64,000 nt of DNA. It comes from Bradyrhizobium sp. NP1. GTDB lineage: Bacteria > Pseudomonadota > Alphaproteobacteria > Rhizobiales > Xanthobacteraceae. Under the pieces are notes generated by a model. It did no database searches, was not told where the DNA came from, and saw nothing but the letters and a program-made list of their open reading frames with translations. Position numbers and translations under genes: made by a program. The DNA is taken from the NCBI RefSeq assembly GCF_030378205.1, contig NZ_CP127385.1, positions 992,001 to 1,056,000 of the forward strand, read 5' to 3'. Position 1 is the first letter of the stretch, and the number at the start of each line of letters is the position of its first letter. Below, one piece after another: positions 1 through 64,000 of the stretch.

Positions 1-801
1 GATCGGCTCAAGGGAAAGGTCGCGATGGTGGTCGGCGGCGGCTCGATCGGGCCGGGCTGGGGCAACGGCAAGGCGACCGCGGTGACCTTTGCGCGCGAGG
101 GCGCGAGCGTGTTCTGCGTCGACCGCAATGGCGCTGCCGCCGAGGAGACGGTGAAGATCATCACCGGCGAAGGCGGCAAGGCGACCGCGTTCACGGCCGA
201 CGTCGCGCGCGCCGCCGAGGTCGAGGCGATGGTGGCGGCCTGCGTGAAGGCCCATGGCCGTATCGACGTGCTCGACAACAATGTCGGGATCGCCGAGATG
301 GGCAGCGTCGTCGACGTCAGTGAGGCGGAATGGGACCGCGTGTTCGCGGTCAACCTGAAGAGCGCCTATCTCGCGATGAAGCACGTGATCCCGATCATGG
401 CGAAGCAGGGCGGCGGCTCGATCATCAACATCTCCTCGATCGCCTCGATCCGCCATCTCGGCATCTCCTACGTGTCCTACGGCACGACCAAGGCGGCGAT
501 GAACCAGATGACGAAGACCACCGCGGTCGAGTTCGCCCCTCAAAATGTCCGCGTCAACGCGATCCTGCCCGGATTGATGAAGACCCCGATGGTCGAGCAT
601 TCCGCGGGCCTGGCCGCGAGCTATGCCAAGGGCGACGTCGAGGCGATGTGGCGCGCCCGCGACGCCCAGGTGCCGCTGGGGCACATGGGCGATGCCTGGG
701 ACGTCGCCAATGCAGCGCTGTTCCTTGCTTCCGACGAATCGAAATACGTCACCGGCATCGAGCTCGTGGTCGATGGCGGCATCACCTGCCGGGCGGTTTA
801 G
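1..801 (+). CDS. SDR-family oxidoreductase (5' end outside window)
   Basis: Classical short-chain dehydrogenase/reductase with an NAD(P)-binding Rossmann fold. The frame is open from base 1 (D-R-L-K-G-K-V-A before the first internal Met at 25), so the real start lies upstream. Visible motifs are a Gly-rich cofactor loop (GGGSIGPGWGNG), NNVG in place of the usual NNAG, the catalytic Ser in the stretch INISSIAS, and the YxxxK pair in YGTTK. The C-terminus ends in the usual VVDGG-type segment. About 266 residues are visible, which is normal for the family. The cofactor loop is longer than the usual TGxxxGIG. The substrate cannot be assigned; 3-oxoacyl reductase or a sugar/alcohol dehydrogenase are equally possible. 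Confidence 0.9.
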   Translation, partial: DRLKGKVAMVVGGGSIGPGWGNGKATAVTFAREGASVFCVDRNGAAAEETVKIITGEGGKATAFTADVARAAEVEAMVAACVKAHGRIDVLDNNVGIAEMGSVVDVSEAEWDRVFAVNLKSAYLAMKHVIPIMAKQGGGSIINISSIASIRHLGISYVSYGTTKAAMNQMTKTTAVEFAPQNVRVNAILPGLMKTPMVEHSAGLAASYAKGDVEAMWRARDAQVPLGHMGDAWDVANAALFLASDESKYVTGIELVVDGGITCRAV

Positions 802-805
802 GTTT

Positions 806-823
806 TGTCGCCCTGGGGCGACA
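806..823. terminator. Hairpin between convergent genes
   Basis: Perfect inverted repeat TGTCGCCC/GGGCGACA immediately after the SDR stop and just before the end of the convergent membrane gene. A TTTT tract lies on its left flank. It may act as a bidirectional terminator; the T tract is short, so this is moderate evidence only. Confidence 0.4.
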
Positions 824-828
824 CTTGC

Positions 829-1599
829 CTACTGCGCCAGCGCGAAGATGCCGCCGGCGAACGTATGCCACGCCGCCGTCGTGCTGACCGGCCAGTTCAA
901 GAGCTTGATCGCGACCAGCACCAGCCCGCCGACCACATAGACCGGATGCGGTTTGCCGCGCGCGCGCCAGTCGTGCACGATGGCAACCACCAGCAGAAGA
1001 TAGGCGACGAAGGCCGGCGCGATCGTCACGGCGACCGGCGGAGGACCGGGTGGTCCCGGCGGCGCCAGGAAGGTCAGGAACCAGCGCGCCACCGCCGCAT
1101 CCAGGATGGAGATGCCGGCAAGCAGCATCAGGCGCTTGTGCGTCTCGGGCCTGCGCGCATTGGCGACAGCAAGCGCAAAGACGACGGCGAAAAACGCGAT
1201 CCCGCTGAGCGGCACGATGGAAAAGGCGATGCCGGCGTCGGTCTGGCCGACGGCCGCCGACCGCTTCATCACATTGACCGAGACCAGGAAGCCCATGATG
1301 GTCATGGCGGTCGCAAGCGACACGCCGATCATGCCGATGTCGCGATGGCTGACGATGCGGCCCGAGGCCGCAAGCCAGCTCTGCAACACGAAGAACAGGC
1401 TCCAGGCGAAGAACAGCACCCCATGGGCATGGATCACGGGTGTTGCCGAGAACGAACGCTGGGCCAGGGGCAGCCAGTAGGTCGGGGCAAAGCCCAGGAA
1501 AGCGACGGCCGCGCAGGCCAGCGCCATATGGAAATAAAAATAGCGCGCAGCGGCAATGGCAGCGGCGCTCGTGCGACGGTCATCAGTCAAGGTCGTCAT
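829..1599 (-). CDS. Seven-helix integral membrane protein of unknown function
   Basis: 256-aa protein with about seven predicted hydrophobic helices. Paired His residues in a membrane context (HAHG near residue 58 and a later SHRDIG) resemble haem- or metal-binding histidines of small membrane cytochromes, but no named family is certain. A proline-rich loop (PPGPPGPPP) precedes the fifth or sixth helix. The start at 1599 has an AAAGGA ribosome site. It is convergent with the SDR gene and stands alone. Function unknown. Confidence 0.75.
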   Translation of the reverse strand: MTTLTDDRRTSAAAIAAARYFYFHMALACAAVAFLGFAPTYWLPLAQRSFSATPVIHAHGVLFFAWSLFFVLQSWLAASGRIVSHRDIGMIGVSLATAMTIMGFLVSVNVMKRSAAVGQTDAGIAFSIVPLSGIAFFAVVFALAVANARRPETHKRLMLLAGISILDAAVARWFLTFLAPPGPPGPPPVAVTIAPAFVAYLLLVVAIVHDWRARGKPHPVYVVGGLVLVAIKLLNWPVSTTAAWHTFAGGIFALAQ

Positions 1600-1783
1600 G
1601 TCCTTTGAGTCTGCGCAGGCCGCGCCGGGTTCAATTCATTTTCCGGCCGATCCCGAGGTCCGATGCGGCCGTTCACGGTTATCCAGCGCAGCATCCGTTC
1701 TGCGTGTATGATTGCCGCAAAGATGCCGCCGTTGCCATGGCAGATCGGCGGCCTCGACTCAGGGACCTTGTCAACTCTGTCCG

Positions 1784-2560
1784 ATGCGCGTTGCTCCGAC
1801 GATCGTGATGCTGGGCGGCCTTTTGGCCGCGCTCGTGCCGCTGACGCGGCCGGAGGCGGTCCGCGCCACCGGCACCGAGCTGGTGAAGGAGCCGCTGGTC
1901 GATCCCGCACCCTGTACCGCCGCGGCGACGAGCCGCGACGACGAGCGGATCATCGCCGCCTGCGGAGTGCTGGTCGACAATGACCGGACCCAGCGCGCCG
2001 ACCGCGTCACCGCATTGACCGCCCGTGCCGCCGCCTTCGCCCGCAAGGACATGGTCGACCGCGCCATCGGCGACTACGACGCGCTGCTGCGGCTCGAGCC
2101 GCAGCTTGCGGATGCCTACAGCGCCCGCGGCGAGCTCTGGCGCCGCAAGGGCGAGCGCGCCAGGGCGCTTCGGGATTTTGGTGCGGCGGTGAAGCTCAAC
2201 CCGGACCATGCCGTAGCGCGGAGCAACTACCAGTCGCTGTCGCTGGAACTGGAACGGATCGGCGCGCTGATGGCGGTCGCCGGCAAGCCGAGCTTCAATT
2301 GCGCCGCCGCGCGGCGAAAGGTAGAGAAGGCGATCTGCGCCAGTCCGGAGCTTGCCGATCTCGACCGCGAGATCAATGCGCTCAACACCAAGGTGGTGCG
2401 CGAGGCGGCATCGTCCGATCCGCGCGCGGGCCGCGTCCTGCAGCGCGAGCAGGACGAATTCATCGCACGCCGCAACGCCTCCTTCGGCCAGGGCGGCTAC
2501 GACCTGCGCGGCGCCCTGCGCGAGCGGCTCGACCGTCTGCAGGCGATCGACCGGAAATAG
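1784..2560 (+). CDS. Exported TPR protein with LprI-like C-terminal domain
   Basis: 258-aa protein. The ATG at 1784 is chosen because it places a signal peptide (MRVAPTIVMLGGLLAAL and following) at the N-terminus. About three TPR-like helical repeats follow, roughly residues 60-150, with the pattern A..Y..LL.L.P and A..DF..AV.LNPDHA. The last ~85 residues, beginning SFNCAAARRKVEKAICAS, match the cysteine-paired LprI N-terminal domain type (C..A...VE..IC..P.LA.LD). In Gram-negative bacteria this domain is tied to periplasmic lysozyme-inhibitor-like proteins. The likely place is the periplasm; the partner is unknown. Confidence 0.8.
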   Translation: MRVAPTIVMLGGLLAALVPLTRPEAVRATGTELVKEPLVDPAPCTAAATSRDDERIIAACGVLVDNDRTQRADRVTALTARAAAFARKDMVDRAIGDYDALLRLEPQLADAYSARGELWRRKGERARALRDFGAAVKLNPDHAVARSNYQSLSLELERIGALMAVAGKPSFNCAAARRKVEKAICASPELADLDREINALNTKVVREAASSDPRAGRVLQREQDEFIARRNASFGQGGYDLRGALRERLDRLQAIDRK

Positions 2561-2730
2561 GTACCGATCGGCCGCCCTTTAGGCCAAAGACGGAGCGCCT
2601 TTCGGCTTGAAACTGGCCGGCCCAGCGTGACAATCCGGCTTCGGAGAAGGCGGCCGGCATTGATCCGGATCATGGCGGGGCGGCAGTCGGCCATGCTCAG
2701 GACAATAAAAGGCACAGGCGGGAGCGAACC

Positions 2731-4641
<1,911 letters not shown>

Positions 4642-4702
4642 CGGGCCGCTCAGTCCGACTTACAATCCCCGCAATTGGCTCTTTGAACGGGCGGCGTATT
4701 TA

Positions 4703-4722
4703 CCTCTCCCACAAGGGGGAGG
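4703..4722. repeat. Short GC-rich palindrome
   Basis: CCTCTCCC-ACAA-GGGGGAGG is an imperfect hairpin in the gap between prpE and the small lipoprotein gene. Hairpins of this CCTCTCCC...GGGAGAGG type look like a degenerate member of a dispersed intergenic repeat (compare 20546-20574). A weak terminator role for prpE is possible. Confidence 0.4.
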
Positions 4723-4753
4723 GGTACGCGCCCGCAACTCGCGAAAGCTGCAA

Positions 4754-5029
4754 ATGAAGACGTTCCGCCTCGTCTCGATCACCTTGCTGGCAGCCCCGTT
4801 GCTCGCGGGTTGCCTTGAGCGTGGCGAGCCGCCGCCCGTGCAAAGCACCCTGGCGGAGGACGACGACACCTTCTGCCGCGCCAACGGCAAGTACACGCCG
4901 ACCTCGCCCGAATATGTCTATTGCCGGAGGGACCGCGACGCCCAGCGCAACCAGGCGCAGGCCCGCGCCGACCGTCGCCAGCGCGACCTCGGCGACTATA
5001 TGATGAGCCACCCGGAGCGTCCCCAATAG
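4754..5029 (+). CDS. Small lipoprotein, unknown function
   Basis: 91-aa protein with a lipoprotein signal peptide: charged N-terminus (MKTFR), hydrophobic stretch, and lipobox LLAGC with Cys at about residue 19. The mature part is hydrophilic, with two further cysteines (FCRANG and YCRRDRD) that could form a disulfide, and a charged Arg/Gln-rich tail. The pattern fits an outer-membrane or periplasmic lipoprotein. No domain recognised. Confidence 0.75.
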   Translation: MKTFRLVSITLLAAPLLAGCLERGEPPPVQSTLAEDDDTFCRANGKYTPTSPEYVYCRRDRDAQRNQAQARADRRQRDLGDYMMSHPERPQ

Positions 5030-5080
5030 GCTGCTGCTGGCGGTTCGGAAGCAATCTTCACTTGTGCCGCGGAGGCCCGC

Positions 5081-5287
5081 ATGGACGAAGACGTGTTCAA
5101 CGGCAGTTTGCGCCGGTTTCTGAAAAAGGTCGGCATCACCTCGCAGCGCGAGATCGAGAAGGCGGTGCGCGACGCGCTCGCCCAGGGCCGCATCAAGGGC
5201 CATGAGAAGTTGCCGGCCAAGATAGTTCTCACGGTCGGCGGCGTCAGCCTCTCGCACGAAATCGACGACGAGATCGAGCTCGGCTGA
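5081..5287 (+). CDS. DUF6494-type small protein
   Basis: 68-aa cytoplasmic protein. The pattern of an N-terminal helix, FLKKVGITSQREIEKAVRDA, and an acidic end (DDEIELG) matches the small DUF6494 family as I remember it. A good ribosome site (GGAGG) sits seven bases before the ATG. Function unknown. Confidence 0.75.
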   Translation: MDEDVFNGSLRRFLKKVGITSQREIEKAVRDALAQGRIKGHEKLPAKIVLTVGGVSLSHEIDDEIELG

Positions 5288-5438
5288 CGACACGGCGACC
5301 GTCAACAACCCGATTTCGGTTTCCGGTCAGGCGAATATTGATCCGTGGCTCGTCGGCGCCGGCGTGGTCGTTAGCGCGCCAGGCCGTCGACCATGAAGCC
5401 GATCGCGACCACCAGCAGCGCGCCGGCGGCGGAGCTGC

Positions 5439-6131
5439 CTATTCCTGGTCGGGCTTCTTGCCGCCGATGGTCTTGAGCTTGGCGAACACGGCGTCGACAT
5501 TGAGGTCGTCGCTCTTCTTCTCGGCGACGTCGAGGTCGGGTTCCTTGCGGGTGGTCTCGGACGCCGGCAGCAGCGTGGCGCCGCCATAGGCTGCCTGCGC
5601 CGGCTTCTCCTTGGCCGCGCGCTGCACCTCGAAATCGAGCTCGATCTGCGAGCACAGGCCGAGCGTCACCGGGTCCATCGGCGTCAGCGTCGAGGCGTTC
5701 CAGTGGGTGCGGTCGCGCACGCTCGCGATCGTGCTCTTGGTGGTGCCGACCAGCCGCATGATCTGGGCGTCCTTCAATTCGGGGTGGTTGCGCACCAGCC
5801 ACAGGATCGCGCTCGGCCGTTCATGGCGGCGCGACACCGGGGTATAGCGCGGGCCCTTGCGCTTGGCGGCGGGCGGCAGCACCACCTTGCTCTCGCCGAG
5901 CTTGAGCCGGTAATTCGGGTCCTTCTCGCCCCTTTCGATCTCGTCGCGGGTTAGCTGCCCGGTCGAAATCGGGTCCATGCCCTTGATGCCCTGGGCGGCG
6001 TCGCCGTCGGCAATGGCGCGGACCTCGAGCGGGTGCATCTTGGTGAAGTCGGCCACCTGGTCGAAGCTCAGCGCGGTATTGTCGAGCAGCCAGACGGCAG
6101 TTGCCTTCGGCATCAGCGGTGCGTTGCTCAT
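5439..6131 (-). CDS. trcR: DUF1013 cell-cycle transcriptional regulator TrcR
   Basis: 230-aa protein of the DUF1013/TrcR family, found in alphaproteobacteria and linked to cell-cycle transcription. The N-terminus (MSNAPLMPKATAVWLLDNT) and the central helix-turn-helix-like part (KDAQIMRLVGTTKSTIASVRD) are typical. The ATG at 6131 is preferred over the longer open frame to 6275 because it has AAAGGAG upstream and fits the family N-terminus. The C-terminal 60 residues are charged and low in complexity. It is divergent from ispH. Confidence 0.88.
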   Translation of the reverse strand: MSNAPLMPKATAVWLLDNTALSFDQVADFTKMHPLEVRAIADGDAAQGIKGMDPISTGQLTRDEIERGEKDPNYRLKLGESKVVLPPAAKRKGPRYTPVSRRHERPSAILWLVRNHPELKDAQIMRLVGTTKSTIASVRDRTHWNASTLTPMDPVTLGLCSQIELDFEVQRAAKEKPAQAAYGGATLLPASETTRKEPDLDVAEKKSDDLNVDAVFAKLKTIGGKKPDQE

Positions 6132-6358
6132 GGCAAATCTCCTTTGTGCTCCGCCCACCCTCTGGAGGCGGAGCCGGTAGTCATCAGCGATGACGGGAAT
6201 TACCCCTATATAAGCCCCGACCGGCCCCTGGCGCAATCCTCGACCTTGCCTTCCGGTGCGAAAGTGCCTTGACACGGCTCGAAAGCAGTCCCAATTCCTA
6301 GCCCAGCTGACCGTCCCTGGCCCGCCGGTGAGGGGTGATTCGGTCCAGAGATCGCTCC

Positions 6359-7327
6359 ATGCCAGCCAAACCAGACCTCAGAATCGTGCTTTGCTCGCCG
6401 CGGGGCTTTTGCGCCGGGGTGGTTCGGGCCATCGACACCGTGGAACGGGCGCTCGCCATCTATGGCGCCCCGGTCTATGTCCGGCACGAGATCGTTCACA
6501 ATAAATACGTCGTCGACAGCCTGAAGAAAAAGGGCGCGATTTTCGTCGAGGAACTCGCTGAGATCCCCGAGAATACCACCGCGCCGGTGGTGTTTTCCGC
6601 CCACGGGGTTCCCAAGTCGGTTCCCGCCGAGGCGCAGACCCGCAACCTGTTCTCGCTGGACGCCACCTGCCCGCTGGTGACCAAGGTCCACCGCGAGGCG
6701 GCCATCCACTTCAAGCGCGGCCGGGAGATCCTCCTGATCGGCCATTCCCACCACCCCGAGGTGGTCGGCACGCTGGGCCAGCTCCCGCAGGGCGCAGTGA
6801 CCCTGATCGAGACCGCCGAGGACGCCAAGACCTTCGCGCCGAAGGATCCCAACAACCTCGCCTTCGTCACGCAAACGACGCTGTCGATCGACGACACCGC
6901 CGAGATCGTGGCGATGCTGAAGGAGCGGTTTCCGAACATCTCCGGTCCGCACAAGGAAGACATCTGCTACGCCACCACCAACCGCCAGCTCGCGGTGAAG
7001 AAGGTGGCGCCGGTGGTCGACGCGTTGATCGTGGTCGGCGCGCCGAACTCGTCGAACTCGCAGCGGCTGCGCGAGGTTGCCGAGCGCGAGGGCTGTCCCA
7101 TTGCCGTCTTGGCGCAGCGCGCCGGCGACATCGACTGGGAGCGGTTCACGGGCATCAGCAGCCTCGGCATCACCGCGGGCGCTTCCGCGCCGGAGGTGAT
7201 CGTCGAGGAGATCATGGGCGCGTTTGCCGAGCGCTTCACGCTGCATGTGGAGACGGTCTCGGCCGCGGAGGAGAACGAGTTCTTCCCGCTGCCGCGCTCG
7301 TTGCGTCCCGAAGCCGCCGCCGAGTAG
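6359..7327 (+). CDS. ispH: 4-hydroxy-3-methylbut-2-enyl diphosphate reductase
   Basis: 322-aa IspH (LytB), the last enzyme of the MEP isoprenoid pathway, making IPP and DMAPP from HMBPP with a [4Fe-4S] cluster. The three cluster cysteines are visible in [23 protein letters not shown] and [10 protein letters not shown]. The histidine motifs FSAHGVP and [10 protein letters not shown] are intact. The ATG at 6359 gives the family N-terminus; a GTG at 6335 is possible but adds eight non-conserved residues. thrB starts eight bases after the stop, so ispH-thrB-rnhA are likely co-transcribed. Confidence 0.96.
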
Positions 7328-7335
7328 TTCACCAC

Positions 7336-8316
7336 ATGGCGGTCTATACCGACGTCGCCGCCGAAGACCTCGCGGAATTCCTCAAAGGCTATGACATCGG
7401 CGAACTGCTCTCCTACAAGGGCATCGCCGAGGGCGTGGAGAATTCCAACTTCCTGGTCCACACCAGCCAGGGCTCCTTCATCCTGACGCTCTACGAGAAG
7501 CGGGTCGCGGTCGGCGATCTGCCCTATTTCCTGACCTTGATGGCGCACCTCGCCGAGCGCGGCGTGCGCTGCCCGCAGCCCGCGAAGAACCGCAAGGGCG
7601 AGGTCTATTCGACCCTCGCCGGCCGGCCGGCCGCGATCATCAACTTCCTCGAAGGCATGTGGCCGCGCCGCCCCAACGCCACGCATTGCGCCGCCGTCGG
7701 CGAGGCGCTCGCCAGGATGCATCTTGCCGGCCAGGATTTTCCGCTGTTCCGCAAGAACCCGCTGTCGGTTGCCGGCTGGCGACCGCTGTTCGCGCTTTCG
7801 GCTGCGCGTTCCGACAGCGTGCAGGCAGGTCTTTCCGACTTCATCGCGCGCGAGCTCGACGAGCTGGAGGCGCATTGGCCGACTGATCTACCCAACGGGG
7901 TCATCCATGCCGACCTGTTTCCCGACAATGTCTTCTTTCTCGGTGACAGGCTGTCGGGCCTGATCGATTTTCCGTTCTCCTGCAACGACATCCTCGCCTA
8001 TGACGTCGCGATCTGCCTGAACGCCTGGTGTTTCGAGCCGGATCACTCCTTCAACGTCACCAAGGCGCGCGCACTGCTGAACGGTTACGGCCGCGAGCGG
8101 CCGCTGTCGGGGGCCGAGCAGGCGGCGTTGCCGCTGCTCGCGCGCGGCGCCGCGATGCGCTTTCTGCTGACGCGGCTGGTCGATTTCCTCAACGTGCCGC
8201 CGGGTGCGCTGGTCAAACCCAAGGACCCGCTGGAATATGTCCGCAAGCTTCGCTTCCATCAGGGCGTCAAGTCGCTCGGCGATTACGGCGTGACGCCGTC
8301 CGGATGTACGGCGTGA
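7336..8316 (+). CDS. thrB: Homoserine kinase (ThrB type II, APH fold)
   Basis: 326-aa homoserine kinase of the aminoglycoside-phosphotransferase fold used in alphaproteobacteria, phosphorylating homoserine for threonine synthesis. The N-terminus ([20 protein letters not shown]) and nucleotide-binding part (GVENSNFLV) are typical. The catalytic loop [11 protein letters not shown] and metal-binding Asp in LIDFPFS are present. It starts eight bases after ispH and overlaps the next gene, consistent with one transcript. Confidence 0.93.
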
Positions 8317-8780
8317 GTGAAAGACCTCATGTCACGGTTTTCACCGACGGCGCCTGCTCCGGCAATCCGGGGCCGGGCGGCTGGGGCGCGATCCTGAGGT
8401 TCGGCGAGGTCGAGAAGGAATTGAAGGGTGGCGAGGCGCACACCACCAACAACCGCATGGAGTTGATGGCGGCGATCTCGGCGCTGGAAGCGCTGAAGAA
8501 GCCCTGCGTGGTCGACATCACCACCGACAGCCAGTATGTGCGCCAGGGCATCACCGCCTGGATCCATGGCTGGAAGAGGAACGGCTGGCGCACCGCCGAC
8601 AAGAAGCCGGTGAAGAACGCCGAGTTGTGGCAGCGGCTCGACGCCGCGCTGAAGCCGCATGAGGTGCGCTGGCACTGGATCAAGGGCCATGCCGGCCACG
8701 ACGAGAACGAGCGCGCCGATCAACTGGCGCGCGACGGCGTCGCCATGGCGAGGCTGAAGCAGCGGGTGAGCGATTCGTAG
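8304..8780 (+). CDS. rnhA: Ribonuclease HI
   Basis: RNase HI, which degrades the RNA strand of RNA-DNA hybrids. The active-site carboxylates are visible: Asp in [14 protein letters not shown], Glu in NNRMELMAA, Asp in TTDSQYV and the late Asp in NERADQLA. The His loop is in [13 protein letters not shown]. Two starts overlap the thrB end: ATG 8304 (158 aa) and GTG 8313 (155 aa, begins M-S-E-R-P-H-V, closer to family N-termini and overlapping the thrB stop as GTGA). I give the longer form, but the GTG is at least as likely. Confidence 0.92.
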
Positions 8781-8918
8781 GGTGGGTTGAGCAACGCGAA
8801 ACCCACCTACGATTTTCCGGGGCACCTCGTAGGGTGGGCAAAGCGAAGCGTGCCCACCACCGCGGGTACCGAAGAGTGATTGGTGGGCACGGCGCGATGC
8901 GCCTTTGCCCACCCTACG
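8777..8918. repeat. Pair of GTAGGGTGGG palindromic repeats
   Basis: Two related inverted repeats lie in tandem after rnhA. The first, 8777-8810, pairs GTAGGGTGGGTT with AACCCACCTAC. The second, 8829-8918, has outer arms CGTAGGGTGGGCAAAG and CTTTGCCCACCCTACG, with inner GTGCCCACC/GGTGGGCAC arms. The shared GTAGGGTGGG core shows they belong to one repeat family. Repeats of this appearance are common between genes in Bradyrhizobium (recollection, not checked). They could fold into a strong RNA stem after rnhA and help end both convergent transcripts. Confidence 0.75.
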
Positions 8919-8932
8919 TTCTCGGACAGTCC

Positions 8933-9418
8933 TTACAGTTGCGCCAGCAGTGTGTCGCCGCCGGAGACCTCGACCTTGCCCGGCGCGGGCTCGAGGTTGA
9001 GCTTCTTCACCACACCGTCCTCGACCAGCATCGAATAGCGCTTGGAGCGGATGCCGAGCCCGTTGCCGGAGGCGTCGAGCTCCATGCCGATCGCCTTGGC
9101 GAAGTCGGCGTTGCCGTCGGCGAGGAAGACCGCCTCGTCGCGCTGGTCGGTGTCGCGCTTCCAGGCGTTCATGACGAAGGCGTCGTTGACCGAGACGATC
9201 GCGATCGTGTTCACGCCCTTGTCCTTGATCGCATAGGCGTTGAGGAAAATGCTCGGCAGGTGCATCTTGTGGCAGGTGCCGGTGTAGGCACCCGGGACGG
9301 CGAACAGCGCGACCTTCTTGCCCTTGAAGATGTCGTCGGTGGTTTTGACCTGCGGACCCTCCGCGGTCATCACGCGGAATTTGGTCTCGGGCAGCTTGTC
9401 GCCAACTTTGATGGTCAT
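8933..9418 (-). CDS. Peroxiredoxin, Prx5 type
   Basis: 161-aa atypical 2-Cys peroxiredoxin of the Prx5/redoxin group, reducing H2O2 and alkyl peroxides in the cytoplasm. The peroxidatic motif PGAYTGTCHKMHLP has the key Thr and Cys. A catalytic Arg lies in the part NGLGIRSKRYSML. The start at 9418 (MTIKVGDKLPE) has AGGAG upstream; a TTG at 9424 would add two residues. No C-terminal glutaredoxin domain is present. The only second Cys candidate is not obvious, so it may work as a 1-Cys enzyme. Confidence 0.92.
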   Translation of the reverse strand: MTIKVGDKLPETKFRVMTAEGPQVKTTDDIFKGKKVALFAVPGAYTGTCHKMHLPSIFLNAYAIKDKGVNTIAIVSVNDAFVMNAWKRDTDQRDEAVFLADGNADFAKAIGMELDASGNGLGIRSKRYSMLVEDGVVKKLNLEPAPGKVEVSGGDTLLAQL

Positions 9419-9528
9419 CGTCAATTCTCCTGCAATGAGCGGCGGCCGGTTTTAGACCGCGACGGCCGCCGGCACAATATTCGCAACGCCCCAAACGGCA
9501 ACGCAAGCGTGCGTTCACCGTTGCGTCA

Positions 9529-10083
9529 TCACCCGGAAAACCCGCCCTGGTCCAGAAAGGCCTGCTCGTCGGGCGTGGTGGGGCGGCCGAGCACGCGGTT
9601 GCGATGCGGGAAACGGCCGAACCGGGCGATGATCGCGGCATGGTCCTCGGCGTATTGGAGGTTCTCCGCGCTGCCTTCCTTGCGAAAGAGATCGACGCAG
9701 CGGAGCTGGTCGGCGAGATGCTCCGAATGCATGAAAGGCAGATAGAGAAACTCGCGCAAATCGTCCGCGACCCGCGCATCCGTGCCGCGCTCAAGCGCGC
9801 GGGTTGCGACCTCGCGGGCCAGCACGTCGCTCGCATAGGTCCTGGGATCGCCGCGGAACATGTTGCGGGGGAATTGGTCGAGCAGGATGGTGAGCGCGAG
9901 TGCGCCGTCGTCATCGTCCTCCCAAGACGACAATCCGCCCGCGGCGGCCCGTTCCCAGAGCGCAAGAAACCGGGCGCGGATTTCAGCGTCGAAGGCGTCG
10001 TCGCGGGCGTACCAGCGGGCGCGCCCGGCCCCGCGCCAGAATGAAAGCACGTCGGCCGGCGTGACGTCGCGCGCACCCGTCAT
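9529..10083 (-). CDS. DUF924 family protein
   Basis: 184-aa protein matching the DUF924 family, an all-helical TPR-like fold. Signature segments are VLSFWRGAGRARWYARDDAFD, here near residues 13-33, then LILLDQFPRN-like LTILLDQFPRNMFRG, FLYLPFMHSEHLADQ and FGRFPHRNRVLGR. Length is normal. Function is not established. It starts 28 bases after the end of the downstream-reading acyl-CoA ligase gene in the same direction, so no strong operon is implied. Confidence 0.88.
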   Translation of the reverse strand: MTGARDVTPADVLSFWRGAGRARWYARDDAFDAEIRARFLALWERAAAGGLSSWEDDDDGALALTILLDQFPRNMFRGDPRTYASDVLAREVATRALERGTDARVADDLREFLYLPFMHSEHLADQLRCVDLFRKEGSAENLQYAEDHAAIIARFGRFPHRNRVLGRPTTPDEQAFLDQGGFSG

Positions 10084-10110
10084 GGTGCCATGCTCGCGCA
10101 GCGGCGGGCG

Positions 10111-11793
10111 TTACGCCGCCGCCTTCTTCTCGTCGCGGAGCTCGCGGCGCAGGATCTTGCCGACATTGGTCTTGGGCAGATCGGTCCTGAACTCGATCTG
10201 CTTTGGCACCTTGTAGCCGGTGAGCTGCTCATGGCAGTACTTGATGACGTCCTCGGCGGTGAGGTTCGGATCCTTCTTGACGATGAAGGCTTTCACCGCC
10301 TCGCCGGATTTGGCGTCGGGCACGCCGATCACGGCGCATTCCAGCACGCCCGGATGGGTCGCGATCACGTCCTCGATCTCGTTCGGATAGACGTTGAAGC
10401 CCGACACCAGGATCATGTCCTTCTTGCGGTCGACGATCTTGATGTAGCCGTCCTCGCTCATCACGCCGATGTCGCCGGTGCGGAAATAGCCGTCCGCCGT
10501 CATCACGCGCGCGGTCTCGTCGGGTCGGTTCCAGTAGCCGGCCATCACCTGCGGTCCCTTGGCGCAGATCTCGCCGGGCTCGCCGATCGGCACCTCCTTG
10601 CCGTCGTCGTCGCGGATGGAGATGTAGGTCGAGGGCACGGGAATGCCGATCGCGCCGGTGTAGCGGTCGATATCGGCGGGGTTGCAGGTCAGGGTCGGCG
10701 AGGTCTCCGACAGGCCGTAGCCTTCCGACAACGCGCAGCCGGTCACCTTCAGCCACTTCTCGGCCACCGCCTTCTGCGTCGCCATGCCGCCGCCGAAGGA
10801 AGTCTTGAGCCTGGAGAAGTCGAGCTTGTCGAAGCCCGGCGTATTGAGCAGGCCGTTGTAGAGCGTGTTCACCGCCGGGAAGGAGTTGACCTGATACTTC
10901 GACAATTCCTTGACGAAGCCCGCCATGTCGCGCGGGTTCGGGATCAGCAGGTTGACGCCGCCGGCCCGCACCGCGAGCAGGTAGCAGGCGGTCAGCGCGA
11001 AGATGTGGTACAGCGGCAGCGCGCAGACGATGAAGAGCTGCTCGACATGCGGCGGCTTCTTCAGCGCCGGCTGCAGCCAGGCGTCGTTCTGCAGCACATT
11101 GGCGAGGATGTTGCGGTGGAGCAGGGTGGCGCCCTTGGAGACGCCCGTGGTGCCGCCGGTATATTGCAGGAAGGCGACGTCGTCGGGCGCCAGCTTCGGC
11201 TTGCTGAACTTGAGCGCGCGGCCGGCGGCGAGCGCGTCGTTGAAGGAGACCGCGCCGGGAAGCGAATAGGCGGGCACCATCTTCTTCACCCGCCGCACCA
11301 CGAGGTTGACGATCACGCCCTTGAAGCCGAGCAGGTCGCCCATGCTGCCGATGATGACGTGCTTGACCGCCGTGTTGGGCAGCACCTTCTGCACGGTGGT
11401 TGCGAAATTCTCCAGCACGACGATCGCTTCAGCGCCGGAATCCTTGAGCTGGTGCTCGAGCTCGCGCGGGGTGTAGAGCGGGTTGACGTTGACGACCGCA
11501 TAGCCGGCGCGCAGCACCGCCGCGGTCGCGACCGGATATTGCAGCACGTTCGGCATCATCAGCGCGACGCGCGCGCCCTTCTGCAGACCCTTGCTCTGCA
11601 GGTAGGCGCCGATCGCCTGCGACATCTCGTCGAGGTCGCGGTAGGTGATCGACTTGTCCATGCAGATGAAGGCCTTGCGGTCGGCGAACTTCGCAAAGCT
11701 TTCTTCCAACAGCTCGACCAGCGACGCATATTGCGTCACGTCGATGTCGGTGGGCACGCCGGCCGGATATTGCTTGAGCCAGATCCGCTCCAT
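10111..11793 (-). CDS. fadD: Long-chain fatty acid-CoA ligase
   Basis: 560-aa AMP-forming acyl-CoA synthetase activating long-chain fatty acids. Motifs: [19 protein letters not shown] (ATP loop with the TGG variant typical of FadD), GYGLSETSP, the hinge GYFRTGDIG..., and C-terminal [14 protein letters not shown]. The ATG at 11793 ([12 protein letters not shown]) has GAAGGA upstream and matches FadD N-termini; the longer frame to 11916 is not supported. The last residues end in EKKAAA. Confidence 0.9.
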
Positions 11794-11979
11794 GGTCCTT
11801 CCCCCGTTACGTTTTCGGCCCGCCCCTCGAGACCGGGCCGGGACGGCTTTTGAGGCAGTATTGGGCCATGCGGCCGCCCATGGCAAGCCGGCCGGAGCTG
11901 CCACCGGCCGCGTCAAGGGAGCGCGGCGGCGCAGTGAGGGAAGCGAAAAATCAGGGAATCGAGCGGGGCGCGGCTCGCC

Positions 11980-13446
11980 TCAGCCCGCCGGCTTGCCGCT
12001 ATCGGTGGCCTTGGGCTTGGCGGGCTTGGCCGCGTTTGTCGCCGCGTTCTTCGTCGCGTTCTTGGGCTTCGCCGGCTTGGCATCGCCGACGGCGGGCTTC
12101 GCCGCTGCGGCGTCGGGCTTGACGCTCGCATGCCGGACGCGCTTGGCGTCGGCCTTCGCATCGGGCTTCACGTCAGCCTTGGCGCCGGCCTTGGCGCCGG
12201 CCTTGGAATCGGACTTGGCATCCGACTTGGCCTCGGCCACGCGGTCGGACTTCTTGGCTGCGACGCGCGATCGCTTGCCGCGCTTGGCAGTCTGCTGCTT
12301 CTCGGCATCGGCCGCGACCGCCGCGATCAGCGCCGCCCCGGTGCGGGTCGGCCCGGTATAGACCACGACAGGCTCGCTCGCCGCCGGTGCCGCCGCCAGC
12401 AGTTCGGAAGGCTTCGGCAGCGGCGCCTGCAGGCCGGCCGCGAAGAAGGTCACCCCGGTTTCGCCGCTCGTCGAGGCGTTGCCATTGCTCGCCACGAGGC
12501 CTGCATCATCCTCATCGCTGGCGGGACGCTTGTGCTTGCCGCCGCACATCTCGTCGCGCAGGTTTGGCGGCGAGGTGTCGAGCGGCGCCAGGTTGTTGAC
12601 CGTGCCGAGCGAGGGCTTCAGCCATGCCAGTCCGGTGCTGGCGAAGCCGCGGTCGAGGAGCTGCGCGGCGCGCACCGCGCGCATGGTGCCGGAGGAGGCG
12701 CCGAGCACCACCGCGATCAGGCGCCTGTTGTCGCGCGTCGCCGAGGCCACGAGGTTGTAGCCGGAGGCGCAGATGAAGCCGGTCTTGAAGCCGTCGGCGC
12801 CGGGATAGCGGCCGATCAGCTTGTTGAAATTCTGCGTGATGCGGTGCCCGAAGCGGATCGCGGGGATGTGCACGAAATATTCGTACTCCGGCAGGTCGTG
12901 CAGGATCGCGCGCGCCAGGATCGCGAGGTCGCGCGCCGAGGTGATCTGGCCGTCGGCGGGCAGTCCGTTCGGATTGACATAGCTCGTCTGCGTCATGCCG
13001 AGCTTTTGCGCGGTATCGTTCATCATCGCGGAAAAACCGTCGATCGAACCGCCGACGCCTTCGGCGAGCACCACGGCCATATCGTTGGCCGACTTGACCA
13101 GCATCATCTTCAGCGCGTTGTCGACGGTGACCTGCGTGCCCGGCCGGAAGCCCATCTTCGACGGCGACTGGGAGGCCGCGGTCGGCGACACCGTCAACAG
13201 CGTATCCAGCGTGATCTTGCCGTCCTTGACCGCCTTGAGCGTGACATAGGCCGTCATCAGCTTGGTGACCGAGGCGGGATACCACGGCACCGTCGCGTTC
13301 TCGGCCTCGAGCACCTTTCCTGAGTCGGCTTCGATCAAAAGCCGCGCTTCGGCATGGCCGGCCCGCGGCGCGGCGCAGGCCAGCGCGGCAATGGCGGCGA
13401 ACCAGATGAGCGGCGACCTGCGGAGCAGCAAGAAGGAAAGATGCAC
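11980..13446 (-). CDS. D-alanyl-D-alanine carboxypeptidase with Lys/Ala/Pro tail
   Basis: 488-aa penicillin-binding protein of the DacA/DacF (PBP5/6) family, trimming D-Ala from peptidoglycan stem peptides in the periplasm. A signal peptide ends near AGHAEA. The catalytic triad of motifs is complete: SVTK in YPASVTKLMTAY, SAN in KSANDMAVVLAE, and KTG in DGFKTGFIC. The catalytic part ends near residue 290. The last ~110 residues (about 375-488) are a low-complexity run of K-A-D-P repeats of histone H1-like composition. Family members usually end in a membrane-anchoring helix, or a SPOR domain in some alphaproteobacteria; neither is seen. Confidence 0.92.
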   Translation of the reverse strand: MHLSFLLLRRSPLIWFAAIAALACAAPRAGHAEARLLIEADSGKVLEAENATVPWYPASVTKLMTAYVTLKAVKDGKITLDTLLTVSPTAASQSPSKMGFRPGTQVTVDNALKMMLVKSANDMAVVLAEGVGGSIDGFSAMMNDTAQKLGMTQTSYVNPNGLPADGQITSARDLAILARAILHDLPEYEYFVHIPAIRFGHRITQNFNKLIGRYPGADGFKTGFICASGYNLVASATRDNRRLIAVVLGASSGTMRAVRAAQLLDRGFASTGLAWLKPSLGTVNNLAPLDTSPPNLRDEMCGGKHKRPASDEDDAGLVASNGNASTSGETGVTFFAAGLQAPLPKPSELLAAAPAASEPVVVYTGPTRTGAALIAAVAADAEKQQTAKRGKRSRVAAKKSDRVAEAKSDAKSDSKAGAKAGAKADVKPDAKADAKRVRHASVKPDAAAAKPAVGDAKPAKPKNATKNAATNAAKPAKPKATDSGKPAG

Positions 13447-13647
13447 TATTCCTGATCCGGTCCTTGTGAAGACCGCCTTGGAGTCAAGGAGGTCGTCATC
13501 GTGTGACGTTCGGCTTTCAAGCGTGTCTGGCGCCGCTTATTGCGGCCGATGCAAACCTATACCGGCTTGCGCATCGAGAACAGGGGCTTGGTACGCCAAA
13601 TTCCCGGATGAAATTAGGCTGAATTTCGACGATACGCGCAAATCGGT

Positions 13648-15444
13648 TCACAACTTGACGTCAGCTTTCGCACCGTGCGGCCGCTGCGGCTCGGCCTCCT
13701 TGGCGTGCACCATGAACTGGGCTCGCGCCAGTTCCGCAAAATGACCGCCTTTCGCCACCAGTTCGTCGAAAGTTCCACTTTCGATCACGCGGCCGTTCTC
13801 GAACACCAGGATGCGCGTTGCCTTGCGGATCGTCGACAGCCGATGCGCGATCACAAAGGTGGTGCGGCCCTTCATCACCTCGTCGAGCGCGGCGTTGACC
13901 TTGGCCTCGGTGATCGCGTCGAGCGCGCTGGTCGCCTCGTCCAGGATCAGGATCGGCGGGTCCTTCAGGAGCGCGCGCGCGATCGACAGCCGCTGCCGCT
14001 CGCCGCCGGACAGCATGCGCCCGCGCTCGCCGACCTGGGTGTCGAACTTCCTCTCGCTGCGCTCGACGAATTCCAGCGCCTGGGCGCGGGCACAGGCCGC
14101 GCGCAGCTCGGCGTCGGTGGCCTCGGGCTTGCCGACCCGCAGGTTGCTCGCGATCGAACGGTTGAACAGGAGCGCCTCCTGGAACACCACGCCGATGTTC
14201 CGCCGCAGCGCCGCGAGCTTCAGCCCGCGCACGTCCATGCCGTCGATCCGGATGAAGCCGGATTGCGGATCGAAGGCGCGGTGCAGCAGCGCGATCGCCG
14301 TCGACTTGCCGGCGCCGGTCGGCCCGACCAGCGCGATGGTCTCGCCGGGCAGCACGGTGAAGGAGATGTCCTCGACCGCCGGACGCTTGCCGTCATAGGA
14401 GAACGAGACGTCGCTGAACTCGACCAGGCCGGACAGCCGCCCGACCTCGATCGCGTCGGGCCGGTCGCGCACCGCGGGCACCGCGTCCAGCACGTTGAAG
14501 AATTCGGCCAGCCGCGGCGCCTCCATGAACACGCTGTTGATGAAGCTCACGACCTGTTCGAGCTTCTGGATCAGCATGGTGGCGAAGCTCACGAACATCA
14601 CGATCTCGCCGACCGTGGTGAGGCCGCGGGCGTGCAGCGCGATGCCGACGGTGAAGATCGCGAGAACCGTGATGGTGGTGGAGGCGCGGGTGATCACGGT
14701 GACCAGCGCCCACCACGACAGCACCGGCATCTGAACCGCGAGCAGCTGGTCGGCGACGAATCGCAACCCCTGTACCTCGGCGTCGATGCGCACGAAGCTC
14801 TGCACCAGCGCCACGTTGCCGAGCGCGTCGGAGGCGCGCGCCGACAGGTCGCTGTAGTGCTCCTCGACCTCGCTCTGCATGCCGTAGGTCTTGCGCACCA
14901 CGAGGGTGGTCAGGACCGTGAACACCACGCAGAGCAGGAACAGCAGGATGGCGAGCCGCCAGTTGATGTAGAGCGAGAGCGGCAGCAGCACCACCACCGA
15001 CATCAGCGCGGCGAAATGCTCGCGGAAGAAACCGAGCCAGAGCCGCCACAGCGAGTCGGTGCCGTTGAGCATCACCTTCATCAGCCGGCCCGAATGGGTG
15101 CCGGCATGGAAGGTCAGCGGCAGCTGCATGATGTGCTCGAAATAGCCGGCCAGCACCACCTGGCGCTGGCGGTGCGCCAGGCGGTCGGCGTGCAGCGCCA
15201 CCGCCGCGCCGCAAACGATCGTGAACAGGCCGAACGCCACCCAGGCGAGCAGCAGCGGCCAGGGCGAGGCGGTGCCGCCGGCCGTCGGCTTGCCGGAGAG
15301 CATGTCGATGATGCGGCCGAACAGCACCGGTTCGGCGAACTGCGCAGCCGCGAGCAGCAGGTTGGCGACGGCGAGTATCCAGCCGAGTCGCGCTTCCTTG
15401 CCGAGCAGTTCGAGGACGCGGGTATAGAGCCGAAGCAGAGACAT
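13648..15444 (-). CDS. ndvA: Cyclic beta-1,2-glucan ABC exporter, NdvA/ChvA-like
   Basis: 598-aa half-size ABC exporter with an N-terminal six-helix membrane domain and C-terminal ATPase. Walker [11 protein letters not shown], signature [16 protein letters not shown], Walker [12 protein letters not shown] and H-loop [10 protein letters not shown] are intact. The N-terminus ([15 protein letters not shown], then [15 protein letters not shown]) is characteristic of the NdvA/ChvA/MsbA-like group that exports osmoregulated cyclic glucans in rhizobia. The ATG at 15444 is chosen because it fits the family start. No glucan synthase gene is in the window. Confidence 0.85.
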
Positions 15445-15585
15445 GATCCGGAAAAACTTAAGCCAAATCCCAAGGAAACCCCAAGGAGACCCCAGAGCCG
15501 CCATCTAATCAGGGATTGTCGCGGAGATACAGCGTCATGATCGCCCCGCGCGCCGCCGGCGGGAGCGAAAGCGCAAAGCGTGCGC

Positions 15586-16638
15586 TCAGTTGATCAGGCG
15601 GCCGCCGACCGGCGGCAGGAAGGAATCGTCGAATATGTCCGATGCCTGCGGGCGCTTCCTGAACTTGTAATCCTCGGCGATCTGGTCGATGGCGCGCTCG
15701 AGCCGCGCCGGGTCGAGGCCGCCGAGCCCGTTGCGCCGCACCTCGCCGGTCAGGATGTTGTCGGTGAGCACGGTCTTGAGCCGCTCGAGCTCGAGCTCGC
15801 GCGATCCGCCGTCCATCCGGCTCACCACCTCGTCGACGGCGCGCCCGGGCTCCTTGATGGTGAGATTGACGCCCGCGATCACCGCGCGCACGAAGCCGCG
15901 CACCGCCTCGGGCTTGGCGGCGGCGAAAGCCGGATTGACGATCACCGCAAAGCCGTAGGCCTCGCAGCCATAGTCGGCATAGCGCAGCACCGCGAGGTCG
16001 TCAGCCGGCACGCCGCGATCCCTCAAATTGACGCCGGCGAGATAGGAGAAGCCGGAGACCGCATCGACCTGGCCGGCGGAGAGGATCGGCTCGCGCACCG
16101 CCGCGCTGATCTTGTTCAGCCGGACCTTGGCGATGGCGATGCCGTTCTGCCGCGCCAGCGCCGGCCACATCCGGGTCGAGAAATCGCTGTCGGCGACGCC
16201 CACCGTCTTGCCCTCGAGATCGGAGAGCGCCCGCACGCCGCGGCTCTTGCGGGCGATGAAGGCGTAGGGCGCCTTGTTGAAAAACATGAACACGGCCTTG
16301 ATCGGCGGCGCGTTGGGCTGGTCGCGGAAGCGGATCAACTCGTTGATGTCGACGAGCGCAAGATCGCTTGCGCCGGAAGCGACGCGCGCGATCGCATCCG
16401 GGGACTTGCCGGCCATGTGGTTCGAGACGGCGAGCCCTTCGCCGGCGAACAGGCCGCGGCTCTGCGCCAAGACGAAGGGCGCCATGCTGGCGTCGAGCGG
16501 GCGATCGAAGGCGAGCTCGACCGCGACTGGCGCCCTGGCGCTTTCGGCGGCAATGCCCCGGCCGGCAAAGGCCAGCCCGAGCAGGCCGAGCAGCGCAGCC
16601 AAAGCGAGGCGGGTGTTGAGACTTCTTTTGACGCGCAT
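15586..16638 (-). CDS. Periplasmic binding protein, SsuA/THI5-like
   Basis: 350-aa ABC-type substrate-binding protein of the NMT1/SsuA/TauA group. A signal peptide (MRVKRSLNTRLALAALLGLL onward) ends near GIAAES. The family features follow: MAPFVLAQSRGLFAGEGL, a DLALVDINELI segment, and KTVGVADSDFSTRMWPALAR. The start at 16638 puts the signal peptide at the N-terminus. No permease or ATPase gene lies next to it, so it is an orphan binding protein. The ligand is unknown; sulfonates, nitrate-like compounds or pyrimidine precursors are family options. Confidence 0.85.
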   Translation of the reverse strand: MRVKRSLNTRLALAALLGLLGLAFAGRGIAAESARAPVAVELAFDRPLDASMAPFVLAQSRGLFAGEGLAVSNHMAGKSPDAIARVASGASDLALVDINELIRFRDQPNAPPIKAVFMFFNKAPYAFIARKSRGVRALSDLEGKTVGVADSDFSTRMWPALARQNGIAIAKVRLNKISAAVREPILSAGQVDAVSGFSYLAGVNLRDRGVPADDLAVLRYADYGCEAYGFAVIVNPAFAAAKPEAVRGFVRAVIAGVNLTIKEPGRAVDEVVSRMDGGSRELELERLKTVLTDNILTGEVRRNGLGGLDPARLERAIDQIAEDYKFRKRPQASDIFDDSFLPPVGGRLIN

Positions 16639-16898
16639 CTGACTATGCCGGGCCGGGCGGGGCCTTGCGGGCGACCCGGTCATGTCCGTTCGATGACATC
16701 GGGTTGATGGCATCTGGTGCCTGCGGCGGGCGCATTCTGGCCGATCGAACCTGAACGGTCCATGAGCGGCGCCAGCCGCGCCATTGCGTCACAGGGGCTG
16801 CGGACGGCCGTTCAGCTTGTATTCGGGGAAGGGAACCCAAGATGAACATCAGGGGTTAGTACCCCAGGGCCGAAAGCCCATGAGCAGGAGGATTTGCA

Positions 16899-17303
16899 AT
16901 GTTTGGCCGGAAAGGTGTGTTTTCGTCGTTGGGCCGCGCAACCGCGCTGACGACGGTTGCGGCGCTGGCGGTGACCACGGCTGAGCCGGCCTTCGCGGGC
17001 TCGGCAGGCGCAGGAAAGGGCACGGTCGCAGCGTCCAAGGCGAGCGATGCCACCGACTTCAGCGCCCGGCGCCGTGTCGTCCATCGCTACCGCGGCAATG
17101 GTGGCGCCGCAGCGGCGGCCGCTTTCGCCGGCATCGTCGGCACCGGGCTTGCGATCGCCGCAACCCAGAACCGCCGCGCCTATTACGACGACTATTATGG
17201 CGGTCCGGCCTATTACGGCGGCCCCGGTTATTACGGTGGTGGCCCGGGTTACTACGGTGGTGGCCCGGTCGACGGCCCGTATTACGGGTACCGAGGCTGG
17301 TAA
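16899..17303 (+). CDS. Exported Gly/Tyr-rich protein
   Basis: 134-aa protein with a signal peptide (cleavage near EPAFAGS), an Ala/Gly-rich hydrophobic segment around residues 70-88 (AAAAAAFAGIVGTGLAIAAT), and a C-terminal tail of repeated YYGG/GGP units. An excellent ribosome site (AGGAGG) precedes the ATG. The architecture fits a small surface or periplasmic protein; similar YYGGP-rich proteins are common in rhizobia and have no defined role. Followed by a clear terminator. Confidence 0.75.
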   Translation: MFGRKGVFSSLGRATALTTVAALAVTTAEPAFAGSAGAGKGTVAASKASDATDFSARRRVVHRYRGNGGAAAAAAFAGIVGTGLAIAATQNRRAYYDDYYGGPAYYGGPGYYGGGPGYYGGGPVDGPYYGYRGW

Positions 17304-17322
17304 AGTGCTTAAGAGAAGCTTG

Positions 17323-17364
17323 ATCCGCCGGTTGCCATACGCGGCCGGCGGATTGCCATTTTTT
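17323..17364 (+). terminator. Rho-independent terminator
   Basis: Perfect 9-bp stem ATCCGCCGG (17323-17331) / CCGGCGGAT (17345-17353), 13-base loop, followed five bases later by TTTTTT at 17359-17364. It sits 20 bases after the Gly/Tyr-rich gene. Confidence 0.75.
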
Positions 17365-17415
17365 AAGCCAATGCGTTAACGCGCTGCGCACGGCTTTGGA
17401 TTACGTTAGGACATC

Positions 17416-17820
17416 ATGAGTGATTCGCTCGAACGGCTTTATCGCGCAGTGCTCGCGGCCCGGGATCTCGACCCGGCGACGTCGCGTACCGCACGGCTGT
17501 TCCAGCGCGGTCCCACCAAGATGGCCAAGAAGCTCGCCGAAGAGGCGATCGAGGTCGTGATCGACGCCGTCAATGCCGACGCCGACGCGGTGGTGCGCGA
17601 GAGCGCCGACCTGCTCTACAATCTGACGGTGCTGTGGGCGGCGTCCGGCGTGCGTCCCGACGACGTCTGGCGCGAGATGGCGCGGCGCGAGAATATGCTC
17701 GGGATCGCCGAGAAGCTGCCGAAAACGGCCGTCAAGGTGCCGCCCAAGGCCGCCGCACCGCGGCTCGCCCGGCGACCAATTGTCGCGCTCGACGGCCGCG
17801 CCTTGCGCAAGCGCCACTGA
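17416..17820 (+). CDS. HisE-like phosphoribosyl-ATP diphosphatase paralog
   Basis: 134-aa all-alpha NTP pyrophosphohydrolase of the HisE/MazG type. Metal-binding acidic residues are seen in KLAEEAIEVVIDA and ESADLLYNL. Genuine HisE proteins have the same two motifs, so hydrolysis of phosphoribosyl-ATP is plausible. The ~35-residue C-terminal extension (PPKAAAPRLARRPIVALDGR) is unusual. No his genes lie beside it, so it may be a second copy with another nucleotide substrate (inference). Confidence 0.8.
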   Translation: MSDSLERLYRAVLAARDLDPATSRTARLFQRGPTKMAKKLAEEAIEVVIDAVNADADAVVRESADLLYNLTVLWAASGVRPDDVWREMARRENMLGIAEKLPKTAVKVPPKAAAPRLARRPIVALDGRALRKRH

Positions 17821-17880
17821 GCTTTCTCGCCCCCCGAAGTGGCAATGCGCTTCATCTAGATCGCTGCTGCCGCTGAACCG

Positions 17881-17934
17881 CCCCTTGTAAAAGGGGAGGT
17901 CGCTTTGCTCCGTCAGGAGCAAAGCGGGAGGGGA
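17881..17934. repeat. Composite palindromic repeat
   Basis: Two adjacent hairpins: CCCCTT-GTAA-AAGGGG (17881-17896) and CGCTTTGCTC-CGTCAG-GAGCAAAGCG (17901-17926), followed by GGAGGGG that can pair with the first CCCCTT arm. This looks like a dispersed intergenic element rather than a gene-specific structure. Confidence 0.65.
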
Positions 17935-18099
17935 TCAGGGCTTTTTGCTGGCGATCGCGAGTTCCCATCCTTCCTGTGGTGGATCGGACCCCCGCCCCCA
18001 ACCCTCCTCCTTGCGCGGGGCGGGCGCCGCGAAATCGCAAGCCAATTTCATTGGCTTCCTGCCATGGACAAATTCGTCCCGGGGTGGTTCATCGCGCCC

Positions 18100-18681
18100 A
18101 TGCTCAAACGGATTTACGACTGGTGTGTGGCCGCCGCGGACAAGCCCTACGCGCTCTGGATCCTCGGAGCCGTGGCTTTCGCGGAAAGCTCGTTCTTTCC
18201 GGTGCCCCCCGACATCATGCTGCTGCCGATGTCGCTGGCGCGGCCGAAGCGCGCCTGGCTCTATGCCTCGGTCTGCACCGCGGCGTCCGTGCTGGGCGGC
18301 GTGCTCGGCTATGCCATCGGCGCGCTGCTCTATGACTCGGTCGGGCACTGGCTGATCACGCTCTACGGGCTCGGCGACAAGGTCGAGGCGTTCCGCACTT
18401 CGTATGCCGAGTGGGGTGCCTGGATCATCCTGCTCAAGGGCCTGACGCCGATCCCCTACAAGCTCGTCACGATCACTTCGGGATTTGCCGGCTATAACAT
18501 CTGGCTGTTCGTCCTGTTCTCGATCATCACCCGCGGCGGGCGCTTCTTCATCGCCGCGGTGCTGCTCAACCGCTATGGCGAATGGATCCGCGTCAGGGTC
18601 GAGCAGAATCTGGGGCTCGCCGTTGCGACGCTCGCCGTCGTGCTGGTGGGCGGCTTCGTCGTTGCCTTTCGACTGATCTAG
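18100..18681 (+). CDS. DedA/YqaA-family membrane protein
   Basis: 193-aa integral membrane protein of the DedA/VTT superfamily (YqaA type), thought to act in lipid carrier flipping and membrane homeostasis. It shows the re-entrant motif FAESSFFPVPPDIMLLPMSL and the G-L-T-P-I-P-Y-K loop with the amphipathic GFAGYN part. Four to five hydrophobic helices are visible. The ATG at 18100 matches the family start; an in-frame ATG at 18064 would add 12 residues. Confidence 0.87.
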   Translation: MLKRIYDWCVAAADKPYALWILGAVAFAESSFFPVPPDIMLLPMSLARPKRAWLYASVCTAASVLGGVLGYAIGALLYDSVGHWLITLYGLGDKVEAFRTSYAEWGAWIILLKGLTPIPYKLVTITSGFAGYNIWLFVLFSIITRGGRFFIAAVLLNRYGEWIRVRVEQNLGLAVATLAVVLVGGFVVAFRLI

Positions 18682-18735
18682 AGCCGCGGGCGGAATGCTT
18701 TGCGTGGTCACACCGTTCGGCTACGCTTGTTCCGC

Positions 18736-19323
18736 ATGATGGACTGGCTCGACAGGTTGTTGTTGCGTTTGCTTGCGCCGGTCGCATCGGCTCTCGCCGC
18801 GCTGTTGCTCGTTGCGATGGTCGCGGTCGCCGCTTGGGCGCAGACCCCGTCACCGCAACCCTCGCTCGGTCTCCAGGAGCAGCCGGCCCAGCAGGGATCG
18901 CCACAGCAGAACGCGCCGGGGCCGCAGCCGTCCCCGGCGCCGTCGCAGAGCCCGGGCCTGATCGACGAGATGGGCAAGCTGTTCGAGAAGTCGCTCTCGG
19001 TCCTGCCGAAGATCAAGAGCCCGAGCGAGACGCTCGACGACCTCAACGCGCGAGCCAAGGATGCGGGCGAAGCCATCTCCAACCTCGCCAAGCCCGCGAG
19101 CATGGCGACGGGACGCATTGCCTGTCCGCTGTCGGCCAACGGCGCGCCGGACTGCAAGCCGGCGGCCGACCGGCTGTGCCAGAGCAAGGGCTACAAGGAG
19201 GGCAACAGCCTTTCGACCGACGCCGTCGAAAGCTGCTCGGCCAAGGTCCTGATCCCCGGCCGGACGCGCAAGCCAGGCGACTGCCGCACCGACAGCTACG
19301 TCACCCGCGCGCTTTGCCAGTAG
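18736..19323 (+). CDS. Exported Pro/Gln-rich protein with Cys-rich end
   Basis: 195-aa protein from the ATG at 18736 (a second ATG follows at 18739). It has an N-terminal membrane or signal segment (LLAPVASALAALLLVAMVAV), a Pro/Gln/Ser-rich linker, a helical part (LIDEMGKLFEKSLSVLPK), and a C-terminal part with six cysteines (IACPL, PDCKP, RLCQS, ESCSA, GDCRT, ALCQ). The Cys pattern points to a disulfide-stabilised periplasmic domain. No family recognised. Confidence 0.75.
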   Translation: MMDWLDRLLLRLLAPVASALAALLLVAMVAVAAWAQTPSPQPSLGLQEQPAQQGSPQQNAPGPQPSPAPSQSPGLIDEMGKLFEKSLSVLPKIKSPSETLDDLNARAKDAGEAISNLAKPASMATGRIACPLSANGAPDCKPAADRLCQSKGYKEGNSLSTDAVESCSAKVLIPGRTRKPGDCRTDSYVTRALCQ

Positions 19324-19550
19324 GGCGCTGGACCGTGCAAGGTTGCGTGGCGATCGCGCAGCGGCCGGGATCATCTTGCCGAGCAGCCGACGGCGTGCAT
19401 CAGAAAAATTCCGCGCGGCGGATGAATGAAGACGACCGTCTTCACGCAAGACAGGTCGCGCCCGGTTGCGCGATTGCCTTCTTGGGATGATGTCTGGCAT
19501 CCTGACTCCAGTGCGTCGCAACATGCCAGGCACGAAAGGAAGCTTGACCT

Positions 19551-20519
19551 ATGTCCATGCCTGCCTTGTTTAAGGGCCGCCTCTCGATCCCGGTGATCGG
19601 CGCGCCATTGTTCATCATCTCGGTGCCCGATCTCGTGATCGCGCAATGCAAGGCCGGCGTCGTCGGCGCCTTTCCGGCGCTGAACGCGCGGCCGCCGGGG
19701 CTGCTCGATGAATGGCTGGCGCGGATCAAGCAGGAGCTTGCGGCCCACGACAAGGCGCATCCGAAAAAACCTTCGGCGCCGTTCGCGGTCAACCAGATCG
19801 TGCACAAGTCCAACAACCGCCTCGAGCACGACCTTGCGCTTTGCGAGAAGCACAAGGTGCCGATGATCATCTCGTCGCTCGGCGCGCGCGAGGAACTCAA
19901 CCAGGCCGTCCATCAATGGGGCGGCATCGTCTTTCACGACGTGATCAACCAGAAGTTCGCGCACAAGGCGATCGAGAAGGGCGCCGACGGGCTGATCCTG
20001 GTGGCGGCCGGCGCCGGCGGCCATGCCGGCGTGATCTCGCCGCTCGCCTTCGTCGCCGAGACGCGCGCCTGGTTCGACGGACCGATCGCGCTGTCGGGCG
20101 CGATCGGCAACGGCCGCGCGATCCGCGCCGCGCGCATCCTCGGCGCCGACTTCGCCTATATCGGCTCGGCCTTCATCGCGACCAGGGAGGCCAACGCGGT
20201 CGATCGCTACAAGGAGATGATCACGGCCTCGTCGGCCGAGGACATCGTCTACTCAAATCTCTTCACCGGCGTGCACGGCAACTACCTGAAGCCGTCGATC
20301 GTGGCCGCCGGCATGAATCCGGAAAACCTGCCGACCTCGGATCCCTCGAAGATGAGCTTCGGCACCGATTCGTCCGGCGAGCGCGCCAAGCCGAAAGCCT
20401 GGAAGGACATCTGGGGAAGCGGGCAGGGCGTCGGCAGCGTCGGCGGAATCGTGCCGGCCGCCGAGCTGATCGCGCGCTTCAAGCGCGAATATGACGCGGC
20501 CGTCGATCAGCCGCTGTGA
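19551..20519 (+). CDS. Nitronate monooxygenase (2-nitropropane dioxygenase family)
   Basis: 322-aa FMN-dependent TIM-barrel enzyme of the nitronate monooxygenase family, oxidising alkyl nitronates. Features: N-terminal IPVIGAPLFIIS, the segment KGADGLILVAAGAGGHAG where the catalytic His lies, ALSGAIGNGRAIRAARILGAD for phosphate binding, and GSAFIAT. Length is normal. AAAGGAAG stands before the ATG. A related role in detoxifying propionate-3-nitronate is known for the family; the substrate here is not defined. Confidence 0.9.
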   Translation: MSMPALFKGRLSIPVIGAPLFIISVPDLVIAQCKAGVVGAFPALNARPPGLLDEWLARIKQELAAHDKAHPKKPSAPFAVNQIVHKSNNRLEHDLALCEKHKVPMIISSLGAREELNQAVHQWGGIVFHDVINQKFAHKAIEKGADGLILVAAGAGGHAGVISPLAFVAETRAWFDGPIALSGAIGNGRAIRAARILGADFAYIGSAFIATREANAVDRYKEMITASSAEDIVYSNLFTGVHGNYLKPSIVAAGMNPENLPTSDPSKMSFGTDSSGERAKPKAWKDIWGSGQGVGSVGGIVPAAELIARFKREYDAAVDQPL

Positions 20520-20545
20520 GCGTGGACCTGTCCTCGGACTCGATC

Positions 20546-20574
20546 CGCCTCTCCCCGCAAGCGGGAAGAGGCGG
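20546..20574. terminator. Palindrome between convergent genes
   Basis: CCGCCTCT...CCCGC-AA-GCGGG...AGAGGCGG forms a long stem with a two-base mismatch, between the nitronate monooxygenase stop and the end of the opposing binding-protein gene. It is of the same type as the hairpin at 4703-4722 and may end both transcripts. Confidence 0.5.
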
Positions 20575-20582
20575 GAAAACCG

Positions 20583-22211
20583 CTACTCCAGGTCGATCGA
20601 CTGGTATTTTCCGTTCTCGTCGATCGCGGTGCCCCAGATCTTGTGCGAGGCCTGGTGCTCGCCGCGGCCGAAATTGAGCGCGGTGCCGAGGCCCAGATCG
20701 AGGTTGCGGGTGTTTTCCAGAACGTCGATCAGCTTTTCGGTGTCGAGCTGCGGCCCGGCTCGCCGCAAGCCGTTGATCAGGACGTTGGCGGCGACATAGC
20801 CCTCGAGCGACACGTAGTCCGCCTGCTCGCCCGGGAAATACTTGGCGAGCGCGTTCTTGTATTCCATCACCGCGCTGGAATAGCCGCCCACCGCGGGCAC
20901 CACCTGCGTCACGATGGTGCCGCTGGCATAACGCGGCCCGAGCAGCATCAACTCCTCGGCGAGCGATGTGCTGCCGACGAACGAGACGTTGGTGTAGACC
21001 ATGCCCGGATAGGCGTCCTTGGTCCTCTCGATGAACTTGGCGGCGGCGCGATAGGTCGCGACCATCACCACGGCGCGGACTGCGAGCTTCTGCGCCTTGA
21101 GCTGGGCGATCGCCTCGTCGACGTCGACGGTGTTGCGCTTGTAGTTCAGCCGCAGGATGGCCGAGTCGTTGAGGCCGAGCGCGCGATAGGCCTTGGCGAC
21201 GCCGGCAAAGCCCGCATCTCCGTAGGCGTCCTGCTGGGCGAACACCGCGATCTGGCGCGGCTGCAGCCGCCTGATCTTGATCAGGTAGTGCACGACGGCC
21301 GCGGTCTCCTCCGCATAGCTGGCGCGGTAGTTGAACACGTAGCGGTCCGGCGGATCGTTACGCAGCACATTGGCGCCGGTGAAGGCGCCGAAGAACAGCG
21401 TGCGCCGCTCCAGCGCAAAGGGCAGCGCGACGGCCGCGGTCGGTGTGCCGACATTGCCGATGAAGCCGAACACCTGGTCCTTGTCGTAGAGCTGCTTCAT
21501 GGCGTCGAGCGTGCGCGCCGGCTCGTAGCCGTCGTCGGCCGAGACCAGCCGCAGCATGCGGCCTTCGATGCCGCCGGCATCGTTGACGCGGTTGAAGGCG
21601 GCGTCGATGCCGAGCTTCATCTGCCGTCCCAGCTCCTTGGAGGGACCGGAGAACGGCGCGGCGATGCCGAAGCGGATTTCGTTGGCGGTGATGCCGCGCA
21701 CGACGGGCGCGGTGGCGGCCGGCGGGATAGGCGCCTGCGGCGCGGTGGCGGCTGTTGCGGCCGAGGGCCCGATCACGCCGGCGAGCGAGGGCGCCGTCCC
21801 GGCCAGCGACTGCTCGAGGTCGGTGAGCTGCCGCTCGGCGGTGCGGCAATCGCTGCGGCCCGAGGTCACCGCGCTGCGGCCGTCGGCGACGTAGCCGTCG
21901 AACAGCCGCGAAAGGGTGTCGCGCTCGGCCTCGTTGGTGGCGGTCTCCTTGATCACGGCCTGGAACTTGTCCGCGATCGTCTGGATGCGCGGCCGCCCGA
22001 TGTCGCGGCAGGCGAGCGCCGAGCCGACGATCGGCCCGACCCGGCTCGCGAGGTCGCGCACGACGGTCGTGTTGTCGCCGGGAGCGGCACCCACGCTGGT
22101 GGCGAACATTGCGCCAAGCAGCACGGCCGCCCAGCGGCCGCGCATGCTCCGCACCGTCTTGTTGTTGGCCCGGATCTCAAGCATCGTCCCAGCTCCCGTA
22201 TTCGACGTCAT
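20583..22211 (-). CDS. Branched-chain-type periplasmic binding protein with extra N-terminal domain
   Basis: 542-aa type I periplasmic binding protein (Peripla_BP_6/LivK type). The binding domain begins near residue 190 with NEIRFGIAAPFSGPSKELGR and continues through DDGYEPARTLDAMKQLYD, VFGFIGNVGTPTAAVALPFA and later ligand-site segments. Ahead of it is an export signal and ~110 residues with two Cys (ALACRDIGRP, GRSDCRTAERQ) and an Ala/Pro linker, which ordinary LivK proteins lack. The ATG at 22211 overlaps the stop of the upstream membrane gene (ATGA), indicating translational coupling; ATG 22184 is the alternative. No permease genes are present. Confidence 0.82.
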   Translation of the reverse strand: MTSNTGAGTMLEIRANNKTVRSMRGRWAAVLLGAMFATSVGAAPGDNTTVVRDLASRVGPIVGSALACRDIGRPRIQTIADKFQAVIKETATNEAERDTLSRLFDGYVADGRSAVTSGRSDCRTAERQLTDLEQSLAGTAPSLAGVIGPSAATAATAPQAPIPPAATAPVVRGITANEIRFGIAAPFSGPSKELGRQMKLGIDAAFNRVNDAGGIEGRMLRLVSADDGYEPARTLDAMKQLYDKDQVFGFIGNVGTPTAAVALPFALERRTLFFGAFTGANVLRNDPPDRYVFNYRASYAEETAAVVHYLIKIRRLQPRQIAVFAQQDAYGDAGFAGVAKAYRALGLNDSAILRLNYKRNTVDVDEAIAQLKAQKLAVRAVVMVATYRAAAKFIERTKDAYPGMVYTNVSFVGSTSLAEELMLLGPRYASGTIVTQVVPAVGGYSSAVMEYKNALAKYFPGEQADYVSLEGYVAANVLINGLRRAGPQLDTEKLIDVLENTRNLDLGLGTALNFGRGEHQASHKIWGTAIDENGKYQSIDLE

Positions 22212-22759
22212 TGCGATGTGTCGGTCGTGCCGGCCTTCTGTCGCCACTGCACGAACTGCTGCAGCAGCTTCTCGGACTCCTCATGGGTCGCCGGCTGCTG
22301 GTTGGCCTGGGCTGCGGTCAGAACGCCGCGGAACTCGGCGAGGGCGCTTGCGGAAGGGGCTTCGGTCGCCGGCGCTGGCGGCGCCTTCATCGATTGCACA
22401 GCCGCGGCAAACGACGCGGCGTCCGTCTCCTGCGAGGCGTGCACCATGTACACGAAGAACAGCGCCGCCAGCGCGGAGACGCCGATGGCTGCGGCGCCGA
22501 ACAGCGCCTTGCTGCGGCCGCTGCGAGCGAGCGTCGCCGGTTGCGGCACGATCTCGGGGTCGAGCGAGCGGCGCAACGACTGGTAGACCGCGTTTTCCAG
22601 CGAGGCATCGAGCGATGTCGGCGGCATGATCGGCCGCGTATCGCGACCAGCCTCGGCGAACGAAGAGAGCGACGGCTCGGTTCTTTCGCGCAATCGACGC
22701 GGGGCATAATGCAAGGGATCGTTCGGGGTCGTCGGTCCCTGCTCACTCAAAGCACTCAT
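22208..22759 (-). CDS. Single-pass membrane protein coupled to the binding protein
   Basis: 183-aa protein with a soluble N-terminal ~85 residues, one membrane helix (LFGAAAIGVSALAALFFVYM) and a C-terminal ~75-residue periplasmic part that is Ala/Pro-rich and then helical (EESEKLLQQFVQWRQ). AGAGGAG stands before the ATG. It overlaps the following binding-protein gene by 4 bp. The topology (short cytoplasmic part, one helix, periplasmic tail) suggests a partner or anchor for the binding protein (inference). No family recognised. Confidence 0.75.
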   Translation of the reverse strand: MSALSEQGPTTPNDPLHYAPRRLRERTEPSLSSFAEAGRDTRPIMPPTSLDASLENAVYQSLRRSLDPEIVPQPATLARSGRSKALFGAAAIGVSALAALFFVYMVHASQETDAASFAAAVQSMKAPPAPATEAPSASALAEFRGVLTAAQANQQPATHEESEKLLQQFVQWRQKAGTTDTSQ

Positions 22760-23172
22760 ACGCTACTCCTCTGACGCTCTACGGCTGTGGAATGTGCGGG
22801 CTTGTTCTTGTGGTTGATTGCGTCGCCTCGACGAAGCAGGCGATCGCGCGCAGAACCATCCGCGGGCGGCGTGGACGAATCCTGCTCGGAAGGCCGGCCG
22901 CAGCACGCGCCGGCAGGGTCCGCATCAATGTCCATGTCGCGCCGCGAGCACCTGCGCGCGGCTCCGCCTTCCCCGACGATTCCATTGCCCATCTCCGGCA
23001 AACGGCCACTTGCCCCAGCGGCTGCGACATTCTGCGCAAGAACGTCACCGATATGTGATGGAACGACGAGGCGACTTTATTAAGTCCGATTCTGGGCGGA
23101 ACTGAGTTGAGTTTTTGTCTCGTAGCAACCCGAACGCCCGTCCCCGGGCGGTTCCGGATTTTTCCGCACAAT
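22760..23172. other. Intergenic region without supported gene
   Basis: About 410 bases between the divergent membrane-protein gene and the minC control region. The short open frames here have no ribosome site, no recognisable protein pattern and Arg/Pro/Ala-rich shadow composition. I see no RNA gene or repeat. Confidence 0.5.
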
Positions 23173-23173
23173 A

Positions 23174-23210
23174 TTAACCCGGATTAACCGGACATTAACC
23201 CGGCGTTAAC
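23174..23210 (+). promoter_or_regulatory. Row of CtrA-like boxes upstream of minC
   Basis: Four TTAA tetramers lie at 23174, 23184, 23195 and 23206. The last three are separated by exactly seven bases (TTAA-CCGGACA-TTAA-CCCGGCG-TTAAC), giving two overlapping full matches to the CtrA consensus TTAA-N7-TTAA(C). The first spacing is six bases. A fifth TTAA lies at 23226. The cluster ends 51 bases before the minC ATG. CtrA control of min genes is reported in Sinorhizobium; binding here is inferred. Confidence 0.7.
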
Positions 23211-23260
23211 CATCGCTGCCGACTTTTAACCTTTGGATAAGAAAGGCTGAGTCGATCGCC

Positions 23261-23953
23261 ATGGACGCAAACGCCGAGACCGCCCGCCAACCGGTTCGCC
23301 TGCGCGGACGCTCCTATGTCGCCTTCGTGTTCTCGCCGGTCGTGCCGATCGTGGAATGGCTCGCCGAGATCGACGCGACGCTCGCCCGCTCGCCCGGCTT
23401 TTTCATCGGCAAGCCTGTGGTGCTCGACCTTGGCGCGGTCGAACTCAGCCGTGCCGCGGTCCAGCACCTGATCCTCAGCCTGGAGAAGCGCAACATCCGC
23501 ATCCTCGGCGTCGAGGGCGTCGAGCCTGCGGTGCTCAGTTCGACCATGCCGCCGCTTTTGACCGGCGGGCGACATTGCGCGATCCGCGAGGCCGAGCCGG
23601 AGAAGCCGGAGCTCAAGCAGCCTCCGAACTCGCTGTTGCTCAACAGCCCGGTCCGTTCCGGCCAGTCCATCTTCTTTCCCGACGGCGACGTCACCATCCT
23701 CGGCTCGGTCGGCTCGGGCGCGGAGATCGTGGCCGGCGGCTCCATTCACGTCTACGGGACGCTGCGCGGCCGCGCCATGGCGGGCGTCAACGGCAACGCG
23801 TCGGCGCGGATCTACTGCCAGAAGATCGAGGCCGAGCTACTGGCGATCGATGGTTATTACCAGACGGCGGAAGAACTGGATGCAAGCCTGCGCAACCGGC
23901 CGGCGCAGGCGTGGCTTGAAGGCGACGTCATGCGGATCACGCCGCTCAACTGA
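23261..23953 (+). CDS. minC: Septum site-determining protein MinC
   Basis: 230-aa inhibitor of FtsZ polymerisation, part of the Min system that keeps division away from the poles. The N-terminal domain (residues ~10-105) interacts with FtsZ. The C-terminal beta-helix domain (~125-225) shows QSIFFPDGDVTILGSVGSGAEIVAGG-type repeats, GSIHVYGTLRGRAMAG and NASARIYCQKIEAELLAI. This is the normal order and length. First gene of minC-minD-minE; 43 bases to minD. Confidence 0.95.
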   Translation: MDANAETARQPVRLRGRSYVAFVFSPVVPIVEWLAEIDATLARSPGFFIGKPVVLDLGAVELSRAAVQHLILSLEKRNIRILGVEGVEPAVLSSTMPPLLTGGRHCAIREAEPEKPELKQPPNSLLLNSPVRSGQSIFFPDGDVTILGSVGSGAEIVAGGSIHVYGTLRGRAMAGVNGNASARIYCQKIEAELLAIDGYYQTAEELDASLRNRPAQAWLEGDVMRITPLN

Positions 23954-23983
23954 ACTTAAGCGTAAATCGAACTTAAGCGTAAA
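23952..23983 (+). repeat. 17-base-period direct repeat between minC and minD
   Basis: GAACTTAAGCGTAAA occurs at 23952-23966 and again at 23969-23983, starting inside the minC stop codon and ending just before the minD ribosome site (AAAAGGAG). It looks like a local tandem duplication. CTTAAG is itself palindromic. Confidence 0.7.
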
Positions 23984-23996
23984 AGGAGATTTTCAG

Positions 23997-24812
23997 ATGG
24001 CCAAAGTGCTGGTTGTGACGTCGGGCAAGGGCGGAGTCGGAAAGACCACTTCCACGGCTGCGCTCGGCGCGGCGCTGGCGCAGGCAGGCAAGAAGGTCGT
24101 GGTGGTCGATTTCGATGTCGGCCTGCGCAACCTCGACCTCGTGCTTGGCGCCGAGCGGCGCGTGGTGTTCGACCTGATCAACGTGGTGCAGGGCGTGGCC
24201 AAGCTGCCGCAGGCGCTGATCCGCGACAAGCGGCTGGAGAATCTCTGGCTGTTGCCGGCCTCGCAAACCCGCGACAAGGATGCGCTGACCGAGGAGGGCA
24301 TCAGCCGCGTCATCGCCGAATTGCGCCCGAACTTCGACTACATCCTCTGCGACAGCCCGGCCGGCATCGAGCGCGGCGCCACGCTCGCGATGCGCTTCGC
24401 CGACGAGGCCATCATCGTCACCAACCCCGAGGTGTCCTCGGTGCGCGATTCCGATCGCATCATCGGCATGCTCGATTCGAAGACCGTGAAGGCCGAGCGC
24501 GGCGAGCGCGTCGCAAAGCACGTCCTGATCACCCGCTACGATCCGGCGCGAGCGGCGCGCGGCGAGATGCTCTCGATCGACGACGTATTGGAAATCCTGG
24601 CAACACCCCTGCTCGGCATCATCCCGGAAAGCCAGGACGTGCTGCGCGCCTCCAATGTCGGCTCGCCGGTGACACTCAACAGCCCGGCAAGCTCGCCGGC
24701 GCGGGCCTACACCGACGCCACACGCCGCCTGCTCGGCGAAACCGTGGCGATGACCGTGCCGGCCCAGCGGGTCGGCCTGATGAACCGGCTACTGGGTCGG
24801 AGGGCTGCATGA
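23997..24812 (+). CDS. minD: Septum site-determining ATPase MinD
   Basis: 271-aa ParA-type ATPase that binds the membrane as an ATP dimer, recruits MinC and is displaced by MinE. The deviant Walker A motif GKGGVGKTTS, the switch residues in VVVDFDVGLRNLDL and CDSPAGIERGA are intact, and the C-terminal end has a basic amphipathic helix (VGLMNRLLGRRAA) for membrane targeting. AAAAGGAG precedes the ATG by eight bases. The stop overlaps the minE ATG. Confidence 0.97.
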   Translation: MAKVLVVTSGKGGVGKTTSTAALGAALAQAGKKVVVVDFDVGLRNLDLVLGAERRVVFDLINVVQGVAKLPQALIRDKRLENLWLLPASQTRDKDALTEEGISRVIAELRPNFDYILCDSPAGIERGATLAMRFADEAIIVTNPEVSSVRDSDRIIGMLDSKTVKAERGERVAKHVLITRYDPARAARGEMLSIDDVLEILATPLLGIIPESQDVLRASNVGSPVTLNSPASSPARAYTDATRRLLGETVAMTVPAQRVGLMNRLLGRRAA

Positions 24813-25078
24813 AGCTCTTGCGATTTTTCAGCGGCCGCCCCGCCAGCGCGAGCGTCGCGCGCGAGCGGCTGCAGATCCTGCTCGCGCATGAGCGGGGATT
24901 GTTGGGCCAGCCCGACCTCGTGTTGCGGCTGCGGGAAGAAATCCTCGCCGCGGTGTCGCGGCACGTTGCGCTCGATCCCGACAAGGTTATTGTCAGGCTC
25001 GACCGCGGCGAGCATGTCTCGACGCTGGAAGTCGACATCGAAGTCCCCAACGCACCGGCGCTCGCGGCGGCCGGTTGA
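24809..25078 (+). CDS. minE: Cell division topological specificity factor MinE
   Basis: 89-aa MinE, which stimulates MinD ATPase and confines MinC to the poles. The N-terminal part (MKLLRFFSGRP) is the membrane/MinD-contact segment. The central RERLQILLAHERG and C-terminal beta-rich dimer part (VALDPDKVIVRLDRGEHVSTLEVDIEVP) are typical. Starts with an ATGA overlap with minD. Confidence 0.95.
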   Translation: MKLLRFFSGRPASASVARERLQILLAHERGLLGQPDLVLRLREEILAAVSRHVALDPDKVIVRLDRGEHVSTLEVDIEVPNAPALAAAG

Positions 25079-25115
25079 GGAAATCGGAAGCCACCCCGAC
25101 TGACATGACGGAGTG

Positions 25116-25889
25116 ATGGAAAGCGTCTTTCGCGTCGACGGCGAGCGCATCATCGCAAGCCCCGCCGCCGGCGGGCCGTGGGATCCGCGCATGCAGCACG
25201 GCGCGGCGCCGTCGGCGCTCGTGGTGTGGGCGGCGGAGGCTCTTGCGACCCCGGTGCCGATGCGGATCGCGCGTCTCACCGTCGACCTCATGCGCCCCGT
25301 CCCGGTCGCGCCGCTGACCTGGCGGAGCGAGGTGCTGCGGGAGGGGCGCAAGATCCAGCTTTGCAGCGTTAAGCTCCTTTCCGACGATGTCGTCGTGGCG
25401 GTCGCGACCGTACTCAAGGTGCGGGCGCAGGCGGTGAAGCTTCCTTCCGAGGTTTTAGGTCCCGCGGTCACGCTGCCTGGTCCCGAGCACGCGCCCGAAG
25501 AGCTCGGCCATGCCGCATCGAGCCCGTTCGTCGCCTGCGTCTCGATGCGGGCGGCGCGCGGCCATTTCGGCGTGCCGGGGCCGGCCGCAATCTGGTTTCG
25601 CCTCGATCGCCCGCTGATCGAGGGCTTTGCGGTCTCGCAGGCCGTGCGCGCGGCGGTCGCGGCCGATTTCGGCAATGGCGTCGCCCCGGCGCTCGATTTC
25701 AGAAAATGGACCTTCATCAACGCCGACCTCACCGTCAGTCTCGCGCGTGAACCGGTTGGCGAATGGATTCTGGTCGACGCCGAGAGCTGGATCGGGCCCG
25801 ACGGGGCAGGGCTCGTGATGTCGCGGCTTGCCGACACGCGCGGCTATTTCGGCCGCGCCGTGCAGAGCCTCGTCATCGAGCCGCGATGA
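25116..25889 (+). CDS. Acyl-CoA thioesterase-like hotdog protein
   Basis: 257-aa protein matching the TesB-like double-hotdog thioesterase group: N-terminal part with WDPRMQHGAAPSALVVWAAE and RLTVDLMRPVPVAPLTWRSEVLREGRKIQL, C-terminal part with FINADLTVSLAREPVGEWI and the end GYFGRAVQSLVIEP. Likely hydrolyses an acyl-CoA; chain length and partner unknown. The ATG at 25116 is preferred over the GTG directly before it. Confidence 0.82.
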   Translation: MESVFRVDGERIIASPAAGGPWDPRMQHGAAPSALVVWAAEALATPVPMRIARLTVDLMRPVPVAPLTWRSEVLREGRKIQLCSVKLLSDDVVVAVATVLKVRAQAVKLPSEVLGPAVTLPGPEHAPEELGHAASSPFVACVSMRAARGHFGVPGPAAIWFRLDRPLIEGFAVSQAVRAAVAADFGNGVAPALDFRKWTFINADLTVSLAREPVGEWILVDAESWIGPDGAGLVMSRLADTRGYFGRAVQSLVIEPR

Positions 25890-25947
25890 GCCTCGCGACA
25901 TCGCCACTTTTTGGCTAGTCTTGCGCGTCCCGGGCTTAAGACCGATC

Positions 25948-26433
25948 ATGAGCCGACCTTCGCTTCCCCTGACCGGCGGTTGCTCCTGCGGCGCGATCCG
26001 CTACGAGGTCGCGGCGTTTCCGCTCCTGCTCTACGCCTGCAACTGCACCGACTGCCAGACCGCGTCCGGCAGTGCGTTCGCGCTCAACATGCCGGTCGCA
26101 ACCAGCAGCCTGCGTATCGTCAATGGCGAGCCGAAAGCCTGGCAGCATCGCTCGCCACGCGGCGTCGCCGTGGTGTCGTGGTTCTGCGCCGATTGCGGCG
26201 GGCGCATCTATGGCGAGCGCGCGGGCCGGCCCGAAGTGATGAATATCCGCGCCGGCACGCTCGACGACACCAGATGGCTGACGCCGGTCGCGCACATGTT
26301 CATGAAGAGCGCGCAGGGCTGGGTTCGGCCGGCCGATGGCGCGGAGAGCTTCGAAACCGGTCCGGAGGATTTCACGCCGCTGGCACGGAAGTGGCGCGCG
26401 CTGTGGCCGGAATTCTTTCCGCCCGTTGCATGA
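25948..26433 (+). CDS. GFA/CENP-V family zinc protein
   Basis: 161-aa protein of the glutathione-dependent formaldehyde-activating (GFA)/CENP-V fold. The zinc cysteines are visible in GGCSCGAIRYEV, ACNCTDCQTASGS and WFCADCGGRIYGER. These proteins bind zinc; only some act on S-hydroxymethylglutathione, so the name should not be taken as function. Length is normal. Start ATG at 25948; ribosome site is weak. Confidence 0.88.
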   Translation: MSRPSLPLTGGCSCGAIRYEVAAFPLLLYACNCTDCQTASGSAFALNMPVATSSLRIVNGEPKAWQHRSPRGVAVVSWFCADCGGRIYGERAGRPEVMNIRAGTLDDTRWLTPVAHMFMKSAQGWVRPADGAESFETGPEDFTPLARKWRALWPEFFPPVA

Positions 26434-26462
26434 TGCGGTAAAGCGCGCGCGATTTTGCTGAC

Positions 26463-26478
26463 TTAACGCGGCATTAAC
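26463..26478 (+). promoter_or_regulatory. CtrA-like box upstream of an 82-aa gene
   Basis: TTAACGCGGCATTAAC is a full match to TTAA-N7-TTAAC, 82 bases before the ATG of the small gene at 26560. The same spacing occurs in front of minC 3.3 kb away. Binding is inferred, not shown. Confidence 0.55.
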
Positions 26479-26559
26479 CATCACGTCCCAAGAATTCGCG
26501 AGGTCGGGGCTGCGCGCCAAGGGGGCGCGCCGCCGGGACGCGAATGAAGGGGATGCGCC

Positions 26560-26808
26560 ATGGAGCTTGACGCGTTTGTTGCAAAAACGACGGCCTCGCT
26601 GGACGAGATCAGGATCCGGGTGACCCACGCGCTGCAGCGCCATCCGCTTTGCCGCAGCGTGCAGTTCGACATCATCAGCGTGCCGCGCACTTCTCGCGGC
26701 GGCAACTGGACGGTCAGCCTGCGCTCGGTCGAGCCGCGCGCGGTGTGGGAGGCTTCCGACATCGTGGCCGACATCCAGGAAGCCTATGATCTTGTGGCTG
26801 CGGCCTGA
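26560..26808 (+). CDS. Small protein of unknown function behind a CtrA-like box
   Basis: 82-aa soluble protein with a helical start (MELDAFVAKTTASLDEIRIRV), a beta-rich middle (FDIISVPRTSRGGNWTVSLRSVEP) and a helical end (DIVADIQEAYDLVAAA). A good AAGGGG ribosome site precedes the ATG. I do not recognise a family. Position behind a CtrA-like box suggests cell-cycle-linked expression (inference). Confidence 0.72.
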   Translation: MELDAFVAKTTASLDEIRIRVTHALQRHPLCRSVQFDIISVPRTSRGGNWTVSLRSVEPRAVWEASDIVADIQEAYDLVAAA

Positions 26809-26947
26809 TTTCGGCCGCTGGACCCCTTTTTCACCGCTAATTTTATGTCCCCCGCCGTGCCGGACGGCACGGTTAAGCCTTAATTGCCATTCACTTTTCC
26901 GCCTGTTCGCGCCCGGGGGGCGATACGGGCGCACTGGGGAGTTGGGT

Positions 26948-27655
26948 TTGACTAGGACCATCACGATCCTCGCGCTGGGCTGCCTGCTGCTGGCGGGCGC
27001 CGCGGTGACTACCATCCTCGGCCGCGACAGCGTGCCGGCGGCCCTGGTCGGCATGACGACGCCGACCGTCAACGCTCCCGTTGTCAGTAACCGCGAAGGC
27101 AAGGCCGACCGGCTTGCCGTGGCGGTGCGGCTCGCGACCGCTGCCGTCGAGCAACCGCCGGCGACCACCGCGAGCTTCAGCGAACCGCTGCGCCAGGCCT
27201 ATGCCGCCACCACGCCCGCCGACATCGAGGCGGCGAAAGCGGTGTCCCCGCAGCCGGAGCCCCCGGCGATGGCCACCGTCCCTGCGGAGCCCGTCGCGCC
27301 TGCCGCCCCGCCCAAGCCGAAGGCGGCCGCCAAGCCGCAGCCGCAAAAATCCTACGCGCTGCTCAGCGACGGCCAGATCGCCGGCATCAAGGAGCGGTTG
27401 AAGCTTTCCGCTTCGCAGGAATATTACTGGCCGGCGGTTGAGAGCGCGCTGCGCGCCGTCGCGCGCAAGATCCACGCAACCAAGCAGGCCGATCCGGCGG
27501 CCAGTACGCCGCCGATCGATCCTGAATCGCCCGAGGTCCAGCAGCTCAAATCTGCGGCGATGCCGCTGCTGTTCCAGTTGCGCGAGGACCAGAAGGAAGA
27601 GGTCCGGCGCCTCGCCCGCATCATCGGGCTGGAGCAGGTCGCTTCCGCGATCTAG
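26948..27655 (+). CDS. Membrane-anchored or exported protein with helical C-domain
   Basis: 235-aa protein. The best start is TTG at 26948, because GGGGAG lies seven bases upstream and a signal/anchor helix (LTRTITILALGCLLLAGAAV) begins there; no ATG gives this. A long Pro/Ala/Lys linker (PAAPPKPKAAAKPQPQKS) follows. The final ~95 residues (SDGQIAGIKERLKLSASQEYYWPAVESALR...) resemble the helical Spy/CpxP-like LTxxQ pattern, suggesting a periplasmic helical domain. Function unknown. Confidence 0.72.
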   Translation: MTRTITILALGCLLLAGAAVTTILGRDSVPAALVGMTTPTVNAPVVSNREGKADRLAVAVRLATAAVEQPPATTASFSEPLRQAYAATTPADIEAAKAVSPQPEPPAMATVPAEPVAPAAPPKPKAAAKPQPQKSYALLSDGQIAGIKERLKLSASQEYYWPAVESALRAVARKIHATKQADPAASTPPIDPESPEVQQLKSAAMPLLFQLREDQKEEVRRLARIIGLEQVASAI

Positions 27656-27729
27656 CGCATGATCCGGAAAAGTCGGTACCGGTTTTCCCTCGCGACAAAC
27701 GCGGAACGCGTTGTGCGGAGATCATGCGC
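27655..27729. repeat. 75-bp palindromic intergenic element
   Basis: Perfect 10-bp terminal inverted repeats GCGCATGATC (27655-27664) and GATCATGCGC (27720-27729), starting at the last base of the preceding stop codon. Inside are a second palindrome, GGAAAA...TTTTCC, around GGTACC, and GCGGAACGCG. The first 17 bases after the terminal GC recur at 31087-31103, so this is a dispersed element. Confidence 0.8.
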
Positions 27730-27810
27730 AAAAAATAACCGCGATCGCGATTCGATCTGAAAGCCATCGCGCCTTGGCCGCGCCGATCGCGACGCGGCCT
27801 TTGCCGAGGA

Positions 27811-28236
27811 TCACTGCTTCTTCCATGGCGTGTTGCCGGCCGCGGTCGCGGCGGCGAACACGCCCTGCTCGTATTCGATGAAGGCGCCGACCATGGCGCG
27901 GTAGGCGGCCTCCGCCACCTTGGGCGACAGCCCGTTCGCTTCGGCGAGCGTCATCGCCTTGCGAACCACGGCTTCCGCGCGCTCGGGCGCCTCCACCTGT
28001 GCCGGATTTTCCTTGAAGCGCGCGGCCTCGTGCACATAGCGGCCACGCTCTGCCATCAGCCGCACGATCTCGCGGTCGAGCCGGTCGATATTGTCGCGCA
28101 CCTCGCGGAGCGTCTTGCAGCAGGCGCCGTTGTCGACGGTCGGGCTGCCCCATAGCGCGGGCCGCGTCGTCGACGGCTCCTCGGCATGTGCCGCCGCTGC
28201 ACCCAGCACGAAAGCCGCGATAACAACCAATCGCAT
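27811..28236 (-). CDS. Exported chorismate mutase (AroQ fold)
   Basis: 141-aa protein with a cleavable signal peptide (MRLVVIAAFVLGAAAAHAEE) followed by an AroQ-type all-alpha chorismate mutase domain: LREVRDNIDRLDREIVRLMAERGRYVHEA, here residues ~43-71, with catalytic Arg and Lys positions (RDNID, AARFKENPAQVEAPERAE) and the late ERAxxV motif. It converts chorismate to prephenate. Two adjacent Cys (GACCKT) precede the first helix. GGAGGAA stands before the ATG. Periplasmic mutases of this kind are mainly known from pathogens. Confidence 0.85.
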   Translation of the reverse strand: MRLVVIAAFVLGAAAAHAEEPSTTRPALWGSPTVDNGACCKTLREVRDNIDRLDREIVRLMAERGRYVHEAARFKENPAQVEAPERAEAVVRKAMTLAEANGLSPKVAEAAYRAMVGAFIEYEQGVFAAATAAGNTPWKKQ

Positions 28237-28412
28237 CGTGTCGTTCCTCCGTCATTGACGGCGGCCAGCACAGCAACGGAGCGGCCGCCGGCGAAAGCAC
28301 GCGACAGGCAACGACAAGTTCCTGATGCGGGGGCCGCGCCGTGCCCGGAACATCGACTTGCGCCGGAACATCGATCGCGTTGGCACGTTGCCGGCCAAGC
28401 AAGGAGCCAGCC

Positions 28413-29087
28413 ATGCGCACCTCGACAGCGTTTCTCGCGGGAGCAGCAACCGTTGTTGTTGCGATCGTCGCCGGCGTCGGTGGCGGCCTGTTGATGGCCA
28501 ATATCGTCAGCCCGCACACGCCCAGGCAGGGCATCGAGATGAGCAGGCTCGAGCGGCGGATGTCGAGCGAGCCGATTGCGGCGTCACCCGGCGGGCCCAC
28601 GCAGCCCGTGCCTTACCTCGCCGAAACGCAGGCGCCGCCGCTCACCGCCGCAGTCCCGGCCCAGCCGACCGCTTCACAGCAGACGTCGCCGCAAGCCGCG
28701 TCTGCCGATTCCAGCACCGGTTCGCCGGAAAAGTCGCGGGACGTGGCGAACCAATCACCGCAGGAAGCCGCCAAGGGCGAGCCGGTCGGTCAGCCGGTGC
28801 CCGAGCACGTGGCGCGGAGCGAACGCGACAAGGTCGCCCAGCCGCAAGACGCTTTGGCCAGGGCGCGTGACGCCGAGGTCAGGCGCAGCGCCGAGCGCCG
28901 GCGCGGCGAGCGTCACCAACAATGGGCGGATCGGCGCCGCGGCGATCCGCGCCAGGATGTGCAGCGCCGTATGCCGGAATTGCGCGATGTCGAGGAGAGG
29001 GTCCGCCAGGATTCCGAGCCGCGCTTCTTCCAGGTCGAGCCGATCGACAGCCCGCGGGTCCGGTTTTTTGGTGCGGGCGATGACTAG
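28413..29087 (+). CDS. Single-pass membrane protein with disordered region
   Basis: 224-aa protein. The N-terminal helix (STAFLAGAATVVVAIVAGVG) is a signal anchor; the rest is Pro/Ala/Gln/Ser-rich, then Arg-rich (AERRRGERHQQWADRRRGDP), ending with a short FFQVEPIDSPRVRFFGAG segment. A strong AAGGAG ribosome site lies seven bases before the ATG. No family recognised. It is divergent from the exported chorismate mutase. Confidence 0.68.
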   Translation: MRTSTAFLAGAATVVVAIVAGVGGGLLMANIVSPHTPRQGIEMSRLERRMSSEPIAASPGGPTQPVPYLAETQAPPLTAAVPAQPTASQQTSPQAASADSSTGSPEKSRDVANQSPQEAAKGEPVGQPVPEHVARSERDKVAQPQDALARARDAEVRRSAERRRGERHQQWADRRRGDPRQDVQRRMPELRDVEERVRQDSEPRFFQVEPIDSPRVRFFGAGDD

Positions 29088-29448
29088 TGAAGTGGCTTTG
29101 ACGTTCGCTACCGTCTGCCGCGATGGGATGCGAATGTTGGAATCGGACCGCTAGCAGCCGCTTCCTGCGGAGGTTCCGATCAATCTTGGCCGATGCCGAG
29201 CCGCGGCCTCGCGCGCCGCAACGCTTCGGGAGCGAATCCCGCGTAGATCGGAACCAGTGCGCACCGCGTCGAGTTGACTCATTGGGTCGGCTCCCCACCG
29301 CTGGCCCAGCACGGTCCCGCCTCCAAGCCCCCCAATAGCCCTGGGTGGGGCCGTGCTCTGGGGGGCACGCCGCGAGATCATCTGTCCGCAGCAGAAGCGT
29401 CGCATCCGTTCAAGTCAACACGCGCAACGTGCCTGCCGTGCCGACCGG
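29088..29448. other. Intergenic region without supported gene
   Basis: About 360 bases with no convincing gene. One weak inverted repeat, AGCACGG (29308-29314) / CCGTGCT (29351-29357), lies in a GC-rich stretch that could be a degraded insertion fragment, but no transposase motif is visible. Confidence 0.4.
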
Positions 29449-29631
29449 CTATCCGTGACGGGCGGTCAGGGGACCGCGCAGCCACGGTCGGGCTGATCTT
29501 GCGATGCGAAGCTTCGGGATCGATCGCTTCTTCAAAAGCTGCTTCAGCCAATCGGTCATCTCGTCGGTCCGGCGTTGCTCCGCCTTTCGCCAGATCTCCG
29601 CAAAATCATCTTTGTTAGTCTGCTTTTGCAT
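29449..29631 (-). CDS. Small charged protein (60 aa)
   Basis: 60-aa protein with a helical N-terminal half (DDFAEIWRKAEQRRTDEMTD) and a basic C-terminus. The ATG at 29631 is preferred over an upstream in-frame start because GGGGAAAGG lies before it. Third gene of a run of three very small minus-strand genes; 56 bases after the previous one. Not recognised. Confidence 0.55.
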   Translation of the reverse strand: MQKQTNKDDFAEIWRKAEQRRTDEMTDWLKQLLKKRSIPKLRIARSARPWLRGPLTARHG

Positions 29632-29687
29632 GGCCTTTCCCCTCGTCGTGAATCGGGAAACGCACGGCAACAAATCATTTCAAAAAA

Positions 29688-29828
29688 TCACTTCGCTGGA
29701 TGGGTAGTGCGGTGTGTGATGTCCGGGCGCATCGCGTGTGGCGGCGGGCCTGCGACGGTCCAGACCACCAGCGCGACCAGCGCCACCGTTGCGATGGTCG
29801 GTACCACGACCGGCTTTCGAGCATTCAT
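29688..29828 (-). CDS. Tiny single-helix membrane protein (46 aa)
   Basis: 46-aa protein with a basic start (MNARKP), one hydrophobic helix (VVVPTIATVALVALVVW) and a short polar tail with Pro-Pro-Pro. AGGAC stands 12 to 8 bases before the ATG. It begins ten bases after the stop of the 24-aa gene upstream, suggesting a shared transcript. Too small for family assignment. Confidence 0.5.
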   Translation of the reverse strand: MNARKPVVVPTIATVALVALVVWTVAGPPPHAMRPDITHRTTHPAK

Positions 29829-29838
29829 GGTCGCTGTC

Positions 29839-29913
29839 CTAGGCTTGCTTGCGCATCTGGCCCAGGCACGTCAGGCAATATTCGCGGTAGATCAAATTGA
29901 TCAGGGCCGACAT
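29839..29913 (-). CDS. Very small protein (24 aa)
   Basis: 24-aa open frame beginning MSALINLIYREYC and ending MRKQA. GGAGGGG lies eight bases before the ATG. It has an amphipathic N-terminal half and two Cys (EYCLTCL). The good ribosome site, compact spacing to the next small gene and non-random sequence support translation. It is below normal gene-caller limits. Confidence 0.45.
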   Translation of the reverse strand: MSALINLIYREYCLTCLGQMRKQA

Positions 29914-30149
29914 GATAAATCCCCTCCGTTGGCCGTGAACCATTAGCCTGGTCCTCGACGGTTTCCGGCCATTTTCCTCGACTGTCGAAAATGGCTTCAT
30001 GCGGCGCGGCTTTGGTTTCGTCGCGCAGGGCAGGACGAAGCAATTTTCACGCCGCTGTGAGCGCAGCGCGGCTGGCGCCGGCGAGCACTGCCCGGCTCAT
30101 GAGCTTCTGCCTATTGCGTGAGCAGAACAGCGGCGCGATGGCACGCTTC

Positions 30150-30563
30150 TCAGTTCGAGACGTGCAGGACTGTCACCGATCGCATCTGGCGGTCCGGCGT
30201 CTGGAACTCGATGGCCTGGCCGATCGACAGTCCGATCAGCGCGGCACCGACCGGGGTCAGGACCGAGATGCGGTTGTGGTCGATGTCGGCCTCGTGCGGA
30301 TAGACCAGCACGACCTCGCGGACGCCGCCGGTTCGTTCGTCGCGATAGCCGACGCGTGAGCCCATGCGAACGACGCCGGCAAGGTCGGCATCGTCAGGCG
30401 CCACGCTCGCACGATCCATCTCGCGCGCCAGGAAATGGGCGACGGGCGGGAAAATCTCCATGCTGGAATTGGCCAGCGCGCTGAGGCGGCGCGCGTCATC
30501 GCTCGTGACAATGATGGGTGGCAGCACCGGCTCGTGGTTCGCTGCGTGTCCGTTCTTGCTCAT
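30150..30563 (-). CDS. Rnk/GreA-C-domain transcription-associated protein
   Basis: 137-aa protein of the Rnk family (nucleoside diphosphate kinase regulator), built from a short N-terminal helical part and a GreA/GreB-type C-terminal domain. Visible pattern: IIVTSDDARRLSALA, MGSRVGYRDERTGGVREVVLVYPHEAD, NRISVLTPVGAALIGLSIGQAIEF. Rnk binds RNA polymerase near the secondary channel but lacks the Gre coiled coil. It starts 30 bases after a second protein of the same fold. Confidence 0.85.
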   Translation of the reverse strand: MSKNGHAANHEPVLPPIIVTSDDARRLSALANSSMEIFPPVAHFLAREMDRASVAPDDADLAGVVRMGSRVGYRDERTGGVREVVLVYPHEADIDHNRISVLTPVGAALIGLSIGQAIEFQTPDRQMRSVTVLHVSN

Positions 30564-30593
30564 GACATTCTCTCTCTCTGTCTCTTTGGCGCG

Positions 30594-31070
30594 TCAGGCG
30601 GCGGATGGTCCGGGGTCGTCGTCGAAGGTTTCTCGTTGCGCGGTGAGCGGTGCGCGAAACAGCGGAACGACATTCGGCTGCGTCAGGCTCACGCTGTCGA
30701 GGCGAACGACGTGCGGGCGGCGGCCGACCGAAAACGGCATCTGGCTTCCGCTTTTCAGCCCGATCAGCGCCGCGCCCAATGGCGACATCACCGAGACCTG
30801 GGTTTTGTCGCACCTGTAGTCCCTGGGGTAGACCAGTTGCCTGGTCTCGTACGGCAAGCCCCAGTCGACCCAGAATGTCGCCCACGATCCCATGGTGACG
30901 ATCGATGCGAGCGCACCCGCATCGTCAGGCACGGTTTCGGCGCGGCTGATTTCCGCGAGCAGGAACAGCCCGTCGATGTCGCCTTGGGCGGCGGCAACGA
31001 GTGCGATGGTTTCCAGGCGGCGATGATCCGACGCCGAAATCGAAAGTTCTGGCAGAGCGCAGTGATGCAC
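30594..31070 (-). CDS. Second, divergent Rnk/GreA-C-domain protein
   Basis: 158-aa protein with the same fold as the following gene: ISASDHRRLETIALVAAA, MGSWATFWVDWGLPYETRQLVYPRDY, TQVSVMSPLGAALIGLKSGSQMPF. A ~35-residue C-terminal extension follows. The start is GTG at 31070, which has AGGAGG seven bases upstream; no ATG is suitable. In its middle the conserved charged turn is replaced by WATFWVDWG, so binding may differ from true Rnk. Confidence 0.78.
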   Translation of the reverse strand: MHHCALPELSISASDHRRLETIALVAAAQGDIDGLFLLAEISRAETVPDDAGALASIVTMGSWATFWVDWGLPYETRQLVYPRDYRCDKTQVSVMSPLGAALIGLKSGSQMPFSVGRRPHVVRLDSVSLTQPNVVPLFRAPLTAQRETFDDDPGPSAA

Positions 31071-31086
31071 GGCACGCCTCCTTCGA

Positions 31087-31103
31087 GCATGATCCGGAAA
31101 AGT
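31087..31103. repeat. Truncated copy of the dispersed palindromic element
   Basis: GCATGATCCGGAAAAGT is identical to 27657-27673, but the right arm is missing; a degenerate continuation (GGGCACGGGTTTTTCGAAAAA) follows. It lies directly upstream of the Rnk-like gene and could affect its promoter. Confidence 0.65.
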
Positions 31104-31405
31104 GGGCACGGGTTTTTCGAAAAAGTTCAGCAAGCAAAACCGGCTCCCGGGACGGAAGCCGTGAAGCTGATCGGTGATGGTGAAGCTAGCCCGGACGGCG
31201 CGCAGCTCGGCCGCCCGGCTAAATGCCTGCGTGCAGGCGCCCGGCGCGCAAACAAAGCCGCGCGATGCGCGGATCGATGTCGACAATGCGGATCATGACA
31301 GGATGAACGTAGCCCCGATCGCGCGCGCCGCCATTGCGACCAAAGCGCACAGGAGCAGCGAGCGTTCTCTCGCCAGGCAAGAGCGCCAGCCGAAGACCGC
31401 AATCG

Positions 31406-31831
31406 TCACTTCACCAGCGTGAGCAGCGGCTTTCCTTTTTCGACGACGTAGGTGGCGAGCTCGCTCGCGGTGTCGCCGCCGACATTCCTTGCGGCATGAA
31501 TCGTCCCGGCCGGGATGAAGAGGACGTCGCCGGCCTTCAGCGTCACCGGTTGCTTGCCCTCGATCTGATATTCCAGCGTGCCTGCGAGTACATAGATGAT
31601 CTCTTCGCCGGGGTGCGTATGTCTGCCGAAAGCCACGCCCGGCCCGATGTCGACGCGCACCTGGACGGCCTCGCGTCCGGGGGCGCTGAGATCGTGTTGC
31701 TGCAGGTCGGTGCGCTTGATGCCCGTCATCTCGGTCTGCTGGGCTCGCACGACGTGCTGTGTCAGGACGCCTCCGACGATCAGCACGGTCGTTACCGTGG
31801 CTCGCATTGTCTTCATCAGGGTGTGGCTCAT
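31406..31831 (-). CDS. Exported cupin protein
   Basis: 141-aa protein with a signal peptide (cleavage near VVRAQQ) and a single cupin barrel. Metal ligands are seen in GRHTHPGEEIIYVLAG (two His, one Glu) and in FIPAGTIHAARN (late His). Likely a small periplasmic metal-binding cupin. AGGGA precedes the ATG at 31831. It follows the DoxX gene by 74 bases in the same direction, so the two may be co-transcribed. Confidence 0.83.
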   Translation of the reverse strand: MSHTLMKTMRATVTTVLIVGGVLTQHVVRAQQTEMTGIKRTDLQQHDLSAPGREAVQVRVDIGPGVAFGRHTHPGEEIIYVLAGTLEYQIEGKQPVTLKAGDVLFIPAGTIHAARNVGGDTASELATYVVEKGKPLLTLVK

Positions 31832-31905
31832 ATCGATCTCCCTGGATTTGTGGGCTTCGGCGGATAGCGCGGACCGCAAGCCGCTATGATGTCCGCAACG
31901 CGTCC

Positions 31906-32367
31906 TCATTTGGCGATCCAGAGCTTCAGGAGCTGGTCCAAAGAAACCGGGCCGGCGCCGGCGGTGATGAAATAGACCAATATCAGCACGTACATCACCT
32001 CCGGCAGGTAAAGCCAATCGTCGAGGCGATCCGCAAAGTCGATTGGTCGATAGCCCGCAACCACCCTTGGCGCGTTGGTCCAGAGCGCGACGAGACAGAT
32101 CGTGACAAGGCCAAGGGCCGCCAGCGGCGTCAGAAATCCGAACGCGACGCCCAGGCCGCCAAAGAACTCAACGCTCGGCACGAACCATTGCATGATGCCG
32201 ATGTACGAGATGCCGCTGGCCCGGAGCGTTGCCACGAATGCCGCGTGCCTTTCAGCGTTGACAACCTTGTGTGCTCCGGAGAAGACGAAGAACGCCCCAA
32301 GCGCGATGCGCATGGCTGTGATTGCGAACAATGTTCCGCCAACGCCATTGAGCAAGAGCTCTCGCAT
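31906..32367 (-). CDS. DoxX-family membrane protein
   Basis: 153-aa membrane protein with four helices of the DoxX/DoxD type: ITAMRIALGAFFVFSGAHKV, FVPSVEFFGGLGVAFGFLTPLAALGL and MYVLILVYFITAGAG. The family is associated with respiration-linked and oxidative-stress membrane functions, without a common reaction. ATG at 32367 is used; a TTG two codons earlier is possible. Confidence 0.8.
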   Translation of the reverse strand: MRELLLNGVGGTLFAITAMRIALGAFFVFSGAHKVVNAERHAAFVATLRASGISYIGIMQWFVPSVEFFGGLGVAFGFLTPLAALGLVTICLVALWTNAPRVVAGYRPIDFADRLDDWLYLPEVMYVLILVYFITAGAGPVSLDQLLKLWIAK

Positions 32368-32467
32368 CGCCAAACACCTTTACTGGACTACTCGACAGCT
32401 GGCGGTTCGGCCGGCATGTTGCGCCGGGGCGCTGCCCGAGCCGGAAGATGATGTTCGTGGCCGCTGC

Positions 32468-33124
32468 TCACGACGGCAGCGCTTTGCCGGCCTGTTCGCG
32501 CGCGATGTAGTCGGCATACCAGTCCGGCCAATCCTCGTCGTGCCGGCCGAGCCGCTTCTCGTGCTCGCCATGCGCGGCTGCGGCACGTCGCAACGCGGCT
32601 GCGAGTTCGGTCGACGAGGCGAAGCTCGTGTCCGCATCCACGCGTCCGGGCAATCGCGTGGTGACCTCCTGGAACAGCCAGCTATTGCCGTCCGGATCCT
32701 TGAAGGTGGCGAACGATGCGTAGCTCTGGCGCGCCGGGTCCACGCCCCTGATTGGACCTTCCCCGACGCCCGCGCGGTGGTAGACCTCGCTCACCTCCAC
32801 ACCGCGATCGACAAGATCGGCGCGGGCGGCCTCGACGTCGGATACGACCAGATACAGCGCCTGTGCGGAGCCCGGCGCGGCCGACGTCAATCCCTTGCCG
32901 AAATGAATCGAGCATGACGAGCCCGGCGGCGTGAACTGCACGACCCTGAACGCGTCACCCTTGACGAAATCGGCGTCGAGCCGCCAGCCGAGACCGCCGT
33001 AGAAGCGCTTGGCGCGATCGACATCCGAAACCGGGATGACGACGACCTCGAGCTTCATGTCGATCGTCTGCGCTTTCGGGGACCTGGTTGCGGTTTCACG
33101 GGGCGCGCCAGAAGCGGTGCTCAT
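32468..33124 (-). CDS. VOC-family (glyoxalase-like) protein with C-terminal extension
   Basis: 218-aa protein. Residues ~23-150 form one VOC module (KLEVVVIPVSDVDRAKRFYGG, YLVVSDVEAARADLVDRGVEV, ATFKDPDGNSWLFQEV). The last ~60 residues are helical (ELAAALRRAAAAHGEHEKRLG, DWPDWYADYIAREQAG), a pattern often seen on rhizobial VOC proteins. AGGAC lies before the ATG at 33124. The reaction is unknown; bleomycin-resistance-like binding or dioxygenase chemistry are both possible. Confidence 0.85.
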   Translation of the reverse strand: MSTASGAPRETATRSPKAQTIDMKLEVVVIPVSDVDRAKRFYGGLGWRLDADFVKGDAFRVVQFTPPGSSCSIHFGKGLTSAAPGSAQALYLVVSDVEAARADLVDRGVEVSEVYHRAGVGEGPIRGVDPARQSYASFATFKDPDGNSWLFQEVTTRLPGRVDADTSFASSTELAAALRRAAAAHGEHEKRLGRHDEDWPDWYADYIAREQAGKALPS

Positions 33125-33543
33125 GTCGAACGTCCTGAGTTTGGGTTCACCGAATGGGTGCACCGTTACATTCGCGCAAATCGGCGGAAATAGCCCGTTA
33201 GACGTTGCAAGATTCTGTTATGTCTGCTCGTGGCGGCTGGCCTGCGCGAGCGGTCGGGCAGCGAAGCCGGCGCGACGCATTGCCATCGGGCAGTGAGCCA
33301 CGACGTCCGTAGGTTCTCTATTCTCAAGCGAAATCAGTGTGATGACCGGCTATCGCGGTCGCTTTGTCGTCGCCATGCGCCAGGGGCCAGTCAGGCGCGG
33401 GCGGGCGGATGGCGGGGCACGCGCTCGCAACGTTTAACAACACCTAACGCGCCAACCGCCCGGCTTGGGTGCAGATTGACGCTGCAAAACTGATGCAAAC
33501 GTAGATGGCCGGCCGGCGGAGCCTCCGAAAGAGGAGTATGGTC
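33125..33543. other. Intergenic region without supported gene
   Basis: About 420 bases between divergent genes. Short frames on both strands lack ribosome sites and protein-like patterns. No tRNA or repeat seen. The right end carries the ribosome site (GAGGAG) of the next small gene. Confidence 0.45.
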
Positions 33544-33798
33544 ATGACGAAATACACGCTCGTTGCAGTCGTCGCCTTGCTATCGCTCGTGAACGCGCGG
33601 TTCGCGTGGGCGCAAGCCGCCATCCAGGAGCCTGGCGCATATGCGTTCTACCACCCCGATGGCGACGTCCTGCATGCCGGATCTGGTGTTCAGGGAGCGC
33701 GCGGCGTCCCCGACTCAATGGCATTGATACGCGGCGATGGATTCACGCGTGTCGATGGCACAGCGCCGCGCCGGCACCGCTTCAGCGGACACCGCTGA
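33544..33798 (+). CDS. Small exported protein
   Basis: 84-aa protein with a signal peptide (MTKYTLVAVVALLSLVNARF, cleavage near AWAQA) and a short mature part starting AIQEPGAYAFYHPDGDVLHAG. GAGGAG lies seven bases before the ATG at 33544 (an ATG at 33538 is too close to it). Likely periplasmic. Not recognised. Confidence 0.62.
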   Translation: MTKYTLVAVVALLSLVNARFAWAQAAIQEPGAYAFYHPDGDVLHAGSGVQGARGVPDSMALIRGDGFTRVDGTAPRRHRFSGHR

Positions 33799-33923
33799 AA
33801 TTCACAATCGCGGCACCGTTCGCCTCTCGGCAAAGTGATTTTATGATACTCATCATTGCATTGATCGTCCGAGCATCGCGACTACCTCGCTGGTAGGTCA
33901 ATCCCCGACGAGGGAGTAGTTCG

Positions 33924-34073
33924 ATGACGAAGCGGGCACAGAAAGCAAAGTATCACCGCTACCAACTCGTGCACGGCGACGATGGCGATTTCATCGCCTA
34001 TCAGCGCGATCTCGGCAACGGCGTCTGGCAGACGTATTCGACGTGGCTCGTCCCGCGCGCGAACTGCAACTAG
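33924..34073 (+). CDS. Very small basic protein (49 aa)
   Basis: 49-aa frame beginning MTKRAQKAKYHRYQLVHGDD and ending WLVPRANCN. AGGGAG lies nine bases before the ATG. The composition (Tyr, Trp, His, balanced charge) is not that of a GC-rich shadow frame. Role unknown. Confidence 0.5.
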   Translation: MTKRAQKAKYHRYQLVHGDDGDFIAYQRDLGNGVWQTYSTWLVPRANCN

Positions 34074-34078
34074 TGTCC

Positions 34079-34133
34079 CGGACCCGAAATTCGCATCATT
34101 TTCCGCTGGCCTCTGTTGTCAGCTTCGGGTCCG
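34079..34133. repeat. Inverted repeat after the 49-aa gene
   Basis: Perfect 10-bp arms CGGACCCGAA (34079-34088) and TTCGGGTCCG (34124-34133), separated by 35 bases. It starts six bases after the stop codon. It may be a dispersed repeat or a weak terminator; no T run follows. Confidence 0.55.
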
Positions 34134-34348
34134 AAAGCACATCCGCAAATCCGAGATTCCAGTGTGGTGGCTCGAAAGTTCTGTTGATGAACTTGAGGCA
34201 AAAAAGAAGAGAACCTCCGAGCCATCACACTGGCCGCAGCCTTTTGTTGTTTCCGGCAACCGCTGGTGAAGGAAGAGAACGATGTCGGTGGTGATGCGCG
34301 CGATCCGGAGCGGGGGCTACCGTGCCTTGCAAGGTCTCCTTGATCTGA

Positions 34349-35161
34349 TCATGGCACCGTATTTCGCGCCGCCGCAGGCTGCATGGTCTGTGGCAGTAGA
34401 TAGGGCATACCGTCGTCGGTATGGCGAATCGCGACGTCGACCTCGAATATCCGTCGAATGATATCCGCCGCGACGACCTTACGGCAGTCGCCATCGGCGG
34501 CCACTCTGCCCTGATGCAGGATGATGATCCTGTCGGCGAAGCGCATGGCGAGGTTGAGGTCGTGCAGGATCGCGATCACGGCGGTGCCGTTGTTGGCGCG
34601 GCGCCGCGCGGCTTCCACGAGATCGATCTGGTGCCGCAGGTCGAGGTTGGAGGTCGGCTCGTCCAATAGCAGCAACCCCGGACCGCGAAGCGCCTCGCCG
34701 CAGGCGAGCTGCACCAGCACGCGGGCGAAGTGCGCGCGTTGCTGCTCGCCGCCGGACAGCGTCGGCAATTGTCGATGCCGGAAACGCTCCAGGCCCACCT
34801 CGCGCAGCGCATCCTCGACGAGGGGTCGTGCGGCGGCGCGCCCGCGCGTGCCGGCGCCCATCTCGACGATTTCCTCCACCGTGAAGGGGAAGGTGACGCT
34901 GACATGCTGCGACAGCATGGCGCGACGCAGCGCGAGTTCGCGCGGCGAATAGGCACCGATGTCGCGCGACCCGAGCCGTACGCTGCCGCCGGTCGGACGC
35001 AGATCGCCGGAGAGCATGCGCAGCAGCGTCGACTTGCCGGCGCCGTTGGGGCCTGCGATCGCGACCATCTCGCCGCCGTCGATCTTGAGGTCGACGGCAT
35101 CGACCAGCCTTGCGCCGCCGACGGTCATCGAGGCGAGCTGCGCCTGCAGGATCGCGCTCAT
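34349..35161 (-). CDS. hmuV: Heme ABC transporter ATPase HmuV
   Basis: 270-aa ATPase powering heme import through HmuU. Walker A GPNGAGKST, signature LSGGEQQRAHFARVL, Walker B LLLLDEPTSNLD and switch His in AILHDLNLA are intact. The ATG at 35161 overlaps the hmuU stop as ATGA. The frame stays open far upstream, but that part is a shadow of hmuU. Last gene of hmuP-hmuT-hmuU-hmuV. Confidence 0.94.
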   Translation of the reverse strand: MSAILQAQLASMTVGGARLVDAVDLKIDGGEMVAIAGPNGAGKSTLLRMLSGDLRPTGGSVRLGSRDIGAYSPRELALRRAMLSQHVSVTFPFTVEEIVEMGAGTRGRAAARPLVEDALREVGLERFRHRQLPTLSGGEQQRAHFARVLVQLACGEALRGPGLLLLDEPTSNLDLRHQIDLVEAARRRANNGTAVIAILHDLNLAMRFADRIIILHQGRVAADGDCRKVVAADIIRRIFEVDVAIRHTDDGMPYLLPQTMQPAAARNTVP

Positions 35162-36240
35162 AACCCGGCGAGGCCCCGTTGCCGCAACAGGATGATCAGG
35201 AAGAACGGCGCGCCGATCGCGGCGGTCAGGATGCCGATCGGCATTTCCGCCGGCGCCACGATGGTGCGCGCCAGCGTGTCGGCGCCGGTCATCAGGATCG
35301 CGCCGAGCAGGGCGGAGGCCGGCAGCAGCAGCCGGTGCGCCGGGCCGATCGCGAGCCGCAGCAGGTGCGGCACCACGATGCCGACGAATCCCACCACGCC
35401 GCAGACCGAGACCGCGACGCCGGTCATCGCCGATACCAGCACGATCGAGATTCGCTTCAGCCGCTCGACATTGACGCCGCTGTGAAACGCCTCGGCCTCG
35501 CCGAGCACCAGCACGTCGAGCCCGCGCGCGACCGAAAGGCACGCGACCAGCGCCACCGCCAGCACCGGCGCCAGCGTCGCCGCCTTCGGCCAGGTTGCCC
35601 CGCTCAGCGAGCCGAGCAGCCAGAACGTGATGTCGCGAAGCTGGCGGTCGTCGGCAACGAAGACGAGCAGCCCGATGCCGGCGTTGGCGATCGCCGCAAT
35701 CGCAAGGCCCGCCAACAGGAAGATCGCGATCGAGGTTCGTCCCGCGCGGCTGGCGATGGCGTAGAGGATCATGGTCGTGGCCAGCGAGCCGGCGAAGGCC
35801 GCGAGCGGCAACAGCTCGTTCTGCATGAAATAGAGGCTGTTGCCGATCCGGCTGTCGGTGAACACGATCGCCGCTGCTGCCGCGAACGCGCCGCCGGAGG
35901 AGACGCCGACCAGCGCGGGATCTGCCAGGGGATTGCGAAACAACCCCTGCATCACCGCACCCGAAACCGCGAGCAATCCGCCGACCATCGCAGCCGCGGC
36001 GATCCGGGGAATCCGGATCGACCACAGCACGAGCTGGTCGCGCGCCGTCAGTGGATCGGCTTGATCGGCCGACAGGCCCAGCGCCGCGGGAAGCCGCCCC
36101 AAGGGAATGCCTGCCGCGCCCATGGTGAGCGCGACCGTTACCGCGCCCGCGAGCAGGATCGGCAGGCCGATGACAATGAGCGGGCCGGCCGGCCGCAGCG
36201 ACCGGGCCGGACGTCGCACGCCGTCTGCCACGACGCTCAT
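35158..36240 (-). CDS. hmuU: Heme ABC transporter permease HmuU
   Basis: 360-aa FecCD/BtuC-type permease with about ten helices. Typical segments are RIPRIAAAAMVGGLLAVSGAVMQG (near residues 75-98), NPLADPALVGVSSGGAFAAA and VVGFVGIVVPHLLRL. It forms the inner-membrane channel for heme delivered by HmuT. ATG at 36240 overlaps the hmuT stop (ATGA). Confidence 0.94.
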   Translation of the reverse strand: MSVVADGVRRPARSLRPAGPLIVIGLPILLAGAVTVALTMGAAGIPLGRLPAALGLSADQADPLTARDQLVLWSIRIPRIAAAAMVGGLLAVSGAVMQGLFRNPLADPALVGVSSGGAFAAAAAIVFTDSRIGNSLYFMQNELLPLAAFAGSLATTMILYAIASRAGRTSIAIFLLAGLAIAAIANAGIGLLVFVADDRQLRDITFWLLGSLSGATWPKAATLAPVLAVALVACLSVARGLDVLVLGEAEAFHSGVNVERLKRISIVLVSAMTGVAVSVCGVVGFVGIVVPHLLRLAIGPAHRLLLPASALLGAILMTGADTLARTIVAPAEMPIGILTAAIGAPFFLIILLRQRGLAGL

Positions 36241-37193
36241 CGCCGGCAATCGACGTTGAGCGTAGCGGAAGCAAGCGTCGCGGCCTGCGGCGCCAGCGCC
36301 GGATAGAGCTTCAGTGCGAGGTCGCGCGCTGCGGCGGCGGTGCGCGGCCCGAAGCCGAGCAGATAAAGGCCTTCCATTGAGATGAAGGCCTTGTTGCTGG
36401 CTGCCGGCGTCAGCGCGAAGGCGGGATGCGCGTAGACGGCCTCCGCCTCGACCGAATCCTGCCCGCGCGCAATCGAAAGCACCACGTCCGGCCTGGCCGC
36501 CACGATCGCCTCGTCATTGACGATCTTGTAGCCGTCATAGCCGTCGATCGCGTTGAAGGCGCCGGCAAGGCTGATGATCTCGTTGGCCGCGGTATTGCGG
36601 CCTGCGGCCATGACGCGGCCGTTCAGCAGCGACATCACGAACATCACCCGCACCGGCTTTGCCACTCTGCCGCGCAATTCGCGCAGCTGGGCCAGGTCGC
36701 TGGCCACCGCCCCGGCCAGGCACTCGGCGCGCGGTTCGGCGCCCATGGCGCGGCCGACCAGCCGGATCTTGTCGAGCAGCCCCTGTTCGGAGAACGTCTC
36801 GGGCACCAGCACCAGCGGCGTCCTCGCTGCGTCCAGCACCTCGATCGCTTCCTTCGGTCCCGATCCCTGCATCGCCAGCACCAGCGACGGGTTGAGCCCG
36901 AGCACGCCCTCGGCGGAGAGCTGGCGCATGTAGCCGACATTGGGTTTGTCGTGCAGCGCGGCTTCGGGATACAGACTCGTGGAATCGACGCCGGCGATGC
37001 GGTCCTCGAAACCGAGCGCATAGAGGATCTCGGTGATCGCGCCGCCGATCGCGACGACCCGCGCGGGATTGTCGATCCCGATGTCGCGGTCGCGCGCATC
37101 ATGGACCGTAATGCCTGCCGCTTGCGCGACGCCGGCCGCCGCGATGGCAAGCAGCGGCAACAGCCTGCGGCAAATTGTCATGCGGTGCGTCAC
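36237..37193 (-). CDS. hmuT: Periplasmic heme-binding protein HmuT
   Basis: 318-aa class III periplasmic binding protein. Signal peptide (ICRRLLPLLAIAAAGVAQAA), then IGGAITEILYALGFEDRIAGVD, GYMRQLSAEGVLGLNPSLVLA and the C-terminal lobe. Tyr and His residues near DSTSLYPEAALHDKPNVGYM are candidates for heme contact. GTG at 37193 overlaps the hmuP stop (GTGA); the in-frame ATG at 37181 is an alternative that also keeps the signal peptide. Confidence 0.92.
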   Translation of the reverse strand: MTHRMTICRRLLPLLAIAAAGVAQAAGITVHDARDRDIGIDNPARVVAIGGAITEILYALGFEDRIAGVDSTSLYPEAALHDKPNVGYMRQLSAEGVLGLNPSLVLAMQGSGPKEAIEVLDAARTPLVLVPETFSEQGLLDKIRLVGRAMGAEPRAECLAGAVASDLAQLRELRGRVAKPVRVMFVMSLLNGRVMAAGRNTAANEIISLAGAFNAIDGYDGYKIVNDEAIVAARPDVVLSIARGQDSVEAEAVYAHPAFALTPAASNKAFISMEGLYLLGFGPRTAAAARDLALKLYPALAPQAATLASATLNVDCRR

Positions 37194-37396
37194 TTTGTCA
37201 GGATCAGCTTGTTTTGCGAGGTCAACCGCAGGCGATAGGCGTCTTCGCCATGGGCGATGATGATCTCGCGCTCCGACGCGAACAGGTCGCGGCTCTCGAT
37301 CCGGTTGCCGGTCATCACAAGCGAACGCGTTGCAACAGTGGGATTATCTGCGTGCTTTGCTGCGCCGCCGACATTGTTTCCGGAAGTCGTCGCCAT
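37190..37396 (-). CDS. hmuP: HemP/HmuP heme-uptake regulator
   Basis: 68-aa protein with the HemP domain at its C-terminus: RIESRDLFASEREIIIAHGE and YRLRLTSQNKLILTK. In Bradyrhizobium japonicum the HemP-domain protein HmuP is a co-activator of Irr-dependent transcription of heme uptake genes, so this is better seen as a regulator than as a transport part. First gene of the coupled hmuP-hmuTUV run, divergent from hmuR. Start ATG 37396; other upstream starts are possible. Confidence 0.85.
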   Translation of the reverse strand: MATTSGNNVGGAAKHADNPTVATRSLVMTGNRIESRDLFASEREIIIAHGEDAYRLRLTSQNKLILTK

Positions 37397-37653
37397 CTTT
37401 GTCGCTGTGCCCCAAGGTTTTCCGCGATCGCGCTTGTATAATTCGATCGAGACGCAATCCAATCGCCGCAAGTTTACAATCGCTATAAAGAGCGAGGCGC
37501 GCGTGTTGACCGTCTCGGGATCGGAACGTAACCAATGCCGACACGACGCGAGCCGAAGACTTGCGCCGTGAACAAGTTGATAGCCAGCAAGCTGCCGCAC
37601 CTGTTGCGGCGCCGCCAGCCGAACCAAGAAGCACATCATCAGGTTGGGGCAGT

Positions 37654-39999
37654 ATGGCTTTCGGGGCTAGGCATTCGCGCGCCTTGGTTTTGGTCGCGTC
37701 CACATTTTCCTCCGCATTGGTGTTTCCAACGCCGGCTGCGACGCAGACCGCGGACGTGGTCGGCCAGCCCGAGCAGAAGAAGCAGAAGCAGGCGAAGCGC
37801 AAGTCGGCAGCGCAGGACGCGCAGTCGACGTCATCGGCGATGAATGCGCGCGCGCAGATCGGCGGCACACCGGTGCAGTCGCTCGATACCATCACGGTTG
37901 CGGCCTCGAAGACCGAAGAACGCGCGGTCGATGCGCTGGCGCCGGTCTCCGCGGTGACGCTGGAGCAGATCCAGGGCCTTCAGCCGAACCGCATGTCCGA
38001 CATCTTCTACGCCGTGCCCGGCGTGTCGTTCCAGGAGCGCGGCGACGATCCCGCGACGGTCATCAACGTGCGCGGCCTGCAGGATTTCGGCCGCGTGGCG
38101 GTGGTTGTCGACGGCGCGCGGCAGAACTATCAGCGCACCGGGCATAACGCCAACGGCTCGTTCTTCCTCGATCCCGAGTTGATCGGCGGCGTCGACGTCG
38201 TGCGCGGCCCGACCGCGAATATCTACGGCTCCGGCGCGATCGGCGGCGTGGTGTCGTTCCGCACCAAGGACATCAACGACGTGGTGCGCCCGGGCGAGCG
38301 CTGGGGCGTCGACATGACCGGCTCCTACGGTAGCAACAGCAGCCGTGGGCTCGGTTCGATCTTCGGCGGCGTGCGCGCCAGCCCTGACGTCGACATGTTC
38401 GGCGGCGCCGTCTATCGCACGCAGGGCAATTACAAGGACGGCAACGGGACCGAGATCGGCAATACCGGCAACGACATCGCCGCCGGCGTGATGAAGCTCA
38501 CCGTGCGTCCCGCCGACGGCCATGAGATCAAGTTCGGCGGCGTTTTCCAAGACTACCAGTACAGCATCGGCCAGTTCAACCGCGGCCCCGTGGCGACGGC
38601 CGCGCAGCGTGCGCTCTTTCAGGGTTCGTCGGTCTACGCTTCCGACGCCAAGAACTATAGCGGCACCATCACCTGGAAGTACGCGAAGCCCGATGACATG
38701 TGGTGGGACTGGAGCGCGACCGTCTACGGCAACCGCACCGACAACGACCAGGTCAAGACCTACCACAGCGGCACGACGCCCTCCGCGTACTGCGGCGGCG
38801 GATTTGGCAACAACGTCTCCGGCTGCGTCGGCGACCGCCGCAGCTATCTGCTCGACACCATCGGTACCGACGTCAACAACACCACACGCTTCAATGTCGG
38901 CGATTGGCGCAACGCGCTGACCTACGGCTTTGACGTGTTCAACGACAAGGTGAACACGTCGGACAGCCGCGGCAATTCCAACATCACGACGCCGGGCGGC
39001 GAGCGTACGGTGTCGGGCGGCTTCGCGCAGTTGAAGAACAATTATTCGACCTGGCTCGAGATCGTCAGCGCCATCCGCTACGACCGCTACGATCTCGACT
39101 CGGCCGCGGTCTCGACCGGTGGCGACCGCTTTTCGCCGAAGATCACCGTCGGCGTGACGCCGGTCGCAGGCCTCACGCCCTATGTCAGCTATGCCGAGGG
39201 TTATCGTGCGCCCTCGATCACGGAAACATTGATCGCCGGTGAGCACGCCACGGGCGGCGGACCTGCGTTCTTCCCCTGTCCGGGCGGGACCGCCGGCCTG
39301 TTCTGCTTCCTGCCGAACCCGAACCTGCGGCCGGAGGTCGGCAAGAACAAGGAAGCCGGTATCAACCTGAAGTATGACGGCATCTTCGCCGCCAGCGACT
39401 CCTTCCGCGGCAAGTTCAACGTATTCCGCAACGACGTCGACGACTATATCGATCTGGTCGGGTCCACGCCGATCTCGCCGATCCTGATCGTGTACCCCGG
39501 CTTGTACAGCCAATTCTATCAGTACCAGAACGTCGCGCACGCCAGGATCGAGGGCGTCGAGTGGGAGACGATGTACGACGCAGGCCTGTGGTACGTCGGC
39601 CTCTCCGATCACGTGATGCGCGGCAAGAACACGCAGACCAACATCGGGCTTGCCACCATCACGCCACGCAAGGTGACGACGACGGCCGGCCTGCGGCTGC
39701 TCGATCGCCAGCTGATTCTGGCCGCGCAGTGGTCGTCCTTTGCCGGCAATACCGACCTGCCGGCGGGCTATCTGCCTTCGACGTCCTACGAGCTGGTCAA
39801 TCTCTACCTGACCTGGAACGCGACAAAGGACATCACCTTCACCGCGTCGATCGACAATCTGCTCAACCAGTATTACCGGCCCTATGCGATCCCCGGCAGC
39901 GGCGCTGACAGCACCACGCAGAACGACGTGCTGTGGTCGAGCCCGGGACCGGGTCGGGTCTACAAGGCCGGCCTGAAGATTCATTTTGGCGGAGCGTAA
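37654..39999 (+). CDS. hmuR: TonB-dependent heme receptor HmuR
   Basis: 781-aa outer-membrane receptor. The ATG at 37654 gives a signal peptide ending near TPAATQ. A TonB box (DTITVAAS) is at about residue 84, followed by the plug (VSAVTLEQIQGLQPNRMSDIF, VINVRGLQDFGRVAVVVDG) and the beta-barrel. The heme-receptor signature is present: YRAP (EGYRAPSITETLIAGEH, with a His) and NPNL (LPNPNLRPEVGKNKEAG). The C-terminus is ..GLKIHFGGA with a terminal aromatic region. The N-terminal ~80-residue Lys/Gln-rich extension before the TonB box is long for the family. Confidence 0.93.
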   Translation: MAFGARHSRALVLVASTFSSALVFPTPAATQTADVVGQPEQKKQKQAKRKSAAQDAQSTSSAMNARAQIGGTPVQSLDTITVAASKTEERAVDALAPVSAVTLEQIQGLQPNRMSDIFYAVPGVSFQERGDDPATVINVRGLQDFGRVAVVVDGARQNYQRTGHNANGSFFLDPELIGGVDVVRGPTANIYGSGAIGGVVSFRTKDINDVVRPGERWGVDMTGSYGSNSSRGLGSIFGGVRASPDVDMFGGAVYRTQGNYKDGNGTEIGNTGNDIAAGVMKLTVRPADGHEIKFGGVFQDYQYSIGQFNRGPVATAAQRALFQGSSVYASDAKNYSGTITWKYAKPDDMWWDWSATVYGNRTDNDQVKTYHSGTTPSAYCGGGFGNNVSGCVGDRRSYLLDTIGTDVNNTTRFNVGDWRNALTYGFDVFNDKVNTSDSRGNSNITTPGGERTVSGGFAQLKNNYSTWLEIVSAIRYDRYDLDSAAVSTGGDRFSPKITVGVTPVAGLTPYVSYAEGYRAPSITETLIAGEHATGGGPAFFPCPGGTAGLFCFLPNPNLRPEVGKNKEAGINLKYDGIFAASDSFRGKFNVFRNDVDDYIDLVGSTPISPILIVYPGLYSQFYQYQNVAHARIEGVEWETMYDAGLWYVGLSDHVMRGKNTQTNIGLATITPRKVTTTAGLRLLDRQLILAAQWSSFAGNTDLPAGYLPSTSYELVNLYLTWNATKDITFTASIDNLLNQYYRPYAIPGSGADSTTQNDVLWSSPGPGRVYKAGLKIHFGGA

Positions 40000-40101
40000 T
40001 CACGATAACGACGTTTCAACCAGGTCGCCCCCGGGCCGCGCTGATGCCCCAGCGCGGCTTTGGCGCGTTTCACAACAACCCACAGGACAAGGAGAGTTTC
40101 G

Positions 40102-40434
40102 ATGTTTATCGCGATGAACAGGTTCCAGGTGAAGAGGGGGGCTGAGCAGGCCTTCGAGACGGTCTGGGCCACGCGGGAATCCTATCTCGGCAAGATGCCG
40201 GGCTTTGTCGAGTTTCACCTGCTGCGTGGCCCCGTCGCCGACGATCACACGCTTTATTCGACGCACACGACCTGGGCCGACAAGGCCGCATTCGAGGCCT
40301 GGACCCGTTCGGAGGAATTCCGCCGCGCCCATGCCCGTGCCGACAACAGGACGGGCGACAGCCTCTATCTCGGTCACCCGAAGTTCGAGGGCTTCGAAGT
40401 GATCCAGAGCGAGCGCAAGGCGGCCGCGGCGTGA
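40102..40434 (+). CDS. hmuQ: HmuQ/HmuD-type heme monooxygenase
   Basis: 110-aa ABM-fold (IsdG-like) protein that in Bradyrhizobium degrades heme to biliverdin and iron. N-terminal MFIAMNRFQVKRG carries the Asn of the Asn-Trp-His active site; Trp and His are in STHTTWADKAAFEAWTRSEEF and RRAHARAD. AAGGAG precedes the ATG. It lies between the receptor and hutX genes, as expected for cytoplasmic heme use. HmuQ versus HmuD paralog identity cannot be decided here. Confidence 0.87.
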   Translation: MFIAMNRFQVKRGAEQAFETVWATRESYLGKMPGFVEFHLLRGPVADDHTLYSTHTTWADKAAFEAWTRSEEFRRAHARADNRTGDSLYLGHPKFEGFEVIQSERKAAAA

Positions 40435-40444
40435 GGAGAGTGCG

Positions 40445-40960
40445 ATGCTGAGTACCGAGCTTGCCGAGCTGAAGGCGCAGATGGTGGAAAACCCCGGCGC
40501 GGTGATCGAGGACGTCGCGCGCCAGCGCAACGTCACGCCGCGCGCGGTGATCGAGGCGCTGCCGCCGGAAATGGTGCGGATCGGCGCGGGCGGTGGATTC
40601 GCCACGGCGATGCAGGATATCGCGCAGTGGGGCGAGGTGACGCTGATCGTCCACACCGACGACGCGATCTTCGAATTCACCGGCGCGATTCCGCCCGGCG
40701 AGATCGGCCGCGGCTATTTCAACCTGATGCAGCCGAAGGGCCTGCACGGGCATCTGCGGCACGAGCGCTGCGGCGCCATCGCCTTCGTCGAACGGCCCTT
40801 CATGGGCAAGCAGTCGGCCTTCGCCGCCTTCCTCAATGTCGACGGCGGCATCATGTTCAAGGTGTTCGTCGGGCGCGACGAGACGCGCGCGCTGCGGGCG
40901 GATCAGCTTGCAAGATTCAGGGCGCTGGCGGAGCGGCTCACGTCGGCCGGCGCCGCATAG
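40445..40960 (+). CDS. hutX: HutX-type cytosolic heme carrier
   Basis: 171-aa protein of the HutX/HuvX family, intracellular heme-binding carriers. Typical parts: N-terminal helix with NPGAVIEDVARQRNVTPRAVIEALP, GEVTLIVHTDDAIFEFTGAIP and GKQSAFAAFLNVDGGIMFKVFVGRDETRAL. It follows hmuQ by ten bases with a GAGG ribosome site. Probably hands heme to HmuQ (inference). Confidence 0.88.
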   Translation: MLSTELAELKAQMVENPGAVIEDVARQRNVTPRAVIEALPPEMVRIGAGGGFATAMQDIAQWGEVTLIVHTDDAIFEFTGAIPPGEIGRGYFNLMQPKGLHGHLRHERCGAIAFVERPFMGKQSAFAAFLNVDGGIMFKVFVGRDETRALRADQLARFRALAERLTSAGAA

Positions 40961-40983
40961 CTTCTCCGATGCGGGAGACAACC

Positions 40984-41763
40984 ATGCAACATGGAGTGCC
41001 TCGCTGGATGGCGGCGGCGGTTGCCGCCGCGGTGGCATGGCTGCCCGGTGCGGCGCTCGCCGCGGCCGACAACGCGCTGCTGCCGCGCAACCTGTCGCCG
41101 TGGGGCATGTTCCTGGGCGCCGACATCGTCGTGAAGGCGGTGATGATCGGGCTTGCCTTCGCCTCGCTCGTCACCTGGACGGTATGGCTTGCCAAGACCA
41201 TCGAGCTTGGTCGCCAGACCGGGCTCGCAAAACGCCGCCTCGGCCTGCTCGAAAGCGACACCAATTTGGCCGAGGTCGAACATGTCAGCCGGGGCGACGA
41301 CGCCGTGGCGCAGATCATCCAGTCGGCGGCGCGTGAGACCAGCCTGTCCCGCGGCATCGTCGACGACGGCCTGAAGGAGCGCATCGCACTGCGGCTGGAG
41401 CGGGTGGAAGCAGCGATGTCGCGGCGGATCGCGCGCGGCACCGGCGTGCTTGCGACAATCGGCGCCACCGCGCCCTTCGTCGGCCTGTTCGGCACGGTGT
41501 GGGGCATCATGAATGCCTTCATCGGCATTTCCGAGGCGCACACCACCAATCTCGCCGTGGTCGCGCCGGGCATCGCGGAGGCACTCCTTGCGACTGCGTT
41601 GGGGCTGATGGCGGCGATTCCGGCGGTCGTGATCTACAATCATCTGGCGCGTTCGATCGCGGCCTATCGGGCGCTGCTCGGCGACGCCTCGGCGCAGGTG
41701 CTGCTCCTGGTCAGCCGCCAGCGCGATACCGGCGCCTTCGCGCTGGCACGGGCGGCGGAGTAG
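40984..41763 (+). CDS. exbB: TonB-system energizer ExbB
   Basis: 259-aa ExbB with an N-terminal hydrophobic signal-like segment, a first membrane helix (VVKAVMIGLAFASLVTWTVW), a cytoplasmic helical part and two later helices (GTGVLATIGATAPFVGLFGTVWG, EALLATALGLMAAIPAVVIYN). This is the MotA/TolQ/ExbB proton-channel fold. ATG 40984 is preferred (GGGAG seven bases before); ATG 40969 is the alternative. Followed by exbD after three bases. Confidence 0.93.
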   Translation: MQHGVPRWMAAAVAAAVAWLPGAALAAADNALLPRNLSPWGMFLGADIVVKAVMIGLAFASLVTWTVWLAKTIELGRQTGLAKRRLGLLESDTNLAEVEHVSRGDDAVAQIIQSAARETSLSRGIVDDGLKERIALRLERVEAAMSRRIARGTGVLATIGATAPFVGLFGTVWGIMNAFIGISEAHTTNLAVVAPGIAEALLATALGLMAAIPAVVIYNHLARSIAAYRALLGDASAQVLLLVSRQRDTGAFALARAAE

Positions 41764-41766
41764 ACG

Positions 41767-42195
41767 ATGGCGATCAGGACCGGCGCGCGTGGCGCTGCCG
41801 ACGATCTGGCGGAGGTGCACGAGATCAACGTCACGCCGTTCATCGACGTGATGCTGGTGCTGCTCATCATCTTCATGGTGGCGGCTCCCCTTGCCACCGT
41901 CGATCTCGGTGTCGACCTTCCCGCGAGCGCGGTCGAGCCGCAGCCGCGGCCCGACAAGCCGGTGTTTGTCACGGTGAAGCCGGACCTTTCGGTCGCGGTC
42001 GGCGAGGATGTCATCGCGCGCGAGACGCTCGCGGCCGCGCTCGATGCCGCGACCAAAGGAAGCCGTGACGAGCGCATTTATCTGCGCGCCGACAAGGCGG
42101 TCAGCTATGGCGACCTGATGGAAGTGATGAACCTGCTGCGCAACGCCGGATACCTGAAGGTCGCGCTCGTCGGGCTCGACGGCCGAAACCTGTGA
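41767..42195 (+). CDS. exbD: TonB-system transport protein ExbD
   Basis: 142-aa ExbD with one membrane helix and periplasmic domain. The key Asp of the proton path is in INVTPFIDVMLVLLIIFMV. The periplasmic part is normal (PVFVTVKPDLSVAVGEDVIA, RADKAVSYGDLMEVMNLLRNAG). Its stop overlaps the tonB start by GTGA, so exbB-exbD-tonB are translationally linked. Confidence 0.94.
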   Translation: MAIRTGARGAADDLAEVHEINVTPFIDVMLVLLIIFMVAAPLATVDLGVDLPASAVEPQPRPDKPVFVTVKPDLSVAVGEDVIARETLAAALDAATKGSRDERIYLRADKAVSYGDLMEVMNLLRNAGYLKVALVGLDGRNL

Positions 42196-43022
42196 ACGCC
42201 TATGCCCTGCACGCTGCGACCGACAACGCGCTCGCACCGCGCTGGGCCGGCTCGGCCGCGGCCGTCGTGGGCTTGCATGCCGCGCTGGTCGCGCTCGCCA
42301 TCACCTGGTATCGGCAGCCGCCCGTGCCGGGCGTCAGCCTGCCTGTGATCATGGTGGACATGTCGCCGGTGTCGTCGGCGCCGCAGCCGACGCGGCTCGA
42401 CCTTGCGCCGGGGCCCGTCATGCAGGAGGCAGATGCTTCGCCGCCGCCGGAGGCCGCGAGGTCCGAGGCCGTGCAGGAGCAGGTTGCGCCGACGCCGCCA
42501 CAGCTCAAGCCTGAGGTCGAGGCACCCCCCGAGCACAAGCGAGCCACGCCCGAAAAGCCGGAGCCCGCGCAGGTCGTGCCCGATCGCAAGCCCGCGCCGG
42601 CAAAGCCGAAGGCGATCCGCCCCGACGCCCGCAAGCCGACGGAAGCGCCGCCGGCGCCACGCACCACGGCCTCGCCGAAAGCCGAACGGCAGGCGCAGGC
42701 CGCGTCCGCGGCAAGCAGCGGCGCATCGGCCGCGGCGATCGCGTCCTACAATCAACTGGTTGCCGCGCATCTGCAGCGCTTCAAGCAGTATCCGCCGGCA
42801 GCGAAGGCCGCAGGCCAGCAAGGGGTCGCGCGGCTGAGCTTCAGCCTCGGCCGCGGCGGGCAGGTGCTGGCCGGCCATCTCGGCGGATCATCCGGACATG
42901 CGGCGCTTGATGCCGAGACGCTCGCCATGCTGCGCCGGGCGCAGCCGTTCCCGGCCTTTCCGCCCGAGCTGAAGCAATCCTCGATGAGCTTCAGCGTCCC
43001 GGTCGCGTTCTCGATCCGCTAG
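42192..43022 (+). CDS. tonB: Energy transducer TonB
   Basis: 276-aa TonB starting with GTG at 42192, overlapping the exbD stop. One N-terminal helix (AAVVGLHAALVALAITWY with the conserved His), a long Pro/Ala/Lys spacer across the periplasm (residues ~60-180), and the C-terminal domain with YPPAAKAAGQQGVARLSFSLGRGG and SVPVAFSIR. It drives the HmuR receptor using ExbB/ExbD. Tail-to-tail with the LysR gene. Confidence 0.93.
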   Translation: MNAYALHAATDNALAPRWAGSAAAVVGLHAALVALAITWYRQPPVPGVSLPVIMVDMSPVSSAPQPTRLDLAPGPVMQEADASPPPEAARSEAVQEQVAPTPPQLKPEVEAPPEHKRATPEKPEPAQVVPDRKPAPAKPKAIRPDARKPTEAPPAPRTTASPKAERQAQAASAASSGASAAAIASYNQLVAAHLQRFKQYPPAAKAAGQQGVARLSFSLGRGGQVLAGHLGGSSGHAALDAETLAMLRRAQPFPAFPPELKQSSMSFSVPVAFSIR

Positions 43023-43056
43023 CGCTTTGCTCGCGCGATCCCGGTGACGCTTCGGA

Positions 43057-43953
43057 TCATGCAGAGCGTCGCTTTGCGATCAGCTTGCAGAAGGCTCCGA
43101 CCAGAGGCGAGTCGTCCTGGCTGGAGCGCAGAAGCCAGATCGACGTCATGGCGCCGACGGCATCGAGCGGACGGCTGACGACGGATTCATGGTGCAGTTG
43201 GCACATCGCCTCGGGAACGACCGCGATCCCGAGTCCGGCGGCGACCAGTCCCGTGATGGTCGCGTTGCCGTTGGCAAGCTGGCCGATGCGCGGCTCGAAT
43301 CCTGCGGAGCGGCACAGCACGAGAACCTGGTGCGGCAAGGTTCTTCCCATGCGGTCGCCGTAAAAAACAAAGGGTTCCTGCGCCAGTTCGCCGATCAGGA
43401 TCTTGCGGCGTTTCGCCAACGGGTGATCGCTCCTCATGATCACGCGGAACGGTTCCTGCGACAGCTCGGTTGCCCGCAGTTCCGGGGGAAGAACGGGCGC
43501 CGCGGCGCTGCGGATGATGGCGACCTGCTCCCGCCCTTCCAGCAGCCCCTGGGTTTGTTGGTGGCTCTCAATCTCATTGAGGACGAGCTGGACGTCGGGA
43601 AAGCTTCGACGAAACGTCAGGATCGCATCGCCGATCTGGGCAAGGAGCGGCGCTGACGGGAACATGCCGATGCGAAGCTCGCCGAGCTCGCCCCGCTGGG
43701 CGCGCGTCGCAACCGATATCGCGCGATCGGCGCGCTCCAGGGTGGCGCGAGCTTCGGCGAGAAACAGAAGCCCTGCCTGCGTGAGCTCGACGCGCCGATT
43801 GGTGCGGTTGAACAGGCGCACGCGCAGCAGGTCTTCCAGGATCTTGATCTGCTGGCTGAGCGGCGGCTGCGAGATTCCGAGCCGTGCGGCCGCGCGCCCG
43901 AAATGCAGCTCCTCGGCGAGCGTGACGAAGTAGCGGAGGTGGCGGAGCTCCAT
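43057..43953 (-). CDS. LysR-type regulator of the first hyu operon
   Basis: 298-aa LysR transcriptional regulator. N-terminal winged helix: MELRHLRYFVTLAEELHFGR, AAARLGISQPPLSQQIKILE, then a helical linker and the ligand-binding domain (residues ~90-298) with LLEGREQVAIIRS and GLVAAGLGIAVVPEAM. The start at 43953 is the normal family N-terminus. It is divergent from hyuB, with a dyad in between, the usual layout of a LysR protein and its target. Confidence 0.9.
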   Translation of the reverse strand: MELRHLRYFVTLAEELHFGRAAARLGISQPPLSQQIKILEDLLRVRLFNRTNRRVELTQAGLLFLAEARATLERADRAISVATRAQRGELGELRIGMFPSAPLLAQIGDAILTFRRSFPDVQLVLNEIESHQQTQGLLEGREQVAIIRSAAAPVLPPELRATELSQEPFRVIMRSDHPLAKRRKILIGELAQEPFVFYGDRMGRTLPHQVLVLCRSAGFEPRIGQLANGNATITGLVAAGLGIAVVPEAMCQLHHESVVSRPLDAVGAMTSIWLLRSSQDDSPLVGAFCKLIAKRRSA

Positions 43954-43975
43954 TCGCAACTCATATCAAACGAGT

Positions 43976-43991
43976 TCCAATCAATATTGGA
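43976..43991. promoter_or_regulatory. LysR-type operator dyad
   Basis: TCCAAT-CAAT-ATTGGA is a perfect 6-bp dyad (16 bases) in the gap between the LysR gene and hyuB. The AT-rich flanks hold two similar ATATCAA units (ATATCAAACG and GATATCAATC). The dyad and position fit a LysR recognition site. Binding is inferred. Confidence 0.5.
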
Positions 43992-44085
43992 CGATATCAA
44001 TCGGTCATGTCAATTTTTTGCGAAATCACGCTGGGCTGCCTTGCCGAAAGCCCTCGAACGGGTGCGTGGAGAAACGGATCGCGGA

Positions 44086-45741
44086 ATGTCCGATCGCAAG
44101 CCTGAGATTTTTGATCCGATCACGCTTGAGGTCTATTGGAGCCGCCTGATCTCGATTGCGGACGAGGCGGCGACCGGGCTGCTCCGCACGGCGTTCTCCA
44201 CCATCGTGCGCGAATCCAATGATTACGGCACCGTGCTCATGGATCGCAACGGGGACAGTGTATCGGAGAACACCGGCGGCATAGCCTCGTTCTCCTGCAT
44301 CCTGCCGCGCACCACCAAGGCGTTTCTCGCCAAGTTTCCGATCGAGTCCTGGCGGCCGGGCGACGCGGTGGTCACCAACGATCCCTGGCTTGCGACGGGG
44401 CATTTGCCGGATTTCACCGTCGTAACTCCGATCTTTCATCGCGGGAAAATCGTCGGATTCGCCGGCTGCATCGCGCATTCGCCCGATGTCGGCGGGGCGC
44501 TCTGGTCTGCGGATTGTCGCGAGCTGTTCGAGGAAGGAATCCGCATCCTTCCGATCCATCTCATCCGTGCCGGCAAGTGGAACGCGGATCTGGTCGATCT
44601 GATCTCCGCGAACGTCCGCGTTCCGCGTCAGGTCCTGGGTGACCTCGAGGCGCAGGTCGTTTCGAACGAAGTGTCCGTCCGCCGCGTTGTCGAATTTCTC
44701 GAGGATAGCGGCCTTTCGGATCTCCGGGGCTTGTCCGCCGAGCTCCAGGCGCGCACCGATCGCGCGATGCGCCGCGCCATCGCCGCGGTTCCGGACGGCA
44801 CCTACAAGGCCGAGATCGAAGCCGACGGATTCGATGAACTGACGACTCGCATCGCGTGCACCGTGACGGTCAGCGGCGAGACGATGCATATCGACTACGA
44901 AGGCACGTCCGCCCAAATCGATCGCGGCATCAACTGCGTGCTGAACTATACGCATGCCTATTCGGTCTATCCGATCAAGTGCATCCTTGATCCGTTCACG
45001 CCCCGCAACGAAGGCTCCTATCGCGCGATCACGGTGAGCGCGCCGGAGAGATCGATCCTCAATCCGGTGTACCCCGCACCGTGCAGCGCCAGGCAGTTGA
45101 CGGGCCATCTGCTCGCAGGCGCGATCTACCGCGCGCTCGAACCCGTGCTGCACGACAAGATCATCGCCGATTGCGGGGGCGCGCCCACCATGCGCGCCCT
45201 GTTCAGCGGCGTCAGCCACGACGACCAGCGGTTCTCGCAGGTGTTGTTCGCCAGCGGCGGCATGGGCGCGGCGCCGCACAAGGACGGTCTGCCGACCACG
45301 GCGTTTCCGACGAATGTCGGCGCCGGCAGCATCGAGGCCTACGAAAGCGTTGCGCCGCTCGTGGTCTGGAAGAAGCGGCTGCGCACCGACAGCGGCGGTC
45401 CCGGCACATTCCGCGGAGGTCTCGGCCAGGAGGTCGAGATCGAGGTGCGTGCCGGCCGGCCCGTGCGGCTCTCATTGCTGTCCGATCGCCATCGGCACCC
45501 GCCCTACGGCGTTCGCGGCGGCATGCATGGCGCGCCGTCCGTGATCACGCTCGACGACGGCGTCAAGCCGCATCCGAAATCCCGAACGTCGGTCGATCCG
45601 GGCCGTCGGGTCACGCTGCTTTACGCCGGCGGAGGCGGCTACGGGAATCCCAGGCTGCGCAGCCGCGAAGCGGTGAAATCCGATCTTCGCGACGGCTATA
45701 TCTCGCCCGCCGCCGCCAGGCGCGATTACGGACTGGAGTGA
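44086..45741 (+). CDS. hyuB: HyuB-type hydantoinase/oxoprolinase beta subunit (first set)
   Basis: 551-aa HyuB-family subunit, which with HyuA forms ATP-dependent cyclic-amide hydrolases or related carboxylases. Family segments: FDPITLEVYWSRLISIADEA, TNDPWLATGHLPDFTVVTP, AHSPDVGGALWSADCRELFEEG and SGGPGTFRGGLGQEVEI. The predicted metal/active-site part (His and Asp residues in VGGALWS...) is intact. Followed by hyuA after two bases. Order here is hyuB-hyuA, opposite to the second set at the right end of the window. Confidence 0.92.
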   Translation: MSDRKPEIFDPITLEVYWSRLISIADEAATGLLRTAFSTIVRESNDYGTVLMDRNGDSVSENTGGIASFSCILPRTTKAFLAKFPIESWRPGDAVVTNDPWLATGHLPDFTVVTPIFHRGKIVGFAGCIAHSPDVGGALWSADCRELFEEGIRILPIHLIRAGKWNADLVDLISANVRVPRQVLGDLEAQVVSNEVSVRRVVEFLEDSGLSDLRGLSAELQARTDRAMRRAIAAVPDGTYKAEIEADGFDELTTRIACTVTVSGETMHIDYEGTSAQIDRGINCVLNYTHAYSVYPIKCILDPFTPRNEGSYRAITVSAPERSILNPVYPAPCSARQLTGHLLAGAIYRALEPVLHDKIIADCGGAPTMRALFSGVSHDDQRFSQVLFASGGMGAAPHKDGLPTTAFPTNVGAGSIEAYESVAPLVVWKKRLRTDSGGPGTFRGGLGQEVEIEVRAGRPVRLSLLSDRHRHPPYGVRGGMHGAPSVITLDDGVKPHPKSRTSVDPGRRVTLLYAGGGGYGNPRLRSREAVKSDLRDGYISPAAARRDYGLE

Positions 45742-45743
45742 GC

Positions 45744-47843
45744 ATGGCTGCGAAAACGCGCACGGCGCGCATCGGCGTCGACGTCGGCGGCACCTTCACC
45801 GATCTCGTGCTGCACGATCCGGCCAGCGACCTGGTCCATGTCGGAAAGCTGCTCACCACGCCCGATGATCCGAGCGCGGCGATCATTGCGGGAATCTCCC
45901 GCATGCTGCAGGAGACCGGGCTGCGGTCCTCGGATCTGCACAGCGTCGTGCATGGCACGACCCTGATCACCAACACCATCATCGAGCGCACCGGCGGGAC
46001 GATCGGCCTGCTGACGACGGAGGGCTTTCGCGACACGATCGAGATCGGCCGCGAGACCCGCTACGATCTCTACGACCTGTTCCTCGAAATGCCGCCGACC
46101 CTCGTTCCGCGATACCGCCGCCTTGAGATATCGGAGCGGATCGATGCGGACGGCAAGGTCCTGCTGAAGCTGGACGAGGATGCGGTGGCGTCCGCGGCGC
46201 GGCAGCTGGTTGAACGCGAGCGCTGCGAGGCGCTGGCGATCGCCTTCATGCACTCCTATCGCTCGCCCGGGCACGAGCGGCGCGCAGCGGAGATCGTGCG
46301 GCGGCTGTATCCGGCGCTGCCGCTGTCGCTCTCGGCCGACGTCGCTCCGGAAATCCGCGAATATGAGCGGACGAGCACCGCCTGCGCCAACGCCTACGTC
46401 CAGCCGTTGACGCAACGCTACCTCGACAGGCTCGAGGCGGAGCTCGGCAAGCTCGGCTTTCTCGGCCATCTCTACGTGATGCTCTCGGGCGGCGGCATCA
46501 CGACGGTTCGGGAAGCCAAGGAATACCCCATTCGCTTGATCGAGTCGGGTCCAGCCGCAGGCGCGATGGCAGCCTCTTTCCTCGCGCGGCTCGCCGGGCT
46601 CGATCGCGTGGTTTCCTTCGACATGGGCGGCACCACGGCCAAGATGTGCCTGGTCGAGAATGGCGCGCCGGATCACAAGTTCAACTTCGAGGCGGGCCGC
46701 GTGCGGCGCTTTCAGAAGGGGTCCGGCCTGCCGCTCAAGGTGTCGGTGGTCGATATGATCGAGATCGGCGCCGGCGGCGGCAGTCTGGCGCATGTCGACG
46801 CAACGTCGGGGCTGATGAAGGTGGGTCCGCGCAGCGCCGGGGCCAAGCCCGGGCCGGTCTGCTACGGGCGAGGCGGCACGCAGCCGACCGTAACGGATGC
46901 CGATCTTGTGCTCGGCAGGCTCGACCCTTCCTACTTCCTGGGTGGCGAGCTGAAGCTCGATCTGGAGCGCGTCCGTGGGGTCTTCGCCGACAAGCTTGCC
47001 TCGCAGATCAATGTCGAATCGCAGGACGCGGCACTCGGTGTGCAGCGGATCGTCGATGAGACGATGGCGGCCGCCACGCGCATGCATCTGGCGGAAAAGG
47101 GAAGGGATCCCCGCCAGTATACGATCATTGCGTTCGGCGGTGCCGGGCCGGTGCATGCCTGGAACCTCGCCCGGTTGCTGAAGGTCGGAAGGGTCGTCGT
47201 GCCGCTCGGTGCCGGCGTCGCCTCGGCGCTCGGCTTTCTGGTCGCTCCTCCGGCGACCGACATGGTGCGCAGTTACGTAGCGCGGCTGGAGCGCGTCGAC
47301 TGGTCGCACGTCAATGCGATGTTGTCGGAGATGGAGACGATCGGACGCAACCTGCTGACCGAAGCGGGCGCTGATCCGAAGCGGATCACCTACACGCCGA
47401 CGGCAGACATGCGTTATGTCGGCCAGGGTTTTGAAGTCCCCGTGCGGCTCCCGTCGCTGTCGCTGTCCGCCGCGGATCTCCCCGCCATCAGGGAGAACTT
47501 CTTCGCGAGCTATCGAACGCATTTCGGACGCCTGATCGAGGACGCGTCGATCGAAGCGCTCAGCTGGCGTCTGGCCTGCGTTGCGCCCAACACCGACATT
47601 CGCATCAGTGCGAGCCCGTCGCAGAGCGGCGCGAGCAGGAATGCGCGCCGCGGCCAGCGCCCTGTGCTGTTCGAGGGGCACGGCTGGCAGACATGTCCCG
47701 TCTACGACCGGTATGCGCTCGGCGCGGGCACGACTTTTCCAGGGCCGGCATTGATCGAGGAGCGTGAATCGACATGCGTTGTCGGTCCAGGATCGCAGGT
47801 CAGGGTGGATGAGATGAAGAATCTGGTGATCGAGCTCGGTTGA
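45744..47843 (+). CDS. hyuA: HyuA-type hydantoinase/oxoprolinase alpha subunit (first set)
   Basis: 699-aa ATP-binding subunit with actin/hexokinase-like folds. Phosphate-loop motif GVDVGGTFTDLVLHD at residues ~10-24 and second motif FDMGGTTAKM in the middle; HGTTLITNTIIERTGG, LSGGGITTVREA, and AGGGSLAHVD are family signatures. It couples ATP hydrolysis to opening or activation of a cyclic amide or a related substrate. Two bases separate it from hyuB. Different from the second-set HyuA in sequence, so not a recent duplication. Confidence 0.92.
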   Translation: MAAKTRTARIGVDVGGTFTDLVLHDPASDLVHVGKLLTTPDDPSAAIIAGISRMLQETGLRSSDLHSVVHGTTLITNTIIERTGGTIGLLTTEGFRDTIEIGRETRYDLYDLFLEMPPTLVPRYRRLEISERIDADGKVLLKLDEDAVASAARQLVERERCEALAIAFMHSYRSPGHERRAAEIVRRLYPALPLSLSADVAPEIREYERTSTACANAYVQPLTQRYLDRLEAELGKLGFLGHLYVMLSGGGITTVREAKEYPIRLIESGPAAGAMAASFLARLAGLDRVVSFDMGGTTAKMCLVENGAPDHKFNFEAGRVRRFQKGSGLPLKVSVVDMIEIGAGGGSLAHVDATSGLMKVGPRSAGAKPGPVCYGRGGTQPTVTDADLVLGRLDPSYFLGGELKLDLERVRGVFADKLASQINVESQDAALGVQRIVDETMAAATRMHLAEKGRDPRQYTIIAFGGAGPVHAWNLARLLKVGRVVVPLGAGVASALGFLVAPPATDMVRSYVARLERVDWSHVNAMLSEMETIGRNLLTEAGADPKRITYTPTADMRYVGQGFEVPVRLPSLSLSAADLPAIRENFFASYRTHFGRLIEDASIEALSWRLACVAPNTDIRISASPSQSGASRNARRGQRPVLFEGHGWQTCPVYDRYALGAGTTFPGPALIEERESTCVVGPGSQVRVDEMKNLVIELG

Positions 47844-48042
47844 TCCGGCCGCAACGATCGTTGCCGGGACAATCGGGCCGTCGCCTGGCGGAGTTGAGCA
47901 AGGGAGCGGGCAAATTCCAGACGCGGACGCTTCAGGCGTTCGGAAATCGTGCGGCGAAATACGAGGGCAAACGAAGCGCTTCAACGACTTCGCCGACCGC
48001 TGCGGGCAATCCGCCGTCCGGATCGCAACAGGGGAAGCTACT

Positions 48043-49044
48043 ATGTCTGCGCATGTTGGAATTCCTCGCCGCCGTGTGTCCGGCTGGCTCGCCGCGGCAG
48101 CGGTCCTCCCGCTTTTCCCCGCGCATCTCCGGGCCGCGCAAGAAGGCTATCCCAACCGGCTGATCAGGATCATCGTGCCCTGGCCCGCCGGCGCCATTAC
48201 CGACATGACGGCCCGCCTGCTTGCCAATCAGTGGGTGGCGGAATTCGACCAGACCGTCGTCGTCGAAAACAAGCCGGGCGCCTCGGGCACGATCGGCCAC
48301 ACCGCGGTCGCGCACTCTGCGGCCGATGGTTATACGGTCCTGTTCGCAACCAACAGCACTTACGCGGTGGCGCCGAGCATCCTGCCGTCGCTGCCCTATG
48401 ACAACGACAAGGCGTTCGCGCCGGTCGGATTGGTGTTGCGGTCTCCGCAGATGCTTTGCGTCCACCCGAGCGTGCCGGCGAACTCGGTGCCGGAGTTTTT
48501 GGACTATGTCCGCAACCGCAAGACGAACGACGTGAACTTCGCTTCCGCCGGGCCGGGCAGCACGAGCCACATGGCGATGGAGCTGCTGATGTCGATGACC
48601 CACATCCGCATGCAGCACGTTCCGTATCGGGGAGGCGCGCCCTCATTGCAGGCTGTCATCGCGGGCGAGACGAGCGTCGCATTCGTCGATTTGTCCACGG
48701 CCATTTCGGCGGCCGACGGCGGTCTGCTGCGGATGCTGGGCGCCAGCACGACGGAACGAGCCGCGCTGCGGCCAAACGTGCCGGCGATCGCCGAGACCGT
48801 GCCCGGATTCCAGTCGACAACGGACGTCGCCTTGTTCGTGCCGGCCGGGACGCCGGACGCCGTCATTCATCGGCTCAATGCCGCGATGAAGAACGCGTTC
48901 AAGTCTCCGGAGGTGACCAGGCCGCTGCTGCAGGCGGGGCTGATCCTCGTCGCGGGCTCGCCGGAGGAGTTTCCGCAGTATTTCGCCGAGGAATGCGGGA
49001 AATGGCGCAAGCTGATCGAGGCGCAGAACATCAGGTTGCAGTGA
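48043..49044 (+). CDS. Bug-type periplasmic binding protein (orphan)
   Basis: 333-aa tripartite tricarboxylate transporter (TctC/Bug) binding protein. A twin-Arg-like signal peptide (RRRVSGWLAAAAVLPLFPAH) precedes YPNRLIRIIVPWPAGAITDM, VENKPGASGTIGHTAVAHSAADGYT, and VPYRGGAPSLQAVIAGE. Such proteins bind carboxylates, amino acids or small organic acids. No TctA/TctB permease is in the window, so it may serve a transporter elsewhere or act as a sensor. Position behind hyuA suggests it binds the pathway substrate (inference). Confidence 0.9.
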   Translation: MSAHVGIPRRRVSGWLAAAAVLPLFPAHLRAAQEGYPNRLIRIIVPWPAGAITDMTARLLANQWVAEFDQTVVVENKPGASGTIGHTAVAHSAADGYTVLFATNSTYAVAPSILPSLPYDNDKAFAPVGLVLRSPQMLCVHPSVPANSVPEFLDYVRNRKTNDVNFASAGPGSTSHMAMELLMSMTHIRMQHVPYRGGAPSLQAVIAGETSVAFVDLSTAISAADGGLLRMLGASTTERAALRPNVPAIAETVPGFQSTTDVALFVPAGTPDAVIHRLNAAMKNAFKSPEVTRPLLQAGLILVAGSPEEFPQYFAEECGKWRKLIEAQNIRLQ

Positions 49045-50319
<1,275 letters not shown>

Positions 50320-50530
50320 GGATCGCGCGAATTCCTCAAAGGACACACCCTTTTTCAGCTGCCGGCTGCCAGGGAGCTTCCTGCGAAGTGAGGCCCCGCG
50401 CTCCGTGCGCCTGGAAATGCCGGTCGAAAAGAGTCCCGTGATCAGCCGCTCATTCGCTTCCGGCCGAAGCCGGCCCGCGCAAGAGGCGTCAATCGCGCTG
50501 CGAATTTGCATGTTGCGGGCCTGTGAATTC

Positions 50531-50550
50531 ATTGGTATACAATCGCGTAC
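50531..50550. promoter_or_regulatory. GntR operator candidate upstream of the decarboxylase genes
   Basis: ATTGGTATACAATCGCGTAC contains a GTATAC palindrome and the string GTATACAAT-N3-GTA, which recurs at 53602-53616 in front of the GntR gene. It lies about 60 bases before the ATG of the alpha subunit, a good operator or promoter position. Confidence 0.55.
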
Positions 50551-50604
50551 AAGACAGCGAGGCTGGCAGCTGACCGATGCGCTGCGCTTCGGGCCAGCCG
50601 GGAG

Positions 50605-51138
50605 ATGGAGATGGAGCAGCAAGGGAGCGCTGAGAGCCGGTGGCAGGATGACCTCTACGATCTCCTGCGGGAGGGTGGCGTCACGCTGTTCTCCTACGTG
50701 CCCGACGCCGGCCACAAGGTCGCGATCGAGCGTGCGTTGGCCGATCCCGGCGCGATCGCGGTTCCGCTGACGACCGAGCAGGAGGGCGTGGCGCTGGCGG
50801 CGGGCGCGCATCTCGGCGGCGCGAGGTCGGTGTTGCTGATGCAGAGCAGCGGCACCGGCAACTGCACCAACATGCTGTCGCTGATCGCGAACGGGCTGTT
50901 TCCGTTTCTCGCCGTCATCACCATGCGCGGCGATTTCGGCGAAGCCAATCCCTGGCAATATGCCATGGGACAGGCCGTCCAGCCCACGCTGGAAGCGATG
51001 GGCGTCATCTGCCTGCGGGCCGAAACTCCTGCCGATGTCGCGCCGGCGACCACTGCCGCGCTGTCCATGGCTTTCACCGCGGAGCGGCCGGTCGCCATTC
51101 TGCTGTCTCAGCGCCTGATTGGCGCCAAGGCGTTCTAG
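50605..51138 (+). CDS. ThDP-dependent 2-oxo acid decarboxylase, alpha subunit
   Basis: 177-aa PYR-domain subunit of a split thiamine diphosphate decarboxylase, of the ComD/sulfopyruvate or phosphonopyruvate decarboxylase type. The catalytic Glu that activates ThDP is in PLTTEQEGVALAAGAHLGG, followed by MQSSGTGNCTNMLSLI. The PP domain is on the next gene. ATG at 50605, or 50611 two codons later. Confidence 0.85.
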   Translation: MEMEQQGSAESRWQDDLYDLLREGGVTLFSYVPDAGHKVAIERALADPGAIAVPLTTEQEGVALAAGAHLGGARSVLLMQSSGTGNCTNMLSLIANGLFPFLAVITMRGDFGEANPWQYAMGQAVQPTLEAMGVICLRAETPADVAPATTAALSMAFTAERPVAILLSQRLIGAKAF

Positions 51139-51147
51139 CTTCAGGGC

Positions 51148-51753
51148 ATGTCGATGACCAGTACAAGGAAGATATCGTCAGGCCTCGATCGGAGCGAAGT
51201 CATTCCGAAGCTGTTCGGCGATCCCAGCGATTTCCTGATCATCGCCGGCCTGGCCGGAGCGGCAAAGGACATCGGCGCGCTCGCCAGGGAAGCGCCGAAT
51301 ACGTTCCTGTTTGGCGGAGCCATGGGCGGGGCCACGATGACGGGGCTCGGCCTTGCACTTGCCCAGCCGGATCGGCGCGTCGTGGTGGTGACCGGTGACG
51401 GCGACCTCCTGATGAGCATCGGGTCGCTCGCGACCATCGGCATCATGAAGCCGAAGAACCTCGCGGTCGTCTGCGTCGACAACGAACTTTATGGCGAAAC
51501 AGGCAGCCAGGCCACGCATACCGGCCAGGGCGTCGATTTGCGGGTCGTCGCGAGCGGATGCGGCATTCCCGTCACGCATGAAGTGACGAACGAGGCCGAC
51601 ATTGCCCAGGCCGCCCGCCTGCTGCGGCAGTCCAACTCTCCAGTCTTCATCCTGCTGAAGGTCAACGGCAATCCGCCCCCACCCTATCGTCGCAACTGGC
51701 ATGCCCATGAGAGCAAGAGCGCTTTCCGCCACGCGCTTCTCGGTAAACGCTGA
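51148..51753 (+). CDS. ThDP-dependent 2-oxo acid decarboxylase, beta subunit
   Basis: 201-aa PP-domain subunit. The ThDP/Mg motif GDGDLLMSIGSLATIG...VDNELYGETG (GDG followed about 29 residues later by N) is intact. Together with the alpha subunit it would decarboxylate a 2-oxo acid to an aldehyde. Nearest named relatives are ComE (sulfopyruvate) and phosphonopyruvate decarboxylase. Nine bases from the alpha gene. The substrate is not decided. Confidence 0.85.
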   Translation: MSMTSTRKISSGLDRSEVIPKLFGDPSDFLIIAGLAGAAKDIGALAREAPNTFLFGGAMGGATMTGLGLALAQPDRRVVVVTGDGDLLMSIGSLATIGIMKPKNLAVVCVDNELYGETGSQATHTGQGVDLRVVASGCGIPVTHEVTNEADIAQAARLLRQSNSPVFILLKVNGNPPPPYRRNWHAHESKSAFRHALLGKR

Positions 51754-51819
51754 CATTCGAAGCGCGCCGCGGGCTCGAAAGCCCGCCCCGCCCTGATGCA
51801 GCCAGAAGGACCCCATTCC

Positions 51820-53325
51820 ATGTCATCTTCAGAATTCGATGTGATCGTCGTCGGCGCCGGCAATGCGGCTTTCTGCGCTGCCGTCGCGGCGCGCGAATCC
51901 GGCGCCCGCGTCTTGGTGCTGGAACGAGCGCCGGAAGCAGAAAGCGGCGGCAACAGCCGCTTTACGGCAGGTGCCATCCGCTTCGCCTATCGCGGCGTCG
52001 AGGACCTCAAGGCCGTCATGCCCGACCTGACCGAGAACGAGATCGCCAATACCGATTTCGGCACCTACACGACCGATCAATTCTACGACGACATGTTCCG
52101 GGTCACGCGTTACCGCACCGATCCGGCGCTCTGTGAGCGGCTGGTGACATCCTCGTTCGAGACCATGAAATGGCTCCGCGCCAAGGGAATTCGCTTCGCA
52201 CCGATCTATGGCCGGCAGGCATTCAAGGTCGATGGCCGCTTCAAGTTCTGGGGCGGCCTCACGGTCGAGGCGCTGGGCGGCGGCCCCGGCCTGATCCAGC
52301 AGCTGACCGAAATCGCCGGCAAGCAGGGCATCGTCGTCCGCTACAATAGCCGGGCGATCAATCTGCTGCACGACGGTCACAGGGTGCAGGGCGTCAGAGT
52401 GAAGGAGGGCGGCAGCATCCGGGAGCTTCGCGCCTCCGCGGTCGTTCTCGCCAGCGGCGGTTTCGAATCCAACACCGAGTGGCGCACCCGCTATCTCGGG
52501 CCCGGCTGGGAGACGGCAAAGGTTCGCGGCACGCGCTTCAATACCGGCGACGGCATCCGGATGGCGCTCGATATCGGCGCTTCGCCTTATGGCAATTGGT
52601 CGGGCTGCCATGCCGTCGGCTGGGACTACAACGCGCCGGAATTCGGCGATCTCTCGGTCGGCGATAATTTTCAGAAGCACTCCTATCCCTGGGGCATCAT
52701 GGTCAATGCCACCGGCCGTCGCTTCGTCGATGAGGGAGCGGATTTCCGCAACTACACCTATGCGAAGTACGGCCGTGTCATCCTCGAACAGCCCGATCAA
52801 TTTGCCTGGCAGATATTCGACCAGAAGGTGATCCACCTTCTGCGCGACGAATATCGCATCAAGCGGGTGACCAAGGTGAGCGCTGATACGCTCGAGCAGC
52901 TTGCCGACAAGCTGGACGGCGTCGACCGCGTCGCATTCCTCGACGAGATCAACCGCTACAACCGAGCTGTGCGGACCGACATTACGTTCAATCCGAACGT
53001 CAAGGACGGCCGCTGCACCGACGGCCTGGCCATCCCGAAGTCGAACTGGGCCAACAGGATCGATACCGGTCCTTTCGAGGCCTATCAGGTCGGCTGCGGC
53101 ATCACCTTCACTTTCGGCGGTTTGCGGATCGATGCTGACACCGGCCAGGTATTCGACACCGATCTGGCTCCCATCCCAGGGCTCTATGCCGCCGGAGAGC
53201 TGGTTGGCGGGCTGTTCTTCTTCAACTACCCCGGTGGCACGGGACTGATCTCGGGCAGCGTTTTCGGCCGCGTGGCCGGCACGTCCGCCGGCGCCGCGGT
53301 CACGGCTCCAGCCGCAAGCAGATAA
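51820..53325 (+). CDS. FAD-dependent dehydrogenase, TcuA/fumarate reductase-like
   Basis: 501-aa flavoprotein of the succinate dehydrogenase/fumarate reductase flavoprotein superfamily. FAD motif VVGAGNAAFCAAVAARESGAR at residues ~10-30 (variant GxGNAA), GGNSRFTAGAIRF, and FNYPGGTGLISGSVFGR near the end. Similar to TcuA (tricarballylate dehydrogenase), but no TcuB gene is present, so the electron acceptor and substrate are open. ATG 51820 has AGAAGGA upstream. Probably co-transcribed with the decarboxylase genes. Confidence 0.87.
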   Translation: MSSSEFDVIVVGAGNAAFCAAVAARESGARVLVLERAPEAESGGNSRFTAGAIRFAYRGVEDLKAVMPDLTENEIANTDFGTYTTDQFYDDMFRVTRYRTDPALCERLVTSSFETMKWLRAKGIRFAPIYGRQAFKVDGRFKFWGGLTVEALGGGPGLIQQLTEIAGKQGIVVRYNSRAINLLHDGHRVQGVRVKEGGSIRELRASAVVLASGGFESNTEWRTRYLGPGWETAKVRGTRFNTGDGIRMALDIGASPYGNWSGCHAVGWDYNAPEFGDLSVGDNFQKHSYPWGIMVNATGRRFVDEGADFRNYTYAKYGRVILEQPDQFAWQIFDQKVIHLLRDEYRIKRVTKVSADTLEQLADKLDGVDRVAFLDEINRYNRAVRTDITFNPNVKDGRCTDGLAIPKSNWANRIDTGPFEAYQVGCGITFTFGGLRIDADTGQVFDTDLAPIPGLYAAGELVGGLFFFNYPGGTGLISGSVFGRVAGTSAGAAVTAPAASR

Positions 53326-53600
53326 AGTTTGAACGCCTCACGATTGAAGTCGAAAATGTAGAATGGCCTTATTCGGCAGTACCCAACGGGTCAGCTGATG
53401 TTTGCTCCCTTCGAGGATAGCGCAGGCTTGCCGAATGTTTATCGCCATGTCGCTGAGCCTTGCGCGGCGGCATTCGGGAGAATGCGATCGGGCCGCGCGA
53501 GCAGCGATCGACGAGCGGCAGCGCGTGCGCTCGGTCCGCGACAGGCCCGATGGGGACAACTCCGATGTTGCACTTGCGCAAGGGACCCGCGAAATCCAAA
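53326..53600. other. Intergenic region without supported gene
   Basis: About 275 bases between the flavoprotein and the GntR control region. Frames present on both strands are of shadow type and have no ribosome site. No hairpin with a T run is seen. Confidence 0.4.
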
Positions 53601-53620
53601 TGTATACAATGATGTATCAT
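53601..53620. promoter_or_regulatory. GntR autoregulatory operator candidate
   Basis: TGTATACAATGATGTATCAT: an 8-bp palindrome TGTATACA followed by ATGATGTATCAT. It shares GTATACAAT-N3-GTA with 50535-50549. It lies 46 bases before the GntR ATG, a typical place for self-repression. Confidence 0.55.
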
Positions 53621-53665
53621 TCCCCGCGCACCCTGCAATTTTCAACCGGGAAAAGGTGAGGATCC

Positions 53666-54352
53666 ATGGCGGGTCCAGGCAAGAAAAAGGCGCAGCCCAA
53701 GGGGGTCGAAGACCACAATCTTTCACGCGCCGATTTTGTCTACCAGCAATTGCGCCTTGGAATCCGCTCCGGCGATTTCCGCCCAGGGGACCGGATGCGC
53801 GAAGCTGATCTCGCGGCCAGGCTCAATGTCAGCCGTACGCCGATCCGCGAAGCCATCCGCCGCCTGGCCTCGGAGGGGCTTCTGGAAGTCGCCGCATCGC
53901 GCGGCGTGATGATTATCCAGCTTGATAAGCAGCAGGTGCGCGAACTCTATGCCTTGCGCGAAACGCTGGAAGGGACGGCGGCAAGGCTCGCGGCCCAGCA
54001 TGCTTCGGCCGACGAAATTTCGGAGATGCGTGAACTGCTGGCGCGGCCCGGGAATACCAACAAGAGCCCGGATGTCGTCGCCAAGTTCAATCATGCGTTT
54101 CATCGGGCGATCCACGACGCGGCCCATAACCGCTACCTTGCGCACGCCCTGGAGCATTTGTCCGACTCGCTCGCTCTGCTGCCCGGGACGACGTTCGAGA
54201 TGCCCGGCCGGGCGGCAAGCGCGCATGCCGAGCACCTTGCGATTCTCGCCGCGATCGAAAAACGCGATCCGGAACAAGCCGAGCGTCTTGCCCGGAGCCA
54301 CATCCAGATGGCCGGCAAGACGCGCATGCGCATGATGTTCGATGCGGTATGA
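53666..54352 (+). CDS. GntR-family regulator, FadR/FCD type (first)
   Basis: 228-aa regulator with an N-terminal winged helix (DFVYQQLRLGIRSGDFRPGD, LAARLNVSRTPIREAIRRLA, SRGVMI) and a C-terminal all-helical FCD ligand domain. FCD metal ligands are seen in NHAFHRAIHDAAHNRY and SAHAEHLAIL. AAAGGTGAGG precedes the ATG. Likely controls the flavoprotein/decarboxylase genes and itself through the matching palindromes. Confidence 0.9.
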   Translation: MAGPGKKKAQPKGVEDHNLSRADFVYQQLRLGIRSGDFRPGDRMREADLAARLNVSRTPIREAIRRLASEGLLEVAASRGVMIIQLDKQQVRELYALRETLEGTAARLAAQHASADEISEMRELLARPGNTNKSPDVVAKFNHAFHRAIHDAAHNRYLAHALEHLSDSLALLPGTTFEMPGRAASAHAEHLAILAAIEKRDPEQAERLARSHIQMAGKTRMRMMFDAV

Positions 54353-54398
54353 CCGGCTTGCCGCGCGCGGTTCTGGTTCGTGATTTGAGCCTGCCGCC

Positions 54399-55379
54399 TC
54401 AGTCCGGAATCAGGACGATCTTGCCGAAGAAGTCGCGCGCCTCCATCAGGCTCTCCGCCTCCGCCAGTTTCGACATCGGAAACGTCCTGATCTCGGGCAG
54501 CGCCAGCCTGCCTTCGGCGACGCCGCGCATGCCCTGCTCGACATCCTCCTTCAGGTAACCGTTCGATCCGATGATCCGAAGCTCCCGCTGCCAGATGTAG
54601 CGGATGTCCTCCCTGGGATCGAAGCCTGCGGTCGCCCCGCAGGTCAGCAGCTTGCCGTAGCGCTTCAAGGCGCGAAGCGACGGCACCCAGGTCTCGCCGC
54701 CCGTGAAGTTCACGCAGACGTCGACGCCCTTCTTTCCGCTGATCGCCCAGGCCTGCCGGGAGAAATCCTCCCTGCTGTAGTTGATCGTGTAGTCGGCGCC
54801 GAGCTGCTGCAGACGCGCGCATTTTTCATCCGAGCCGGCGCAGGCGATCACCCGGGCGCCATGCGCCCTGGCCAGCTGGACGGTTGCCGTGCCGACGCCG
54901 CCGCTCGCGCCCAGCACGAGCAGGAGATCGTCCTTCTGCAGGCCGCCATTGGCATGCAGCATCCGGTTCGCGGTGCCGAAATTGGCAGGGACGCACGCGG
55001 CCCGTTCGAACGAGAGGCGACGGTCGAGCGAGATCACGAACTGATGCTGCACCCGGACGAGTTCGGCCATCCCGCCCTGCACCTCCTCGCCGACCATCCC
55101 TTCGTCGGTCATCGGATCGACCAGCACGGCATCCCCGATCTCGAAGCCCTCGACGCCGGCCCCGACCGCCGCGACGGTGCCCGCGATGTCGCCACCCGAA
55201 ATGAAAGGCAGCTTGACCGGCAGGCCGGGTATTCCGCGACGTACGAAAATATCGAAGTGGTTGAGGCCGCACGCCTTGACGCGCACCAGGACGTCGCCCG
55301 GCCGCACCTCTGGATCGGGAAACTCGCGGTACACGATGTTTTCGACGCCACCATGCGCTTCGATCACTGCAGCCTTCAT
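54399..55379 (-). CDS. Zinc-type alcohol dehydrogenase-like quinone oxidoreductase
   Basis: 326-aa MDR-superfamily oxidoreductase: KACGLNHFDIFVRRGIPG, GGDIAGTVAAVGAGVEGFEIGD, and cofactor motif VLGASGGVGTATVQLARAHGA. The catalytic and structural zinc cysteines of true alcohol dehydrogenases are mostly missing, which favours the quinone oxidoreductase/enoyl reductase side. Last gene of the operon ALDH-OYE-ligase-QOR, 49 bases after the ligase. Confidence 0.88.
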   Translation of the reverse strand: MKAAVIEAHGGVENIVYREFPDPEVRPGDVLVRVKACGLNHFDIFVRRGIPGLPVKLPFISGGDIAGTVAAVGAGVEGFEIGDAVLVDPMTDEGMVGEEVQGGMAELVRVQHQFVISLDRRLSFERAACVPANFGTANRMLHANGGLQKDDLLLVLGASGGVGTATVQLARAHGARVIACAGSDEKCARLQQLGADYTINYSREDFSRQAWAISGKKGVDVCVNFTGGETWVPSLRALKRYGKLLTCGATAGFDPREDIRYIWQRELRIIGSNGYLKEDVEQGMRGVAEGRLALPEIRTFPMSKLAEAESLMEARDFFGKIVLIPD

Positions 55380-55428
55380 GGGACCTTCTTTCGTTGCATG
55401 TTGATGGTCCGGCGGCGCGCTGCGCTGC

Positions 55429-57117
55429 TCAGGCGAGAGAGTCCCTTGCGGGCTGCGGACGGAAGCGGACAGGTGCGGGACGAATGACGCCGTTGGCGGC
55501 GTCCTCCACCAGCCGCCGCTTGAGCACTTTTCCGCTTGCGGTGAGCGGGAAGTGGTCGAGCTGGACGAAGTATTCGGGCATGTCGTATTTCGACAGGCCC
55601 ATCGCATCGAGATGCGCGAGGATTTCGGATGGCGGCATCTCGCGCGGCTCCTTCATGACAAGCGCCAGACATACCTTCTCGCCGAGGCGCGGGTCCGCGA
55701 CCGGAAACGCGGCTGCCTTCAGGACGGACGGGTGGCGCATGGCGAGGTCCTCGATGCGTGCGGGATGGATGTTGTGGCCGCCGCGAATGATCAGGTCCTT
55801 CTTGCGGCCGACGATGCGCAAATTGCCATGCCGGTCCATCTCGCCAAGGTCGCCGGTCATGAACCAGCCGGACCGGTTGAAGGATCGCTCGGTGCCGATC
55901 TGGTCGTCGAAATAGCCGAGCATCAGGCAGCAGCCGCGGCCACCGAGCTCGCCGGTCTCTCCGATCTCCAGCTCGCGATCCGGATTTTCCGGGTCCCACA
56001 CCTTCAATTCGAAGCCGTCGCAGGAGCGCCCGCAGCTGTTGATGATGATTTCGGGCGGATCGTCCGGCCGCGTATATTGAAACGAGCAGTTCTCGGTCAT
56101 GCCGTAGCAGCTCTGCGGCGTTATTCCGAGCGCCAGCAGGGCGCGGACGGTCGCTGCAGGGATCGGCGATCCCGCGAGCTGGAACGAGGAGACATCGCCG
56201 ATCCGCGTCAAGCCGCGCTTGTGCACCTCAGTGAGAAGGTCGATGGCGTGGGTCGGCACGCCGATCAGGTAGGTGGCGCCTGTCTCGATGATGCGATCGA
56301 GCGTTCGCCGGCCGTCGAGCGGCGAGTGGACCACGAGCTCACCGCCGCAAGCCAGCGCCGTGACGAGTGCGACCGTGCCCATGTTGTGGCTCATCGGGCT
56401 CAGCGTGTAGATCACGGTTTTGGCGTCAAAGCCGAAGTCGCTGACGATCGCCCGTCCGTTCGACAGCAGCGTGTTGTCGGAGTGCATCACGCCCTTGGGA
56501 AGGCCCGTCGTGCCCGAGGTGAAGGCGAGATACATCACGCGATCGGGGCTGGACGAAAAGCCTAGGCCGCCGGATTCGCGCACACTAAGCTCGCCGCATC
56601 GCTTCGCCGGATTGCCGCTCAATTCATTCGCCGCCAGCGGTGGCAGCCGATAGGTCTTCTTGAGACTTGGCAGGCCGGACAGCAGGGCAAAAATGTCGTG
56701 GCGGTCGGAATCCGCGCCATGGCCCGGTTGTCCGAAGAAAGCGGCTGCGGAGACGCGCTCGAGCAGGATGCGGATTTCGGCGCAGGTATAGTCGCGATGC
56801 AGCGACGGATTGCAGACATAGCCCATCCGCGAGCAGGCGAGCAGGACCAGCACGGATTCCGCGCGGCTCGGCAGCCAGATCGACACGCGGTCGCCCTGGC
56901 GCAGCCCGGCGGCGTGAAGATCGGCCGCGATCGTGTCGACCCATTGCAGCGCCTCGCGGTAGGTGAGGCGGCTCTCGGTGTCGCGGATCGCGTGGTGCTC
57001 GGGCTGAATCTCGGCCCAGTGCCGCAGCCTCATATAAAGGGTGCTGGGCTGCCAATGGCCTTTCTCGTAGAACGACCTGGCCTGATCGAGATCGAGGAGC
57101 GAGAGGGTCCGCGCCAT
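55429..57117 (-). CDS. AMP-binding acyl-CoA ligase
   Basis: 562-aa acyl- or aryl-CoA synthetase. ATP loop AFTSGTTGLPKGVMHSDN, motif CYGMTENCSFQYTRPDD, hinge GWFMTGDLGEMDRHG, RKKDLIIRGGHNI, and C-terminal LTASGKVLKRR. The family includes cyclohexanecarboxylate- and benzoate-CoA type ligases; exact substrate unknown. AAGCAGGAA precedes the ATG. Third gene of the four-gene operon. Confidence 0.88.
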   Translation of the reverse strand: MARTLSLLDLDQARSFYEKGHWQPSTLYMRLRHWAEIQPEHHAIRDTESRLTYREALQWVDTIAADLHAAGLRQGDRVSIWLPSRAESVLVLLACSRMGYVCNPSLHRDYTCAEIRILLERVSAAAFFGQPGHGADSDRHDIFALLSGLPSLKKTYRLPPLAANELSGNPAKRCGELSVRESGGLGFSSSPDRVMYLAFTSGTTGLPKGVMHSDNTLLSNGRAIVSDFGFDAKTVIYTLSPMSHNMGTVALVTALACGGELVVHSPLDGRRTLDRIIETGATYLIGVPTHAIDLLTEVHKRGLTRIGDVSSFQLAGSPIPAATVRALLALGITPQSCYGMTENCSFQYTRPDDPPEIIINSCGRSCDGFELKVWDPENPDRELEIGETGELGGRGCCLMLGYFDDQIGTERSFNRSGWFMTGDLGEMDRHGNLRIVGRKKDLIIRGGHNIHPARIEDLAMRHPSVLKAAAFPVADPRLGEKVCLALVMKEPREMPPSEILAHLDAMGLSKYDMPEYFVQLDHFPLTASGKVLKRRLVEDAANGVIRPAPVRFRPQPARDSLA

Positions 57118-57202
57118 TTCCTGCTTCCACGCGAGATGCTTGAGATCGTCGTTGTCGTTCCTGCCCGGCGTCGGCGGCGCACGCGCTCGGAGGTCAATGA
57201 GA

Positions 57203-58459
57203 TCAGATCTTGTTCAGCGAAGGCCGGCTGCCCTCGCCGCTGTCGAACCAGGTGTACGGCTCGTGGCGGGCCGCGGTGAACGGTATCGTAACGTCCGTGC
57301 CCGCGGGATAGGCCGAAATCGTTCGGTTGCGGCCGTGCAGACGATAGGCGTAATCGGACGGCAGCAATCCGTAGCCGTCCTCGTTCAGGGCGGCTGCCGC
57401 ATGCACCGGCCAGTTGCTGTCGGCCAGTGCTTCGCGGGCGATCGCGATGAGATCGGCATCGCCGGCCTGCAGGATGGAATCGGCGTGATGGGGGTCGACG
57501 ATCAGGCCGACCGCCATGGTCTTGATCTTCGCGGTGCTTCTGATGTGGGAGGCGTAGGCGACGTGGTAGCCGGGCACGCGCGGGATCAGCGGAAACGCGC
57601 TGTCGCCCTGGATGCCGCCGGACGAGCAGTCGATCACGTCGATGCCGATCTGCTTGAGCGCCGTCGCGAGCGCGACGCTGTCGTCGACGTCCCAGATGCC
57701 GCCCTTGCCGTCCACGACCGAGCAGCGAAAGAACACGGGCAGGTCGGCCGGCCATGCCGAACGCACGGCTTCGGCGACCTCGAGCGCGAAACGCATGCGG
57801 CCGGCCCGGTCGCCGCCATAGGCATCGGTACGATGGTTTGTCACCGGCGAAAGGAACTGGTGGATCAGATAGCCATGTGCGCCATGGATTTCGCAGATGT
57901 CGAATCCCGCCTGCAGCGCGCGCCTGGCCGCCTCGGTCCACGCGTTCAACACGGTTGCGATGTCGCTCAGGCTCATCGCGGCAGGCGTGTGGGCGTCGGG
58001 CGAGACCGGAATGGCGCTCGGTGCGATGCCGATCCAGGGCGGACGGTCCGCGGTCGAATTTGCGGCGGTGAGTGGCGCCCAGTTCTGCATGGCGCCGTGG
58101 CTTGAGGCCTTTCGGCCGGAATGGCCGAGCTGAATGGCGGGGATCGATCCGAGCGACCGGATGAAATCGGTGATGCGCCGGTATTGCGCGATATGTCGGT
58201 CATCATAGATGCCGGCGCAATCGTGGGTCTTTCGACCGCGTTCTTCCACGGCGGTTTCGTCGCCGAACACGATCGCAGCGCCCGCCATCGCGAATTTGCC
58301 GAGATGAACCAGGTGCCAGTCGGTCGGGCCTCCGGCGACCGATCGATACTGGCACATCGGCGAGATCACGATCCGGTTTCTGGCCGTCAGCCCGCGCAAC
58401 TGGATCGGGCTGAACAGCAGGGATTTTGCCGCTGGCCTCGGCAGGCTGGTTTCAGACAT
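57203..58459 (-). CDS. Old yellow enzyme-family NADH:flavin oxidoreductase
   Basis: 418-aa FMN TIM-barrel protein close to YqjM/NamA: LFSPIQLRGLTARNRIVISPMCQY, QLGHSGRKAS, DICEIHGAHGYLIHQFLSPVTNHRTDAYGG-type core (residues ~180-210), and DADLIAIAREALAD. It reduces activated C=C bonds of enones or enoates. The HxxH/HxxN substrate pair is in HGAHGYL. Second gene of the operon, 124 bases after ALDH. Confidence 0.9.
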   Translation of the reverse strand: MSETSLPRPAAKSLLFSPIQLRGLTARNRIVISPMCQYRSVAGGPTDWHLVHLGKFAMAGAAIVFGDETAVEERGRKTHDCAGIYDDRHIAQYRRITDFIRSLGSIPAIQLGHSGRKASSHGAMQNWAPLTAANSTADRPPWIGIAPSAIPVSPDAHTPAAMSLSDIATVLNAWTEAARRALQAGFDICEIHGAHGYLIHQFLSPVTNHRTDAYGGDRAGRMRFALEVAEAVRSAWPADLPVFFRCSVVDGKGGIWDVDDSVALATALKQIGIDVIDCSSGGIQGDSAFPLIPRVPGYHVAYASHIRSTAKIKTMAVGLIVDPHHADSILQAGDADLIAIAREALADSNWPVHAAAALNEDGYGLLPSDYAYRLHGRNRTISAYPAGTDVTIPFTAARHEPYTWFDSGEGSRPSLNKI

Positions 58460-58583
58460 GGGACGCTCTTCGTTCGTTCAGACCGGCACTTGCATCGTCG
58501 TATCCAGCCGCCTCCGTACGCTTTGGCGCGTCGCCGCGCATGATCTCTCTCGGAGCGCCGGGATCGACGTTTCGGATCACGCC

Positions 58584-60026
58584 TCAGGCGGACATCTTGT
58601 GACTGACAAGCTTGGTGATCGTGTAGTGGCCAAGGCCCTCGACGCCGCCCTCACGGCCGTAACCGCTGTCCTTGACGCCGCCGAACGGCGTCTCGGCATA
58701 CGAGGCCGTGAAATGGTTGATGGCGAGATTGCCGCACTCGATCGTCTGGGCGATCATCTCGGCCGTGTCGGTTGAATCGGTGAAGGCGTAGGCGGCGAGG
58801 CCATAAGGGAGCGAGTTGGCCTTCCGCACGGCTTCCCCGACGTCGCGCACCCTCGCCAGCAAGGCCAGCGGACCAAACGGCTCCTCGTTCATGGCCCGCG
58901 CGTCGTCAGGGACATCGCCCAGCACGGTGAGCGGATAGTAGTAGCCGTGATTGCCGAGCCGGCTGCCGCCGGCGAGCACCTTGGCGCCCTTGGCGACGGC
59001 ATCGCTCACCAGCGCATCGATCGTTTCGAGCCGCCGCGCGTTGACGAGAGGGCCCATCGCACAGGATTCATCGAGGCCTTCGCCGACCTTCACTTTCCGC
59101 GCGCCCGCCGCGAACGCCTCGGCGAATTCCGCATAGACCGGTTCCTCGACGAAGAACCGCGTCGGCGCAACGCAGACCTGGCCGGCATTGCGCGACTTGC
59201 CGGTAACCGAGGCCGTGGCGGCCTTCTTGACGTTGGCGTCGGCACAAATGATCACCGGCGCATGCCCGCCCAGCTCCATGATCGCGGGCTTCATGTGGCG
59301 TCCGGCAAGCTCGGCCAGCCGCTTGCCGACGGCCACCGACCCCGTGAACGTCACCAGGCGCACGGTCGGGTGTGGGATCAGGTAGTCCGAGATTTCCGCC
59401 GGCCGGCCGTAGACGAGGTTGATGACGCCCTCGGGGAGGCCGGCGTCGGCGAAAGCCTGCACAAGCATCATGGCGCCGGCGGGCGTCTCCTCCGAGGCCT
59501 TGATGATGATCGAGCAGCCGGCGGCGAGCGCGCCGCCGATCTTGCGGGCCGGCGAGCTGAACGGAAAATTCCAGGGCGAGAACGCCGCAACCACGCCGAT
59601 CGGCTCGCGCGTCACCAGGAAGCGCATCCCGGGTTCGGTGGGAATCACGCGCCCATAGGTGCGGCGTCCCTCGCTCGCGTCCCATTCGAGAATATCGCAG
59701 CCGCGCTCGACCTCGAGCCGCGACTGCAGGATCGGCTTGCCTTGTTCAAGCGTCATGGCATGCGCAATCGCATCGATGTTCTGGCGCGCGAGCAGGCTCG
59801 CCTTCTCGATGATCTGCTCCCGCTTCGCGGGCGACATGCGCCGCCAGGTGCGAAACCCCTTTTCCGCGGCGGCAAGGGCGTCGTCGAGATCGCGGCGGGT
59901 GGCCTGTGGCAGCACCCCCAGCACCGCCTCGTTCGACGGATTGACGATCGGCATGTCGCCGTCGCGTTCGCGCCACTGGCCGTCGATGAACAGTTTGATT
60001 TTTGGATAGTTGGGCATGCGCGCCAT
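58584..60026 (-). CDS. Aldehyde dehydrogenase, succinate-semialdehyde type
   Basis: 480-aa NAD(P)-dependent aldehyde dehydrogenase. Catalytic Cys in NAGQVCVAPTRF, catalytic Glu in MELGGHAPVI, cofactor loop FTGSVAVGKRL, Asn in FSPWNFPFS. The overall pattern is that of GabD-type succinate-semialdehyde dehydrogenases (SSADH). First gene of the ALDH-OYE-ligase-QOR operon, with a GntR operator 54 bases upstream. It could oxidise the aldehyde made by the decarboxylase (inference). Confidence 0.92.
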   Translation of the reverse strand: MARMPNYPKIKLFIDGQWRERDGDMPIVNPSNEAVLGVLPQATRRDLDDALAAAEKGFRTWRRMSPAKREQIIEKASLLARQNIDAIAHAMTLEQGKPILQSRLEVERGCDILEWDASEGRRTYGRVIPTEPGMRFLVTREPIGVVAAFSPWNFPFSSPARKIGGALAAGCSIIIKASEETPAGAMMLVQAFADAGLPEGVINLVYGRPAEISDYLIPHPTVRLVTFTGSVAVGKRLAELAGRHMKPAIMELGGHAPVIICADANVKKAATASVTGKSRNAGQVCVAPTRFFVEEPVYAEFAEAFAAGARKVKVGEGLDESCAMGPLVNARRLETIDALVSDAVAKGAKVLAGGSRLGNHGYYYPLTVLGDVPDDARAMNEEPFGPLALLARVRDVGEAVRKANSLPYGLAAYAFTDSTDTAEMIAQTIECGNLAINHFTASYAETPFGGVKDSGYGREGGVEGLGHYTITKLVSHKMSA

Positions 60027-60074
60027 TTCCGATGCTATCGACCGGCCGAAAATTCATGCGGTCGTTGACTGACA

Positions 60075-60091
60075 CTAATATGGTATACCAT
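60075..60091. promoter_or_regulatory. GntR operator upstream of the ALDH operon
   Basis: CTAATATGGTATACCAT, containing the perfect 12-bp palindrome ATGGTATACCAT (60080-60091). The same 17 bases occur at 61111-61127 in front of hyuA. A repeated perfect palindrome next to a GntR gene is strong evidence of a shared operator. Confidence 0.75.
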
Positions 60092-60129
60092 CATATCTGA
60101 AAGTCAAAAGTCCGTGGTCGAGACAAATG

Positions 60130-60148
60130 CGCCGGCCCGGGGCCGGCG
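60130..60148 (-). terminator. GC-rich hairpin after the second GntR gene
   Basis: CGCCGGCC-CGG-GGCCGGCG, a perfect 8-bp stem, 22 bases after the GntR stop reading leftward. The following bases on that strand are CATTTGTC, only a weak T tract. Probably ends the regulator transcript before the ALDH promoter. Confidence 0.5.
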
Positions 60149-60169
60149 ATGGCGAGCGCGCGCGGACGG

Positions 60170-61006
60170 CTAGGCGGTCGCCCGCGACTTCGGCTTGGCG
60201 GCAATTCTGCCGCGCTCGACCGCGGTCTGCTCGGCGTCCGCGCGATAGGCCTCCTGGGCCGCCTCCGCCGCCTTGCGAATATGCAGCTCGCTCGCGGCCT
60301 GCGCCGCCTTCTCGTCGCGGCGTCTGATCGCGGCGACCAGCCTCCGCTTTTCAATGACGCTGACGGCGGCGCGTTTCGGCTGGCTCAGCGAGATCGACCG
60401 CAGCCGCATCAGGCGATGGTGCTGGGAGGCGAGGAATTCTGCGAGCAGCTCGTTGCCGGTCGCGTTCAGCATCACCTCGTAGAAGCGGCGGACGCAATCC
60501 ACCTGCTTGCGGAGGTTGTGCTGCGCCTGCGCCCGAGCCATCTCGTCGACGATGGCTTCGAGCTCTTCGATCTGCCTGGCGGTGGCGCGGCGCGCGCAAA
60601 GCCGCGCAGCAAGGCCTTCCAGCGCTTCGCGTATTTCATAGGTCTGCCGTGCCTGCTCGAAGGTGAGGGCGGCAACCGTCGGCCCCTTGTAGGGCGGGTT
60701 GACGACCCAGCCTTCGGCTTCGAGCTGCCGCAGGATCTCACGAACGACAGTGCGGCTCACGCCGAGCAGGTCGCAGAGCTGGCGTTCGATCAGCCGGGTG
60801 TGGGGCGGAAACTCGCCCTCGATGATCGCGGTGCGCAGCTTCTCCAGGGCCAGCACGCGAAGCGTCGGCGTCGTTCGCTGCACCGACAGCGAGCTGCGCA
60901 GCCGCTCGTGATCGGTCGGATCGAGTCTGATCGGCTCCGCGTCGATCGCGGCGCGGCTGCCTAAAGCGATCCTGCCCTTGTCGTGGCTCTTCGTTCGCGA
61001 AGTCAT
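60170..61006 (-). CDS. GntR-family regulator, FadR/FCD type (second)
   Basis: 278-aa GntR regulator with a ~45-residue basic N-terminal extension before the winged helix (RTTPTLRVLALEKLRTAIIEGEFPPH, here residues ~44-69; LCDLLGVSRTVVREILRQLEAEG). FCD domain follows, then a helical, basic tail. AGGATA precedes the ATG at 61006. Divergent from hyuA, with the perfect palindrome between them and a second copy before ALDH, so it is the likely regulator of both. Confidence 0.9.
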   Translation of the reverse strand: MTSRTKSHDKGRIALGSRAAIDAEPIRLDPTDHERLRSSLSVQRTTPTLRVLALEKLRTAIIEGEFPPHTRLIERQLCDLLGVSRTVVREILRQLEAEGWVVNPPYKGPTVAALTFEQARQTYEIREALEGLAARLCARRATARQIEELEAIVDEMARAQAQHNLRKQVDCVRRFYEVMLNATGNELLAEFLASQHHRLMRLRSISLSQPKRAAVSVIEKRRLVAAIRRRDEKAAQAASELHIRKAAEAAQEAYRADAEQTAVERGRIAAKPKSRATA

Positions 61007-61110
61007 CGGTTTATCCTGCGTGTGGGATCGCGACGCGTCGCTGTTCCAGCGGTGTTCGGAAACCGGTCGTAATTTTCCGCTTGCGCTGAACGCATCTCGA
61101 TCGTAGGCTT

Positions 61111-61127
61111 CTAATATGGTATACCAT
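61111..61127. promoter_or_regulatory. GntR operator between gntR and hyuA
   Basis: CTAATATGGTATACCAT, identical to 60075-60091. Here the palindrome extends to 14 bp (TATGGTATACCATA, 61115-61128). It lies 72 bases before the hyuA ATG and about 105 before the divergent GntR ATG, so it can serve both. Confidence 0.75.
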
Positions 61128-61198
61128 AATCGGGAAAAACGCTCTCGTCGATAATTAATTGCTCCGCAAAGGGCAATCGGGTGGGGAAAGAACAAGAA

Positions 61199-63274
61199 AT
61201 GCAGCTGGCGTTCGATATCGGTGGCACCTTCACCGACTTTGCGTTGCGAGACACCGACAGCGGCCTGGTGAGGATATGGAAGGTCCCGACCACGCCGCGG
61301 GCTCCCGCCAAGGCGGTGACCGATGATCTCGAGGTCCGGCGCGGCGACGGAGGATTCGACGGCCGCGTCATCGCCGACGTCTTTCATGCCACCACCATCG
61401 CCACCAATGCGATCCTCGAGCGCAAGGGCAGCCGGGTGGCGCTCATCACGACGGAGGGATTCCGCGACGTCCTGCTGCTCGGGCGGCAGAAGCGCTACGA
61501 CACCAATAATCTGCATCTCGACAAGCCGGTGCCGCTGGCGCCGCGTTCGGACATTTTCGAGATCAGGGAGCGGCTGGCGCCGGATGGCTCGGTCGTCGAG
61601 CCGCTGGCCGAGGCCGATGTCGCGGCGCTGGCAAGCCGGATTGCGGCCGCCAGGTTCGATGCGGTCGCGGTGGTGCTGCTGCACGCCTACGCCAATCCGA
61701 AACACGAGCAGCGGGTCGGCGAAATCCTTCGCAAGCACCTGCCGGGAATGGTCATCTCGCTGTCCTCGGTGGTTTCACCGAAGTTTCGCGAATATGAGCG
61801 AACCAGCACGACGGTCGCCAACGCCTATGTGGCGCCGCTCGTCGACAGCTACCTCACCTCGCTCGAGGGTTCGTTGCGGAAGCTGGAAGTATCGGCAGGC
61901 CTTTCGGTGATGCAGTCCAATGGCGGGCTCGTCTCGGCGGAGCTGGCGCGTTCCTTCCCCGTGCGCATCGTGGAATCAGGGCCCGCCGCCGGCGTGCTGA
62001 TGTGCGCGGAGGTCGGCAAGGAAGAGGGCTTCGATCACGTCCTAACCTTCGACATGGGCGGTACGACAGCCAAGCTCGGTGCGATCGACGGCGGCGTGCC
62101 GGCGATCACGCCGACCTTCGAGGTCGATGCGGTCAACTACAAGAAGGGCAGCGGGCTGCCGCTCAACATCACCGCGATCGAGCTGCTGGAGATCGGCGCC
62201 GGCGGAGGCAGCATCGCGCGGACCAAGATGGGGCTGATCACGGTCGGCCCCGACAGCGCCGGCGCCGAGCCTGGCCCGATCTGTTACGGCCGAGGCGGCA
62301 CCAGCCCGACGATCACCGATGCCAATCTGGTGCTCGGCTATCTCAATCCGGATTTCTTCAACGGCGGCGCGATGCAGCTCGATCCGCGCGGGGGTGCGCG
62401 CGCGATTGCCGCCGATGTCGGCGAGCCGCTGGGCCTGACGCTCGAGGAGGCCGCCTGGGGCATCCACTCCGTCGCCAACGCCAACATGGAGCGCGCGATG
62501 CGGATCGTGTCGATCGAGCGTGGTCGCGATCCCCGCCGCTACGCGCTCGTGGCGTTCGGAGGAGCGGGGCCGCTGCATGCCTGCCGGCTGGCGCGCGCGC
62601 TGGAGGTGCCGCGGGTCATCGTGCCGCGCGGCGCCGGCGTCGGATCCGCGCTCGGCCTCCTGGTGGCCGAGCAGAAGATGGACATGGGGCTGACCCGCGT
62701 CGTGAAGCTGGACGGCCAGGCCGGCCGCGAGATTTCGGACATCTTCCGCGAGCTCGAACAGCGCGTGAGCGTCCAGGTCGAGCGCATGCGCCACGGCGGG
62801 ACGATCCGGATCATGCGAAGCGCATCGATCCACCACGTCGGCCAGGGATACGAGATCCGCGTCGATCTTCCGGCGGGCGAGATCGGTCCCGACTATGAGC
62901 GCGCGGTGCGGGACGCGTTCTACGCGGCCTACAAGCGGGAATATGGCTACACCGACAATGAGGCGGCGATCGAGGTCACGGACTGGTATGTGCTCGCGAG
63001 CGTGGTGCGGGACGGCAAGGCTCCGGCGCTGCAGCTCGAAGGCACGACGGCGACCACCGATCCGGTGGTCGGCGAGCGCAAGGCGTACTTCCCCGAGCTT
63101 GGCGGCCTCGTTTCCTGCAAGGTGATCAATCGCTACGCGCTGCAGGCCCATCACAAGTTCGAAGGTCCGGCGCTGGTCGAGGAAAAGGAGTCGACCACGG
63201 TGGTGCTGCCGGGCGACGTCGTTTCGGTGACGAGCTCGGGCAACCTCATGATCGTGATCGGAGGCGCCAAGTGA
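61199..63274 (+). CDS. hyuA: HyuA-type hydantoinase/oxoprolinase alpha subunit (second set)
   Basis: 691-aa ATP-binding subunit. FDIGGTFTDFALRD near the N-terminus, FHATTIATNAILERKGSRVA, FDMGGTTAKLGAIDGG, LLEIGAGGGSIARTKMG and AFGGAGPLHACRLARAL. ATG 61199 starts exactly at the conserved region; a GTG at 61181 would add six residues. Its stop overlaps the next gene. Sequence differs clearly from the first-set HyuA, so the two likely act on different substrates. Confidence 0.92.
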   Translation: MQLAFDIGGTFTDFALRDTDSGLVRIWKVPTTPRAPAKAVTDDLEVRRGDGGFDGRVIADVFHATTIATNAILERKGSRVALITTEGFRDVLLLGRQKRYDTNNLHLDKPVPLAPRSDIFEIRERLAPDGSVVEPLAEADVAALASRIAAARFDAVAVVLLHAYANPKHEQRVGEILRKHLPGMVISLSSVVSPKFREYERTSTTVANAYVAPLVDSYLTSLEGSLRKLEVSAGLSVMQSNGGLVSAELARSFPVRIVESGPAAGVLMCAEVGKEEGFDHVLTFDMGGTTAKLGAIDGGVPAITPTFEVDAVNYKKGSGLPLNITAIELLEIGAGGGSIARTKMGLITVGPDSAGAEPGPICYGRGGTSPTITDANLVLGYLNPDFFNGGAMQLDPRGGARAIAADVGEPLGLTLEEAAWGIHSVANANMERAMRIVSIERGRDPRRYALVAFGGAGPLHACRLARALEVPRVIVPRGAGVGSALGLLVAEQKMDMGLTRVVKLDGQAGREISDIFRELEQRVSVQVERMRHGGTIRIMRSASIHHVGQGYEIRVDLPAGEIGPDYERAVRDAFYAAYKREYGYTDNEAAIEVTDWYVLASVVRDGKAPALQLEGTTATTDPVVGERKAYFPELGGLVSCKVINRYALQAHHKFEGPALVEEKESTTVVLPGDVVSVTSSGNLMIVIGGAK

Positions 63275-63294
63275 ACCGCCAAGTGAACCGCCAA
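63271..63294 (+). repeat. 12-bp tandem duplication at the hyuA-hyuB junction
   Basis: GTGAACCGCCAA occurs twice in a row, at 63271-63282 and 63283-63294, preceded by CGCCAA. The first copy holds the overlapping GTGA of hyuA stop and hyuB start. The duplication keeps the hyuB frame, adding four residues. Confidence 0.7.
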
Positions 63295-64000
63295 GCAATT
63301 GATCAGGCAGATCGGCCGATGAACCACAGCGCCAGCAACACCTCGCGCATCGATCCGGTGACCCTCACGGTGGTCTGGAACAGCCTCGTCTCCATTGCCG
63401 ACGAGATGGGCGGCGCGCTGCGCCGCACCGCCTTCTCCGAGGCGGTGCGCGAGGGCGAGGATTTCTCGACCGGACTGTTCGATGGAAAAGGGCGTCTGAT
63501 CGCCCAGGGCAATTTCACGCCCGGCCACCTCGGCGCGATGCCCTATGCGGTCGAGAACGTGCTCAAATACATTCCCCCCGAGACCCTGAGCCCGGGGGAC
63601 ACGCTCTGCACCAACGACTCCTTCCTGGGCGGCTCGCACTTTCCCGATTTCTACCTGGTCACGCCGGTCTTTCTTGACGACTCGATCATCGGCTACGTCG
63701 TCAACACGGCGCATCATGTCGATGTCGGCGGCGCGCATCCGGGCTCCGAGGCGGTCCAGGGCGTCAAGGAGTCCTTTGCGGAAGGCATTCGCGTGCTGCC
63801 GGTCAAGATCATCCGCAAGGGAGAATTCGACACCGATATCCTGCGCATCATCCTCGGCAATGTGCGGTTGCCGGAAAAGGTGCGTGGCGACCTGTTCGCC
63901 CAGCGCAATGCCAATCACGTCGGGGCCGAGCGGCTTCGCAAGCTGATATCCACCCAGGGGCGCGGCCAGTTCGATGCGATCGTCGACGAGATCCTGAACC
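63271..64000 (+). CDS. hyuB: HyuB-type beta subunit (second set; 3' end outside window)
   Basis: The first 243 residues of a HyuB subunit are visible. Family segments: RIDPVTLTVVWNSLVSIADEM, TNDSFLGGSHFPDFYLVTP, AHHVDVGGAHPGSEAVQG, KESFAEGIRVLPVKI. GTG 63271 is chosen because GGAGG lies about six bases upstream and it overlaps the hyuA stop; ATG 63319 is the alternative, closer to the conserved region. The frame is open to the window edge. Confidence 0.88.
   Translation, partial: MNRQVNRQAIDQADRPMNHSASNTSRIDPVTLTVVWNSLVSIADEMGGALRRTAFSEAVREGEDFSTGLFDGKGRLIAQGNFTPGHLGAMPYAVENVLKYIPPETLSPGDTLCTNDSFLGGSHFPDFYLVTPVFLDDSIIGYVVNTAHHVDVGGAHPGSEAVQGVKESFAEGIRVLPVKIIRKGEFDTDILRIILGNVRLPEKVRGDLFAQRNANHVGAERLRKLISTQGRGQFDAIVDEILN

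Follow-up and report, generated by a model that had tools for sequence, protein, structure and literature searches.

Two HyuAB gene sets and a split ThDP enzyme in a Bradyrhizobium island, compared with known catabolic clusters

Introduction

The caprolactam cluster of Pseudomonas jessenii GO3 encodes, according to the extracts of its description used here, a HyuAB-type caprolactamase, an omega-aminotransferase and an aldehyde dehydrogenase (ALDH) of the SSADH-like type (PMC6061476). In ComDE and RhiEF, two small subunits bear the two ThDP domains of the enzyme. LumK and LumL of lumichrome breakdown are ThDP-binding subunits of 20 and 23 kDa that act after ring hydrolysis, as stated in the extracts of PMC12746152 on which we draw. 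We compare these systems with an island in the window, by which we mean the whole 64,000-nucleotide stretch of DNA from the soil bacterium Bradyrhizobium sp. NP1 that was analyzed. With moderate confidence, we favor an explanation in which the island consists of two separately evolved catabolic modules lying side by side and not of one pathway.

Results

Gene content of the island

Module 1 (43057-54352) holds the following genes.

43057..43959, minus strand: LysR-type regulator, divergent from hyuB1 (Pfam PF00126/PF03466)
44086..45741, plus strand: hyuB1, metal-site subunit of a predicted ATP-dependent cyclic amidase (PF02538, 493 bits; CapB metal residues aligned; motifs)
45744..47843, plus strand: hyuA1, predicted ATPase subunit (PF01968/PF05378/PF19278; DxGGT twice and GxxPGP)
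48043..49044, plus strand: Bug (TctC) periplasmic binding protein (PF03401, 205 bits)
49117..50319, plus strand: AspAT-type class I aminotransferase, AT1 (PRK06107, 558 bits, cut-off 617; best PDB match 6f77, 637 bits)
50605..51138, plus strand: split ThDP enzyme, alpha subunit (sulfopyruvate decarboxylase alpha model, 94 bits, cut-off 148)
51148..51753, plus strand: split ThDP enzyme, beta subunit (PF02775; sulfopyruvate decarboxylase beta model, 122 bits, cut-off 221.5; GDGD...N motif)
51796..53325, plus strand: TcuA-like FAD protein (NF006130, 587 bits, cut-off 369)
53666..54352, plus strand: GntR/FCD regulator 1 (PF00392, PF07729)

Module 2 runs from 54399 to 7.1 kb beyond the window, into record L010, where the window position equals the L010 position plus 58000.

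54399..55379, minus strand: quinone-oxidoreductase-like zinc-type dehydrogenase, QOR (PF08240, PF00107)
55429..57117, minus strand: AMP-forming acyl-CoA ligase family (PF00501)
57203..58459, minus strand: old yellow enzyme (OYE) family (PF00724)
58584..60026, minus strand: ALDH, nearest to SSADH models (PF00171; TIGR01780, 419 bits, cut-off 646)
60170..61006, minus strand: GntR/FCD regulator 2, divergent from hyuA2 (PF07729)
61199..63274, plus strand: hyuA2 (NF050156, 486 bits, cut-off 1000; motifs)
63271..64000, plus strand: hyuB2, cut by the window edge and ending at L010:7013, about 1.0 kb past it (profile matches and motifs)
L010:11650-13059, 5.7-7.1 kb past the window edge: class III aminotransferase (profile and PDB matches)

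Profile searches recovered every gene listed in the first-pass annotation as an open frame of the family given there; a Liv-type ABC transporter and the class III aminotransferase lie beyond hyuB2, outside the window. The gaps are 126 bp between the LysR gene and hyuB1, 2 bp between hyuB1 and hyuA1 and 9 bp between the ThDP alpha and beta genes, and an inverted-repeat scan gave weak candidates only for regulator sites. AT1 is the second AspAT-type copy in the genome, its paralogue elsewhere being 65% identical.

The island stretch was not found in sampled congeners. Genes upstream of it, named by eye, are heme-uptake-like. A link to heme breakdown was considered and dropped, because in eight congeners (drawn from 36 further genomes that matched tonB, the best match, G328, being left out) the 13-19 kb downstream of tonB lack the island genes except for family-level matches of the Bug, QOR and chemotaxis families at 30-48% identity.

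Conservation of the module 1 core

The core of module 1 has a conserved neighborhood. In a genome of another family (locus L095), LysR (50% identity), hyuB (75%), hyuA (73%), AspAT (55%) and both ThDP subunits (beta 67%, alpha 68%) lie inside 10 kb, with module 2 absent and with the LysR homologue divergent from hyuB as in the window; no TcuA-like, Bug or ALDH match was found at that locus. This was the only other genome in which module 1 was seen intact, and 8 of 11 places with a HyuA1 relative had no ThDP or TcuA-like match.

PxpA is part of an ATP-driven 5-oxoprolinase that is unrelated to HyuAB. Related split ThDP pairs were located at 13 plasmid places, of which five have PxpA, one HyuA, 11 ALDH and eight CaiB CoA-transferase. 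The ThDP loci on chromosomes, 30 in number and in part with short flanks, gave HyuA once (32%) and PxpA never; several of the probes behind these counts were drawn from the loci counted. The neighbors of the closest chromosomal ThDP pairs are mostly unrelated genes. The plasmid clusters that combine a split ThDP pair with PxpABC (L080, L082, L084, L085/L106, L111) resemble the window in that a cyclic amidase driven by ATP, an ALDH and enzymes of deamination accompany the pair, but their ring opener is PxpABC where the window has HyuAB, and they variously carry CaiB (4/5), ACAD (3/5), MaoC (2/5, by probe) and CitE (2/5), which module 1 lacks.

The aminotransferase also recurs. A Mesorhizobium plasmid place encodes an AspAT of the AT1 subfamily (55% identical to AT1), and the split ThDP pair occurs with this one subfamily in three clusters, the window included. 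AT1 contains GGKQ, a carboxylate-binding lysine motif that is absent in that exact form from the Mesorhizobium enzyme and is therefore given no weight here, and AT1 does not pass the aspartate transaminase model NF004769 (558 of 617 bits). The TcuA-like gene accompanies the ThDP pair and Bug in Shinella, and hyuA-hyuB at L104. The two models for TcuA, the tricarballylate dehydrogenase, disagree on its product, which passes NF006130 (587 against 369) and falls below TIGR02485 (262 of 373). Its neighbors, a subunit of the ThDP enzyme on one side and a regulator of the GntR family on the other, also set it apart from TcuA.

Together, the L095 gene set and the presence of PxpA or HyuA near split ThDP pairs support a putative order of ring opening, deamination and decarboxylation for module 1. 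The first-pass annotation had proposed just such a series, from cyclic amide through amino acid and 2-oxo acid to aldehyde, and for this half the proposal gains from the co-occurrence of hyuB-hyuA, AspAT and split ThDP genes at the unrelated L095 and of PxpA with related ThDP pairs on plasmids.

Conservation of the module 2 core

The core of module 2 is likewise conserved: six of the 10 relatives have hyuA2, hyuB2 and the class III aminotransferase grouped, with identities of 53-66% for the hyu genes and 56-62% for the aminotransferase. The best match of this aminotransferase is the omega-transaminase 6G4B (528 bits), which we take to be the omega-aminotransferase of P. jessenii strain GO3, so that an aminotransferase of the P. 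jessenii type is present next to the amidase. Relatives of all three enzymes named in the extracts for the GO3 cluster are found in module 2, which appears to resemble the caprolactam route. The differences are that HyuA2 reaches 486 of 1000 bits against the caprolactamase alpha model, that module 2 adds the Liv transporter, ligase, OYE and QOR, and that its ALDH lies on the opposite strand and is not conserved with the core. In nine of nine class-level relatives, ALDH, OYE, ligase and QOR were not found near hyuAB2, although an ALDH is present in Palleronia; relatives of the OYE and ligase on plasmids share no cluster at the three loci examined. It is position that would tie the ALDH-OYE-ligase-QOR block to hyuAB2.

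One pathway or two modules

We considered whether the two halves could instead form a single pathway, as first annotated, with the first half making an aldehyde and the ALDH, ligase and ene-reductases of the second half finishing its breakdown. The halves are directly adjacent, and the first has no ALDH whereas 11 of the 13 plasmid ThDP places have one, which leaves room for the ALDH at 58584 to act in the first half; similarly, the ligase could take over from the CaiB CoA-transferase that occurs at eight of those places. The cores recur apart, however, and it is for this reason that we demote the single pathway to a rival, one to which we give a minor chance. In addition, the second half is equipped with a separate transporter and aminotransferase, the regulators differ between the halves, and the ALDH shares just 30-33% identity with two of the ThDP-linked ALDHs.

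In other genomes with HyuA1 or HyuA2 relatives, many of them fragmented assemblies, modules of the window type were never seen together. Three genomes hold a relative of each HyuA, but on different contigs, and at L093 a HyuA2 relative and a HyuA1-like set, the latter more distantly related, are 8 kb apart. This joint absence argues for two units but is not proof of separateness, because many of the sampled assemblies are in pieces.

Possible substrates of the split ThDP enzyme

Module 1 could alternatively be a sulfonate route in which cysteate, made by HyuAB1 or imported, would undergo transamination to sulfopyruvate, which the ThDP pair would turn into sulfoacetaldehyde for xsc. The best NCBIfam models of the ThDP subunits are indeed those of sulfopyruvate decarboxylase, the aminotransferase belongs to the AspAT type, the genome encodes a true xsc at another place (957 bits), and the TcuA-like gene has relatives in the vicinity of genes for phosphosulfolactate synthase and for ABC transporters with the annotation NrtA/SsuA/CpmA. 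As in ComDE and RhiEF, two small subunits carry the ThDP domains, and the best solved matches include RhiEF 9iz3. Yet the pair falls below both ComDE cut-offs (TIGR03845, 94 of 148 bits; TIGR03846, 122 of 221.5 bits) and below that for phosphonopyruvate, and its neighbors are HyuAB and AspAT; a distance of about 4 Mb separates xsc from the island, which has no sulfonate gene, and HyuAB1 would be left unexplained. We regard this route as unlikely.

Still less probable is action on a heterocyclic carboxylate once HyuAB has opened a neighboring ring. LumK and LumL, whose likeness is drawn from their description, offer the precedent of small ThDP-binding subunits working after ring hydrolysis (extracts of PMC12746152). 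Against this, an aminotransferase of one subfamily beside the ThDP pair in three clusters points to a 2-oxo acid derived from an amino acid.

Amidase or carboxylase

Eight HyuA matches exceed the Pfam cut-off genome-wide, two of them in the island. Identities of 42% between hyuA1 and hyuA2 and 34% between hyuB1 and hyuB2 indicate that the sets did not arise by recent duplication; in a tree, HyuA1 and the L095 HyuA are sisters and HyuA2 belongs to another supported group. By alignment and motif check, the ATP motifs of CapAB are all retained in both HyuA proteins and its metal residues in both HyuB proteins, the caprolactamase motifs being those given in extracts of PMC8453981. The lysine numbered 40 in CapA in those extracts has no counterpart at that position in our alignment and is left out of the comparison for that reason. 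None of the caprolactamase models, each with a cut-off of 1000, is reached (HyuA1 506, HyuA2 486, HyuB1 234, with HyuB2 scored in part only).

That one or both pairs are ketone carboxylases, an alternative raised at first annotation, is the least probable reading, since although acetone and acetophenone carboxylases belong to the HyuAB superfamily and their chains were matched, amidase chains score higher in all four subunits, the curated carboxylase models are far below cut-off (best ApcC, 300 of 1500), and each set has two genes, A and B, with no extra carboxylase subunit in the gene inventory, where acetophenone carboxylase has two separate alpha-type subunits (extracts of PMC8453981). The two-subunit makeup and the retention of every caprolactamase motif thus weaken the carboxylase alternative to ring opening.

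Discussion

From gene content and neighborhood we infer the substrates and all reactions of both modules. In module 1, HyuB1-HyuA1 would open a cyclic amide with ATP to give an acidic alpha-amino acid, which the extra AspAT-type aminotransferase would convert to a 2-oxo acid and the split ThDP enzyme would decarboxylate to an aldehyde. A possible role of Bug is to capture the acid on its way in, and one of the TcuA-like flavoprotein is to dehydrogenate a product that is a di- or tricarboxylate. In module 2, HyuA2-HyuB2 would open a lactam to an omega-amino acid, for which the Liv-type transporter would provide uptake; as in caprolactam breakdown, the class III aminotransferase would then form a semialdehyde, which the SSADH-like ALDH would convert to an acid and the ligase in turn to a CoA ester, while OYE and QOR may take out a double bond.

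A broader reading, which we advance only tentatively and consider doubtful as a whole, is that module 1 and the plasmid clusters represent an undescribed type of pathway. Two unrelated enzymes, HyuAB and PxpABC, would be alternatives for the ATP-dependent opening of a substituted 5-oxoproline-like ring. Deamination of the acidic amino acid would fall to AspAT, an oxidase or a dehydrogenase; the split ThDP enzyme would decarboxylate the 2-oxo acid to a semialdehyde, from which ALDH would make a substituted succinate; and the breakdown would be completed by a CoA-transferase, an acyl-CoA dehydrogenase, a MaoC hydratase and a CitE that resembles citramalyl-CoA lyase. Such a scheme would suit a methyl- or methylene-glutamate ring with methylsuccinate or itaconate as its product, and the window would hold the HyuAB version of the first steps. 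In the open-licence literature searched, we found no description of this gene set, and on the methyleneglutamate-itaconate topic only itaconate work.

Few substrates are known for ATP-driven cyclic amidases, yet eight HyuA genes occur in this single genome. The partner genes may narrow the choice to two short substrate lists: for module 1, AspAT and the split ThDP enzyme suggest that ring opening releases an acidic alpha-amino acid, and for module 2 the caprolactam-type aminotransferase suggests an omega-amino acid. Should HyuAB and PxpABC, which are unrelated, prove interchangeable ahead of the split ThDP decarboxylase, this would define a bacterial route for ring amides.

Layout and distribution of the island

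All genes listed for this island in the first-pass annotation are present as open frames. The host genome is a single 7.7-Mb contig, in which the window occupies G000:C1:992001-1056000.

Gene layout of the island (window coordinates)
43057-54352: module 1, from LysR (43057) through hyuB1-hyuA1, Bug protein, AspAT-type aminotransferase (AT1), split ThDP alpha and beta and TcuA-like flavoprotein to GntR (54352); gaps between genes 2 to 340 bp
After module 1, minus strand: QOR, ligase, OYE, ALDH, GntR2
After GntR2, plus strand: hyuA2-hyuB2
Beyond the window edge, after hyuA2-hyuB2: Liv-type binding protein, permeases, ATPases
5.7-7.1 kb beyond the window edge: class III aminotransferase

The GC content of the island, 62-68%, is no outlier. 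Upstream, at about 40060-43022, are heme-uptake-like genes named by eye (small monooxygenase, HutX-like, ExbB, ExbD, TonB).

The island stretch was not found in the sampled congeners: tonB itself is kept in those without the island, and downstream of it, in eight fetched congeners, no island genes were detected except generic Bug, QOR and chemotaxis matches. Matches to hyuA2 (E 1e-150) occur in 113 of 195 genomes, own genome counted, all others at 49% identity or less, and to the TcuA-like protein (E 1e-120) in 21 of 195, likewise counted, with a top non-self match of 65%. ThDP beta (E 1e-20) matches 132 of 296 family genomes including the host, the best non-self matches being 52-53% in three genomes, one with an internal stop.

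Both HyuAB pairs retain the motifs given in PMC8453981, and chains 7HK5 (an N-methylhydantoinase) and 6YRA (a code given in that paper) score above carboxylase chains in all four HyuA/HyuB subunits. The related OplAB is reported in PMC11033972 to hydrolyse lactams.

The two halves in other genomes

HyuA1 (E 1e-200) matched 10 further genomes of 385 in the class, at 11 places; each was retrieved for comparison against the island's proteins. In one of these, L095 (HyuA1 73%), LysR, hyuB, hyuA, AspAT and both ThDP subunits fit inside 10 kb. A DAO-fold oxidase, a member of the Asp/Glu racemase family and further oxidoreductases accompany them; the locus gave no match to the TcuA-like protein, Bug or ALDH. 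At L096, hyuB and hyuA are joined by a single-chain ThDP enzyme and a relative of branched-chain aminotransferases, and an Antarctobacter plasmid (L079) has the same set plus ALDH; these single-chain enzymes may not be decarboxylases, since their top models are acetolactate synthase, below cut-off. A further locus, L104, combines hyuA-hyuB with a TcuA-like gene (71%). The remaining eight of the 11 places lacked matches to ThDP and TcuA-like proteins; among them, L105 has an AT1 match at 35%. The Variovorax and Cupriavidus relatives (61 and 56%) showed no ThDP or AspAT match. A quick-method tree of 36 HyuA sequences pairs HyuA1 with its sister from L095 (support 100) and places HyuA2 in a separate supported group.

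HyuA2 (E 1e-195) matched nine further genomes of 385, which with Palleronia (54%) make ten loci. Six of the ten combine hyuA, hyuB and a class III aminotransferase (L072, L086, L087, L089, L090, L091); a separate clustering run gave five, without L091, a locus that also has a second hyu set. No ALDH, OYE, ligase or QOR was found near the HyuA2 relatives in the 12.6-20 kb fetched for the nine class-level loci; the Palleronia locus has an annotated ALDH. Three genomes (G565, G665, G696) encode a relative of HyuA1 and one of HyuA2 on separate contigs. In L093 (G550:C144), about 8 kb separate a HyuA2 relative from a HyuA1-like set (46%), which the tree places outside the HyuA1 group. The class III aminotransferase best matches 6G4B (528 bits), which we take to be the 6-aminohexanoate enzyme of strain GO3. 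This structure appears as a Pseudomonas omega-transaminase in PMC12226076, and the caprolactam cluster is described in PMC6061476.

The first-pass annotation had read both halves as one pathway. That reading is partly supported: the chemistry proposed for the first half is strengthened, and the union of the two halves is not supported.

Candidate substrates of module 1

Sulfopyruvate and phosphonopyruvate are substrates of known split ThDP enzymes (PMC12141560), and a quinoxaline carboxylate is the substrate of another (PMC12746152). The joint occurrence of AspAT, Bug protein and TcuA-like flavoprotein suggests that module 1 substrates may be polyanionic acids. Cysteate is a possible compound, because the genome holds a further AspAT (65%) and a full xsc (sulfoacetaldehyde acetyltransferase; G000:C1:5003119-5004846, 957 bits against a cut-off of 676).

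TcuA-like relatives (63-65%) in loci L074 and L075 have phosphosulfolactate synthase genes directly beside them or some 9 kb away, along with ABC transporters annotated NrtA/SsuA/CpmA. On a Ruegeria pomeroyi megaplasmid, an unannotated TcuA-like homologue (L071:11938-13400; 71-82%, two tblastn pieces) comes after the gene of a ThDP-binding protein, and a class III aminotransferase lies farther upstream.

Genes found beside split ThDP pairs

Among 13 plasmid split-ThDP places, which represent 20 and 36 records (near-identical ones counted once, part of the records covered) and which themselves supplied several of the neighbour probes, we found PxpA in 5, PxpB in 5, PxpC in 4, HyuA in 1, ALDH in 11, CaiB in 8, acyl-CoA dehydrogenase in 8, MaoC in 6, CitE in 5, and AspAT and the TcuA-like gene in 1 each. 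The 30 chromosomal ThDP loci, some with short flanks, gave PxpA in none, HyuA in one (32%) and ALDH in five, and neither PxpA nor HyuA was present in seven plasmid loci picked by other genes (L071, L074, L075, L077, L114-L116). Large catabolic clusters that combine split ThDP, ALDH, CaiB, acyl-CoA dehydrogenase, CitE and, in most, MaoC are found repeatedly on plasmids of Mesorhizobium, Bosea, Deinococcus and Variovorax (L085, L106, L110, L111, L113).

A tree was built from 42 ThDP pairs (the window and the 41 of 44 loci with both subunits). In it, the window clusters with L095, L011 and L012 (support 99), and a 13-row group (100) joins it with B. guangxiense, a PxpABC carrier; the remaining Pxp-linked pairs lie on different branches. 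The Mesorhizobium aminotransferase adjoining PxpA belongs to the AT1 subfamily (55% identical to AT1), with a PRK06107 score of 591 bits, compared with 558 for AT1 and 545 for the L095 AspAT. A tblastn search with AT1 (E 1e-10) over 46 stretches from the 44 ThDP places matched L085 and L095 only. The top model for the CitE of the Mesorhizobium locus is the itaconate-pathway lyase RipC, under cut-off. On the basis of the split-ThDP neighbourhoods, the shared AT1 subfamily and the RipC-like CitE, we propose a route in which ring opening by HyuAB or PxpABC would be followed by deamination, decarboxylation by the split ThDP enzyme and CoA steps.
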